The notes under the pieces were generated by a model. It was not told the DNA's origin. It searched no databases and saw nothing but the letters and a program-made list of their open reading frames with translations. The position numbers were made by a program, and so were the translations under genes. From Crossaster papposus (Eukaryota > Echinodermata > Asteroidea > Velatida > Solasteridae), in the NCBI GenBank assembly GCA_037893245.1, contig JBAIAA010000451.1, positions 310,001 to 374,000 on the forward strand: a DNA stretch of 64,000 nt, read 5' to 3'. Shown here piece by piece: positions 1 through 64,000 of this stretch (position 1 is its first letter; the number at the start of each line of letters is the position of its first letter).

Positions 1-284
1 GCACACGTCCACAATCCGTTTTTCAGTTTCCGAAAAAGAGCGCTAGAGGAAAAACGGGTTAGGGTTATATATAGAAAAGATAGAAGGGACAGCTGAGAGG
101 CCCATAATCCAAATTTGAGGGTAAATTTGTTTTGGGGAAGCGAGAAAAATGAGTATTTAGTCAAAGTTTGTTAACTACACGAAGACAAAGGAATGTCCAC
201 AGTACGTATGTAAGGTAAAGCGAAGTGAGGTGGTTGTGCTGTTGTGACAAAAAATTGGGTATTATAATTGAGAAAAGGCACGAT

Positions 285-535
285 TCTGATTGGTTAATTT
301 AAATATGACGTCGCTGCTGATTGGTTAATTTAACTGTGACGCTCAGTGCTGATTGGTTTATTTAAATTGACAATTTGATGAGGGGTAGAGGAGACTGTTA
401 AAACTAGACATTGTAGACGAGGGGTTAATAACTGAAAGAGGTTGAGGTACGGTACATGACGTCACTGGCAGGCTTGGGTAGGCCCAGAGGGATCAATGGT
501 TACCGTAGATGACGTCATAGCTGCGACCCCACCTA
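285..535 (+). repeat. Left arm of a large diverged inverted repeat
   Basis: Contains two or three ctgattggttaattta modules (inverted CCAAT boxes) and GACGTC sites. The reverse complement of 4,568-4,797 aligns along its length with small indels (about three quarters identical by eye). The pair encloses about 4 kb and may be the ends of an old DNA transposon or two copies of one MITE in opposite orientation. Confidence 0.7.
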
Positions 536-574
536 ACCTGCAATTTGGTTGGCTCTTACACCACCGGTTCAGCA

Positions 575-812
575 TAAATTGACCATTTACGTGTTAAGAT
601 TGAATAATATCTGGTACACTGACTTGTTCGTGTGGCTTGGCACAGTTTAACTTTAAATTTTCAAGACCATGAGACACTGTTGCTATATCACGTGATTCGG
701 GGCAAGCCTTACGCTAGCAACCCTATAAGCTCTGGAATGGTCTGGTGTCTTTGTACCATTTTCAACCATTGTGAACAATGCATTGGTGCTTTAATGTACT
801 TTAACAAAAAGT
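575..812 (+). mobile_element. Half copy of foldback MITE (gaccattt family)
   Basis: Matches the left arm and centre of the complete element at 51,622-51,990, including gctatatcacgtgattcggg. Only one arm is present here. Confidence 0.75.
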
Positions 813-821
813 AGTATACCC

Positions 822-1010
822 AGCACGATATGTGGCAGAGGGGTATCCCCCTCTGATCCCTATACTTTATACGCACTCAACACTAATTGTAACCCAACCC
901 ATCCCCCCTTGAAACCTAAAAGGAATTCCTGAGATTCCGGGAACACAATAGTCAACACAAAAGAGGGGGGGGGGGGGGGGGTGTTTCTCTGCCACATATC
1001 GCGCTTCATA
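822..1010 (+). mobile_element. Poly-G MITE, copy 1
   Basis: Inverted ends gcacgatatgtggcagag and ctctgccacatatcgcgc frame an interior with a G run of about 17. It is followed directly by copy 2. Confidence 0.8.
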
Positions 1011-1030
1011 ATGGACGCGTGCTATATACT

Positions 1031-1245
1031 CAGCACGATATGTGGCAAAGGGGTACCCCCCCCCCCCCCCCCCCCCCCCATCTTATCCCTATACCTTATA
1101 CACACATTTAACACTTGTTACCTAATCCCCCCTTAAAACCTAAAAAGAATTCCTGAGATTCAGGGAACACAATGGTCAACACAAAAGAGGGGATCGGGGG
1201 GGGGGGGGGGGGGGGGGTTCTCTGCCACAACATATCGCGCTTCAT
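1031..1245 (+). mobile_element. Poly-G MITE, copy 2
   Basis: Same ends and interior as copy 1, but with both a long C run (about 1,059-1,079) and a long G run (about 1,196-1,217). These homopolymers could pair with each other. Confidence 0.8.
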
Positions 1246-2936
1246 ATGACGCGCTCACATATAGGGCGTTTTTCAAAGCCCTGGCACCGGCTCCGTCTCT
1301 GGCTCCAGACTATTGCTAAACTGCATTACGAAGCCCTAGACGAAGACGAAGCTGAGGTCTTAATTCAAGACGTGTACACGATGGCTGACCACACAGACAG
1401 ATGTTCAAACAATACTTGTACCCCAAAATGACATGGAAACCCGTTTTTTCTTGAACGATTTCAGGTTTGGAACACCTAATATGATTGTACTCTCTTTAAG
1501 TAACAATGTAATGTGCAATTAGTTTATGTTTGGGGGCGTGTAAGTGGCGATAGAGCATGATACTCGTTTCAAATGATGCAGGCGTTTCAGTGCGCTGACG
1601 GGGGCGGGCCGAACCGGAACGGGACAGGGACTAGACGAGGCGGGAAACAACGGGAGGGAACAATTCGAGTTTACGGTGCTTTTGGAAATTCGCTGTTCGT
1701 TGCTGCACTCCAAGTTCCACGACTCTGTTCTCCGACTTTTGATTAAAACTTTATCTAAAACAGAAACTTTAACTGAACTTTTCTCGAACATTTTGAGAAA
1801 TGAACCGCGGCCTGATTTTATCGCTGTCTTTACCTCCATACAAATTCACATTACTCCAGCTCCAAGTCCGAAGTTTTATGTCAACCCAGTTCTTGGATTT
1901 CTGTTTGTGGAATTGCTGTTAATGAAACTTGGTAATAAAATGCAACACAAACTCTACCTTAATTTGCCTTTTGGCAAATTTTCGAGTAAATTCTTAACTC
2001 TGCATTTGTGACAAACTCACCACATGAACTCGAGAGCTACGAAATTTTAAGAACTGAACTAATTCTATTTTCAAAGAACCGTTATGAAAACATGAAATGA
2101 ACTCTGAACTGAAACTCGGAAACACGTGAATTGCAAGTTTCAAGGATTTATTTTTGTCAACTACCAATGGAATCTGTCTGGGATTTTGTCGAATGATCTG
2201 AGCGAAGGTTTGTGCCCTGAGTAAAGGTTCGACTAGAGTGGTAAGTCAAGTTTTTAAAAGTGAAAAACACATTGTCACAAATTTTTAGAACATTGTGTAT
2301 TTGTTCTCTCCGTTGATTGTTTTCGCATTTTTTACAAGATGTTATGGCCACATGTTTTATAATATCTGGCTGTGCATTTTTTAATTCCTACAAAAAATAA
2401 AATTTAAAAAAGAACTTGTTTATAGACCATTAGAGGGCATATCGTGTTCAAAAAAAGAATTATTGATGCACAACAGGTTCAATAACAAGTAAAGGCATTG
2501 CCCTCTAAGATGGCTGCTATACGCATGTGGTCTACAGTGTCACGGATTTGCAGGGAATTATTGTTTATCTTTGTATTTGTTTCAAAGAATTTCCCCACAT
2601 TTTTAGTATCTATTAAGTGTACATTTTTGATTTGACAAATTAATGATTGTTTTACTGTAAGCGTCTATGTTTGAAGTTGAAAGCAATTGTCCGGAGCGTC
2701 CAAACCCCCTTTTTTTGGCCAAGTGTAATGTAAGTTGCCACGACTTAAAATATTGATGTTTTTCCTCGTGGTATTGTTCAAAGCAAAATGTTAGTATATT
2801 TGGATATGAAAGAGATTAAGACCTGTGAATTCCTGGCAAGAATTCCGGAGAGTATAAGACAATACTAACCTGGATTTATGGGCCGCCGTAGACACGTTGT
2901 TTGACCCCTTAAACCTCTCGTTGCCATGCGGCCGCA
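1246..2936. other. No recognisable gene
   Basis: Short open frames only. The longest (1,676-2,011, plus) opens with GTG, has no family resemblance I recognise and no splice context. I see no repeats shared with the rest of the window. Confidence 0.4.
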
Positions 2937-3150
2937 GTATACCCAGCAAGATATGGGACTGGGCGACTCCCCCCTTAGTCCACCATACCTATACACTCCA
3001 TAGACTAATGTTACCTAACGCACCCCCCCTAAAAACCTCAAAAGAAACCTCACAACATTCCGCAAGCACAATGACTGTCACAAAGGAGGGGAGGGGAGAG
3101 GGGGGGGGGGGGGGGGGTTCTCTCCGTCCCATATATTGCTTTATCATGGG
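2937..3150 (+). mobile_element. Poly-G MITE, copy 3 (diverged)
   Basis: Shares agtatacccagca, the cctaaaaacctcaaaagaa interior and a G run at about 3,100-3,117 with copies 1 and 2, but its terminal repeats have drifted. Confidence 0.7.
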
Positions 3151-3895
3151 TTGCAGTACAAAAATACAGTACCTACAGTACAAAAATAGTCGTAAAGTTG
3201 TACATTTTAATTAAAGAGCCCAATTGTTTCTTAGTGGATTCTGACAGAGGAAGACATGCTCTATCAAGCCATTTTCATTTCGTTGATTTTCGGAATGATG
3301 CATTATTACACAAATTGGGCCAAAGGTCATGGTAACATATGAAATGTCACGGTGACCTACTTTTCACAAAAGTTATTTTGGACAAAAGAATTTATTTGAG
3401 CATGCAAATATCATTATTTTAATACCAAATTTGCATATATTCGATGGAAATTTACATGGTTTTGACATATTTGTACCAAAAGGGTGGTATTTTACTCTAA
3501 AAATGTCAATTTTGTGTGGTTTCTGCCCTGACCACATGGTAGGTCGGATCGGGCAAACAATTGGTGTGCATTCATTGCTCACCAGGACCTACAAGCACAG
3601 CAATTGTTATCAAAATCAGAAGACCTAAGGTAACAAAAGTGCGCTGGTCTGACATGGAATGACCCATATACTAAACCCAAAGAACAGAGATTTGTATACA
3701 AAGTTGTTGTATTATTGTCGCGCCAGTGCCCAGACCGCAGAATGGGGATACGTCTGTCCCGCCAACAGGTGATGTCTCTATTTTTTTTCCAGGAGACAGA
3801 CGCCTCTGACCCTAACTACGTAATTGAACATTTAACTACCCGACACGTTGACACTAACAATAAGAACTAAGGGTTAAAAACCATTAAAAAAAAAA
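3151..3895. other. No recognisable gene
   Basis: AT-rich sequence with short overlapping frames on both strands. No protein family or repeat recognised. Confidence 0.4.
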
Positions 3896-3902
3896 GAATT
3901 CG

Positions 3903-4080
3903 TTAACTTAATGCTACATTAAAAAGAAAGGTTTTATTGTTGCATTTAAAAGAGTCAAGTCTGTGTTTGTTACGTATGTGTGATGGCAAAGCATTCCATA
4001 GCTTAGGGGCTGCCATTGCAAAGGCTCTTTGGGTAACATCTAAAAGGAGTCCGTTGTTCGCTGACCAGAGAATGGATATC
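3903..4080 (-). mobile_element. CR1/L2-like LINE, 3' end of the reverse transcriptase ORF
   Basis: On the minus strand this reads LDVTQRAFAMAAPKLWNALP, then SHIRNKHRLDSFK and KTFLFNVALS-stop. The pattern (K/T)LWNxLPxxIR...FKxxxKTFLF is the classic C-terminal tail of CR1/L2/Jockey-type non-LTR retrotransposons. It is a 5'-truncated copy of about 180 bp with an A/T-rich run after the stop, as expected for a dead-on-arrival insertion. Confidence 0.8.
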
Positions 4081-4567
4081 TGGATTCTTAGAAATCCTTG
4101 ATCTGTAACTTAAAAGTCTGTGAAATCAATTGGTATGATTACTTATCGTTGAAAAGGTGCACAATAGTTGAACAACGAGCGAGATAGTACGAGTGTTTTC
4201 AGTTATATAATTGACGATTTGCTGATTGGTCAACGGTGTTTTTTTATCAATGTCGAATGACAATGTATAATTCGGGTTATGAGGGGAAGTCGGTATTAAA
4301 CTGTACTTTCATTATTGCAGAGGCCTGCCAAAATATATTTAAGAATAATTTATTGGTTATTTCATGAGAAATGGTACGTGACCACGGTTATAATCTATTG
4401 TTGTAAATAGTGATGGATTGAATACACGTTGAAGATGATTGCTTCGTCATTAAATAAACAATGTTGTATTTAGAAGACGTACATATTTGTACGAGTAGAG
4501 TTTATCGCCGGCCTACACGAAATTTGATCCTTTAAGATTAAGTGTTATTCGAAAACAAAAACGTTAT
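4081..4567. other. No recognisable gene
   Basis: AT-rich intergenic sequence between the LINE tail and the inverted-repeat arm. Nothing supported. Confidence 0.4.
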
Positions 4568-4797
4568 TAAACTGGCTTGTCTCTGACGTCACACCTATGA
4601 CGTCATCTACAGTAACCATTCATCCCTTTGGACTATTAACCCGAGTCTGTCTGTGACGTCATATACCCAAGCCTCTTTCAGTTGACCCCCTCGTCTGAAA
4701 GGCCTATTTTTAGCAATATCCCATTTCCTTCCCCAAATTGTCCATTTAAATTAACCAATCAGCAGCGAGTATCATATTTAAATTAACCAATCGGTCG
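4568..4797 (-). repeat. Right arm of the large inverted repeat
   Basis: Reverse-complement partner of 285-535, sharing the order CCAAT modules, cgaggggg, gaaagagg, GACGTC, then atgaatggttactgtagatg. Confidence 0.7.
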
Positions 4798-5014
4798 TTT
4801 TATGCTAGAGACACTGGAGTTAAACACCGGCTAGTGAGCCACATTGGCTCGTGACAGGATTTACTTTTTGTCTTCTTTTTGACGAATGACGTCAGGTTTT
4901 GTTTACCGTGTGCGCTTTCCTATGAGCCGGTCTGCCCCAACTAATGTTTACAAAGGGATAGCACGTATAAAATACTATGGGGACTTGCCAAGAGTGGAGT
5001 GGGGCGAAGGAGTT

Positions 5015-5105
5015 AACCCCAGCCCCTCCCCCTTTCCCCCTTCCCCCTTCCCCCTTCCTCCCCCTCCCCTCCCCTCCCCCCCCCCCCCCCCCACCTCCCC
5101 CTCTT
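5015..5105. repeat. Pyrimidine-rich simple repeat
   Basis: Cccctt repeats passing into a run of C. Low complexity; it produces proline-rich spurious frames. Confidence 0.85.
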
Positions 5106-5433
5106 GATAAAGTGCTGGTCTTTCCCTACCCCGATTGCATTGCTCGTGTTCACAAGTGGGAATTGCCTACACTTGGTTACAGACCGTCCGCCTACAAACA
5201 TCGAGCCGTCTCGGACATCGGATAGAAGCCGAGCTTCACCGCAAAACGGGGACGTTGCTCATGGGTCGAATGTGGCGCTCGGCCCCACGCCGCTATCCAC
5301 CTCGTGCCCCATGTTCGAGCTCATGGAGAAAGCCGCGGCTCCTGCGTGTCCCGCCCCGGGCCCGGTGGGACCAACTCCTAACGCTTCCCAGCCACTTCCT
5401 GGTCCACCGTCAAAAATATGTGTCGTCTTGTAG
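5104..5433 (+). other. GC- and CpG-rich segment with an open frame, possible exon
   Basis: A 109-codon frame in a locally GC-rich block (about 5,190-5,400) unlike its AT-rich surroundings. The translation is proline- and alanine-rich and matches no family I know. Another plus frame and a minus frame are also open, as expected of GC-rich DNA, so coding status is doubtful. Confidence 0.2.
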
Positions 5434-5859
5434 ATCTGTAAGTGGCCCACTACGACGTTGTAAATCAGGGTTTTGGGGAAACACAAAATGGGACGAGTGT
5501 CGAAAAACGGGTAGAACCTAGACGTCTTGATATATTCAGCACTTGCCAAATTGAGTTCGAGCTGTTTTTAAATTTATTTACAATTCTGTAGCAAAGGAGA
5601 AAGTCAAAAGACTTGGCTCAAAATTGGACTCGGCTGCCCATTAAATGACTTTAAAGATGGACTACAACGGAATAATGATAAAGGCTGTGTTGCTGTTTTG
5701 TGTTCGAGAAATGTATAATGATTACTAATATATCATTAGTATTCAATAAATCTTGTTCCTTCATGCAAAAAACAACAAAATTGATCGGCGTTCTACGACC
5801 CAAAAAAACTCAGTTTCAGCAAAAGCCCTTAACTCATGAATAATTCATACTTTGTGTGT

Positions 5860-6060
5860 GACGTACTACCCATGAAAACGCATACATATGGTGGCCCTGA
5901 AGGGACTCCGCAGATCGCGAATATTGACGTCAAATTTGACGTCAATATTCGCGACTTTTGGGGAAAGTCGTGAATATTGACGTCAAATTTGACGTCGATA
6001 TTCGCGATCTGCGGAGTCCCTTCAGGGCCACCATGTATGCGTTTTCATGGGTAGTACGTC
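5860..6060. mobile_element. 201-bp near-perfect palindrome, GGTGGCCC foldback family
   Basis: Arms start gacgtactacccatgaaaac and mirror at the right end. They pass through tatggtggccctgaaggg, a cgcagatcgcgaatattgac block and paired TGACGTCA sites to a small central hairpin (cgacttt...aaagtcg). The inner part is related to the elements at 24,556 and 42,978. No room for a gene. Confidence 0.9.
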
Positions 6061-7124
6061 ATCACTTTTCGCTGGTTTACAAGTCCGCTGGTACTATATC
6101 GTGGATTTCATTGTGGTTTTCAGTGGATCTTTGCCGGGAACCAGTACAGGGCGGGAAATTTCAAAATCGAAAAATCGAGGTCTAATTTTTTCGGTCAAAT
6201 TGCAACGAAAAACATGACCGTAACAATAAAGTGTTACCTGAACACAACATAAACAAGGTCCGATAATAAATTTAATGTGTGAGTTTTCGTTGTAGTCCAT
6301 CTTTAAAATATATATATATTTTTAAAGTTACTTTAACATGCTTATCAAATAATTGTATGCTATGTGCCTGTGTTTAGATAGCTATAGGATTCACGACATT
6401 GGTCGTGTATTTTACGCTCGTTACTTTTTTCAAGACGCACCAGACGGGAGCAAGTTCGATCAAGGACTACTATATAGTTAACCATAGGTCGACTAACTCT
6501 GTGAGCGAACTCACACTAGTCGACGATGTTTGGACTAGTCTAGTCGACTATTCGCTACCAACCTACCGCGGTTGATCGCGCTAGTTATTTCTATGGCATA
6601 GTGCAGCGGGGACCAACTATCAACAAAGAAAGGCAGACAACGAAACTTTGCCGTGCAAACTGGCATGTTCTTTTTCACGTTAGTGTTTCATTCTGTCACT
6701 TTTGTCACCATTGTACGATAAGAACAGACGTTATGTAAGCTTTTCGAAACTATGATACATAACTTTGATGGTGTAAGTATCGTGTTGAAATATTGTTTTG
6801 CCGGAGTGAGTATGATGTTTTTGGCGCCACAAAAGTTCGACTAAAGTATGAATAAAGTCGTTCGCACTGCAACTTCATGGCGCTTGCGCTAGTGACGTCA
6901 AAAACATTGGTCCTTTGTTGAACTTGCTCCTGGTTGCAGGACTAATTGTGTTTTGTTTGTTCTTGCTCAGAGTAACCGCACCCTTTATTTAAAAAAAAGA
7001 AGCCAACAGACAATCACTAAGAAATATTATTCAAGCACAATCCAGAATTAAAGGAAGTTAACACATTTTGTGAAATTGAAATAATTATGTTCCGTCTGTT
7101 ACGGTTGTTGTTATCCGTTCTGCT
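6061..7124. other. No recognisable gene
   Basis: AT-rich with short frames. A cluster of GTCGAC/ctagtc motifs near 6,488-6,550 is locally palindromic but unassigned. Confidence 0.35.
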
Positions 7125-7260
7125 CAAGAAATAGGCCGTATTCCTGGTCGAACGAGGGCGCTGTAACGACGCCATTTACTGGTTACCAACACTGCGTTTA
7201 TTGAAGTACAGGGTAGTTTAGTAACTTAAATTTAAATTATAAAAAGGTGATCAAATTCCT
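7125..7260 (+). mobile_element. GCCGTATTCC MITE fragment
   Basis: Shares gccgtattcctggtcg, gagggcgct and tgaagta...gtagtttagtaact with 13,947-14,215 and 47,262-47,370. Confidence 0.75.
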
Positions 7261-8296
7261 ATAGCACAAATAGTACCGCTATACTACCAATGCTATATGT
7301 ACCTTTTGAAATATTCTATCCATCACCAACGCACGTGCCTCATAGGCCTATCCTGTATATATTCTCACACAAATTTAAGGTCTTGTAAATAAAACAAATT
7401 TTAAAGGGTGTTGTGTGAACATCGATCTAAAATTAAATGCGTTGATTATATTTTATTTTAATATATTTTAAATCTTTGGATAACAAAACAACTAAAACCA
7501 GGGCTTCCTCGGGAAAGGCAAAAGTTAAAGATAACTGTCATAAAATGTTGTTTGAGTGGGGGGGGGGGATTATCATATTTTATGAATGTAAAAACAAAAT
7601 GTACATTAAAAATTGTATTTGTTTATGCACTAACTATGTATTATGTGTGTGTACCTATGAATGAGATTTTAACTACCCAAAAAATGTAAGAGATATATAC
7701 ACCATTTTTACCATATTTGCAAGATTTGAAAAAACATGCATGTCCGACTTGCATAATTTTACTAAAAACAAGTCGCACTTATTGTTTGTTTACGTTGAGA
7801 TACATTTGTGACACTATCAAGCGCAATGAGTCGGATGTCGGGGAATCCCAAAAATGTTTTAATCAGAACTGTGTTCTTCGTTGGTATTTAAACAAATTTA
7901 CATAACTCGACAACAAAACATCGTATCAACATGTTTTTTTATTTTTTTTTAAACGTGCAGATGCCCTCTTTAAAACTACATGAACACTCATTTTTGGACT
8001 GGGGCCGACATCCGACTCATTCCGCTTGATCGTGTCACATTTTTTACATCTTTTAAGCTCTTCATATTTCGGCTTCAATATTTTCAGAATCAGAAATTGC
8101 GCCCCAACTTTACTTGAATACGACTCTAACTTAAATTCACTTAAAGTAAGACTTGCATCATAAATAAAGCCGAATAGGCCACACAGCATTTTCTGTTTGT
8201 GTATTGTGTAGACACAGTGATTGTAACACTCGTCTACTTTAACCCCCCCCCCCCCTTCCACCCCCGGAAACCGTGTTCTATTTGACCCAACCCTTT

Positions 8297-8365
8297 TCTA
8301 AGTCAAAATGACACTTTTCCGGGTTTAAAATTAATGACAGTTTTTCGTATCCAAATGACACACAT
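8297..8365. repeat. Inverted-orientation degenerate minisatellite arm, unit 1
   Basis: Copies of (aa)atgacacttttccgggt, the reverse complement of the 21-bp repeat that follows, so the locus is a tandem array flanked by a short opposite-orientation array. Confidence 0.7.
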
Positions 8366-8396
8366 TTGAGTCGGAGCAATGTCATAATTTATTATT

Positions 8397-8812
8397 GACC
8401 ATGAAAAGTGTCACGTTGACCCGGAAACGTGTCATATTGACCCGGAAACGTGTCATATTGACCCGGAAAAGTGTCATATTGACCCGGAAAAGTGTCATAT
8501 TGATTCGGAAAAGTGTCATATTGATTCGGAAAAGTGTCATATTGATTCGGAAAAGTGTCATATTGATTCGGAAAAGTGTCATATTGACCCGGGAAAGTGT
8601 CATATTGACCCGGGAAAGTGTCATATTGACCCGGGAAAGTGTCATATTGACCCGGGAAAGTGTCATATTGACCCGGGAAAGTGTCATATTGACCCGGGAA
8701 AGTGTCATATTGACCCGGGAAAGTGTCATATTGACCCGGGAAAGTGTCATATTGACCCGGGAAAGTGTCATATTGACCCGGGAAAGTGTCATATTGACCC
8801 GGGAAAGGTTTC
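8397..8812. repeat. 21-bp minisatellite, about 20 copies
   Basis: Consensus gtgtcatattgacccgggaaa, with a central block of gattcgg variants. Because 21 is a multiple of three and no stop is generated, three frames stay open for 136-150 codons. These are not genes. Units 2-4 keep only three or four degenerate copies at the same place. Confidence 0.95.
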
Positions 8813-9765
8813 ATGCTAAACGTAACCCGCATTCTAGTCGAGTCTGACCTGGGTGTTTCGTTTAGCAGCTCGACGTTTCAACCAGTGTATAATTTAGTTA
8901 ATCACATAAAGGTTTCTTGACATAAATATTTCGAAATCGATTTCCTTTGTTTCACTTATAAATACTACACATGCATGAGTACGAGTGCATCACTGAGCCA
9001 GATTTATTATTAAAGAGTGACTACACCAGGTAATTTGGAGGAGTGGTTTATTTTATGACACAACAGTTTGTTATAAACTAATACCTGATTTTGTTACGTG
9101 ATTTTGGCACTGCTTACCTGTACTGGAAAAAGCTTCCTTTTCTATTGTTGTTTATTTGTTGTTGCCTTTGTAATTAACCCGTGAAAATAATTCATAAAAC
9201 ATTAGTCAATAGACCACCTCAAAGGTCACATTGGATCCGTCCAAGCTAAATATAACCGACATGCTTGACAAAGATACAAAGTCCAGTTTTATAAAACCAA
9301 TATATTTAGGAAAATGTTTATGTCGAGTATATATTGAGATACATACATTGAGCCTATCTGATACCATCACATGCTGATACAATAGGCCTACTGTCAGACG
9401 AATCAAGTGACTTCGTGGGCACAGTTATTGGTTACAACTATCAGACTAATGCAGGTACCAACAACTTGTGGTCTTGGTGAGTACGCAGCACGGGTATTTG
9501 TTATTCCGAGTAGATCAATAGTTAATGGCAATATCCAAATCACGGCCTCCAAAAAAATAAGCCTATGTATTGATGACGTCACACTTTGTTCACAAAGTCA
9601 TGTACGCGTTTCTGTGGGACTACGAAACCATCGTCCTGAACTGTGCAAGTGTGACGTTATCCGTATACATGTAGAGGCTTATTGCAAGCGTACCTCTGAA
9701 GTACAGACGCACCAGTAATTTGTTTGCCTAATTAAACACAAGTTATTAGTGACTGTCGTCCAAGA
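8813..9765. other. No recognisable gene; upstream region of TRIM copy 1
   Basis: Conserved in all units, with short frames only. Contains at 9,267-9,275 the single GACAAAGAT that is the empty target of the 205-bp MITE of units 2-4. A TRIM promoter and first exon may lie here but I cannot place them. Confidence 0.4.
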
Positions 9766-10060
9766 AGTGGCCTCGTGGTTTAAAGTTTTGAATTTGTAAT
9801 TTGTAATCTGCGTGTGTCCTTGGGCAAGGCACTTTGTCACTCATTGCTTCTCTCCACCAAGGAGTAACTAGGTACACGTAAGGGCAGAGATGGTTATTAT
9901 GGTTGATTTAGCTGCTTTGCGCCGAAATGGCAGCATTGAGCTGTATACTCCCCAGGGAGCTGAGATAGTATTTCGAATTTTTCATGGGCCAACTGACCGG
10001 GGTAATAATGTAATGAAAGCGCTTTGATAACGTTGGTGATAAAGCGATATAATAATAAGC
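9766..10060 (+). mobile_element. tRNA-derived SINE, unit 1
   Basis: Starts at an A-box-like gtggcctcgtggttt, followed by cttgggcaaggcactt, gcttctctccacc, ctgtatactccccaggg and a tail ending aagcgctttgata. This resembles a common echinoderm SINE from memory. The B-box stretch is missing. Units 2-4 keep only its head (20,308-20,347 in unit 2). Confidence 0.75.
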
Positions 10061-10249
10061 ACCGCACATTTGTATTTATCAGTATTAAAGCATCGGGTAC
10101 CGAGAGGCTGCATCATCAGGCACGATTCTAGAGCCAATATTTTAGGGGTCTAGACCCTTCTAACGCGACGTCAACTTCCAACTTTCGCTACTGTATTTTC
10201 CAGCATGTAATTTGTGTAATGCTACGAACGTTTAAGGGGTCTAACCCAT

Positions 10250-10264
10250 TTTTCCTTCTTTCAG
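10250..10264 (+). promoter_or_regulatory. Predicted 3' splice acceptor upstream of TRIM copy 1
   Basis: A pyrimidine-rich run (tttttccttctttcag) ends in AG at 10,263-10,264, 62 bases before the ATG. The bases after it (attgttggcactgcc) are conserved in all four units while the sequence before diverges in unit 1. This suggests a 5'UTR intron ending here and a noncoding first exon further upstream that I could not locate. Confidence 0.5.
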
Positions 10265-10326
10265 ATTGTTGGCACTGCCGGCAATGACAGACTATGCTGT
10301 AAATTTTTGAGTTTTTGTGTCCGTTC

Positions 10327-11256
10327 ATGATGGCCACTGGAGCCAGCGATTTCTCGGTGTGGAGCAAAGTATTTGAAGAGCACCTAGTACAATGCCCAGT
10401 CTGCCAAGACTACTTCAAGCAGCCCAAGATTCTCAGCTGCCAGCACAGTGTCTGTGAAGCCTGCCTGGAGAGGGAGAAGGTGTCAGAAGTGTCATCAAAA
10501 ATCGAGTGCCCGGTCTGCTGGCAGGTAACGGTCCTTCCGCCGGACGGTGGCGTATCGGCGCTCCGGACCAACTTCAGGCTGGTGGATATGGTAGAGGCGG
10601 CGCACAAGCTCCACCAGAGGCAGCGGGGTTCCGTGCCTGTCTGCAGTGCGCACGGCTGGAAGGAGAGCCGCCTCTACTGCCAGACCTGCCGGAAGCTGAT
10701 TTGCGAGGTCTGCACCGGCGAGGCCCAGCACAGCGGGCACGAGCATCAAGCTGTTGGGGCCGCGGCGTCCGAAGCCAGGCGGGCCGCCGAGGGATCCATC
10801 ACCGTTATCCATACCCTCGGCAAGGATCTGGAGGGGAAACTGAAGGCGATCCAGGAAGCAGAGCGAGATCTTAAGACCGCCGCCAAGGACAGCCGCCAGG
10901 ATGTGGTCCAGCGGGCCAACGAGGAGATGGCTAGAGTCAGGGCTGCCAAACAACGTTTCAAGGATGAGATTGACACCACGGAGAAGGCCAGAGTCCGGAT
11001 GCTCGCAGACTGCAAGCGCCAATGCGCGGTCATGGCGGAGAGCTTGAAATCGGCGGTGGACGGGTACCGTGCGGCGGTCGACAGCGGGAACTACGCCGGC
11101 GATTTCGAGTTTGTCTCGCTCCAAACGAAGATCGCGGAGCTGGCTGAGCTGGGAGGGCGCAAGGCGCCCGAGGTCGATCTCGCGTTGTCTGTGTTGAGGT
11201 TCGAGAGGTTTGAACCAGAAGAAAGCATTCGTCTGGGTCGATTGGTGGATAAATAG
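10327..11256 (+). CDS. TRIM-like RING/B-box/coiled-coil protein, copy 1
   Basis: A 309-codon intronless frame. The start is the first of two adjacent ATGs, in the same place as in the other three copies. Visible domains: a C3HC4 RING near residues 23-64 (CPVC, CQH, CEAC, CPVC), a B-box type 2 near 106-138 (VCSAH, YCQTC, ICEVC, HSGH), then a charged, alanine-rich heptad region of about 110 residues that should form a coiled coil. Known family role: cytosolic E3 ubiquitin ligases, often in innate immunity; that role is inferred here. No NHL, B30.2 or filamin domain follows before the TAG stop, so the protein is shorter than most TRIMs. It is GC-rich against AT-rich flanks. It differs from copy 2 at about 20 residues and one inserted valine (residue 21), and is the most diverged copy. 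No AATAAA lies within about 2 kb downstream on this strand. Confidence 0.88.
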   Translation: MMATGASDFSVWSKVFEEHLVQCPVCQDYFKQPKILSCQHSVCEACLEREKVSEVSSKIECPVCWQVTVLPPDGGVSALRTNFRLVDMVEAAHKLHQRQRGSVPVCSAHGWKESRLYCQTCRKLICEVCTGEAQHSGHEHQAVGAAASEARRAAEGSITVIHTLGKDLEGKLKAIQEAERDLKTAAKDSRQDVVQRANEEMARVRAAKQRFKDEIDTTEKARVRMLADCKRQCAVMAESLKSAVDGYRAAVDSGNYAGDFEFVSLQTKIAELAELGGRKAPEVDLALSVLRFERFEPEESIRLGRLVDK

Positions 11257-11787
11257 GATGTGTAATGCAATGTAAACGACAAACCCTAAAGAAACGAGCG
11301 TATAAGTATAAAGATAAAACACTAGAACAAGTAAACCATTCCTCGATAAGTAAACTAACATTAACCTCTTTCGACATCCTACAGATATTGAAGCCTAGTT
11401 ATACCGAGTTGTTACCTTTGTTAACAGAACCATTAGGTATGCAATGCATGCTTATATAAATCAATATTGAAGTATCTATAAATCCATGATTGTGGGTATA
11501 GGCTACTACGTTCATTGTCGTTTAGTTTTCAGGCCAAGACTGCAACGGACATTATTTTACACCAGAGGGAGACGAAATAGAACAGCGCCCTCTCTAGTTA
11601 CATTCGGCGTATTATTGTGGCGCATTTCAGATTTCATGTCTAATGTATTTGTATATAGCGATAAAATGATTTCTACGCTGATGAAGGAGAACACAAAAAG
11701 CCTTCTTGACGGTTAAAATTGCTATATTGCTTAGTGTGTGTCGCTAGTATTCTAAATTCGTAATTCAACAATGTGATGGTTGGATAA

Positions 11788-12179
11788 AGGGATCGTATAC
11801 GTTTGGTAATTGGAACCCAATGTTTGTCTCGATCCTATATAGTTATAGATATATACCATAAAACTAACCTGTGAAACTTTCATTTCAAAAGGTGGTAGCG
11901 ATTTTGAGATATTGCCGAAAATCTGGAGCGGTTATGTCCACGCAGAAATAATAATCTGCATTGGAATACACAGTCTGAAAAACGTCACTGCAGTAACGCT
12001 TTTCAGATTCAAATTTTTTGGGATATACAAAAGTGATATAGTTTTCCATAACCGCAGTACTTCGAAGCGACAAGTTTATAAAAATGCATTATACTATCTA
12101 AAGCTGCTGTACCTCTTACCAAGTAGGTTTTATTGCCATTAATGTTTGGAGTAATTACCAAACGTATACGATCCCTTTA
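11788..12179 (+). mobile_element. GATCGTATACG MITE, unit 1
   Basis: About 390 bp with long inverted ends: gggatcgtatacgtttggta at left, taccaaacgtatacgatccc at right, and paired interior blocks. The right end abuts TTTAA. Full relatives lie at 22,412, 30,075, 40,820, 49,143 and 63,667. Confidence 0.9.
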
Positions 12180-12394
12180 AGACTGTCATGTGAAAGGTGG
12201 AATATACCTTTTGCATCTATCCAAAAAGTAACCAACCAAAATACTGTTGAAAAGCTTACTTGTTGTAAAGATATTAATGATATTGATTCTAAACTCCCTG
12301 TAAAATTATTCCGTCTGGCATGTTGTCATTTTAAAGAAAATTATCAAAGAATGTCAATTCCAAATGTGCGTCTCGGAGACGTACATTTAAACAT

Positions 12395-12520
12395 TTCCGC
12401 AAATAGTGCGCACGAGTGTTCGAACGACGCGCGGTGCACGCGTTGGCGCTACTATTGGTCAGTTCAGTGCGTGACACGCGAGTCGCTGCAGTCCGCTGGC
12501 TGATGAGGACGCGCCCTGAA
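12395..12520. promoter_or_regulatory. CpG-rich patch with inverted CCAAT box, unit 1
   Basis: A short CpG cluster with ctattggtcag, conserved in units 2-4 (about 23,135, 30,800 and 41,545). It could be a promoter, but no downstream gene is apparent. Confidence 0.25.
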
Positions 12521-13946
12521 GGCAAATTGTGGTCGCAATTCAAATTGTGACCCGGCAAATTTTGAATTGAAATCGAACTCTTAGAATATTTTTTTCTCTT
12601 AGAATATGCATCATTCACAGAGCTAGAACTGTACAAGGTTAGTTGGCAAACACATTTCTCTATAATTTGAGCATCTTTTCTGCTTCAAACTGTACAAATG
12701 CACAACTGACAAATTAATGGTCCATTGTCCCTTTAATATATACACAGGTGCCATACGTAGTTAATTATGTCAGCTGTAGCTCACTGGACGCAGCATACTC
12801 AAGCACACCAAGTAAGACAACTTCTGTGGATTTCATTTGTTGTTTCGAAGTAACCATTTTTTTTCAATCACAAATTGTAAAGAACGCCCTCTGTTGGAAA
12901 TATACCGCACGTTTGCAGAATAATGTTCATAGTCTGACCCAGATTCAGTTCGTTGCCCCACATGTTTAGGCCTAGACGATGTTTTTTGTTCGAGAAAAAA
13001 CCTGTAGTTTATATAGCGACCTTGCCGGTTCCAGCCGTTATTTTGATAACACTCTAACGGACAGGTCGTGCATACTTTTTCACCGAATCGGGGTAAAATT
13101 GTAAACACGTTGGCAGTGGCACGCGCATCAAGGCCTTTTACGAGCAAATACCAAAACTCCATCGAGTATAACGCTTCAAATACGCTGCTTAAATACTATA
13201 GACTTGTGCTGGCCGGTATGTTATTTAAATGAAGTAAGAACTAAGATAAGTAGTACGAAAAGTAAGATAAGAAAAAGTGTAGTGGCACTTTTCTAACGAG
13301 GCTTTTCTGTTAATTTAGATAAACGGCGAGAGTTTCTATTGTGAATACTAGTTTAAAGGAAACATGTAATAAGGATTTTTGTTGCTTAAATCAATAAAGT
13401 ATAATGTTGACAACAACATTATGTGTGTAGTTGTGTTAATTTTCTGTGATAAATCGGGGAAAATAATATTTGAAAAATGTGGTTAAACCACTCCGCCCCT
13501 CGAAGGGAAGCCTCATTAACATAAAACCTCGCGAGGGGTATGACGAAAATGGAGGCAGAGACTCGACGCGCTGCTATACCCGGCCTATCGTATACTGACT
13601 GCGCGCATTGCAACAAGTGTCCGTCTTTACATGTCTTTTCATTCTGAATCAGGGTAAAAATACAACAGTTTTCGGTCATGCCGACTAGGTATGTAGCTGC
13701 TAATACACATACACATTTAATACACATAAATATATTAAATTAAAACAACAAATGCGTAATGAAAATGTTAGACTGCATGTTTCCTTTAATGGAATCCATA
13801 GCCTAAAGAAGTAACTTACGTCACTTTAGCGATTTGGTTTATTGTGAGCTATCGTAACAATTACAAAACCCCATCTTATGCACGGCCAGTCGACCTATTG
13901 CTGACGAGTAATTTATTAATTAGATATTGGACAAGCTACACTTTGG

Positions 13947-14215
13947 AATGCGCCGTATTCCTGGTCGCATGAGGGCGCTATAAGACGCCATTTCCCGGGT
14001 ACCCAACACAGGTAAAATCACGTTTAATGAAGTAGTTTAGTAACTTTACGTTTATCTAAAAATGGAATATTGAAAAATGTAAATTTTTGGAGCTGTAAGA
14101 ATATGTAAACTGACGTGAATTATCTTCTAATCACTTTTATTTATACCCCCAATACCGTTAGCACAGCGCACTCAACGTTCAAAAATATGGCTTATTGTAA
14201 TATAACAGTGGAAGA
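13947..14215 (+). mobile_element. GCCGTATTCC MITE, unit 1
   Basis: Left end gcgccgtattcctggtcgca with gagggcgct, right end gcacagcgcactcaacgttc. Repeats in unit 3 at about 32,343-32,611 and, reversed and interrupted, at 46,785-47,370. Confidence 0.75.
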
Positions 14216-14277
14216 TTAGACGTAGTCGGGCATACTTTCTGATCTTTTGAACCCTTTTGAAGCATGTTAACCTGGTA

Positions 14278-14759
14278 TCATACTATAATTCGAGCAATAC
14301 TATAATTCGAGCAACGTTTGTCTGTCTGTCTGTCTGTCTGTTTGTTTCGCTACTCCTCCCAAGTCCTTGGTCCGATCTCGCCCAAACTTGGTGGGTGGAT
14401 GTAAGTTGACCCCAGAATTGCCCTTGAGGGGTTCATTTTTGGAAAGGTCAAGGTCACTGGGGTCAAAGGTCAAATGTTCGTTTTTCGCTACTCCTCCCAA
14501 GTCCTTGGTCCGATCTCGCCCAAACTTACGGGTACGGGTACGTAAGTTGACCCCAGAATTGCCCTTGAGGGGTTCATTTTTGGAAAGGTCAAGGTCACTG
14601 GGGTCAAAGGTCAAATGTTCGTTTTTCGCTACTCCTCCCAAGTCCTTGGTCCGATCTCGCCCAAACTTACGGGTACGGGTACGTAAGTTGACCCCAGAAT
14701 TGCCCTTGAGGGGTTCATTTTTGGAAAGGTCAAGGTCACCCACGGGTACTTTTGACTAG
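14278..14759 (+). mobile_element. Helitron-like non-autonomous element, unit 1
   Basis: Begins TC and ends CTAG (CTRR), sits exactly between A and T with no target duplication, and has a small ACCC-AC-GGGT hairpin 12 bases before its end. Inside: two direct copies of atactataattcgagcaa, a GTCT microsatellite and 2.8 copies of a 138-141-bp repeat. Units 2 and 4 show the intact empty site ggta|taaagc (25,156/25,157). All four signs match Helitron (HINE) biology. Confidence 0.85.
14348..14745. repeat. 138-141-bp tandem repeat, 2.8 copies
   Basis: Copies start at 14,348, 14,486 and 14,627. Each full copy contains aaggtcaaggtca and gggtcaaaggtca, direct repeats of nuclear-receptor half-sites. It leaves open frames on both strands that are not genes. 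Confidence 0.93.
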
Positions 14760-14875
14760 TAAAGCAAATACTAATAATGAAGATTTGGGAACATCTACAA
14801 ATATAGATCACTGTTATATAGTGGCATAGCTATACGGGGACGCACGTGTCCCATCCTCTTTCCCATCGAAGCCCA

Positions 14876-15219
14876 TTTTTTCCCAAACGACATCGCCATA
14901 AAACTGTTTTTTAGTGAATCTGATTGGTTGTTTAACATATACGTCATCCATTCATCCATGTGTCGCATTGCATGACGTGTACTAGGGTAACAAAAGCCCA
15001 GAGTCCTAGGGTCAAAAAGGGCTAGGGTTAGGGTTAGGGTTAGGGTTAGGGTCAATAAGTTGAGAGTCCTAGGGTCAATAAGTTGAGAATCCTAGGGTCA
15101 ATAAGTTGAGAATCCTAGGGTCAATAAATTGAGAGTACAATTTACTACCATGACGTAACAGATAGCCAATCAGATGCGCTAAAAACCAGTTCTATGGCGA
15201 TGTCGTTTGGTGAAAAAAA
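14876..15219. mobile_element. Foldback MITE with telomere-like core, unit 1
   Basis: Inverted ends cccaaacgacatcgccat and atggcgatgtcgtttgg, with further pairing (atctgattgg/ccaatcagat). The core holds four TTAGGG repeats and about four copies of a 22-bp unit (cctagggtcaataagttgag). Absent from units 2 and 4, present in unit 3 at 33,272-33,615. Confidence 0.85.
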
Positions 15220-15339
15220 TTCGCCCCCCGGTGCTCCCTCCTCATTTGAACCCTTGAATTGCACGCAAACAATTATAATTGCCTTCAGTGAACTATTGCA
15301 AAAATTGGTGCGCACTATACTTGTATATTGGTTCGGGTT

Positions 15340-15510
15340 TGTGACTTATGATCACAAGGTTAGCGGTTCGAATGTATTTCAAAGGTCAAAAGTTCGAAGG
15401 TCATTATGTTGTGTCCTTAGGCAAGCCACTTCACCTCTTGCCTCTCTGTCCCGTCAAGTGGGAATAGAGATATTCCCAGTTGTTTCACGATAGGAAACCG
15501 TAGTTAAACA
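15340..15510 (+). mobile_element. SINE-like segment, unit 1
   Basis: Contains aaggttagcggttcgaat (B-box-like), tgtgtccttaggcaagccac and cctctctgtcccgtcaagtg. Repeats in units 2, 3 and 4. Probably a tRNA-derived SINE fragment. Confidence 0.6.
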
Positions 15511-15739
15511 CAGTTTAACCCTATAGTCGAGCCGCTGGTGAATATTCTGTATTCTTCGTAGGTTAATACAATCGTGGACAAATCTTCATTTTTTTTTTCC
15601 TTATTAAAATTGTCATTTTTGTTCGCCAACCGTGACCTACATGCTCGAGGTTTTTCAGACCCCAAAGCTGAGTACATCGACCCCGGTGGAAAAAAACAAA
15701 AAAAGTCTAGAGTGAAAGAATAAAATGTGGCCGCCGTAG

Positions 15740-15790
15740 ATATTATCCCTGACTCGGCCTAATCTAGCGAGCGCAGCGCGCCCGGCTTAG
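15740..15790. repeat. Palindromic GC-rich segment near unit junction
   Basis: ctcggcctaatc...gcttagccgag forms a hairpin around gcgagcgcagcgcgcc. Present about 60 bases before every unit end (25,840; 34,148; 44,355). Confidence 0.7.
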
Positions 15791-15820
15791 CCGAGGAAAG
15801 TCTTCCGGGAGGTGTTAACA

Positions 15821-15837
15821 GGTAGGTAGGTAGGTAA
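15821..15837. repeat. GGTA microsatellite at unit junction
   Basis: Four GGTA copies join units 1 and 2. The same tract joins units 2/3 (25,910) and 3/4 (34,217). It may have helped misalignment. Confidence 0.85.
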
Positions 15838-16302
15838 ACTATGTAAAAAAACAACTTGTATTTGTTTATATGCACTAATTATGTATGTGTGTACTTCACC
15901 TATATGAATGAGATTTTAACTACCAAAAATGTTGTAAGAGATTTTACCATAATTTGCAAGATTTGAAAACGGATGCACCTCCGACTTGCATAATTTCAAT
16001 GAAAACTAGAACTACGTCTGTTCAAGGAACAGAACATAGGGCTTTTTCGCTTTCGCATTTTTTTAGAGTATTTAAAAAAAAAAACACCCGAATTTAAGTT
16101 AATTTAAACAGATTAAAATAAATTCAAACTGATTAAAACGATGACGTCACACGTTTCTGAACTTTTTGTGCAACTATCTATCACCTAACAACACAAAATG
16201 AGGTGTTATGTTAACACGATCCTTTGCTGAGATATGCCTTCAACGTCTAAAAACGTAATAATTCAAACATAATCGTAATATGACGTAACATTTGTCAACA
16301 TG

Positions 16303-16316
16303 ACGCTAGAGGGCGC
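16303..16316 (+). promoter_or_regulatory. CTCF-like motif 1 (one mismatch) in unit 2 insertion
   Basis: ACGCTAGAGGGCGC, like the other two but with A at the first position. Confidence 0.25.
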
Positions 16317-16887
16317 TTTAACATGTTATGAAGTCACTGTTAACTTTGTTGTTACTTACAACCTAGCCAGCGCCTAACATCGTTGAAAGTAAGTTAGCAT
16401 CGTTTTCCACTTTTAAATTATAAGGCACTTCCGGTTTGGACCAGAATGAAGTGTCGGGTCTTTTTGCATGTAATACAAATTATGAAGACCATGGATTAAT
16501 CTAGCAATTTCTTTAAAAATCTAAATCAGATCTCTTACAGTTGATTTTATATTGATTTTCAAAGATTAAATTTAGAAATATTTGGTTGCTTGTAATCTGA
16601 CACTTGATGACGTCATTGTGACGTAATTAACAGAAACTCGAGATCAGTCTTAACTTTGCTATTTGAAGCAAAAATCTGGATTATATCTATAGCGGTTGAT
16701 TTTTAAGCGACTTTTTAAAGTTTAAAGGATTTTTTAATGTAACTTCCGGTTTGGTGACGTCATAAATATTTCTCTTTCCCAATATGGTCTAAGCATGAAG
16801 CTGATTATATACACCGGTTATAAAGTTATTTCAGCAAACTTCGCAACACACATCAACAGATTAATCATTTTAACCATGTTCAACCTG

Positions 16888-16901
16888 CCGCTAGAGGGCG
16901 C
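16888..16901 (+). promoter_or_regulatory. CTCF-like motif 2 in unit 2 insertion
   Basis: CCGCTAGAGGGCGC fits the consensus CCNSYAGRKGGCRS at every position. Followed by ataacatgttatgacgtc. Confidence 0.4.
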
Positions 16902-17919
16902 TATAACATGTTATGACGTCGCCGGAATTGTTTTGAATAGTTTATTCTAGCCAGACAATAACATCGTTAAAATTAAGTTCATATCATTTTTCACTTTCAA
17001 ATTATAAGGCACTTCCGGTTTTGACCGGAAGGAAGGGTCACGTGATTTCACGCACCTGAGATAAAATGAAGATCCTGGATTATTCTATTAAATAAAAATT
17101 CAAGTTTCGGTCTTTTGCGGTTGATGTTTTATTGATTTTCAAAGATTAAATCAATTCCACCTTTAAGATAAGGTCACGTGGGCCTGATGACGTCTTCCTC
17201 GTGGTGTCTGTCGGCGAGACTGGAGTTCACTATTGGGTCTTCACCTGGGTCAAGTTTATGGAAATGCGACTTTGTTTTTCCGTTAAAAGTGCTTTGAATT
17301 GTGCAAGCAACGTTTACAAAGTCTACGGGGTTGGATTCTGCGTAGCCGAAAGCGTGCTTACCTACCTGTCGTACGCGGCGCCCTTCCCCATGGGCAACTT
17401 GATGACGTCATCCTGTTTCACAGGTTGGCTGCTAGTGTCCTCTTAGGTGAGCGTACATGTGCTTGCACGAACGATGTCAGTGGTGATACATTCGCTCAAT
17501 ACATAATGCACTATCGGTGTATACGTACATGTACTAGCATGTATATTATACGTGTGGCATGCACGCGTAAGGGGTCAATGCTTTTTGCACCTAGGCCAAA
17601 ACGATTACATTTCAAGGGTGCCGCAGGGTATGTTCAAGTTCGTTTTTTGCCCCAAAACACAGGGAAGTTCGAGAACTACTTCTACATTAACCTTTAGAGC
17701 AAAAATCAAGATTGTATCTGTCAGGTTTAATTTTTTAGGAATTTTCAAAGGAAAAGGAGTCTTTTCATTCTAACTTCCGGTCTGGTGACGTCATAATTTG
17801 TTCTTCCCGTCAACTTGTTCCTAGCATGAAGCTGATTAAATACACCTGTTATAAAGTGATTTCAGCAAACTTCGCCACACACATCAACAGATTATTCATT
17901 TTAACAATTTTTCAAACTG

Positions 17920-17933
17920 CCGCTAGAGGGCGC
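17920..17933 (+). promoter_or_regulatory. CTCF-like motif 3 in unit 2 insertion
   Basis: Identical 14-mer and same orientation as motif 2, in the second internal module. Confidence 0.4.
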
Positions 17934-18734
17934 TATAACATGTTATGACGTCACCAATATTTTTTTTGAAAAATAAATTGTAGCCAGACACTAACATCGT
18001 TGAAAGTAAGTTCATATCATTTTTTACTTTCAAATTATGAGGCACTTCCGGTTTAGACCGGAAAGAAGGGTCACGTGATTTCACGCACACGAGATAAAAT
18101 TAAGATCCTGGATTATTCTATCTATTGCCACAAAAATTAAGTTTCGGTCTTTTGCGGTTGATTTGTTATTGATTTTCAAAGATTAAATCAAGTACACCTT
18201 TAAGATGACGTCACGTGACCCCTGATGACGTCACCATTACGTTTTTCGGCGAGACACGAGTTCACTATAGGGGGTTCACCTGGGTTAAGTTTTATGGAAA
18301 TACGACTTTGTTTTCTATTAAAAGTGACTGGCAGAAAAAACGTGTACAAAGTCTATGGAGTTTAGGTTACTAAAAGAAAAAAAGAAGAAAAAAAAAAATC
18401 AGAACAAAAACAAAGGCTTTTTCGCAAAATTTGCGAAAAAGCCAACAAGTCGCACTAATTATTTGTTTACGTTGAGATATTGTGTACATCTTTTAAGCCC
18501 TTCATAGTTCGGCTTCAATATTTTCAGAATCAGAAATAGCACCCTAACTTTACTTGAATACGACTCTAACTTAAATTCACCTAAACTAAGACTCGCATTA
18601 TAAATAGGGCCGAATAGGCCACACAGCATTTTCTGTTTGTGTATTGTGTAGGCACAGTGAATGTAACGCTCGTATACTTTACCCCCCCCCCCCCCCCCCC
18701 CCCGGAAACCGTGTTCTATTTGACCCAACCCTTT

Positions 18735-18945
18735 TGTAAGTCAAAATGACACTTTTCTGGGTCCAAATGACCGTTATCTGTGTCCGAATGACACCTTTCT
18801 TGTCCAAATGACAGATTTTCGGGTCCAAATGACACATTTGAGTCGGAGCAATGTTATTTATGATTGACCATGAAAAGTGTCATATTGACCAAGAAAAGTG
18901 TCATATTGATTTAGGAAAGTGTCATATTGATTCAGGAAAGTTTCA
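18735..18945. repeat. Contracted minisatellite locus, unit 2
   Basis: Inverted degenerate copies (ccaaatgacac...) followed by three or four copies of gtgtcatattga. Counterpart of the 20-copy array in unit 1. Units 3 and 4 match (26,380-26,585 and 37,125-37,330). Confidence 0.85.
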
Positions 18946-19409
18946 TGCTAAACGTAACCCGCATTCTAGTCGAGTCTGACCTGGGTGTTTTGTTTAGCAG
19001 CTCGACGTTTCAACCAGTGTATAATTTAATTAATCACATAAAGGTTTCTTGACAGAAATATTTCTAAATCGATTTCCTTTGTTTCACTTCTAAATACTAC
19101 ACATGCATGAGTACGAGTGCATCACTGAGCCAGATTTATTATTAAAGAGTGACTACACCAGGTAATTTGGAGGAGTGGTTTATTTTATGACACAACAGTT
19201 TGTTATAAACTAATACCTGATTTTGTTACGTGATTTTGGCACTGCTTACCTGTACTGGAAAAAGCTTCCTTTTCTATTTTTTGTTTATTTGTTGTTGCCT
19301 TCGCAATTAACCCGTGAAAATGGATTCATGAAATAGTAGACAATAGACCATCTCAAAGGTCACATTGGATCCGTTCAAGCTAAATATAACCGAAATGCTT
19401 GACAAAGAT

Positions 19410-19614
19410 TAGTCTTGTTTGCAAGACGATCTTCGCGATGCGGGGCGCCCTCCAACGTATGCCGTAGACCACGCGCGCAATGACCTTCGCTAAGACGTAA
19501 CTTCGGTTATCCAAGGTCATTGTGTGGATGGTACGGCGTACGTTAGAGGACGCCCGCATCGGCGGCCTACGCGCGCTGCATACCGCGATTAAGATCGTCT
19601 TGCAAACAAGACTA
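19410..19614. mobile_element. 205-bp Mutator-like foldback MITE, unit 2
   Basis: Ends TAGTCTTGTTTGCAAGACGA and its complement, full-length imperfect hairpin, GC-rich interior. Flanked by GACAAAGAT on both sides (19,401-19,409 and 19,615-19,623), a 9-bp target duplication. Unit 1 has one GACAAAGAT at 9,267-9,275 with no element. A 9-bp duplication is typical of MULEs. A 79-codon minus frame inside it is spurious. Confidence 0.93.
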
Positions 19615-19965
19615 GACAAAGATACAAAGTCCAGTGTTTAATAAAACCAATCTATTTAGGAAAATGTTTATGTCTAGTTTACATTGAGATGCAAACATTG
19701 AGCCTGTCTGGTACCATCACATGCTGAATCAAGTGACTTCGTGGGCACAGTTATTGGTTACAACTATCAGGCTAATGCGGGTATCAACAACTTGTGGTCT
19801 TGGTGAGTATGCAGCACGGGTATTTGTTATTCCGAGTAGATAAATAGTTAATGGCAATATCTGAATCACGGCTTCCAAAAAAATAAGCCTATGTATTGAT
19901 GACGTCACACTTTGTTCACAAAGTCATGTACGCGTTTGTGTGGGACTACGAAACCGTCGTAATGA

Positions 19966-20173
19966 ACTTGCTTAGCACAAACAAGTCTTGGTCATTAAAA
20001 ACAGGTTAACAGCCACAATTCTATGTGTTTTTCATGCTAAGCAAACAACCAGCTGATTATCAATCAAACATTAAAGATCGCGTGAACATTTGGTCTGTTA
20101 CCTTTTTTTGCCAAGGACAAATTTTCATGCTAAGCATATTTTTGTGCTTAGCAGCTCTGTGAAATTGGCCCCA
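19966..20173. mobile_element. GCTTAGCA MITE, unit 2
   Basis: Starts aacttgcttagcacaaacaa and ends gcttagcagctctgtgaaat plus tggcccc, with internal catgctaagca on both arms. Absent at the matching place in unit 1. It resembles a MITE common in echinoderm genomes (from memory). Confidence 0.8.
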
Positions 20174-20495
20174 GTATAGAGGCTTATTGCATGCTTACCT
20201 CTGAAGTACAGACGCACCAATGATTTGTATGCCTAAATAAACACAATTTGTTAGTGTCTGTCGTCCAAGAAGTTTGCGGGTCGATTGTTGTATAAGGAAT
20301 GCTGTGGCCTCGTGGTTATCTAGCTTTGAATTTGTAATTTGTAGAACCGCGCCTGGCCGCTGCAATCAGTCGTTTCCAACCAAATACATTTTATAAAACA
20401 ATACAATGACATTTTATAGAATTCTATTTTAAATTCATATAAGTTCATGCAGGTTATTTGCCTTGCAGCATATTAATCAGTTTAAGATCCCGTTG

Positions 20496-20510
20496 GCATT
20501 TTACCTTCAG
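20496..20510 (+). promoter_or_regulatory. Predicted 3' splice acceptor upstream of TRIM copy 2
   Basis: The sequence cattttaccttcag ends in AG at 20,509-20,510, 61 bases before the ATG, at the same place as in copy 1. The pyrimidine tract differs from copy 1 but the AG and the downstream bases are kept. Confidence 0.5.
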
Positions 20511-20571
20511 ATTGTTGGCACTGCCGGCAATGACGGACTATGCTGTAATTTTTTGAGTTTTTGGTCCGTTC

Positions 20572-21498
20572 ATGATGGCCACTGGAGCCAGCGCTTTCTC
20601 GGTGTGGGGCAAAGTAGGAGAAGAGCACCTACAATGCCCAGTCTGCCAAGACTACTTCAAGCAGCCCAAGATTCTCAGCTGCCAGCACAGTGTCTGCGAA
20701 GCCTGCCTGGAGAAGGAGAAGGTGTCAGAAGTGTCATCAAAAATCGAGTGCCCGGTCTGCTGGCAGGTAACTGCCATTCCGCCGGACGGTGGCGTATCGG
20801 CGCTCCGGACCAACTTCAGGCTGGTGGATATGGTAGAGGCGGCGCACAAGCTCCACCAGAGGCAGCGAGGTTCCGTGCCGGTCTGCAGTGCGCACGGCTG
20901 GAAGGAGAGCCGCCTCTACTGCCAGCCGTGCCGGAAGCTGATTTGCGAGGTCTGCACCGACGAGGCCCAGCACAGCGGGCACCAGCACCAAGCTGTTGGG
21001 GCCGCGGCGTCCGAAGCCAGGCGGGCCGCCGAGGGATCCATCACCGTTATCCAAACCCTCGGCAAGAATCTGGAGAGGAAACTGAAGGCGATCCAGGAAG
21101 CAGAGCGAGATCTTAAGACCGCCGCCAAGGACAGCCGCCAGGAGGTGGACCAGCGGGCCAACGAGGAGATGGCCAGAGTCAGGGCTGCTAAGCAACGCAT
21201 CAAGGATGAGATCGACACCACGGAGAAGGCCAGAGTCCGGATGCTGGCAGACTGCGAGCGCCAATGCTCGGTCATGGCGGAGAGCTTGAAATCGGCGGTG
21301 GACGGGTACCGTGCGGCGGTTGACAGCGGGAACTACGCCGGCGATTTCGAGTTTGTCTCCCTCCAAACGAAGATCGCGGAGCTGGCTGAGCTGGGAGGGC
21401 GCAAGGCGCCCGAGGTCGATCTCGCGTTGTCTGTGTTGAGGTTCGAGAGGTTTGAACCAGAAGACAACATTCGTCTGGGTCGATTGGTGGATAAATAG
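20572..21498 (+). CDS. TRIM-like RING/B-box/coiled-coil protein, copy 2
   Basis: A 308-codon frame with every zinc ligand in place. RING: C22, C25, C37, H39, C42, C45, C60, C63. B-box 2: C105, H108, C117, C120, C125, C128, H134, H137. Residues about 145-255 are rich in E, K, R, A and Q with few prolines, as in a TRIM coiled coil. It ends GRLVDK-stop, where longer TRIMs would continue into a C-terminal domain. The start is the first of two ATGs, shared with copies 3 and 4. The predicted protein equals copy 4 up to the stop, and copy 3 except for three residues. An AATAAA supplied by an inserted MITE lies 220 bases past the stop. Likely an E3 ligase or TRIM-assembly partner, by family inference only. 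Confidence 0.88.
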   Translation: MMATGASAFSVWGKVGEEHLQCPVCQDYFKQPKILSCQHSVCEACLEKEKVSEVSSKIECPVCWQVTAIPPDGGVSALRTNFRLVDMVEAAHKLHQRQRGSVPVCSAHGWKESRLYCQPCRKLICEVCTDEAQHSGHQHQAVGAAASEARRAAEGSITVIQTLGKNLERKLKAIQEAERDLKTAAKDSRQEVDQRANEEMARVRAAKQRIKDEIDTTEKARVRMLADCERQCSVMAESLKSAVDGYRAAVDSGNYAGDFEFVSLQTKIAELAELGGRKAPEVDLALSVLRFERFEPEDNIRLGRLVDK

Positions 21499-21677
21499 GA
21501 GTGCTATCAGAAGCCACTGATGTTTATAGCAATGTAAACGACAAACCCTAAGGAGATGAGCCGTATAAGTATAAAGATAAAACACTAGAACAAGTAAACC
21601 ATTCCTCCATGAGTAAACTAACATGAACTTCTTTTGACATTCTGCTGATATTGAAGCCTGGTTATACTTAGGTGTTA

Positions 21678-22061
21678 GCTAAGTATAGGTTTGGTAATTA
21701 CTCAAAAGATTAATGGCAATAAAAACTTACTTGGTAAGAAGTACAGCAGCTTTGGATAGTATAATTCAATTTTATAAAGTTTTCACTTCGAAGTACTGCG
21801 GTTATGGGAAAAAAAAATGTATCCCCAAAAATTTGAATCTGAAAAGCTTTAATGCAGTGACGTTTCTCGGATTGTGTATTCCAATGCAGATTATTCTTCC
21901 TGCGTGGAAATAACCGTACCAGATTTTCGGCAATATCTCTAAATCGCTACCACCTTTTGAAATGAAATTGTTACAGGTTAGTTTTATGGTATATATCTAT
22001 AACTATACAGCAGTGAAACAAACAGTGGGTTCCAATTACCAAACGTATACGATCCCTTTAA
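21678..22061 (-). mobile_element. GATCGTATACG MITE, first copy in unit 2
   Basis: Reverse orientation to the unit 1 copy. The right end is intact (ccaaacgtatacgatccc-tttaa) and the left end is shortened to tttggtaattac. Absent from this place in unit 1. It provides the AATAAA downstream of TRIM copy 2. Confidence 0.88.
21718..21723 (+). promoter_or_regulatory. Candidate polyadenylation signal in MITE, TRIM copy 2
   Basis: AATAAA 220 bases after the stop codon, inside a GATCGTATACG-family MITE that is absent from this position in unit 1. The same hexamer recurs at 29,382 and 40,127 in units 3 and 4. Use as a real signal is inferred. Confidence 0.35.
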
Positions 22062-22411
22062 GTATGCAATACATGCTTATATAAATCAATATTGAAGTAT
22101 CTAAAAAGCCATGATCGTGGGTAGGCTGCTGCGTTCATTGTCGTTTAGTTTTCAGGCCAAGACTGCAACGGACATTATTTTACACCACAGGGAGTCGAAA
22201 TATAACAGCGCCCTCTCTAGTTAACTTCGGCCTATAATGTGGCGTATTTCAGATTTCATGTCTCATGTATATTTGTATATAGCGACCAGATGATTTTTTT
22301 TACGCTGATGAAGGAGAACACAAACAGCCTTTTTGACGGCTAAAATTGCTATATTGCTTAGTGTGTGTCGCTAGTATTCTAAATTCGTAATTCAACAATG
22401 TGATGGTTGGA

Positions 22412-22912
22412 TAAAGGAATCGTATACATTTGGTAATTGGAACCCAATGTTTATCTCGATCCTATATATTATTGTCTCGATCGAAATATTAGGCCCTCTT
22501 AACTTATTTGATTTGTATATTTCAGGTCATTCCAGCCAGTAAGCAGTTTGCAGCAGTTTTAATCTTATTCATCGATCCTATATAGTTAAATATATACCAT
22601 AAACCTAACCTGTAAAAATTTCATTTCAAGAGGTGGTAGCGATTTTGAGATATTGCCGAAAATCTGGAGCGGTTATTTCCACGCAGGAAGAATAATCTGC
22701 ATTGGAATACACAATCCGAGAAACGTCACTGCATTAAAGCTTTTCAGATTCAAATTTTGGGGGATACATTTTTTTCCCCATAACCGCAGTACTTCGAAGT
22801 GAAAACTTTATAAAATTGAATTATACTATCCAAAGCTGCTGTACTTCTTACCAAGTAGGTTTTATTGCCATTCATTTTTGGAGTAATTACCAAACGTATA
22901 CGATCCCTTTAA
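22412..22912 (+). mobile_element. GATCGTATACG MITE, second copy in unit 2, with insertion
   Basis: Orthologous to 11,788-12,179 of unit 1 but carries an extra piece of about 110 bp (22,468-22,552) flanked by CGATCCTATATA on both sides. That piece is a Penelope-like terminal fragment. Confidence 0.88.
22468..22552. mobile_element. Penelope-like terminal fragment nested in MITE, unit 2
   Basis: Carries gaaatattaggccctcttaa and gtcattccagccagtaagca, the complement of the terminal repeat seen at 24,363-24,450. Target duplication of 12 bases (CGATCCTATATA) against the single copy in unit 1 near 11,831. Confidence 0.75.
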
Positions 22913-24362
22913 GACTGTCATGTGAAAGGTGGAATATATCTTTTGCCACTATCCAAAAAGTAACCGACCAAAATACTGTTAAAAAAGCTTACTTGTTGTA
23001 AAGATATTAATGATAATGATTCTAAACTCACTGTGAAATTATTCCGTCTGGCATGCTGTCATTTTAAAGAAAATGACAAAAGAATGTCATTTCCAAATGT
23101 GCGTCTCGGATACTTACATTTGGACATTTCCGCAAATAGTGCGCACGAGTGTTCGAACGACGCGCGGTGCACGCGTTGGCGCTACTATTGGTCAGTTCAG
23201 TGCGTGACACGCGAGTCGCTGCAGTCCGCTGGCTGATGAGGACGCGCCCTGAACGCAAATTGTGGTCGCAATTCAAATTGTGACCCGGCAAATTTTGAAT
23301 TGAAATCGAACTCTTAGAATATTTTTTTCTCTTAGAATATGCATCATTCACAGAGCTAGAACTGTACAAGGTTAGTTGGCAAACACATTTCTCTATAATT
23401 TGAGCATCTTTTCTGCTTCAAACTGTACAAATGCACAACTGACAAATGAATGGTTCATTGTCCCTTTAATATATACACAGGTGCCATACGTAGTTAATTA
23501 TGTCAGCTGTAGCTCACTGGACGCAGCATACTCAAGCACACCAAGTAAGACAACTTCTGTGGATTTCATTTGTTGTTTCGAAGTAACCATTTTTTTTCAA
23601 TCACAAATTGTAAAGAACGCCCTCTGTTGGAAATATACCGCACGTTTGCAGAATAATGTTCATAGTCTGACCCAGATTCAGTTCGTTGCCCCACATGTTT
23701 AGGCCTAGACGATGTTTTTTGTTCGAGAAAAAACCTGTAGTTTATATAGCGACCTTGCCGGTTCCAGCCGTTTTTTTGATAACACTCTAACGGACAGGTA
23801 GTGCATACTTTTTTTTCACCGAATCGGGGTAAAATTGATAAACACGTCGGCATTGACACGCCCATCATGGCCTTTTACGTGCAAATACCGAAACTGCATC
23901 GAGTATAACGCTTTAAATATGCTGCTAATACTGTAGACTTGTGCTGGCCGGTATGTTATTTAAATGAAGTAAGAAATAAAATAAGTAGTACGAAAAGTAA
24001 GATAAGAAAAACTGTAGTTGCAGTTTTCTAACAAAACTTTTCTGTTAATTTAGATAAACGGTGAGAGTTTCTATTGTGAATATTAGTTTAAAAGAAACAT
24101 GTAATAAGGATTTTTGTTGTTAAATCAATAAAGTATAATGTTGACAACAACACTATGTGTGTAGTTAATCAATAATATAAATACAAAAAGAAAATTTTGG
24201 TTAAACCACTCCGCCCCTCGAAGGGAAGCCTCATTAACATAAAACCTTGCGAGGGGTATGACGAAAATGGAGGCAGAGACTCGACGCGCTGCTACCCGGA
24301 CTATCGTATACTGACTGCGCGCATTGCATACTTTCTGATCTTTTGAACCCTTTTGAAGCATG

Positions 24363-25128
24363 AATAAGGATAAAACTGCTGCAAACTGCTTACTGGCTGG
24401 AATGACCTGAAATATACCAATCAAATAAGTTAAGAGGGCCTAATATTTTGATCTTAACAAGATCTTCTTCAGAGACTAAATGGCTGTGTACAAGAAACAA
24501 ACATATATAGGGCAACATACAACATGATACACATCGTGGATTGAGGAAGAAACTATGGTGGCCCTGAAGGGACTACGCAGATCGTGAATATTGACGTCAA
24601 TATTGACGTCAATATTCGCGACTTTGAGGAAAGTCGTGAAATTTGTCGTGAATATTGACGTCAATATTCACGATCTGCGTAGTCCCTTCAGGGCCACCAT
24701 AAGAAACACCCAAAAAAAGCACAAAGTCCAATGGAACAATCAACAAAAGTAGGATTAGGCTGAGGGATTAAAGGGTGAGGTTAGTAAGGGTAGGATCAAA
24801 GTTAGGGTAGGAACAAAAAACAGAAGGGAAAAACCACAAGGAAGGGGTCCAGGGTGGAGATCAAAGAAAAGAACTAACAAAGAAGTATGAATAGGAGTAA
24901 TGAGGAGGGGCGGGGGGGAGGGTGGGGGGGAGGTTAGGAAAATAGACAGGGGAAACCTGGAGTGAGAACAAACAAAAACAAAATCCTGGCAAAGAATAAA
25001 TCTGAAACAGATGACAAATAGAAGAACAAATTGAAGTTAATCATTTCCTAGTTGGATGTTAAGCCCATGTGGTTGAATAGTCCGAAGACGATTCATCCAA
25101 ACGTTCTCCCGGCTGAGGCGGACTGACT
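24363..25128 (-). mobile_element. Penelope-like element 3' fragment, unit 2
   Basis: On the minus strand 25,124-25,032 reads ESVRLSRENVWMNRLRTIQP, then HGLNIQLGND-stop. The W-x-x-(R/K)LRT-x-x-P-x-GLN pattern is the usual tail of GIY-YIG endonucleases of Penelope-like elements. A 3'UTR with ctgaagaagatcttg and aagatcgaaat follows. Flanked by CTTTTGAAGCATG (24,350-24,362 and 25,129-25,141); units 1 and 3 hold one copy and no element. 5'-truncated. Confidence 0.75.
24556..24701. mobile_element. GGTGGCCC foldback element nested in the Penelope-like fragment, unit 2
   Basis: Ends tatggtggccctgaagggac and complement, with repeated gaatattgacgtcaatatt cores. Flanked by AGAAAC on both sides. The related fragment at 46,906-47,258 has the uninterrupted site near 47,122-47,128. 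Confidence 0.88.
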
Positions 25129-25349
25129 CTTTTGAAGCATGTTAGTTTCCCTGGTATAAAGCAAATACTAATAATAAAGATTTGGGAACATCTACAAAAT
25201 AATATAGATCACTGTTATATAGTGGCATAGCTATACGGGGGCGCACGTGTTCCATTCCCCTTTCCCATCAAAGCCCTTCAAAGACCGGTGCTCCCTGCTC
25301 ATTTGAAAACTTGAATTGCGCGTAAACAATTATAGTTGCCTTCAGTAAA

Positions 25350-25560
25350 CCATTGCACAAATTGGTGCGCACTATACTTGTATATTGGTTAGGATTTGTG
25401 ACTTATGATCACAAGGTTAGCGGTTTGAATGTATGCAGCTGGCCATTATGTTGTGTCCTTAGGCAAGCCACTTCACCTCTTGCCTCTCTGTCCCGTCAAG
25501 TGGGAATATAGATATTCCCAGTTGTTTCACGATAGGAAACCGTAGTCAAACACCGACCCA
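25350..25560 (+). mobile_element. SINE-like segment, unit 2
   Basis: Counterpart of 15,340-15,510, with ggtttgaatgtatgcagctg and cttaggcaagccacttcacc. It runs on into cccacattggctcgtggcgg, also seen near 4,840. Confidence 0.6.
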
Positions 25561-27050
25561 ATGACCCACATTGGCTCGTGGCGGGCTTTACTTATACGTG
25601 CAGTTTAACCCTATAGTCGAGCTGCTGGTGAATGGTCTGTATTCTTCGTAGGTTAATACAATCATGGACAAATCTTCATTTTTCCTTTCCTTATTAAAAT
25701 TGTCATTTTCGTTCGCCAACCGTGACCTACATGCTCGACGTTTTTCAGACCCAAAAGCTGAGTACATCGACCCCGATGAAAAAAAAAAGACAAGCCTAGA
25801 TTGAAAGAATAAAATGTGGCCGCCGTAGATATTATCCCTGACTCGGCCTAATCTAGCGAGCGCAGCGCGCCCGGCTTAGCCGAGGAAAGTCTTCCGGGAG
25901 GTGTTAACAGGTAGGTAGGTAGGTAAACTATGTAAAAAACAACTTGTATTTGTTTATATGCACTAATTATGTATGTGTGTACTTCACCTATATGAATGAG
26001 ATTTTAACTACCAAAAATGTTGTAAGAGATTTTACCATAATTTGCAAGATTTGAAAACGGATGCACCTCCGACTTGCATAATTTCAATGAAAACAAGTCG
26101 CACTAATTATTTGTTTACGTTGAGATACATTTGTACATCTTTTAAGCCCTTCATAGTTCGGCTTCAATATTTTCAGAATCAGAAATAGCGCCCTAACTTT
26201 ACTTGATTACGACTCTAACTTAAATTCACCTAAACTAAGACTCGCATCGTAAATAGGGCCGAATAGGCCACACAGCATTTTCTGTTTGTGTAATGTGTAG
26301 GCACAGTGAATGTAACGCTCGTATACTTTACCCCCCCCCCCCCCCCCCCGGAAACCGTGTTCTATTTGACCCAACCCTTTTGTAAGTCAAAATGACACTT
26401 TTCTGGGTCCAAATGACCGTTATCTGTGTCCGAATGACACCTTTCTTGTCCAAATGACAGATTTTCGGGTCCAAATGACACATTTGAGTCGGAGCAATGT
26501 TATTTATGATTGACCATGAAAAGTGTCATATTGACCAAGAAAAGTGTCATTTAGGAAAGTGTCATATTGATTCAGGAAAGTTTCATGCTAAACGTAACCC
26601 GCATTCTAGTCGAGTCTGACCTGGGTGTTTCGTTTAGCAGCTCGACGTTTCAACCAGTGTATAATTTAGTTAATCACATAAAGATTTCTTGACAGAAATA
26701 TTTCTAAATCGATTTCCTTTGTTTCACTTCTAAATACTACACATGCATGAGTACGAGTCCATCATGGAGCCGGATTTATTATTAAAGAGTGACTACACCA
26801 GGTAATTTGGAGGAGTGGTTTATTTTATGACACAACAGTTTGTTATAAACTAATACCTGATTTTGTTACGTGATTTTGGCACTGCTTAACTGTACTGGAA
26901 AAAAGCTTCCTTTTCTATTTTTTGTTTATTTGTTGTTGCCTTCGCAATTAACCCGTGAAAATGGATTCATGAAATAGTAGACAATAGACCATCTCAAAGG
27001 TCACATTGGATCCGTTCAAGCTAAAAATAACCGAAATGCTTGACAAAGAT

Positions 27051-27255
27051 TAGTCTTGTTTGCAAGACGATCTTCGCGATGCGGGGCGCCCTCCAACGTA
27101 TGCCGTAGACCACGCGCGCAATGACCTTCGCTAAGACGTAACTTCGGTTATCCAAGGTCATTGTGTGGATGGTACGGCGTACGTTAGAGGACGCCCGCAT
27201 CGGCGGCCTACGCGCGCTGCATACCGCGATTAAGATCGTCTTGCAAACAAGACTA
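27051..27255. mobile_element. 205-bp Mutator-like foldback MITE, unit 3
   Basis: Same insertion as 19,410-19,614 with the same GACAAAGAT flanks, so it predates the split of units 2, 3 and 4. Confidence 0.93.
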
Positions 27256-27628
27256 GACAAAGATACAAAGTCCAGTGTTTAATAAAACCAATCTATTTAG
27301 GAAAATGTTTATGTCTAGTTTACATTGAGATGCAAACATTGAGCCTGTCTGTACCATCACATGCTGATACAATAGGCCTACTGTCAGACGAATCAATTGA
27401 CTTCGTGGGCACAGTTATTGGTTACAACTATCAGGCTAATGCGGGTATCAACAACTTGTGGTCTTGGTGAGTATGCAGCACGGGTATTTGTTATTCCGAG
27501 TAGATAAATAGTTAATGGCAATATCTGAATCACGGCTTCCAAAAAAATAAGCCTATGTATTGATGACGTCACACTTTGTTCACAAAGTCATGTACGCGTT
27601 TGTGTGGGACTACGAAACCGTCGTAATG

Positions 27629-27837
27629 AACTTGCTTAGCACAAACAAGTCTTGGTCATTAAAAACAGGTTAACAGCCACAATTCTATGTGTTTTTCATG
27701 CTAAGCAAACAACCAGCTGATTATCAATCAAACATTAAAGATCGCGTGAACATTTGGTCTGTTACCTTTTTTTGCCAAGGACAAATTTTCATGCTAAGCA
27801 TATTTTTGTGCTTAGCAGCTCTGTGAAATTGGCCCCA
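27629..27837. mobile_element. GCTTAGCA MITE, unit 3
   Basis: Same insertion as 19,966-20,173. Confidence 0.8.
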
Positions 27838-28159
27838 GTATAGAGGCTTATTGCATGCTTACCTCTGAAGTACAGCCGCACCAATGATTTGTATGCCTAA
27901 ATAAACACAATTTGTTAGTGTCTGTCGTCCAAGAAGTTTGCGGGTCGATTGTTGTATAAGGAATGCTGTGGCCTCGTGGTTATCTAGCTTTGAATTTGTA
28001 ATTTGTAGAACCGCGCCTGGCCGCTGCAATCAGTCGTTTCCAACCAAATACATTTTATAAAACAATACAATGACATTTTATAGAATTCTATTTTAAATTC
28101 ATATAAGTTCATGCAGGTTATTTGCCTTGCAGCATATTAATCAGTTTAAGATCCCGTTG

Positions 28160-28174
28160 GCATTTTACCTTCAG
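28160..28174 (+). promoter_or_regulatory. Predicted 3' splice acceptor upstream of TRIM copy 3
   Basis: Same cattttaccttcag acceptor as in unit 2, with AG at 28,173-28,174, 61 bases before the ATG. Confidence 0.5.
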
Positions 28175-28235
28175 ATTGTTGGCACTGCCGGCAATGACGG
28201 ACTATGCTGTAATTTTTTGAGTTTTTGGTCCGTTC

Positions 28236-29162
28236 ATGATGGCCACTGGAGCCAGCGCTTTCTCGGTGTGGGGCAAAGTAGGAGAAGAGCACCTACAATG
28301 CCCAGTCTGCCAAGACTACTTCAAGCAGCCCAAGATTCTCAGCTGCCAGCACAGTGTCTGCGAAGCCTGCCTGGAGAAGGAGAAGGTGTCAGAAGTGTCA
28401 TCAAAAATCGAGTGCCCGGTCTGCTGGCAGGTAACTGCCATTCCGCCGGACGGTGGCGTATCGGCGCTCCGGACCAACTTCAGGCTGGTGGATATGGTAG
28501 AGGCGGCGCACAAGCTCCACCAGAGGCAGCGAGGTTCCGTGCCGGTCTGCAGTGCGCACGGCTGGAAGGAGAGCCGCCTCTACTGCCAGCCGTGCCGGAA
28601 GCTGATTTGCGAGGTCTGCACCGACGAGGCCCAGCACAGCGGGCACCAGCACCAAGCTGTTGGGGCCGCGGCGTCCGAAGCCAGGCGGGCCGCCGAGGGA
28701 TCCATCACCGTTATCCAAACCCTCGGCAAGGATCTGGAGAGGAAACTGAAGGCGATCCAGGAAGCAGAGCGAGATCTTAAGACCGCCGCCAAGGACAGCC
28801 GCCAGGAGGTGGACCAGCGGGCCAACGAGGAGATGGCCAGAGTCAGGGCTGCTAAGCAACGCATCAAGGATGAGATCGACACCACGGAGAAGGCCAGAGT
28901 CCGGATGCTGGCAGACTGCGAGCGCCAATGCTCGGTCATGGCGGAGAGCTTGAAATCGGCGGTGGACGGGTACCGTGCGGCGGTTGACAGCGGGAACTAC
29001 GCCGGCGATTTCGAGTTTGTCTCCCTCCAAACGAAGATCGCGGAGCTGGCTGAGCTGGGAGGGCGCAAGGCGCCCGTGGTCGATCTCGCGTTGTCTGTGT
29101 TGAGGTTCAAGAGGTTTGAACCAGAAGACAACATTCGTCTGGGTCGATTGGTGGATAAATAG
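28236..29162 (+). CDS. TRIM-like RING/B-box/coiled-coil protein, copy 3
   Basis: A 308-codon frame, same architecture and intact RING and B-box ligands as copy 2. It differs from copy 2 at three residues: aspartate instead of asparagine in the GK-D/N-LERK segment (the copy 1 state), valine for glutamate in APVVDL, and lysine for glutamate in LRFKRF near the C-terminus. It sits in the unit whose head resembles unit 2 but whose tail comes from unit 1. The acceptor-like AG is at 28,173-28,174, and the AATAAA at 29,382 lies 220 bases past the stop. Confidence 0.88.
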   Translation: MMATGASAFSVWGKVGEEHLQCPVCQDYFKQPKILSCQHSVCEACLEKEKVSEVSSKIECPVCWQVTAIPPDGGVSALRTNFRLVDMVEAAHKLHQRQRGSVPVCSAHGWKESRLYCQPCRKLICEVCTDEAQHSGHQHQAVGAAASEARRAAEGSITVIQTLGKDLERKLKAIQEAERDLKTAAKDSRQEVDQRANEEMARVRAAKQRIKDEIDTTEKARVRMLADCERQCSVMAESLKSAVDGYRAAVDSGNYAGDFEFVSLQTKIAELAELGGRKAPVVDLALSVLRFKRFEPEDNIRLGRLVDK

Positions 29163-29341
29163 GAGTGCTATCAGAAGCCACTGATGTTTATAGCAATGTA
29201 AACGACAAACCCTAAGGAGATGAGCCGTATAAGTATAAAGATAAAACACTAGAACAAGTAAACCATTCCTCCATGAGTAAACTAACATGAACTTCTTTTG
29301 ACATTCTGCTGATATTGAAGCCTGGTTATACTTAGGTGTTA

Positions 29342-29725
29342 GCTAAGTATAGGTTTGGTAATTACTCAAAAGATTAATGGCAATAAAAACTTACTTGGTA
29401 AGAAGTACAGCAGCTTTGGATAGTATAATTCAATTTTATAAAGTTTTCACTTCGAAGTACTGCGGTTATGGGAAAAAAAAATGTATCCCCCAAAATTTGA
29501 ATCTGAAAAGCTTTAATGCAGTGACGTTTCTCGGATTGTGTATTCCAATGCAGATTATTCTTCCTGCGTGGAAATAACCGTACCAGATTTTCGGCAATAT
29601 CTCTAAATCGCTACCACCTTTTGAAATGAAATTGTTACAGGTTAGTTTTATGGTATATATCTATAACTATACAGCAGTGAAACAAACAGTGGGTTCCAAT
29701 TACCAAACGTATACGATCCCTTTAA
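29342..29725 (-). mobile_element. GATCGTATACG MITE, first copy in unit 3
   Basis: Same insertion and orientation as 21,678-22,061. Confidence 0.88.
29382..29387 (+). promoter_or_regulatory. Candidate polyadenylation signal in MITE, TRIM copy 3
   Basis: AATAAA inside the first GATCG-family MITE of unit 3, 220 bases past the stop. Confidence 0.35.
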
Positions 29726-30074
29726 GTATGCAATACATGCTTATATAAATCAATATTGAAGTATCTAAAAAGCCATGATCGTGGGTAGGCTGCTGCGTTC
29801 ATTGTCGTTTAGTTTTCAGGCCAAGACTGCAACGGACATTATTTTACACCACAGGGAGTCGAAATATAACAGCGCCCTCTCTAGTTAACTTCGGCCTATA
29901 ATGTGGCGTATTTCAGATTTCATGTCTCATGTATTTGTATATAGCGACCAGATGATTTTTTTTACGCTGATGAAGGAGAACACAAACAGCCTTTTTGACG
30001 GCTAAAATTGCTATATTGCTTAGTGTGTGTCGCTAGTATTCTAAATTCGTAATTCAACAATGTGATGGTTGGAT

Positions 30075-30575
30075 AAAGGAATCGTATACATTTGGTAATT
30101 GGAACCCAATGTTTATCTCGATCCTATATATTATTGTCTCGATCGAAATATTAGGCCCTCTTAACTTATTTGATTTGTATATTTCAGGTCATTCCAGCCA
30201 GTAAGCAGTTTGCAGCAGTTTTAATCTTATTCATCGATCCTATATAGTTAAATATATACCATAAACCTAACCTGTAAAAATTTCATTTCAAGAGGTGGTA
30301 GCGATTTTGAGATATTGCCGAAAATCTGGAGCGGTTATTTCCACGCAGGAAGAATAATCTGCATTGGAATACACAATCCGAGAAACGTCACTGCATTAAA
30401 GCTTTTCAGATTCAAATTTTGGGGGATACATTTTTTTTCCCCATAACCGCAGTACTTCGAAGTGAAAACTTTATAAAATTGAATTATACTATCCAAAGCT
30501 GCTGTACTTCTTACCAAGTAGGTTTTATTGCCATTCATTTTTGGAGTAATTACCAAACGTATACGATCCCTTTAA
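30075..30575 (+). mobile_element. GATCGTATACG MITE, second copy in unit 3
   Basis: Same as 22,412-22,912, including the nested Penelope-like piece. Confidence 0.88.
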
Positions 30576-32342
30576 GACTGTCATGTGAAAGGTGGAATAT
30601 ATCTTTTGCCACTATCCAAAAAGTAACCGACCAAAATACTGTTAAAAAAGCTTACTTGTTGTAAAGATATTAATGATAATGATTCTAAACTCACTGTGAA
30701 ATTATTCCGTCTGGCATGCTGTCATTTTAAAGAAAATGACCAAAGAATGTCATTTCCAAATGTGCGTCTCGGATACTTACATTTGGACATTTCCGCAAAT
30801 AGTGCGCACGAGTGTTCGAACGACGCGCGGTGCACGCGTTGGCGCTACTATTGGTCAGTTCAGTGCGTGACACGCGAGTCGCTGCAGTCCGCTGGCTGAT
30901 GAGGACGCGCCCTGAACGCAAATTGTGGTCGCAATTCAAATTGTGACCCGGCAAATTTTGAATTGAAATCGAACTCTTAGAATATTTTTTTCTCTTAGAA
31001 TATGCATCATTCACAGAGCTAGAACTGTACAAGGTTAGTTGGCAAACACATTTCTCTATAATTTGAGCATCTTTTCTGCTTCAAACTGTACAAATGCACA
31101 ACTGACAAATGAATGGTTCATTGTCCCTTTAATATATACACAGGTGCCATACGTAGTTAATTATGTCAGCTGTAGCTCACTGGACGCAGCATACTCAAGC
31201 ACACCAAGTAAGACAACTTCTGTGGATTTCATTTGTTGTTTCGAAGTAACCATTTTTTTTCAATCACAAATTGTAAAGAACGCCCTCTGTTGGAAATATA
31301 CCGCACGTTTGCAGAATAATGTTCATAGTCTGACCCAGATTCAGTTCGTTGCCCCACATGTTTAGGCCTAGACGATGTTTTTTGTTCGAGAAAAAACCTG
31401 TAGTTTATATAGCGACCTTGCCGGTTCCAGCCGTTATTTTGATAACACTCTAACGGACAGGTCGTGCATACTTTTTCACCGAATCGGGGTAAAATTGTAA
31501 ACACGTTGGCAGTGGCACGCGCATCAAGGCCTTTTACGAGCAAATACCAAAACTCCATCGAGTATAACGCTTCAAATACGCTGCTTAAATACTATAGACT
31601 TGTGCTGGCCGGTATGTTATTTAAATGAAGTAAGAACTAAGATAAGTAGTACGAAAAGTAAGATAAGAAAAAGTGTAGTGGCACTTTTCTAACGAGGCTT
31701 TTCTGTTAATTTAGATAAACGGCGAGAGTTTCTATTGTGAATACTAGTTTAAAGGAAACATGTAATAAGGATTTTTGTTGCTTAAATCAATAAAGTATAA
31801 TGTTGACAACAACATTATGTGTGTAGTTGTGTTAATTTTCTGTGATAAATCGGGGAAAATAATATTTGAAAAATGTGGTTAAACCACTCCGCCCCTCGAA
31901 GGGAAGCCTCATTAACATAAAACCTCGCGAGGGGTATGACGAAAATGGAGGCAGAGACTCGACGCGCTGCTATACCCGGCCTATCGTATACTGACTGCGC
32001 GCATTGCAACAAGTGTCCGTCTTTACATGTCTTTTCATTCTGAATCAGGGTAAAAATACAACAGTTTTCGGTCATGCCGACTAGGTATGTAGCTGCTAAT
32101 ACACATACACATTTAATACACATAAATATATTAAATTAAAACAACAAATGCGTAATGAAAATGTTAGACTGCATGTTTCCTTTAATGGAATCCATAGCCT
32201 AAAGAAGTAACTTACGTCACTTTAGCGATTTGGTTTATTGTGAGCTATCGTAACAATTACAAAACCCCATCTTATGCACGGCCAGTCGACCTATTGCTGA
32301 CGAGTAATTTATTAATTAGATATTGGACAAGCTACACTTTGG

Positions 32343-32611
32343 AATGCGCCGTATTCCTGGTCGCATGAGGGCGCTATAAGACGCCATTTCCCGGGTACCC
32401 AACACAGGTAAAATCACGTTTAATGAAGTAGTTTAGTAACTTTACGTTTATCTAAAAATGGAATATTGAAAAATGTAAATTTTTGGAGCTGTAAGAATAT
32501 GTAAACTGACGTGAATTATCTTCTAATCACTTTTATTTATACCCCCAATACCGTTAGCACAGCGCACTCAACGTTCAAAAATATGGCTTATTGTAATATA
32601 ACAGTGGAAGA
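32343..32611 (+). mobile_element. GCCGTATTCC MITE, unit 3
   Basis: Copy of 13,947-14,215 in the unit-1-type tail. Confidence 0.75.
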
Positions 32612-32673
32612 TTAGACGTAGTCGGGCATACTTTCTGATCTTTTGAACCCTTTTGAAGCATGTTAACCTGGTA

Positions 32674-33155
32674 TCATACTATAATTCGAGCAATACTATA
32701 ATTCGAGCAACGTTTGTCTGTCTGTCTGTCTGTCTGTTTGTTTCGCTACTCCTCCCAAGTCCTTGGTCCGATCTCGCCCAAACTTGGTGGGTGGATGTAA
32801 GTTGACCCCAGAATTGCCCTTGAGGGGTTCATTTTTGGAAAGGTCAAGGTCACTGGGGTCAAAGGTCAAATGTTCGTTTTTCGCTACTCCTCCCAAGTCC
32901 TTGGTCCGATCTCGCCCAAACTTACGAGTACGGGTACGTAAGTTGACCCCAGAATTGCCCTTGAGGGGTTCATTTTTGGAAAGGTCAAGGTCACTGGGGT
33001 CAAAGGTCAAATGTTCGTTTTTCGCTACTCCTCCCAAGTCCTTGGTCCGATCTCGCCCAAACTTACGGGTACGGGTACGTAAGTTGACCCCAGAATTGCC
33101 CTTGAGGGGTTCATTTTTGGAAAGGTCAAGGTCACCCACGGGTACTTTTGACTAG
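32674..33155 (+). mobile_element. Helitron-like non-autonomous element, unit 3
   Basis: Copy of 14,278-14,759 at an offset of 18,396, with a G-to-A difference in one tandem repeat (about 32,926). Confidence 0.85.
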
Positions 33156-33271
33156 TAAAGCAAATACTAATAATGAAGATTTGGGAACATCTACAAATAT
33201 AGATCACTGTTATATAGTGGCATAGCTATACGGGGACGCACGTGTCCCATCCTCTTTCCCATCGAAGCCCA

Positions 33272-33615
33272 TTTTTTCCCAAACGACATCGCCATAAAAC
33301 TGTTTTTTAGTGAATCTGATTGGTTGTTTAACATATACGTCATCCATTCATCCATGTGTCGCATTGCATGACGTGTACTAGGGTAACAAAAGCCCAGAGT
33401 CCTAGGGTCAAAAAGGGCTAGGGTTAGGGTTAGGGTTAGGGTTAGGGTCAATAAGTTGAGAGTCCTAGGGTCAATAAGTTGAGAATCCTAGGGTCAATAA
33501 GTTGAGAATCCTAGGGTCAATAAATTGAGAGTACAATTTACTACCATGACGTAACAGATAGCCAATCAGATGCGCTAAAAACCAGTTCTATGGCGATGTC
33601 GTTTGGTGAAAAAAA
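33272..33615. mobile_element. Foldback MITE with telomere-like core, unit 3
   Basis: Copy of 14,876-15,219 with four TTAGGG repeats near 33,421-33,447. Confidence 0.85.
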
Positions 33616-34402
33616 TTCGCCCCCCGGTGCTCCCTCCTCATTTGAACCCTTGAATTGCACGCAAACAATTATAATTGCCTTCAGTGAACTATTGCAAAAA
33701 TTGGTGCGCACTATACTTGTATATTGGTTCGGGTTTGTGACTTATGATCACAAGGTTAGCGGTTCGAATGTATTTCAAAGGTCAAAAGTTCGAAGGTCAT
33801 TATGTTGTGTCCTTAGGCAAGCCACTTCACCTCTTGCCTCTCTGTCCCGTCAAGTGGGAATAGAGATATTCCCAGTTGTTTCACGATAGGAAACCGTAGT
33901 TAAACACAGTTTAACCCTATAGTCGAGCCGCTGGTGAATGGTCTGTATTCTTCGTAGGTTAATACAATCGTGGACAAATCTTCATTTTTTTTTTCCTTAT
34001 TAAAATTGTCATTTTTGTTCGCCAACCGTGACCTACATGCTCGAGGTTTTTCAGACCCCAAAGCTGAGTACATCGACCCCGGTGGAAAAAAACAAAAAAA
34101 GTCTAGAGTGAAAGAATAAAATGTGGCCGCCGTAGATATTATCCCTGACTCGGCCTAATCTAGCGAGCGCAGCGCGCCCGGCTTAGCCGAGGAAAGTCTT
34201 CCGGGAGGTGTTAACAGGTAGGTAGGTAGGTAAACTATGTAAAAAAACAACTTGTATTTGTTTATATGCACTAATTATGTATGTGTGTACTTCACCTATA
34301 TGAATGAGATTTTAACTACCAAAAATGTTGTAAGAGATTTTACCATAATTTGCAAGATTTGAAAACGGATGCACCTCCGACTTGCATAATTTCAATGAAA
34401 AC

Positions 34403-36839
34403 TAGAACTACGTCTGTTCAAGGAACAGAACATAGGGCTTTTTTGCTTTCGCATTTTTTTAGAGTATTTAAAAAAAAAACCACCCGAATTTAAGTTAATT
34501 TAAACAGATTAAAATAAATTCAAACTGATTAAAACGATGACGTCACACGTTTCTGAACTTTTTGTGCAACTATCTATCACCTAACAACACAAAATGAGGT
34601 GTTATGTTAACACGATCCTTTGCTGAGATATGCCTTCAACGTCTAAAAACGTAATAATTCAAACATAATCGTAATATGACGTAACATTTGTCAACATGAC
34701 GCTAGAGGGCGCTTTAACATGTTATGAAGTCACTGTTAACTTTGTTGTTACTTACAACCTAGCCAGCGCCTAACATCGTTGAAAGTAAGTTAGCATCGTT
34801 TTCCACTTTTAAATTATAAGGCACTTCCGGTTTGGACCAGAATGAAGTGTCGGGTCTTTTTGCATGTAATACAAATTATGAAGACCATGGATTAATCTAG
34901 CAATTTCTTTAAAAATCTAAATCAGATCTCTTACAGTTGATTTTATATTGATTTTCAAAGATTAAATTTAGAAATATTTGGTTGCTTGTAATCTGACACT
35001 TGATGACGTCATTGTGACGTAATTAACAGAAACTCGAGATCAGTCTTAACTTTGCTATTTGAAGCAAAAATCTGGATTATATCTATAGCGGTTGATTTTT
35101 AAGCGACTTTTTAAAGTTTAAAGGATTTTTTAATGTAACTTCCGGTTTGGTGACGTCATAAATATTTCTCTTTCCCAATATGGTCTAAGCATGAAGCTGA
35201 TTATATACACCGGTTATAAAGTTATTTCAGCAAACTTCGCAACACACATCAACAGATTAATCATTTTAACCATGTTCAACCTGCCGCTAGAGGGCGCTAT
35301 AACATGTTATGACGTCGCCGGAATTGTTTTGAATAGTTTATTCTAGCCAGACAATAACATCGTTAAAATTAAGTTCATATCATTTTTCACTTTCAAATTA
35401 TAAGGCACTTCCGGTTTTGACCGGAAGGAAGGGTCACGTGATTTCACGCACCTGAGATAAAATGAAGATCCTGGATTATTCTATTAAATAAAAATTCAAG
35501 TTTCGGTCTTTTGCGGTTGATGTTTTATTGATTTTCAAAGATTAAATCAATTCCACCTTTAAGATAAGGTCACGTGGGCCTGATGACGTCTTCCTCGTGG
35601 TGTCTGTCGGCGAGACTGGAGTTCACTATTGGGTCTTCACCTGGGTCAAGTTTATGGAAATGCGACTTTGTTTTTCCGTTAAAAGTGCTTTGAATTGTGC
35701 AAGCAACGTTTACAAAGTCTACGGGGTTGGATTCTGCGTAGCCGAAAGCGTGCTTACCTACCTGTCGTACGCGGCGCCCTTCCCCATGGGCAACTTGATG
35801 ACGTCATCCTGTTTCACAGGTTGGCTGCTAGTGTCCTCTTAGGTGAGCGTACATGTGCTTGCACGAACGATGTCAGTGGTGATACATTCGCTCAATACAT
35901 AATGCACTATCGGTGTATACGTACATGTACTAGCATGTATATTATACGTGTGGCATGCACGCGTAAGGGGTCAATGCTTTTTGCACCTAGGCCAAAACGA
36001 TTACATTTCAAGGGTGCCGCAGGGTATGTTCAAGTTCGTTTTTTGCCCCAAAACACAGGGAAGTTCGAGAACTACTTCTACATTAACCTTTAGAGCAAAA
36101 ATCAAGATTGTATCTGTCAGGTTTAATTTTTTAGGAATTTTCAAAGGAAAAGGAGTCTTTTCATTCTAACTTCCGGTCTGGTGACGTCATAATTTGTTCT
36201 TCCCGTCAACTTGTTCCTAGCATGAAGCTGATTAAATACACCTGTTATAAAGTGATTTCAGCAAACTTCGCCACACACATCAACAGATTATTCATTTTAA
36301 CAATTTTTCAAACTGCCGCTAGAGGGCGCTATAACATGTTATGACGTCACCAATATTTTTTTTGAAAAATGCATTGTAGCCAGACACTAACATCGTTGAA
36401 AGTAAGTTCATATCATTTTTTACTTTCAAATTATGAGGCACTTCCGGTTTAGACCGGAAAGAAGGGTCACGTGATTTCACGCACACGAGATAAAATTAAG
36501 ATCCTGGATTATTCTATCTATTGCCACAAAAATTAAGTTTCGGTCTTTTGTGGTTGATTTGTTATTGATTTTCAAAGATTAAATCAAGTACACCTTTAAG
36601 ATGACGTCACGTGACCCCTGATGACGTCACCATTACGTTTTTCGGCGAGACACGAGTTCACTATAGGGGGTTCACCTGGGTTAAGTTTTATGGAAATACG
36701 ACTTTGTTTTCTATTAAAAGTGACTGGCAGAAAAAACGTGTACAAAGTCTATGGAGTTTAGGTTACTAAAAGAAAAAAAGAAGAAAAAAAAAAATCAGAA
36801 CAAAAACAAAGGCTTTTTCGCAAAATTTGCGAAAAAGCC
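34403..36839. mobile_element. 2,437-bp unclassified insertion, unit 4
   Basis: Same length and site as the unit 2 insertion, so it was copied with the unit, not inserted twice. CTCF-like motifs are at 34,699-34,712 (one mismatch), 35,284-35,297 and 36,316-36,329. Confidence 0.85.
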
Positions 36840-37794
36840 AACAAGTCGCACTAATTATTTGTTTACGTTGAGATATTGTGTACATCTTTTAAGCCCTTCA
36901 TAGTTCGGCTTCAATATTTTCAGAATCAGAAATAGCGCCCTAACTTTACTTGATTACGACTCTAACTTAAATTCACCTAAACTAAGACTCGCATCATAAA
37001 TAGGGCCGAATAGGCCACACAGCATTTTCTGTTTGTGTAATGTGTAGGCACAGTGAATGTAACGCTCGTATACTTTACCCCCCCCCCCCCCCCCGGAAAC
37101 CGTGTTCTATTTGACCCAACCCTTTTGTAAGTCAAAATGACACTTTTCTGGGTCCAAATGACCGTTATCTGTGTCCGAATGACACCTTTCTTGTCCAAAT
37201 GACAGATTTTCGGGTCCAAATGACACATTTGAGTCGGAGCAATGTTATTTATGATTGACCATGAAAAGTGTCATATTGACCAAGAAAAGTGTCATTTAGG
37301 AAAGTGTCATATTGATTCAGGAAAGTTTCATGCTAAACGTAACCCGCATTCTAGTCGAGTCTGACCTGGGTGTTTCGTTTAGCAGCTCGACGTTTCAACC
37401 AGTGTATAATTTAATTAATCACATAAAGGTTTCTTGACAGAAATATTTCTAAATCGATTTCCTTTGTTTCACTTCTAAATACTACACATGCATGAGTACG
37501 AGTGCATCACTGAGCCAGATTTATTATTAAAGAGTGACTACACCAGGTAATTTGGAGGAGTGGTTTATTTTATGACACAACAGTTTGTTATAAACTAATA
37601 CCTGATTTTGTTACGTGATTTTGGCACTGCTTACCTGTACTGGAAAAAGCTTCCTTTTCTATTTTTTGTTTATTTGTTGTTGCCTTCGCAATTAACCCGT
37701 GAAAATGGATTCATGAAATAGTAGACAATAGACCATCTCAAAGGTCACATTGGATCCGTTCAAGCTAAATATAACCGAAATGCTTGACAAAGAT

Positions 37795-37999
37795 TAGTCT
37801 TGTTTGCAAGACGATCTTCGCGATGCGGGGCGCCCTCCAACGTATGCCGTAGACCACGCGCGCAATGACCTTCGCTAAGACGTAACTTCGGTTATCCAAG
37901 GTCATTGTGTGGATGGTACGGCGTACGTTAGAGGACGCCCGCATCGGCGGCCTACGCGCGCTGCATACCGCGATTAAGATCGTCTTGCAAACAAGACTA
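37795..37999. mobile_element. 205-bp Mutator-like foldback MITE, unit 4
   Basis: Same insertion as in units 2 and 3 with GACAAAGAT flanks. Confidence 0.93.
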
Positions 38000-38373
38000 G
38001 ACAAAGATACAAAGTCCAGTGTTTAATAAAACCAATCTATTTAGGAAAATGTTTATGTCTAGTTTACATTGAGATGCAAACATTGAGCCTGTCTGGTACC
38101 ATCACATGCTGATACAATAGGCCTACTGTCAGACAAATCAAGTGACTTCGTGGGCACAGTTATTGGTTACAACTATCAGGCTAATGCGGGTATCAACAAC
38201 TTGTGGTCTTGGTGAGTATGCAGCACGGGTATTTGTTATTCCGAGTAGATAAATAGTTAATGGCAATATCTGAATCACGGCTTCCAAAAAAATAAGCCTA
38301 TGTATTGATGACGTCACACTTTGTTCACAAAGTCATGTACGCGTTTGTGTGGGACTACGAAACCGTCGTAATG

Positions 38374-38582
38374 AACTTGCTTAGCACAAACAAGTCTTGG
38401 TCATTAAAAACAGGTTAACAGCCACAATTCTATGTGTTTTTCATGCTAAGCAAACAACCAGCTGATTATCAATCAAACATTAAAGATCGCGTGAACATTT
38501 GGTCTGTTACCTTTTTTTGCCAAGGACAAATTTTCATGCTAAGCATATTTTTGTGCTTAGCAGCTCTGTGAAATTGGCCCCA
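38374..38582. mobile_element. GCTTAGCA MITE, unit 4
   Basis: Same insertion as 19,966-20,173. Confidence 0.8.
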
Positions 38583-38904
38583 GTATAGAGGCTTATTGCA
38601 TGCTTACCTCTGAAGTACAGACGCACCAATGATTTGTATGCCTAAATAAACACAATTTGTTAGTGTCTGTCGTCCAAGAAGTTTGCGGGTCGATTGTTGT
38701 ATAAGGAATGCTGTGGCCTCGTGGTTATCTAGCTTTGAATTTGTAATTTGTAGAACCGCGCCTGGCCGCTGCAATCAGTCGTTTCCAACCAAATACATTT
38801 TATAAAACAATACAATGACATTTTATAGAATTCTATTTTAAATTCATATAAGTTCATGCAGGTTATTTGCCTTGCAGCATATTAATCAGTTTAAGATCCC
38901 GTTG

Positions 38905-38919
38905 GCATTTTACCTTCAG
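38905..38919 (+). promoter_or_regulatory. Predicted 3' splice acceptor upstream of TRIM copy 4
   Basis: Same acceptor as units 2 and 3, with AG at 38,918-38,919, 61 bases before the ATG. Confidence 0.5.
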
Positions 38920-38980
38920 ATTGTTGGCACTGCCGGCAATGACGGACTATGCTGTAATTTTTTGAGTTTTTGGTCCGTTC

Positions 38981-39946
38981 ATGATGGCCACTGGAGCCAG
39001 CGCTTTCTCGGTGTGGGGCAAAGTAGGAGAAGAGCACCTACAATGCCCAGTCTGCCAAGACTACTTCAAGCAGCCCAAGATTCTCAGCTGCCAGCACAGT
39101 GTCTGCGAAGCCTGCCTGGAGAAGGAGAAGGTGTCAGAAGTGTCATCAAAAATCGAGTGCCCGGTCTGCTGGCAGGTAACTGCCATTCCGCCGGACGGTG
39201 GCGTATCGGCGCTCCGGACCAACTTCAGGCTGGTGGATATGGTAGAGGCGGCGCACAAGCTCCACCAGAGGCAGCGAGGTTCCGTGCCGGTCTGCAGTGC
39301 GCACGGCTGGAAGGAGAGCCGCCTCTACTGCCAGCCGTGCCGGAAGCTGATTTGCGAGGTCTGCACCGACGAGGCCCAGCACAGCGGGCACCAGCACCAA
39401 GCTGTTGGGGCCGCGGCGTCCGAAGCCAGGCGGGCCGCCGAGGGATCCATCACCGTTATCCAAACCCTCGGCAAGAATCTGGAGAGGAAACTGAAGGCGA
39501 TCCAGGAAGCAGAGCGAGATCTTAAGACCGCCGCCAAGGACAGCCGCCAGGAGGTGGACCAGCGGGCCAACGAGGAGATGGCCAGAGTCAGGGCTGCTAA
39601 GCAACGCATCAAGGATGAGATCGACACCACGGAGAAGGCCAGAGTCCGGATGCTGGCAGACTGCGAGCGCCAATGCTCGGTCATGGCGGAGAGCTTGAAA
39701 TCGGCGGTGGACGGGTACCGTGCGGCGGTTGACAGCGGGAACTACGCCGGCGATTTCGAGTTTGTCTCCCTCCAAACGAAGATCGCGGAGCTGGCTGAGC
39801 TGGGAGGGCGCAAGGCGCCCGAGGTCGATCTCGCGTTGTCTGTGTTGAGGTTCGAGAGGTTTGAACCAGAAGACAACATTCGTCTGGGTCGATTGGTGGA
39901 TAAAAAGGAGTGCTATCAGAAGCCACTGATGTTTATAGCAATGTAA
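38981..39946 (+). CDS. TRIM-like RING/B-box/coiled-coil protein, copy 4, extended C-terminus
   Basis: Identical in predicted protein to copy 2 through GRLVDK, but the TAG stop used by copies 1-3 is an AAG lysine codon here. The frame continues for 13 codons (KECYQKPLMFIAM) to a TAA, giving 321 codons. The extra residues come from former 3'UTR and carry no recognisable motif, so this is a recent stop-loss in one copy. RING and B-box ligands are intact. The acceptor-like AG is at 38,918-38,919 and the MITE-borne AATAAA is at 40,127. Since the other copies end earlier, the extension is probably neutral, though a sequencing error at the single base cannot be excluded. Confidence 0.86.
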   Translation: MMATGASAFSVWGKVGEEHLQCPVCQDYFKQPKILSCQHSVCEACLEKEKVSEVSSKIECPVCWQVTAIPPDGGVSALRTNFRLVDMVEAAHKLHQRQRGSVPVCSAHGWKESRLYCQPCRKLICEVCTDEAQHSGHQHQAVGAAASEARRAAEGSITVIQTLGKNLERKLKAIQEAERDLKTAAKDSRQEVDQRANEEMARVRAAKQRIKDEIDTTEKARVRMLADCERQCSVMAESLKSAVDGYRAAVDSGNYAGDFEFVSLQTKIAELAELGGRKAPEVDLALSVLRFERFEPEDNIRLGRLVDKKECYQKPLMFIAM

Positions 39947-40086
39947 ACGACAAACCCTAAGGAGATGAGCCGTATAAGTATAAAGATAAAACACTAGAAC
40001 AAGTAAACCATTCCTCCATGAGTAAACTAACATGAACTTCTTTTGACATTCTGCTGATATTGAAGCCTGGTTATACTTAGGTGTTA

Positions 40087-40470
40087 GCTAAGTATAGGTT
40101 TGGTAATTACTCAAAAGATTAATGGCAATAAAAACTTACTTGGTAAGAAGTACAGCAGCTTTGGATAGTATAATTCAATTTTATAAAGTTTTCACTTCGA
40201 AGTACTGCGGTTATGGGAAAAAAAAATGTATCCCCAAAAATTTGAATCTGAAAAGCTTTAATGCAGTGACGTTTCTCGGATTGTGTATTCCAATGCAGAT
40301 TATTCTTCCTGCGTGGAAATAACCGTACCAGATTTTCGGCAATATCTCTAAATCGCTACCACCTTTTGAAATGAAATTGTTACAGGTTAGTTTTATGGTA
40401 TATATCTATAACTATACAGCAGTGAAACAAACAGTGGGTTCCAATTACCAAACGTATACGATCCCTTTAA
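40087..40470 (-). mobile_element. GATCGTATACG MITE, first copy in unit 4
   Basis: Same insertion as 21,678-22,061. Confidence 0.88.
40127..40132 (+). promoter_or_regulatory. Candidate polyadenylation signal in MITE, TRIM copy 4
   Basis: AATAAA inside the first GATCG-family MITE of unit 4, 180 bases past the extended stop. Confidence 0.35.
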
Positions 40471-40820
40471 GTATGCAATACATGCTTATATAAATCAATA
40501 TTGAAGTATCTAAAAAGCCATGATCGTGGGTAGGCTGCTGCGTTCATTGTCGTTTAGTTTTCAGGCCAAGACTGCAACGGACATTATTTTACACCACAGG
40601 GAGTCGAAATATAACAGCGCCCTCTCTAGTTAACTTCGGCCTATAATGTGGCGTATTTCAGATTTCATGTCTCATGTATATTTGTATATAGCGACCAGAT
40701 GATTTTTTTTACGCTGATGAAGGAGAACACAAACAGCCTTTTTGACGGCTAAAATTGCTATATTGCTTAGTGTGTGTCGCTAGTATTCTAAATTCGTAAT
40801 TCAACAATGTGATGGTTGGA

Positions 40821-41321
40821 TAAAGGAATCGTATACATTTGGTAATTGGAACCCAATGTTTATCTCGATCCTATATATTATTGTCTCGATCGAAATATTA
40901 GGCCCTCTTAACTTATTTGATTTGTATATTTCAGGTCATTCCAGCCAGTAAGCAGTTTGCAGCAGTTTTAATCTTATTCATCGATCCTATATAGTTAAAT
41001 ATATACCATAAACCTAACCTGTAAAAATTTCATTTCAAGAGGTGGTAGCGATTTTGAGATATTGCCGAAAATCTGGAGCGGTTATTTCCACGCAGGAAGA
41101 ATAATCTGCATTGGAATACACAATCCGAGAAACGTCACTGCATTAAAGCTTTTCAGATTCAAATTTTGGGGGATACATTTTTTTCCCCATAACCGCAGTA
41201 CTTCGAAGTGAAAACTTTATAAAATTGAATTATACTATCCAAAGCTGCTGTACTTCTTACCAAGTAGGTTTTATTGCCATTCATTTTTGGAGTAATTACC
41301 AAACGTATACGATCCCTTTAA
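40821..41321 (+). mobile_element. GATCGTATACG MITE, second copy in unit 4
   Basis: Same as 22,412-22,912 with the nested Penelope-like piece. Confidence 0.88.
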
Positions 41322-42784
41322 GACTGTCATGTGAAAGGTGGAATATATCTTTTGCCACTATCCAAAAAGTAACCGACCAAAATACTGTTAAAAAAGCTTA
41401 CTTGTTGTAAAGATATTAATGATAATGATTCTAAACTCACTGTGAAATTATTCCGTCTGGCATGCTGTCATTTTAAAGAAAATGACAAAAGAATGTCATT
41501 TCCAAATGTGCGTCTCGGATACTTACATTTGGACATTTCCGCAAATAGTGCGCACGAGTGTTCGAACGACGCGCGGTGCACGCGTTGGCGCTACTATTGG
41601 TCAGTTCAGTGCGTGACACGCGAGTCGCTGCAGTCCGCTGGCTGATGAGGACGCGCCCTGAACGCAAATTGTGGTCGCAATTCAAATTGTGACCCGGCAA
41701 ATTTTGAATTGAAATCGAACTCTTAGAATATTTTTTTCTCTTAGAATATGCATCATTCACAGAGCTAGAACTGTACAAGGTTAGTTGGCAAACACATTTC
41801 TCTATAATTTGAGCATCTTTTCTGCTTCAAACTGTACAAATGCACAACTGACAAATGAATGGTTCATTGTCCCTTTAATATATACACAGGTGCCATACGT
41901 AGTTAATTATGTCAGCTGTAGCTCACTGGACGCAGCATACTCAAGCACACCAAGTAAGACAACTTCTGTGGATTTCATTTGTTGTTTCGAAGTAACCATT
42001 TTTTTTCAATCACAAATTGTAAAGAACGCCCTCTGTTGGAAATATACCGCACGTTTGCAGAATAATGTTCATAGTCTGACCCAGATTCAGTTCGTTGCCC
42101 CACATGTTTAGGCCTAGACGATGTTTTTTGTTCGAGAAAAAACCTGTAGTTTATATAGCGACCTTGCCGGTTCCAGCCGTTTTTATGATAACACTCTAAC
42201 GGACAGGTAGTGCATACTTTTTTTTCACCGAATCGGGGTAAAATTGATAAACACGTCGGCATTGACACGCCCATCATGGCCTTTTACGTGCAAATACCGA
42301 AACTGCATCGAGTATAACGCTTTAAATATGCTGCTAATACTGTAGACTTGTGCTGGCCGGTATGTTATTTAAATGAAGTAAGAAATAAAATAAGTAGTAC
42401 GAAAAGTAAGATAAGAAAAACTGTAGTTGCAGTTTTCTAACAAAACTTTTCTGTTAATTTAGATAAACGGTGAGAGTTTCTATTGTGAATATTAGTTTAA
42501 AAGAAACATGTAATAAGGATTTTTGTTGTTAAATCAATAAAGTATAATGTTGACAACAACACTATGTGTGTAGTTAATCAATAATATAAATACAAAAAGA
42601 AAATAATTTTTGAAAATTTTGGTTAAACCACTCCGCCCCTCGAAGGGAAGCCTCATTAACATAAAACCTTGCGAGGGGTATGACGAAAATGGAGGCAGAG
42701 ACTCGACGCGCTGCTACCCGGACTATCGTATACTGACTGCGCGCATTGCATACTTTCTGATCTTTTGAACCCTTTTGAAGCATG

Positions 42785-43655
42785 AATAAGGATAAAACTG
42801 CTGCAAACTGCTTACTGGCTGGAATGACCTGAAATATACCAATCAAATAAGTTAAGAGGGCCTAATATTTTGATCTTAACAAGATCTTCTTCAGAGACTA
42901 AATGGCTGTGTACAAGAAACAAACATATATAGGGCAACATACAACATGATACACATCGTGGATTGAGGAAGAAACTATGGTGGCCCTGAAGGGACTACGC
43001 AGATCGTGAATATTGACGTCAATATTGACGTCAATATTCGCGACTTTGAGGAAAGTCGTGAAATTTGTCGTGAATATTGACGTCAATATTCACGATCTGC
43101 GTAGTCCCTTCAGGGCCACCATAAGAAACACCCAAAAAAAGCACAAAGTCCAATGGAACAATCAACAAAAGTAGGATTAGGCTGAGGGATTAAAGGGTGA
43201 GGTTAGTAAGGGTAGGATCAAAGTTAGGGTAGGAACAAAAAACAGAAGGGAAAAACCACAAGGAAGGGGTCCAGGGTGGAGATCAAAGAAAAGAACTAAC
43301 AAAGAAGTATGAATAGGAGTAATGAGGAGGGGCGGGGGGGGGAGGGTGGGGGGGAGGTTAGGAAAATAGACAGGGGAAACCTGGAGTGAGAACAAACAAA
43401 AACAAAATCCTGGCAAAGAATAAATCTGAAACAGATGACAAATAGAAGAACAAATTGAAGTTAATCATTTCCTAGTTGGATGTTAAGCCCATGTGGTTGA
43501 ATAGTCCGAAGACGATTCATCCAAACGTTCTCCCGGCTGAGGCGGACTGACTCTTTTGAAGCATGAATAAGATTAATACTGCTGCAAACTGCTTACTGGC
43601 TGGAATGACCTGAAATATACAAATCAAATAAGTTAAGAGGGCCCAATATTTCGAT
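42785..43655 (-). mobile_element. Penelope-like element 3' fragment with repeated ends, unit 4
   Basis: As in unit 2, but a second copy of the roughly 90-bp terminal sequence (ctgcaaactgcttactggct...) remains at 43,563-43,655. The fragment thus has direct repeats at both ends, resembling the pseudo-LTRs of Penelope-like elements. CTTTTGAAGCATG occurs three times: 42,772, 43,553 and 43,656. Confidence 0.72.
42978..43123. mobile_element. GGTGGCCC foldback element, unit 4
   Basis: Copy of 24,556-24,701, nested in the Penelope-like fragment. Confidence 0.88.
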
Positions 43656-44423
43656 CTTTTGAAGCATGTTAGTTTCCCTGGTATAAAGCAAATACTAATA
43701 ATGAAGATTTGGGAACATCTACAAAATAATATAGATCACTGTTATATAGTGGCATAGCTATACGGGGGCGCACGTGTTCCATTCCCCTTTCCCATCAAAG
43801 CTCTTCAAAAGCCCGGTGCTCCCTGTTCATTTGAAAACTTGAATTGCGCGTAAACAATTATAGTTGCACAAATTGGTGTGCACTATACTTGTATATTGGT
43901 TAGGATTTGTGACTTATGATCACAAGGTTAGCGGTTTGAATATATGCAGCTGGCCATCATGTTATGTCCTTAGGCAAGCCACTTCACCTCTTGCCTCTCT
44001 GTCCTGTCAAGTGGGAATATAGATATTCCCAGTCGTTTCACGATAGGAAACTGTAGTCAAACACCGACCCAATGACCCACATTTGCTCGTGACGGTCTTT
44101 ACTTACATGCAGTTTAACCCTATAGTCGAGCCGCTGGTGAATGGTCTGTATTCTTCGTAGGTTAATACAATCATAAACAAATCTTCATTTTTCCTTTCCT
44201 TATTAAAATTGTCATTTTTGTTCGCCAACCGTGACCTACATGCTCGAGGTTTTTCAGACCCAAAAGCTGAGTACATCGACCCCGGTGAAAAAAAAAGTGA
44301 AGTAAAGCCTTGAGTAAAAGAACAAAATGTGGCCGCCGTAGATATTATCCCTGACTCGGCCTAATCTAGCGAGCGCAGCGCGCCCGGCTTAGCCGAGGAA
44401 AGTCTTCCGGGAGGTGTTAACAG

Positions 44424-45787
44424 GGACGCAACATCACCGGGGGCCTGTCCGGGGATTAGCGGCCAGTCAGGAGCGGTTTCGGTGAAGTGTCTAATCGGAG
44501 GACCATGGGGACCAAAACTGACAGAAGTCGGTGGGTAATTAGCACGGTGAGGGGGTTGAACAAGTGCAGGGATCATCGTATTTTGGAGTATATCATGTAG
44601 TATTTTGTAGTAGGTGCGCCTACTGGAAAGGCCACATGAGAATCCAAGTCCGCTTGGCATGTCTAAGTGGGGGTTTTGGGGGCACAGATTGTATAACGAT
44701 ACAGACCGACACTGTTTTACCATCGTACAGTCGTGTTTTACATAACGACCGAGAAGTCCCTATTGTGTTTTCCTTTGTTCCTGTACTGTAACATAACCCA
44801 ATTCACTTATCGTACACTTTAGCGACAGAGGACACAATTCAGCAAAAGACGAACGCCGGATGACGGAAAAGATCTCTTGTTCGTCTAATGTGCTTCTGTC
44901 CAATATGGTTATGTATAGAACACACACACACAATTATGCGAACTGTCACTCTATCACTATGTTGACACCCTTTGTATTCGTGTAGTTGGGAACCATCGAT
45001 TAAAGTTCACAAAATACTAATATTTCTCACACCATGAAGTTTTTTCAATTCACATTTGTAACTGTTATACCCTAGGACAATCCTCTTAAATTATATTTGT
45101 AACCCTAACCCGTTTTACCTTTAGCGTTCTTTATCCAAGAGGGAAAACCTTGTGTGGACTTAGTCAAGTCCAAAGCAGGTTTCAGGTTTGTGTAAAGTGT
45201 GGACATCTTTTGTTACCAAGTCCACACTAAGATAGCAACAACAGTGTTTGTTAAGTGTGTGTACAATGTGTGTAAACACCTTCCATCGTGGACACCACAT
45301 TCCTCTTTTTATTTGTACTTCCCATAGGTGATGATGATTATGTTTTACACACGGATTTCAATCGTGAACTTCCTGTCAATCATTAACTTGCTGTCAATCG
45401 TGGACCCTATTGTATTCTATTGTTCCCCATCCACTATTTAAATGAAGACATACAAACTCCAGTTTGACATGGGAGTTATGGGGTCTACCTCTATTGTCCG
45501 ATCCTATACTTACCTTCTATTAATCTCCTTTGTTCCAATATAAATTTCAAATACATTCCGTTGTGCGGAGTACCTAGATTTCTATAGAACTGACTGGATA
45601 CCATTCATTGTCACTATTGTTTAACCATTTTGTTTAAAGTACACCATAAGTGCAAATGTGTATGTGCACCCACCCCATGTGCAAGAACACAATGGTGCGT
45701 TAGACATTGAAAGTCACTGTGACAGTTTCTGCAATTTCTCTTCATAAAATGGCTACTCGGGTCCGAATAAAACCATATCTCATAGCG
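44424..45787. other. No recognisable gene; right edge of the array
   Basis: Unrelated to the units. Short frames only. The stretch 44,738-44,800 (cgaccgag.agtccctattgtg) is related to 59,635-59,700 and is probably a dispersed repeat. Confidence 0.4.
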
Positions 45788-46028
45788 CAATAAATCAGGG
45801 TTGTAGTCGAGTCCCTGCAAGTCCGTTCACAAGTCCTTTCGTGAAGCCAGTCACAAGTCCCTTCATAAAGGCAGTCACAAGTAACTGGATGAACAACGAC
45901 AAAGAAAGGCTTTTGTCAAAGCTGATTTGAATAGCTTGTGATTTGAATTGGAACTGAAGGACTTGTGATAGACTTGCAGGGACTTACATGGACTTGCAGG
46001 GACTTGTGATGGACTCGACTACATCCCT
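45788..46028. mobile_element. GTAGTCGAGTC inverted-repeat element
   Basis: Ends agggttgtagtcgagtcc and ggactcgactacatccct. The interior has repeats of gacttgcaggga and gtcacaagtcc. A short non-coding MITE or minisatellite. Confidence 0.8.
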
Positions 46029-46784
46029 TCAATAAATCCTAAAAATCTCAATGAGCTCCCGGTCATGATTTCAGCTCCTTAAACTTCAACTATGATAAAG
46101 AAGCCCCTTCAACATTTTGACAAAACATCAGAAGACATATTTATGATTATGCAACCTTCGGCTTCAGGTTGTGCTGTAGATCAGCACTCAGCATCAGCCG
46201 CGCCGCATCAGCAATTTTTTTTGTACCAGTCAAACTTCGAGGAAGTTCAAATTATGACAAGAAAAAAAAAATCGGTCCTAAAATAGGACTTCTCAAGAAT
46301 CTGATCTCGTAACTGACGTGCGACAAAATGTTGCCTTAATTGCAAGTTGTTTTTGGTCGGACAGGTGCAAGCAGTGATTACGAAGTCTACCCGTGTATCA
46401 TGTTTATGCTGTGTTCACGCCATTTGAAATGCATGATTTAAGCTCTCAGACGCCAAGACAGCAATTGCTTTTCAGTCAGCGATTCATGAAATCTTGTATC
46501 AATTTTCGGTCTGCCTTTTTGTGAAATTCGTGAAATTCACTTGGCGTTTATAGTTTGAAGTGCCAGGACGGGTGCAATTATACCTTCCCCGGGAAGGGAG
46601 GTCAGTTAATAACGCGGCAAAAATATCAGCGGAGCCCCAAAGAGGTAAGAATGAGGGTAGAGAGGGACAAGGGGGGCACGGACAAGGGGAACACGCGGAA
46701 ATGTGCAGAGTATAGGGGGCGCCTGGTAATTGGCAAGCAGAGAACAGGGTATATGGGGCAACAGGCAAGGAATAGGCCGTCACT

Positions 46785-47370
46785 TGTTTGAACGTTGAGG
46801 GCGCTGTGCTCACGGCATTGTGGGTATAATTTAAAGTAAATATAAGATAATTTACGTCAGTTTACATTTTCTTACAGCTCAAAAATTTAAATTTCTCAAT
46901 AGTCCATTACTCCTATTCATACTTCTTTGTTAGTTCTTCCCTTTGATCTCCACCCTGGACCCCTTTCTTTGTGGTTTTACCCCTTCTGCTTTTGTTCCTA
47001 CCCTTCTGCTTTTGTTCCTACCCTGCCTTTGATCCTACCCACACTGACCTCACCCTTTAATCCCTCAGCCTAATCCTCCTTTTGTTGTTTGTTCCATTAT
47101 AATCTGTGCTTTTTCTTTTGTGTTTCTTCAGCTTTCATGATGTGCATCATGCTGTATGTTGCCCTATATATGTTTGTTTCTTGTACACAGCCATTTAGTC
47201 TCTGAAGAAGATCTTGTTAAGATCGAAATATTAGGCCCTCTTAACTTATTTGATTTTAAAAGTAAAGTTACTAAACTACTTCATTAAACGCATTTTTTTC
47301 CTGTGTTGGGTACCCAGAAAATTGCGTCTTACAACGCCCTCATGAGACCAGGAATACGGCGCATTAGGAA
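46785..47370 (-). mobile_element. GCCGTATTCC MITE split by a Penelope-like fragment
   Basis: The two halves (46,785-46,905 and 47,262-47,370) match 13,947-14,215 in reverse. The piece between them is listed separately. Confidence 0.75.
46906..47258 (+). mobile_element. Penelope-like terminal fragment
   Basis: Reverse complement of the 3'UTR part of the unit 2 fragment (24,410-24,905), without the nested hairpin, so it shows the empty site. Includes ctgaagaagatcttgttaag then atcgaaat. Confidence 0.75.
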
Positions 47371-47394
47371 AACACGAGTGCTGCATGTACACGT

Positions 47395-47665
47395 GTCCTC
47401 GTGGTCTGAAGCATTGAATTTGTGGTCTGCGGGTAATTATGCAAGTTGTTGGTTCGAACCCGGCCTGGGGTAACTCATTGCTTCTCCCCACCCAGGAGTA
47501 AAATGGGTACCTGTGAGGGCAGAGATTTCTGTGATTGATTATAGCTGCCTTGCGCAGAAATGGCAGCATCGAGCTGTATACTCCCCAGGCCATGGAGCTG
47601 AGATGGTATATTTGGAATGTTTCTTTGGCCCAATGAGCAGGGGTAGGGGTATTATTATTAGAAGG
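47395..47665 (+). mobile_element. tRNA-derived SINE
   Basis: Has a B-box-like ggttcgaacccggcctgggg, then gcttctccccacccaggagt, ctgtatactccccagg and a tail running into attattatt. Same family as 9,766-10,060 with the tRNA part better kept. Confidence 0.82.
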
Positions 47666-47912
47666 AGAAGGAGGAGGAAGGGGGTAAGGCCGTAGCAGGA
47701 GCAAAGAGAGGGAAGGGGTAATAGGACAGAGAATCAAAGACAAGAGTGGAAGAGTAAGGGCATAAACGAGCTAAGCAACTAGTGGCGTGTACACCTGTGT
47801 CGGCGAGTAGGGGTTTGAAAATCTAGACACAGAAGACACGGGAGTAGGGGGCTTAGTGGAGGGTTTGGCAAACCATGTGACTATAGACATCAAATCACAG
47901 TAAGAGAAAAGA

Positions 47913-48030
47913 CGCCCCCCCCCCCCCCTAATGCAGGCTGAAGCAATGTACATTTTCAAATGATGAACCCTGATCTCCCTATTCTCTTACTTAAATACCC
48001 CCCCCCCTACTCAAATATCCCCCCCCCTCC
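47913..48030. repeat. Poly-C tracts
   Basis: Three or four C runs of 7-16, low complexity. Confidence 0.85.
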
Positions 48031-49142
48031 CCAGTTATGCCTAAAGCTAGATACTCCCGTGGAGGGGGATACTAAATGACATTATAATAAGTGCTCTTCA
48101 TTTTTAATACGTTGGGCTGTTAACAATTTTAAAGAACATGTGCATTTTTTTAAATTCTCACTACAAACACATTAGGAGGAGGGTCTACAATGCGAGATGA
48201 GGATTATATACACCTTCTCACTGAGATTTACACCAAGTTAAAAGCATCCACATTTTTGTTCTTGCATGTTTTATGAACTCCTTCTCTGGCAGTCGTGCCT
48301 GGTGCAAGCACGTAAACAGGAAAGCAAGCCCGTAATTAAGTGGGGATAGAGTTAAGATTTTGTCATGGATCGGATAAACCTATCCCTTCAGGCCAAACAC
48401 TTTTAGCTCCCCCAGAATCGGCCCCTTCACAACCACTCCGACCGAATGATTTACCATGCAGTCAAGCTTGCCCCGACTCCATATTATTTTCTTCCCCGTT
48501 TGTCATTCGATACTTTGCCCCCCTTCCTGTTGTTTGACTTCAAGGTTTGGAATCACGAGCAGGGAAGTGGGCAGTCAGATCGGATATGTTTTGCCGTTTT
48601 TGTTTCTCCTTCCCCCAACAATAAGCTCACCTATCGGTTTTTCTTGGGTTGGTTGACGTGTTCGCCACGTCTGGCTACAGATGACAGCTTTGGATTATCA
48701 ATCGGGGGCCGGGTAGATACATCTGATTTGCTTGCTCTGACTGCCGGGTGTTTTTGCCTCGGACTCGGACTCGAGTCACGATAACAAAATGACTCGGACC
48801 CGGACTCGGACTCAAACTCGACTTGCATGAATCTGGACTATGATTCGAACTCGGAGTCGGACTTATCATCAAGGGCCGTCTTAATTTGCTGAAAGGAAGA
48901 CGACAGTTTCCTCCGCTTCGGGAGGTCACTTTCGATTATCTAAGTCTAAGTTTATAATCTGCTGTTGAAACGACAGCAATTGCTGCGACCCTATATAGTC
49001 CTGTGCACATTGTGTGGGGGGCGTGCGTGAGGTGCCGGTGTAGCGTGAATGTCAGACTCCATGAAATACGGACTGATTATAGTAGTATTGCGCATGCCTA
49101 AAGTGAAGATAATTAGGAGAGGACCGGTCACGTAAGCGGGTT
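48031..49142. other. No recognisable gene; gactcgg minisatellite
   Basis: A 112-codon plus frame at 48,446-48,784 matches nothing I know. At 48,760-48,870 imperfect ggactcggactc repeats occur. No splice or promoter signal is convincing. Confidence 0.35.
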
Positions 49143-49537
49143 TAAGGGAATCGTATACGTTTGGTAATTGGAACCCAATGTTTGTTTCAATCCTATATAG
49201 TTATAGACATATACCATAAAACTAACCTGTAACAATTTCATTTCAAAAGGTGGTAGCGATTTTGAGATATTGCCAAAAATCTGGAGCGGTTATGTCCACA
49301 CTGGAAGAATAATCTGCATTGGAATACACAATCTGATAAACGTCACTGCAGTAACGCTTCTCAGATTCAAATTTGTGTGGATAAAAAGTGATATTTTTTT
49401 CCATAACCGCAGTACTTCGAAGTGAAAAATTTCTAAAAATGCATTATACTATCCAAAGCTGCTGTACTTTTTACCAAGTAAGTTTTTATTGCCATTAATT
49501 TTTGGAGTAATTACCAAACGTATACGATCCCTTTAAC
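49143..49537 (+). mobile_element. GATCGTATACG MITE, solitary copy
   Basis: Complete inverted ends, flanked by TTAA at left (gtttaaggga) and tttaa at right, consistent with a TTAA target (piggyBac-type). Confidence 0.9.
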
Positions 49538-49774
49538 CAAATAATAGGGGACACGATTTTCACAGGAGTCTGATTTTTATATGACCCCAGTGTTGAATCG
49601 CTGCAAGAAAGGGACATTGGGTTGGCCTATATAGAAGGGCTTATATTTAACTCCGCTTGGAGTAAAACAAATGTATTAGATAATAACATCCCCGAAAAAT
49701 AATCATATAGTTTAGGTTGGTGACTGAGACGTTGGTGGCATCGGATATACCGAAATCATTTCACTATGCATATT

Positions 49775-50110
49775 AAAGGTGGATACACCATTGGTAATTG
49801 CTTAAATTATCATGAATAGGTAGATTTTGGGGGTTGTATTTCATAGTTAATATCGTTTAACTGACCTGTCCGAAGTTTTACAATCATGGATGCCGAGAAA
49901 AGCACGAAAAACAGCGTTTGTTTTCAACCGGCGTCGAGCATTTATTCTTATGTTATTTGTGTTTTTTCGCGTTCGCCGTCCGGCGATCGCGAATGTTTCT
50001 TTATAAAATTAAATTTTTCAGAATAATTACAGGATATCTATCCCAATCATTTTGCTGAATGCCTAGAATCATTATTTACTTTCAGATGAGTAAGATATTT
50101 CCTAATAATT
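49775..50110 (+). mobile_element. AAAGGTAGGATACACC MITE, copy 1
   Basis: Starts ttaaaggtggatacaccatt. Shares gacctgtccgaagttttaca and tcatggatgccgag with 62,871-63,113, and its right half matches 52,514-52,715 in reverse. Confidence 0.75.
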
Positions 50111-51621
50111 TAGTAGTAATTTGTTTCGATATTTGCAAATAATTATGTTTACGTTTGTTTCTATTATGGTAATGCCTAGAGAACATTCAAGCTCGAAGTC
50201 GGCGGTTAATAATACAATAATACAAATCGGAGGAATGGAAAGTTGACTTCAGAGTTCTGGAAGTGTGGGCTGTTTAAACTAGCACGCGCCGAAAAGGTCA
50301 AAATGTCGGGGCCGAGCACGCGACAACTTTAATCTAAATCACTCATCTGACATATTGCTTTGCCATATCCAATTGCCAGCCATAATTCTTTGTAATTTGT
50401 GCGGGCACAGGGGTCGATTGTAGGGGGTAGGGGGGTTAGGGTACGGGCCTTCATTGCCGAAACCTGAAAATGCCAAGCGTAAACAAACATGGCATCCGTG
50501 TACAAGCGTATACATGTTTACTGTCTATTATGATTGCATTTTAAAAGTACATGTATTTCTTGTTTGTTTCTTGTTTTAAATTTTGTTTTCCTTCAATTAT
50601 AGGTTCATGGATTTAGAATGCGAAAACTTAAATTGATATCCTGCTGTGGAAAATAACTTAACCTTGCGACGTGCGGCCATTTTGTTTTTACAAGAACGCG
50701 CGTCCGTACCTTTTTTCAAAGTCGGTTGTATTTCGTGTATAACCCCCATGCTGTTCGGTTTTATGGCTTTATATGTCAACACAGTACTTTCCTATAGTGT
50801 CTGAGTATATTCGATCCCAGCTGGTGTTGTTGAATGGGGCAAGGCAACAATAGCAATCAATTAATTGATTGGGCAGGTCTGGAAAACCCAGACTTGAAAG
50901 GCACCTTTATGTACACAATGTCATGGGATACTCGTGGGGCAGCACTTTGCTTTGCTAAAAGCTGTGTCACCGGTTCAACCAGGGTTCAAGCGGCACTTAC
51001 CATGTTATTCGGCATGCTTTGAACTAAGAATACATGTAATATGATATTTTTTAAACAAATGATGATAAATCAATTGTTTTTTTACGGCGAAGCGACTTCG
51101 AAAAAAAGTACGGTGGCACGTCGCAAGATTAATCGTACGGAAATCAAGGGGAAAACATTTCGGGACTTAAATTTACAATCCAATGTTTATGTTTGTAGTT
51201 TGATTTGTTTTAACACTGAAAAGTGTTTCGTTCAATGTGTGCCGTAAGTTGATCAAGGCGTTCGATGATTGTTAAAATCAACGAACTGTTGTTGAACGTA
51301 ATCTTTGAACGTAAAATTGTTGACGCGTAAAATCCACCAAATATGTATACAAGGTATATTAACAAACAAACATTTAAAAACAGAGCAACATTTAAAATTG
51401 GAGAACTAAAACTAATATTCTACAGCACTGAAAAGGCACGTCCGCTCCCGACGCAACCTCAAGGCCTGCGAACACCAAACTTCTTGCAAAATGTAGCCAC
51501 AATATCCGGCTCTATAATAATGTAACACATGAACCTCCATCTCCAAATACAGAATAATAATCCCATTTTCATTCGCATTTGATGTCGTGTGTGGAAATTC
51601 AACGAAAAGAAAACAAAGTCA
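50111..51621. other. No recognisable gene
   Basis: AT-rich with a few 60-70-codon frames (for example 50,834-51,022) that match no known family. No repeats shared with the rest of the window. Confidence 0.4.
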
Positions 51622-51990
51622 ACCAATTGACCATTTGCGTGTGGAATTTGAATAATATCTGGTATACTGACTTGTTTACACAGCTTGGCACAGTTTACAT
51701 TTAAATTATCCAGACCAATGACACTGTTGCTATATCACGTGATTCGGGGCAAGCCTTACGCTAGCAACCCCCGGCTCTGGAATGGTCTGGTGTCTTTGTA
51801 CCATTCTCAACCATTGTGAACAATGTATTGGTGCTAAGCGTCTCTAACGTAACTATGCAAGAGCTTGCCCCGAATCAAGTGATATAGCAACAGTGTATTT
51901 GGTATGGATAATTTAAATTCAAACTGTGCCAAGCTGTGTGAACAAGTTAGTGTCGATATTATTTAAATTCCACACGCAAATGGTCAATTA
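51622..51990. mobile_element. Foldback MITE (gaccattt family), complete
   Basis: About 370 bp with arms of roughly 150 bp: aattgaccatttgcgtgtgg at left and its complement at right, and gcttggcacagttt mirrored. The half copy at 575-812 is its relative. Confidence 0.88.
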
Positions 51991-52513
51991 GGCGTGAGAT
52001 CGGATTAAACTGGTTTGCATAAAGTAGCCTAGCCGCGTGAGGTCGCTGTTCGCGCCTCGTGTGCAGTATGTGTAAATGTAAGAGCGACCTGTCAACTGCC
52101 CGACGGGGAGGGGGAAATACACGGTGAATGTTCCAAAAACCATCACGGTACGCATGTAAATGCGAGGCGTTTTGGAAAAATGAGACGGGACCGTGCACAG
52201 GGCATAGTGGAACAAACCGCAAAATAATAAAAAATAATAATACCAATTTTGATTTATTGATATTTGTAATCTTTCGTATGCCCACTAACTATATTTATTA
52301 AAATTGAAATAACATTTCGATTTTTTTCAGAGGCAAATCTTTTATCTTATCCATATATTTTATTAAGAAATAGTATGGAAGTATGGTTGAATAAAAGTGT
52401 TTTTAAGGAAAACCATTTGTCATTTTTCAATATCATGTTACATGTACAAAACTCGAAACTTCAAAGGCATTTTTATCAACATTTTACTTTTTTCGACATG
52501 TTGATAAATTCAA
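51991..52513. other. No recognisable gene
   Basis: Overlapping short frames on the minus strand near 51,959-52,285 match nothing known. Confidence 0.35.
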
Positions 52514-52715
52514 ACTTTAAAGGTATAATACACCATTTGAAGATATCGAAAGAAAAAAATTACTACAGAATTATTAGAAAATATCTTACTTATTTGAAAG
52601 TAAATAATGATTGGAAGCATCAAACAAAAGGATTTTGCTAGATATCCTGTAATTGTTCAGAAAAATTCAATTTTATAAATACATATTCACGATCGCCAGA
52701 CGGTGATTGCGAAAA
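52514..52715 (-). mobile_element. AAAGGTAGGATACACC MITE, copy 2
   Basis: Starts tttaaaggtataatacacca and shares agtaaataatgatt and acgatcgccagacgg with the family. Confidence 0.65.
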
Positions 52716-53461
52716 AACCTTTGAACAGCCATAACTTGTTAATGGCCTATCCGATTCAAGTGCAACAAACAGCATTGCACGGATATTTGTGCCATCTGTC
52801 CTTCCTTAAATCTATAAGAACCCTCATTTCAACCTCTGCCCAGTTCCGTCTCATTTTGCCAGACCAGAACCCCTCACATACTGTCTCATGTCATTTTAAT
52901 ACCACATTTGTCTCCATTTCTAGTTGCTTCTCAGTAAGGTGAAGCCAAAGCCGCAGCCGAAAACGAAGCAAGGGTTTCGAAAAGGCCCTAGGTCTGAGGA
53001 AGCGCCCAAAAATATCGGAATTCAAGAGCATTTATTTATAAGATATAAACACCCACATAACCATCCTTTTAAAACCTAAGCGTTTTTGTGTTATTCTTGT
53101 GTAGAACGAGTTTCGGGGTTCACTTTCGCGACCCCAAAAACTCGGGCTGTTTTGGTGTAGTCGTGATTCCAGCCGTAAAGTGCTCGACTTTTGCGGGCGT
53201 GTAGGAAACCACAATGTGCTGTGTGTAATTTATGTGATACACACAGCGTGTATCGTACATTGATTGTAGTCAACTAGAAAAACGTTTGCGTACAACGTCG
53301 TGTCCGACTAAACAACCGTTTTTTCTCGGGAACGGTAGGACATTGGGTTGGTTTTTTTTCAACTAGATGTTTGTAGTAGGATAAGTAATGAAAATGTTGG
53401 GGGTTTCTTGGCGTAATGCCCCTTTAACAGACAATATCCAACTCCTAAATTAAGATATAAG

Positions 53462-53645
53462 ACGGATTACCCCCCCCCCCCCCCCCCCCCCCCTCTTTTT
53501 CGTGGCGGTCATTGTGCTTGCGGAATGTTGTGGTTTCTCAAACATTCTGTTTAGGGGGAGGGGTGCGTAATGTAACAATAGTCTAGAGAGTGTATAGGTA
53601 TGGGGGAATAAGGGGGAGTCATAGTGTATGGGTATACCCCTTTCA
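53462..53645 (-). mobile_element. Poly-G MITE, copy 4 (reverse)
   Basis: Reverse complement of the 2,937-3,150 type: a C run of about 24, then gtcattgtgcttgcggaatg and a gggtatac end. Confidence 0.78.
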
Positions 53646-54069
53646 CTTAACTTTTTGTAAAACGGACAACATGTACATGTACAATCTGAGCCAAAACAAG
53701 CATACGCGACAGACATAGTCCGGTCTGGGGTATATACGCACATAATCCCGCGAGGTTTCGCTAAAGCAGACGCCGCCACGTTGGATAAATATATCAAGGA
53801 AACAAATAAGGTTTGCCCCCGTTCAGAAAAGGTGCATGTACTATGCACACGGGTCACTTCCTATTCACTACTTCTTCCCCTACCCCACGGGAATCCTAAA
53901 GGGATGAACGAGGGGCAATATTATTACTTTTTTTTGGCGGCGTTTCTGTTCGTGCGTCAACCATGCTGCATGGCGTGTAGATGATCATGTCTCAAATCCA
54001 GGTTGGATTTTTGCCTATTATACGCCTACTCCCGTTTTCTCGAGAAGTTTATACGCGTTCGGATTTATG

Positions 54070-54335
54070 CCTCTGCCGACGTTCTGGTTCAACTACTGGT
54101 TAAATCACTATTGCTTCGTCCTTCGGATGGGACGTAAAGTTGTAGGTCCCGTGTGTTGTATCATTTATATTGTGTGTATATATCTTTCTCATTATAACAT
54201 TAAACAATCGTAAAAGAACCTAGAACCCTTATCGCTAAGAGAAGGGGTTTGCACCGGTGTTCCTGGCTGACGTGCCTCTGTCTACGTGGTTCTTCTGGCT
54301 TACGAGCTACAGTGCCTTGGGAGCTTTTGAAGGAT
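54070..54335 (+). mobile_element. SINE-like segment
   Basis: Contains gtccttcggatgggacgtaa and gtaggtcccgtgtgttgta, a segment typical of a widespread SINE 3' region, followed by an A-rich/AAT microsatellite at 54,357-54,382. Confidence 0.5.
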
Positions 54336-54894
54336 CCTTGGTTTTATTACAAGAAAAATAATAATAATAATAATAATAATAACTTTGTCGATCGTCTGCG
54401 AGGTCGTTTGCGTTGTCGGTGACACTTCCGCAAGAAGTGTTTCCATAATGTCTGCGTTGCAGTTGATCCCGTTTACGTTTCACTTTTTTAGTCGATATGG
54501 AAACTATAGGCTAATAAGTCTCGCTACAATTCCCGCTTTTCCTATAATATGTACGCTTTGTTTCAGTTTTGCAGGTGTAAAGTCAGTTATGTGGTAACTA
54601 CAGAACATCATAAGGTCAGAACGTTAATCATAAGTTTAGTGTAAATAAACGGTACAAACTTCTGGGAATGGAAGCAAACAGGATATAATAGAATGCACTA
54701 TTCGACTACAACCAAAACGACATCGTCGCGTCGTGCAGCATTGGTTAGGGTGCGAAATACGGTACACTTTGCAGATGTGAACACAATGGGGACAATGGGA
54801 GTAAAAAGGTTTTCAAAGGGTAATTTTTATAGATGAATAGGTCTCCACTAGGAATTTCACGAATTAGTTTTGGAACTGTACTTAAATTACTAAA

Positions 54895-55256
54895 ATAACT
54901 AGGGTTAGGATGTGGGTTAGGGTTAGTGATTGGGTTAGGGTATAATATAGGGTATATTGGGTCGAAATTTCTACCCAGGAAAATAATTGTGGTTAAAATG
55001 GGAGCATTTTGAAAAACGTGCTCGACTTTCTGACCATTTGGTACACACGAGAACAAAGCCATGTCTCCACAGTGATACAAAAATGCGAAAGTTTGTTCAG
55101 GGTTAGTGTCAGGGTTAGTGTTAGGATTGGTGTTGGGATTAGTGTTGGGATTAGTGTTGGGATTAGTGTTGGGATTAGTGTTGGGATTAGTGTTACGGAT
55201 AGTGTTAGGGATAGTGTTAGGGTGTATGTTCAGGATATTGTTAGGGTTAGTGTTCA
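54895..55256. repeat. Degenerate telomere-like minisatellite
   Basis: gggttag variants, including a regular 12-bp unit (gggattagtgtt) at about 55,097-55,200. Open frames here (NPNT repeats) are artefacts. Confidence 0.88.
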
Positions 55257-55545
55257 GGGTACGGGTTGCAATAATTTTTTCTGCAGGTATAGGTTGGTAC
55301 ATTAACCAATCAGAACACAGATTATGTTGACGTCATCGATGATGTTAGAGTTGTCTGGGACATATTTACCCTAACCCCTAGAGAAAATTTCTTTCTCTCT
55401 GCCCTAACCCCTAACCCCTAACCCTAGTCAGATCCCAGACAACTCTAACATCATTGATGACGTCAACACCATCTGTGTTCTGATTGGCTAATAAATCTAC
55501 ACTATGTACCAACCTACCTGCAGACAAAATTATCGCGTACGGGTT
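55257..55545. mobile_element. Foldback MITE inside telomere-like repeats
   Basis: Arms pair over about 100 bases (ctgcaggta...ggttggtacat, ccaatcagaacacaga, gttgacgtcatc, gttagagttgtctggga). The core holds ccctaacccctaa repeats. Confidence 0.85.
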
Positions 55546-55610
55546 AGGGTTAGTGTTAGGGTTAGGGTTTGTGTTAGGGTTTGTGTTAGGGTTAGGGTTA
55601 TATTATTGGG
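55546..55610. repeat. Telomere-like repeats
   Basis: gggttagggttagtgttaggg and variants, continuing the repeats on the other side of the foldback element. Confidence 0.85.
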
Positions 55611-55752
55611 GTAGCTCACTAGTTTGGCCTCGGTGGGGCTGTAGAGTAAGGTTTGTCATTTTGGTTGCTCTCTCTAAGGGCTTATATACAAGCAAACAAC
55701 ACGAATATACGTACAGATGCTCTCTTTTTTAACAGCGCCACCAATAATACAG

Positions 55753-55790
55753 CCCCCCCCCCCCCCCCCCCCTCCCCCTCCCCGTCTTGC
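55753..55790. repeat. Poly-C tract
   Basis: A run of about 20 C followed by cctccccctccc. Confidence 0.85.
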
Positions 55791-56412
55791 TTTTCTTGTT
55801 AAATTGAACGCCGTTGCCGTTAATTAAGACAAAACGTACCACGAACGTGTGCAGACTCGACAATTAAAGGAGCGCCGATTGTAGAATGTTTGCGTCCAAA
55901 CCATGACTTCCGAAGACAAATCAACCTAAATCCCGACTAGAATCAAATCTGTCGGCGCGGCACGGGGGAAAAGTTGTCCAATTATTGCTCGGTCTCCAAA
56001 ATGGATTTTTTGTTTTGTTTACCGATTGCTAACCTTTTCCAAGTTGTCGCGCCTTCAGGGGAGCGACATTGCTTTCATCATGCATTGCCTCACCCTACTG
56101 ATTATTCCACTCTAAACCTGCTCCCCCTCCCCCCTCCCCTACCCCCCTCCTACCTACCTCTCCATTTGTAGCAGACGGATGTTAAAAATCATAACGCAAA
56201 TCTAATGCGGTCACTGCGAAAACATCTCAGCTTTTTCGTGCCAGCTCCGAATTGGTACAAACAGGTCGGTGTATTTCAGGGATTAACCCTTTAACTTAAT
56301 TGGGTGTCACTGAACGGCAAATTCTTACGCGCACATTCTCTTTAGCTTTTCTGATACATTCCCATGCTAAGCTAAACGTGAAACGTGGGATTTTTTTAGC
56401 AGACGATATCAA
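55791..56412. other. No recognisable gene
   Basis: Short frames only, and a pyrimidine-rich stretch at 56,119-56,165. Confidence 0.4.
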
Positions 56413-56735
56413 ACAGCAAGAAAAGGGCAGGATGTGATTTTAACAAAAGATTTCCAAAATCACATCCATTATTCTCCAATTTCACATCCTCTTTCAAATT
56501 CACATCCTGGATTAAGTTGCATAAACCCAAATTGATTTCATATCCAGTTGCGAAAAATTAATACAAATTTCGACTTTTACGACTTAATCCAGGATGTGGA
56601 TTTGGAAGGGGGTTTGAATTTAAAGCAATTTGATGTGATTCTAAAGAAGAAAATAATCTGTTGTTGAAATTGCATCTTGCTAACCACTGTCTGCTTTGAA
56701 TGCAAAAATCACATCATGAATGCCCTTTCTTATAG
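56413..56735. mobile_element. TCACATCC MITE, complete
   Basis: Ends aagaaaagggcaggatgtga and tcacatcatgaatgcccttt, with internal tcacatcctggattaagt mirrored by acttaatccaggatgtgga. Confidence 0.85.
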
Positions 56736-56917
56736 TAAACGAACATCAAAATAAGGACTTATATTGGGGTCTCACTTTAGATAATTTTATTTGATAGAAA
56801 ACAAATCTGAGGAGAGAAAGTTAAACCTGATGCCATTTTTTTTTATCACAATCATCTCAATGAAGGTCAGTCATTACAAACAAATGTTGAAAAGATATGA
56901 CATTTTGGACAACAGGA

Positions 56918-56998
56918 ATTCTTCCAAATAGGCACTTGGGGAGACAAATTAGCATAAGTTTTTAGGTAATAAGGAGACAGTGGCACTTGGGTCGCGTT
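56918..56998 (+). mobile_element. CAAATAGGCACTTGGG MITE fragment
   Basis: One arm, related to the right arm of 59,240-59,512. Confidence 0.75.
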
Positions 56999-57501
56999 TC
57001 CGCCGTTCGAGCGCTTAACGAGTTTCCCTGGTCAAAAGCAGACCACCCGAACCCAGCCCTAATTATTACTCGAAACTGTAGTACTTAGGTTTTGACAAAA
57101 CGCAGACAGAAATTTTCATTTGGACAAACACAAAAATAGCAGCACAAAAGGCAGGACCAGCCTTTTTGGACGTCTAATGTACAGGGAAAGTAATGTCTGG
57201 TACCCAGGGGACAAACAAATGTCAGTTTGTTCAATAAGGCATCCCACGCATCGAAAATTGAAATTAAGTTGTTTTGGTGGGGATAAATTGAAGAGTTAGG
57301 AAGCCGGGCAGGATGTCACCTAACCCCGGCTGCAAGTACAGGGAGAGAGAGACAGTGATGTCGGGGAAATGTTCTTTGCTTTGACCTCTTGACCTTTGCC
57401 GTATACCTCGATGTATCGACCTAGAAGTAGAATCCACTGAGTGATGTTTTCGGTCACAGAGGTTAAAGCCTTTGGTTGTCTTTGAACCGAACTGACTGAC
57501 T

Positions 57502-57887
57502 TTTAAGCGGCCATTTCGCCAAGAATTGGTTTTTATTTCAATTGGCCCGATCTGCACCAGATTGTCACCGATGAATTAATTTGTTTGATCGGCCCGATTG
57601 TCGCTCGTCGGACCCTCGGACGACCAACACGACCACGGGCCGACGGATTTTGAACGGCTTCTGTTTTTCAACATGTTTAAAAACAGTAGCCGGTCACTTT
57701 TTCGGTACCAGACCCTCGGAGGACTGAGGCGATCGCGCCAGATCTTCCCCCCAGAGGTATATGGTGGTGCTCGACAGTGCTCGCAGATTCCCGGCTATTT
57801 TCGCAAAAATGCGGCCGATCGACCAAAAAAAGGATCGGGTACTTTCGGGACCAAAACAATCCTTGGTGAAATGGCCGCTTTACTCAT
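57502..57887. mobile_element. AAGCGGCCATTTC MITE
   Basis: Left end aagcggccatttcgccaaga, right end the complement of aagcggccatttcaccaagg, ggcccgat-rich interior. A 100-codon frame inside it is probably spurious. Confidence 0.78.
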
Positions 57888-58111
57888 AAGTTTGGACTAG
57901 CATAAGTTTAAAAGTGGCCAAATAAAATATAAAATATATATAATAAAAATATTATTACCATTACCGGTTGCAAAGGGATAGGCTACAGTCCCCTCTTTAC
58001 CTTTCTCACTAATGGACCGACCAACCGACTGACAGACCGACAGGTTAACCGATCGATGGACCGAACGACTGACCACCACCTGCAGCATTAAAGACTTTTT
58101 CGGGGTTAAGC

Positions 58112-58345
58112 TCGACCATCCTAAGGTTCGTCCAAAGCCCAGCAAGCTAGGCATGGTGATCGTGCTTTTGCCATCTATGCACCTTATGTAGAACATACTT
58201 CCTGCTTATTTAAAAATCGCAGCTTAAGACCTTTTTTTAAAGGCATTGTTTTTAACTATACTACTTGTTAACTAATTGGTTTACTTTTTATGTGATTTTC
58301 ATACTTTGTAAAGCGTTTTGAGATTTGTATGTAAAACGCTATATT
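58112..58345 (+). mobile_element. CR1/L2-like LINE, degraded 3' end
   Basis: Reads QQARHGDRAFAIYAP, then after a loss of the LWNxLP part FKNRSLRPFFKG, then a 3'UTR with gtaaagcgttttgagatttg and, beyond the insertion at 58,346-59,195, an ATT-rich tail. Confidence 0.6.
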
Positions 58346-59195
58346 ATGCTAGGTTCCCACTATCACGATTCGCGCCACGATTGAAATCGTGGTCTTAATC
58401 GTGGAGTAATCGTAGTGATCCTATTCGATCTTATCAGATCTTGAGGTCAGTCGTGGCAAGCGTGTTGATCGTAGACAAATTTTGGACGGTTCAAACATTT
58501 TCCACGATCAACACGATTAATTTTCGATTGTGATCATCGCATCAGATCGTAATGAATCGCAACAAAGCGCGACAGATCGCATCTAATCGTGGCGATCGGG
58601 ATCAACCTTGAACAAGACAAACACCACCTCTGTTGAGATGCGCTGCGATCTGATTGTGGGTTGTAGTCTTTACTCTGTAGAAGTTCAAGAAACATGGTCA
58701 GTCGGGCTGTATATTATACCCGTCGGGGTCCAATCGTGGCCCAAATCGTGATCACTCTCGCTCCCGATCGTGAAAGACATCGCGACCACAATCGTATCCG
58801 ATCGCAACAGAGCGCATCGGTTCGAGATGATCGTATCGGATCACGCATCGGAACGTATCTGCACGTACCAGATCTTCCCAAATCGGGGACCCCGATCGTG
58901 CTGATCAAGTCAGATCGGGAGCCAATCGTGGACTCAATCGGGACAATTCCTATCGGAACGTATCTGATCGTATCTGAACGGGAGACCAGATCGTGACAGA
59001 TCGTGTCACCTGAAATTGACAAATCATGAATATATATCGCATCCAAGCGCACCAAATCGTACCAGAACGTATCGACTCGCATCAACTCGTATCCAAACGT
59101 GAAATTTCAGAAAAGCAAACAAAAAGTTCACGATCAGCTACGAATGGCCAATCGTAGCGTTCGTAACGGATCGCACGACAGTGGGAACCTAGCAT
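58346..59195. mobile_element. 850-bp AATCGTG-rich element with TGCTAGGTTCCCAC ends
   Basis: Perfect 15-bp ends (atgctaggttcccac), flanked by TA on both sides, inserted in a LINE tail. Almost the whole interior is built from variants of atcgtg, gatcgc and aacgtatc. No coding capacity (the 123-codon minus frame is repeat-derived). TA target suggests Tc1/mariner-type mobilisation. Confidence 0.85.
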
Positions 59196-59239
59196 AAAGA
59201 ATACATTATTATTATATTATTACTTATCTTATTATTAAG

Positions 59240-59512
59240 ATACCTCCAAATAGGCACTTGGGGAGACAATCCCATAGAGATGTACACAAACCTAAAACAG
59301 TCCTAACTTGTTTACCCAAACCCTTTTCTCTAAGATCTTCGAGATTTATGCTATTTAGACCAAAATCTGTCGTTTTAGAGCAAAAATATTTTTTTTTAGG
59401 ATAGCTAGACACTTAGGAAGACACTGAAATATCTCCCTAAGTGCCACTGTCTCCTTATTATTCAAAAACTTACGCTAATTTGTCTCCCTGAGTGCCTATT
59501 TGGAAGAATTAT
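59240..59512. mobile_element. CAAATAGGCACTTGGG MITE, complete
   Basis: Left ctccaaataggcacttgggg and right complement (ccctgagtgcctatttggaa), with aagtgccactgtctcctta inside the right arm. Confidence 0.82.
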
Positions 59513-60948
59513 GAGACGTCTGAATGTGGCCCGTATTAGGTCGGCGTCGCCGGTCCCAAAGTTCGGTTTAATAGTATCCAAAGTGAAGGCAATGTTCAAT
59601 CTTGAGTATGAGCTGTAGTTCGTGAATTGCCATTACGACCGAGGATTCCCTATTGTGTTTTCCTTTATTCCTTTACTGAAACCTAACCCCATTGCTTTAC
59701 GTTTATCTTGCCGATCGAGGACAAAGAAACCGTCCTTAGAGGATCTTTTGTTCCCTTTGTTTTCTTTTGTTTTTCGATCCTCGATCGCAAAAGGAAACAA
59801 GCACTTTCAAACCGTATTCCCCCCAACAATTGTTGTGTTGCCCGCAAAAGGTAAAATGTTACCTGCTCTGTAAAAATGAGTCAGATGTCGAAAGTTATGT
59901 ATACCATTAGAAAGAGTGCACTGTCCTCTTTAATTTTTTGCGTTCTTGTGATACACCAATTTTGACGATTTTCCGAAATCTAAAAACCCCATTCATGAGA
60001 AATCATGCATTCAACAAATTATTTCCCCTTTAGGAGATGTATGCAATATAATACAAAACCAGTTTTTCTCACTAAATATGATTTAATTCAGCATGTTTTA
60101 ATGTAGAAATTGAAAATATAGATCCTAACCAAGGTAAAAATCATGAAATAGGAAAATCAAATTTTCGTACTAAAACCACCCTCTCCGCGTTCAACCACCC
60201 AAATCTCGTAAGCGCACTGTGCGACATCCGACTCATTTTCACAGAGCGGGTCACAAATTAGAAAAGAGGGTCGGTCGGTCGATCGGTCAGTCGGAATGTC
60301 GGAATGTTTTCCTATCTCTCCTGGTTCAAACAGATGTATATACTGTAGAGGGGGATTGACATGTCATAGAACCTCGTCCCCATGGTGTCGAGCAGTATGC
60401 TCCCACCACTCAGTACCTGCTCATCGTACTATTGGAAGCGATGTTTTCCTGCAGTCAGTCCGACCATGGAGCTTATAGAACCCTGGTCGGACTACAGAGA
60501 AAGGACTCGATCTATAGCTTCCATAATTAAACGAAGCCCACAATACCGCGCGCCACAGAACTCCGCGGATGCCAGCAATGTTCCTCACTCGTCACACGGC
60601 ATTGAGTATCGGAAATGCGCCCTCACCGACGAAATATTACATCAACACGTTAAATTCCTTGGAAATTGGGTCTTTTAAAGTCTGTTGTGATTATTTGTCC
60701 ACGGGACATGAGCGACTAAACAAGACCCGAGGCAGTGAGGCGTTTTGGGTTTTGAACATTGAGCATGGGAGCTAGCGCTGGGAATAAATTAAGCTAAAGC
60801 CATAGAAAATATTAGTAGATATTTTGTAAGTAAGGTCAGTGCTTTTTTTCTGTTTGCTAATTAAAAAAATAACCACCACCCCCCCCCCCCCCCTCCCCCA
60901 CTCACCAACCCCAACAATGTTAAATGTGAGGGTCTATATACAAAGCTT
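59513..60948. other. No recognisable gene
   Basis: Includes the 59,635-59,700 repeat shared with 44,738, a small hairpin (agtccgacc...ggtcggact) at 60,460-60,493, a 98-codon frame at 60,382-60,678 with no recognised family, and a C run near 60,879. Confidence 0.35.
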
Positions 60949-61065
60949 TTAAAGGTAGGATACACCATTTGCAAATATTTATAAAAAAATACTACGAATT
61001 ATCGAGAAATATATGTGAAAGTAAATAATGATTCTTGGCATCCAGCAAAATGGTTGCGCCTGTTA
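60949..61065 (+). mobile_element. AAAGGTAGGATACACC MITE, copy 3 (partial)
   Basis: Starts tttaaaggtaggatacacca and shares gaaagtaaataatgattc with copy 2. Confidence 0.68.
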
Positions 61066-61208
61066 TGGTTCCGACACAAACAAAATGAATTGTTAGGTTT
61101 CAATTTGAGGGGAAACATTTAAAGATAACTCATTTAAATCATTAAAGAAATCATCATCGTTGTTCAGACTTCAGAGATTTATTTAAATGAGCGATGTAAT
61201 GTCTCGAA

Positions 61209-61649
61209 ATGCAGTACGGAAACCAACATAATCGTAACAAGACTATATGCAAATTTAGCGATCTATCTTTGCAAATCAATGGTTATAGTGGGATTGCGAG
61301 GGAGTCAAATGGGTCCGGGTTGCTGCAGACCCCAACCCTTTTGGTTGAGCAGCATTATTCACCAGTTCGCGCGGAGATTATTTTGACATTGACCGGACCC
61401 AGGTGCGGGATTGTTTTTCACGAATCTCGATCCGAGACGGGGTCAGGCCGGCATCTGTGGATAGCACACCCCAATGCGTGTCCGGTCTCGCTCGCTGCGA
61501 GCCGGCCGCTCAGGCTGGCAGATATTTTCGACCTTGCTCGTGACGTGTTTACCCGTCATCTGTTTTTAAATCCGAAACAATATTTGCGTGTATACACGGC
61601 ATCCGACGCGAACTGGATAAGGGCTTGTGCATACGAAATATTACCATAA
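61209..61649 (+). CDS. Hypothetical ORF, 146 codons
   Basis: The longest ATG-started, non-repetitive frame outside the TRIM genes (ATG at 61,209, TAA at 61,647). Its middle (about 61,300-61,560) is GC-rich against AT-rich surroundings. The translation (for example LRLADIFDLARDVFTRHLFL) matches no family I recognise. No signal peptide or membrane segment is evident. It could be an exon or chance. Confidence 0.2.
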   Translation: MQYGNQHNRNKTICKFSDLSLQINGYSGIARESNGSGLLQTPTLLVEQHYSPVRAEIILTLTGPRCGIVFHESRSETGSGRHLWIAHPNACPVSLAASRPLRLADIFDLARDVFTRHLFLNPKQYLRVYTASDANWIRACAYEILP

Positions 61650-61929
61650 CATCCTAAATCAGGTCAGAGACGAGATGTATGCGATTAAAACCAGCTTATT
61701 TCAAAGAACCCTCTTCAATATAAAAAAAAAAGCAATCTTAGATCCGCCTTTGAAATCAGGATGCTTTAGAAAGGAGCAACGAGTTAGAAGACCAGTTCGG
61801 CCATGACCGACCTCTCTTGGAGGTTTACCGCATGTATCCGGGGCGCAGGCCGGCCGTCCCTCCCTGTGATTCCACGGTACGTCAGCACTCTCTAATCTTT
61901 AATCCCCCCATGTCACTTCCAATTCAACT

Positions 61930-62015
61930 GAAACCCCTTTCACCCTCAGCTCTTTTGCTCTTTCGTTGTGTCTTCTTCTTCTTTTCAATGTCGGCGGCAC
62001 AGGTCCGGATCCACG
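61930..62015 (+). CDS. Candidate first exon of an unidentified gene
   Basis: A pyrimidine-rich leader (gctctttcgttgtg, then cttcttcttctttt) resembling a 5' TOP tract precedes ATG at 61,988. The frame reads MSAAQVRIH and one base of the next codon, then a consensus donor CACG|GTAAGA at 62,016. TOP-type leaders mark ribosomal-protein and translation-factor genes. The first coding part would be only 28 bases, in phase 1. I cannot name the protein or find exon 2 in the remaining 2 kb, so the gene would continue beyond the window. Confidence 0.35.
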
Positions 62016-62465
62016 GTAAGAAATAGGGAAGTAGAAGTTGGTCACTTAATAGGTTTTCCCGTGCAAGTTCGTTAGAAAAGCATTGAAATTCGTTTTTGAA
62101 TGTAAAGCGATTTTAGTCATGGTGCCAATTCTGTCGATTTCGAACTCTAGATTTCATTGTAGAATTGTTTACCCCTTTTTCCTTTTTTCCCCTACATTCT
62201 TCCATGTGTTAATTTGTCTAGTTAAGTTTTAAGACAAATGGAAACTATGTGTAATTGTTGATCTTTTAAATGTTGTAAACTCATTTCTGACATTGTCCAT
62301 TTCCATTGTCCATAGAAAGCAAAAGCAGACCCCGCTGATCGGGCATAACTCGATATACAGTGAAAGTGGACCTTGTGTTACTAAGTTAAAGTAACACAAC
62401 GCTACGCGTAAGGTCTTGTTGTACTCCGTGTGCACAAATCAAAATTAATGTAATATTAGGTATAG

Positions 62466-62545
62466 GAGAATACACGAGAAAGTGTGGATTCGTAATTACG
62501 AATTCACTCGTAAATTACGAATCCACACTTACAAGTGTATTCTCT
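62466..62545. repeat. Hairpin of gtggattcgtaatt units
   Basis: gagaatacac...gtgtattctc encloses gtgtggattcgtaattacga and its complement. Related gattcgta/gaatccacac pieces recur at 62,703-62,801. Confidence 0.8.
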
Positions 62546-62870
62546 GACTTGAACCATTGAGTCAAAAGAAGTATTGTTATTAACTACCCAGTTGACTGGA
62601 GATGAAAAGGCAAGCGTGTATCGTGGCAATAGACTTAATTTACATAAATGGAGGTTCTCGAGGCTCTTACGTAATCAAGCTCTGGATTAGGGTTGAGGAA
62701 GAATAACCATGGATTCGTAATTGTTAAATATGTAGGCAAGATAAAAACCGTTCCGAATCCACACTTTACTAAAGATTCGTAGATACGAATCCACACTGTC
62801 TTTTAACAACAGAGTGACGTCATAAAAGCAATGGTTTAATAAGGGAATGCAAAATGTGGTTGGCCAGTTG

Positions 62871-63113
62871 TAAAGGTAGGATACATCATTGGTAATTGCT
62901 TGAGTTATCACGAATGGGTGGATTTTTTTGGGGGGGGGTGTATTTTATTGTAAAATATCGTTTAACTGACCTGTCCGAAGTTTTACAATCATGGATGCCG
63001 AGGGAAAAAAGAAGAAAACCAGCATTCGTTTTTAACCGGCGTCAGGCTATCGTGATTTGTTTTAAATAATAAGTAAGATATTTCTGCATGTCTCCTACCT
63101 TTAAACAAGTATG
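62871..63113 (+). mobile_element. AAAGGTAGGATACACC MITE, copy 4 (complete ends)
   Basis: Starts gtaaaggtaggatacatc and ends ctcctacctttaaa. Interior as in copy 1, with a G run of 9. Confidence 0.8.
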
Positions 63114-63244
63114 TTTAAAACCGGCCCATATGCCTTGACGCACCATAATGGGGTAAGAGGCGACGCACAATGCATTTTACTATATGCCACAAATTTTACC
63201 TGGCCGAATTGGACTAATATTAATTTATTTTAAAGTGAACAAAG

Positions 63245-63290
63245 AAATTGGGAAGGCGGGACTCGAACCTGCGACCTACGTTTTTTTACT
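63245..63290 (-). other. tRNA-like fragment (B box)
   Basis: On the minus strand gcaggttcgagtcccgcctt resembles a T-arm and acceptor, but no matching 5' acceptor is found. Probably SINE- or tRNA-derived, not a working tRNA. Confidence 0.4.
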
Positions 63291-63512
63291 CAGATTTCCC
63301 ACGAGTATAAAAAGGCCGTTGCCTTATATTTCTTTACCCTTTTGAAAATAACTCAATTTTGAAGACAGAGGCCTAATAAAGTAAGAAGGCAATTAAATGA
63401 CTTTGTATTGAGATAACACAGACACAACCTTGAAATACAAAAAGGAAACCACAATGTCTAGAAGAAAAAGCCGCAGAGTTGCAGATAGGTCAGACGACTG
63501 ATATACTACACT

Positions 63513-63666
63513 AGGAAAGGGCATGGTGTGATTTTGCATTCAAAGTGGACACGGTCCTTAGCAGGATGAGATTTAAAAAAAAAAAAATCTAAATTCACAT
63601 CCTTAGTTCAAATTCACATCCTGGGTTAAGTCGTCAAATTCAAATCCACCAGATTCACATCCACTT
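63513..63666. mobile_element. TCACATCC MITE, interrupted copy
   Basis: Starts ggaaagggcatggtgtgatt and carries tcacatcc repeats. Its right part is cut where the next MITE begins at 63,667. Confidence 0.78.
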
Positions 63667-64000
63667 TAAGGGATCGTATACGTTTGGTAATTACTCAAAA
63701 AATTGATGGCAATAAAAACCTACTTGTATGGTAAGAAGTACAGCAGCTTTGGATAGTATGATGCATTTTTTGAAACTGTTCACTTTGAAGTACTGCGGTT
63801 ATGGAAAAAGATATCACTTTTTATCCAAAAAGAATTGAATCTGAGAAGCGTTACTGCAGTGACGTTTCTCAGATTGTGTATTCCAACGCAGATTATTCTT
63901 CCTGCGTGGACATAACCGCTCCAGATTTTCGGCAATATCTCAAAATCGCTACCATATGAATGAAACAAACAGTGGGTTCCAATTACCAAACGTATACGAT
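63667..64000 (-). mobile_element. GATCGTATACG MITE at window end
   Basis: Starts ttaagggatcgtatacg and runs to the last base at taccaaacgtatacgat, so it is essentially complete and sits inside the TCACATCC MITE. Confidence 0.88.

Follow-up and report, generated by a model that had tools for sequence, protein, structure and literature searches.

A four-copy tandem array of TRIM-like frames with layered divergence and a bounded near-identical tract

The stretch of DNA analysed here (the window; 64,000 nucleotides, C451:310001-374000, from an assembly of 1.02 Gb in 1841 contigs) holds four direct copies of one TRIM-like open reading frame, g1 to g4, all on the plus strand, as seen in a self-comparison of the window and in its list of open reading frames. 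We consider that these copies are probably four protein-coding TRIM (RBCC) genes, transcribed and spliced, in a small tandem cluster specific to the lineage, and that the cluster has grown by unequal crossing-over and has been partly homogenised. The observed part of this explanation consists of the frames, their domains, the copy number in the assembly, the divergence pattern and a near-identical tract. The four frames look like real, recently reshuffled genes, an ordinary local case of an already known type of gene family; the cluster itself is real, small and ordinary, and its functionality is moderately supported.

The whole array spans 7590..44424 on the plus strand and comprises four units with differing insertions. 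A sequence-only reading had described a four-copy tandem array at ~7.6-44.4 kb, and the self-comparison agrees with both the number of copies and these limits. The open frames, again all on the plus strand, encode 309 amino acids in g1 (10327..11256), 308 in g2 (20572..21498), 308 in g3 (28236..29162) and 321 in g4 (38981..39946), and successive copy starts are spaced by 10,245, 7,664 and 10,745 nt. The g1 protein, which contains a RING, a B-box2 and a helical region, is 94% identical in amino acids to that of g2, and g3 differs from g2 by three amino acids. In g4, the 924 coding nucleotides ahead of the stop are identical to those of g2, and the stop itself has been lost (TAG to AAG), which extends the frame by 13 amino acids. 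When the g2 protein was searched against the assembly (128 of 1844 first-look candidates scored), the matches listed contained the four window copies at 94-100% identity, all on C451; among the same matches, the next-best long one elsewhere had 36% identity over 262 residues (E 2.4e-40), and those above 36% elsewhere were partial, covering at most 149 residues. Antisense frames of 288-295 amino acids and a second plus-strand frame (217 amino acids in g2-g4) are regarded as by-products of the coding frame.

In all four copies, Pfam detects a RING (zf-RING_UBOX, E 1.7e-9 to 2.3e-9) and, after it, a B-box2 (B-box, E 8.6e-9 to 2e-8), both above the curated cut-offs; the scan of g1, which began at its second ATG, gave no C-terminal domain. 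The zinc ligands, whose positions were assigned by the consensus spacing, are invariant in the four copies, both the eight of the N-terminal C3HC4 RING (C22-C25-C37-H39-C42-C45-C60-C63) and those of B-box2 (C105-H108-C117-C120-C125-C128-H134-H137, and H139). The claim of a RING and B-box frame with all zinc ligands kept is thus borne out; for the coiled coil that had been claimed with it, the observations point both ways. In its favour, phmmer against PDB sequences returned TRIM2 (three) and TRIM3 as the best four matches, with alignments reaching residue 251 (TRIM3) and residue 223 (TRIM72), and AlphaFold (AF2) placed helices at 144-187 and 191-252, at low confidence in a poor model (mean pLDDT 45). 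However, strict heptad (3.5-residue) periodicity did not exceed that of shuffled sequences, 68.8% of 5000 shuffles being as high; periodicity of the helical region was stronger at 3.6 than at 3.5 residues, the shuffle comparison having been made at 3.5. Pfam found no NHL in any of the four frames, and a tblastn search of the window with seven C-terminal pieces as queries gave no NHL remnant (best E 0.67), so that no lost NHL exon was found downstream of the copies.

The copies differ in age. Compared with g2, the aligned flanks differ at 145 of 2621 positions in g1 (5.53%), 56 of 4942 in g3 (1.13%) and 6 of 5800 in g4 (~0.1%), and the coding sequences at 35/927 (3.78%), 3/927 (0.32%) and 1/927 (the stop), respectively. 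With flank divergence layered in this way, the possibility that all copies are equally recent was rejected, and g1 is placed as the oldest branch; the absence of a ~380-bp repeat behind g1, at the place where it occurs 3' of g2-g4, agrees with this. The youngest layer is clearly bounded. A ~12.7-kb tract holding g2 (12392..25141, plus strand) is near-identical to a partner tract holding g4 (30788..43565, plus strand), with 18 mismatches in 12,631 aligned positions (0.14%) and 50 gap columns from 12500 on. To the left of the tract, at 11893-12391, the two places diverge by 4-17% per 100 nt, and to its right, past a gap, they differ at 28 of 745 positions (3.8%), so the tract gives way to older paralogous DNA at either end. 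A near-identical tract with such bounds indicates exchange between units, and a long exchange (gene conversion or double crossover), or a duplication with further exchange after it, accounts for the pattern better than a single, simple tandem duplication of recent date. The earlier reading as a tandem array of TRIM identity is supported, and so is recent reshuffling. One 100-nt bin at the right tract edge gave seven mismatches when binned, and a further alignment places a 2-nt gap there (24911) and no mismatch.

Most of the remaining sequence in each unit had been taken for mobile-element debris, which we do not find: dispersed repeats account for ~3.4 of the 10.2 kb between the g1 and g2 starts, about a third, in DNA repeat searches that covered 12500-20560 and scored the best candidates only. 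The largest is a 2.4-kb dispersed, locally head-to-tail repeat in the spacer (16002..18400, second copy 34398-36796), which occurs on at least 12 other contigs among the matches listed, often head-to-tail; two further dispersed repeats lie at 14297-14739 and 19965-20175. The ~380-bp dispersed repeat lies directly downstream of g2 (21683..22061, minus strand) and likewise behind g3 and g4, and the family is also present in the g1 unit (11785-12169) and at 49142-49536; many other contigs carry it as well. At the search depth used, the remainder of 12500-20560 matches only the array, a block on contig C591, or a piece of at most ~105 nt on C359. None of the 10 stop-to-stop frames scanned with Pfam (of 109 of at least 85 amino acids; three of the ten well inside the array) reached the cut-off, and Rfam gave 0 matches at the gathering score.

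The pattern of substitutions and indels lends moderate support to selection on the coding frame. Between g1 and g2, dN is 0.029 and dS 0.072 (dN/dS 0.40), and 19 amino-acid changes are seen against a mean of 25.5 expected when the 35 substitutions are scattered randomly; 19 or fewer arose in 1.0% of 20,000 such simulations. Substitutions are also fewer in the coding sequence than in the flanks, at nominal p=0.037 (g1-g2) and p=0.019 (g2-g3), uncorrected for several tests. The coding sequence contains one 3-nt in-frame indel, against ~6 expected from the g1-g2 flank rate (17 gaps in 2,621 aligned nt) and ~3 from the g2-g3 rate, and the joint Poisson chance of at most one coding indel is ~0.001; a 20-nt gap sits just past the stop, outside the coding sequence.

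These figures have to be weighed against the possibility, which we regard as unlikely, that the array is non-functional, being a TRIM exon that recent segmental duplications have passively carried along, drifting, and open only for want of time. Passive carriage would suit the position of g2 and g4 inside the 12.7-kb tract, and it would suit the three g2-g3 differences, none of which is synonymous, and the lost stop of g4, both of which also weaken the case for constraint. It would further suit a related block on C591 that is entirely without the gene, and the 24.5% of the g1-g2 simulations that had no stops, for which reason missing stops were rejected as proof of selection. It is harder to reconcile with a g1-g2 dN/dS of 0.40 despite ~5.5% flank divergence, and with a single, in-frame coding indel where the flanks have accumulated 17 gaps. 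Of the proposal that the frames have stayed open through selection or very recent duplication, selection is moderately supported, by the g1-g2 ratio and the scarcity of coding indels; the missing stops prove little, and the g2/g4 tract is recent but g1 is older.

The gene-less relative on C591 (C591:54015-66660) is collinear with positions 815-10089 of the window and then jumps to 53020-54474, its main pieces being 79-91% identical to the window. It retains the 5' flank but not the frame of the gene, and a tblastn search with the TRIM protein in 20 kb of C591 gave no match better than E 2.2. When C591:42001-82000 was compared with C451:300001-384000, two further short pieces left of the block proved collinear (C591:52257-52820 and 46474-46766), whereas the right side had none. 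With this degree of identity and little similarity beyond, C591 was judged unlikely to be the other haplotype; an old duplicate of the segment, from which the gene has been lost, is a more likely reading of the block than an allele.

Haplotypes could also enter in another way, if the array were partly an assembly artefact in which two of them had been placed end to end, but this is quite improbable. The halves g1-g2 and g3-g4 do repeat at an 18.4-kb offset, and invertebrate heterozygosity can reach this order of divergence. Furthermore, C206 and the end region of C591 carry TRIM frames with identical scores, which suggests that the assembly may retain some duplicate haplotype sequence. An end-to-end joining is nevertheless at odds with a near-identical tract that ends in older paralogous DNA on both sides, and with units that are unequal in size and insertions. 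In the one gene tested, PF00940 (POLRMT) matches on one contig only, which argues against a fully diploid assembly, and among the matches listed the right flank of the array (44424-49100) lacks a long second copy and shows short ones only at ~47.4-47.6 kb.

The array had been described as one of intronless genes. This is correct for the coding region, which is a single exon in each copy, but probably not for the gene as a whole: with a putative splice acceptor 5' of the ATG and, beyond it, a candidate donor that is conserved, an intron in the 5' UTR is likely. The putative 5'-UTR part of the g1 coding exon, placed by sequence comparison, occupies 10265..10326 (plus strand) behind the acceptor TTTCAG/ATTG, and the matching exons of g2, g3 and g4 would start at 20511, 28175 and 38920. 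The block that can be aligned between g1 and g2-g4 begins at this pyrimidine-rich CAG, the DNA ahead of it being different, and the acceptor-like CAG stands 61-62 nt 5' of the ATG in the window copies. In relatives on C650, C217 and C355, a cag/gacg sequence occurs ~20 nt 5' of the ATG in seven of seven genes; the 5' regions of ten further relatives were checked by eye only. The candidate end of the 5'-UTR exon, with the donor CTTG/GTGAGTA, lies at 9466..9483 (plus strand) in g1 and recurs at 19792-19809, 27456-27473 and 38201-38218 in g2-g4, and the gene-less C591 block carries it with one change ahead of the GT. That a retrotransposed TRIM cDNA turned into a tandem gene is highly improbable: the single coding exon would fit, but the relatives also show an acceptor-like motif 5' of the ATG and the genome is rich in long open B-box frames, so the exon structure looks ancestral.

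TRIM-like open frames are indeed common in this genome. In a B-box profile search of the assembly, in which the best 150 of 2010 first-look candidates were scored, all 150 were above the cut-off and on other contigs; 132 of these best 150 sit in open frames of at least 300 amino acids, and 116 of them belong to 22 contigs that carry three or more each. Beside these, the four copies of the window make the description of the locus as an "active nursery" an overstatement. In a tree of 28 rows (copies 1-3 and 25 of 34 other TRIM loci, drawn from L001-L008 and L013-L038), the window copies form a clade of their own (support 100/100, stem 0.93); next to it stands a group of 11 rows from C182, C217, C220, C238, C355 and C650 (90/84), and the tool gave a long-branch warning. 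One locus, L032 on C669, carries an NHL (Pfam, whole-protein E 2e-10); an NHL-like end read by eye in L016 was rejected, as it had no Pfam support.

The assembly also includes a mitochondrial contig, C1841 (16,330 bp), whose COX1 (Pfam) is stop-free under the echinoderm code (table 9) and under some other tables and has AAA codons at positions that are presumably conserved asparagines. With tRNAs from ARAGORN and other gene names read off translations, the order is tRNA-Glu and tRNA-Thr, followed on the minus strand by ND2, ND1 and most of a tRNA block, and after these by COX1 on the plus strand, which is the starfish arrangement. Code and gene order fit an echinoderm, probably one of the Asteroidea, in agreement with the echinoderm setting of the earlier reading; according to the accessible text of PMC6262923, all eight asteroids in its comparison share one gene order.

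Among known TRIM proteins, the TRIM-NHL group or subfamily C (TRIM2, TRIM3 and TRIM71; also TRIM45 and TRIM56) has the same order of RING, B-box2 and helical region as the window copies. TRIM-NHL (class VII) proteins end in C-terminal NHL repeats, whereas the window frames have neither this nor another C-terminal domain, and none was found in the window. The RBCC genes on C650, C217 and C355 (L013-L015, L017, L019-L021) likewise consist of one long open frame with an MMA-type start and an acceptor-like CAG near the ATG, and four on C650 and two on C217 lie close together, clustering like the window copies. These genes are 34-36% identical to the window copies, and six frames printed from the group extend into extra, mostly acidic tails, which the window copies lack. 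RBCC-only TRIMs without a C-terminal domain resemble the window copies in that the coding region is the tripartite motif only. According to the accessible text of PMC2533329, 12 of 18 worm TRIMs are of this kind, 15 human TRIM or TRIM-like proteins have no defined C-terminal domain, and the tripartite motif is often one exon. For S. purpuratus, the accessible text of PMC13043383 gives 140 annotated TRIM genes and up-regulation of TRIM in UVB-treated coelomocytes; to that extent, a large echinoderm repertoire with a stress or immune link has therefore already been published. The TRIM literature searched, mostly as less than full texts (including PMC13043383, PMC3503706, PMC3137616, PMC12330192 and PMC2533329), contained no account of this cluster.

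If the array is a functional tandem cluster, each copy would be transcribed from a promoter and a non-coding first exon ~0.7-1 kb upstream, and this first exon would be spliced to the single coding exon. The protein is predicted to be a RING E3 ubiquitin ligase that may dimerise via its helical region; without a C-terminal recognition domain, it might bind substrates via the RBCC itself or by pairing with other TRIMs. Unequal crossing-over between repeat-bearing units would have expanded the cluster, and later exchange would have partly homogenised it. A stress or immune role is conceivable by analogy with the family only. There is also a rather improbable, more speculative possibility, in which the locus is a TRIM cassette of variable presence/absence and copy number, and the RBCC-only proteins act as decoys or partners that tune the animal's many other TRIM ligases. 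If that were true, repeat-rich units would allow the whole gene block to grow, to be homogenised in tracts of ~12 kb, or to disappear, as on C591.

As a small tandem cluster, which remains our preferred explanation, the array is a compact, well-bounded case of TRIM cluster growth and homogenisation, with layered copy ages, a gene-less related block and clear tract edges. Of these features, the 12.7-kb tract with its bounds and the related block that lacks the gene are the most interesting. The array also points to a larger story beyond the window, in an asteroid-like genome with many long open TRIM-like frames that are grouped on certain contigs.

Opposite each of the four TRIM-like RING/B-box2 copies of the window lies a minus-strand open frame of 288-295 aa (10495-11361, 20737-21624, 28401-29288 and 39146-40033), and these antisense frames are read as by-products of the TRIM coding frame. 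Several repeats accompany the genes in the array. Upstream of copy 1 is a 21-bp tandem repeat of 19.8 copies (8393-8807), which is far shorter in units 2-4, the repeating segments that carry the other three copies. The spacers hold a 2.4-kb repeat (16002-18400 and 34398-36796), found on 12 other contigs among the matches listed and often arranged head-to-tail, as well as a 141-bp tandem repeat (14297-14739 and 32693-33135), the sequence of which is dispersed over many contigs.

Elsewhere in the assembly, a related block on contig C591 (54015-66660; loci L047 and L048) is collinear with window positions 815-10089 and 53020-54474 and lacks the TRIM gene. COX1 family frames without internal stops, one of them with an open frame of 682 aa, occur on C8 (L039, L041 and L042), a contig of more than 5.2 Mb that appears to come from a bacterium, either a companion or a contaminant.

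TRIM-like frames are also present on other contigs. Those of 399 aa on C206 (about 530 kb) and C591 (about 582 kb) have identical scores, and one of the two may be a recent copy of the other or a haplotype remnant in the assembly. Frames of about 428 aa, equal in score, are numerous among the matches listed (C375, C183, C453, C733 and C418), being spaced about 110-310 kb apart among those on C375; they form an expansion of their own, for which a mobile element may be the vehicle.
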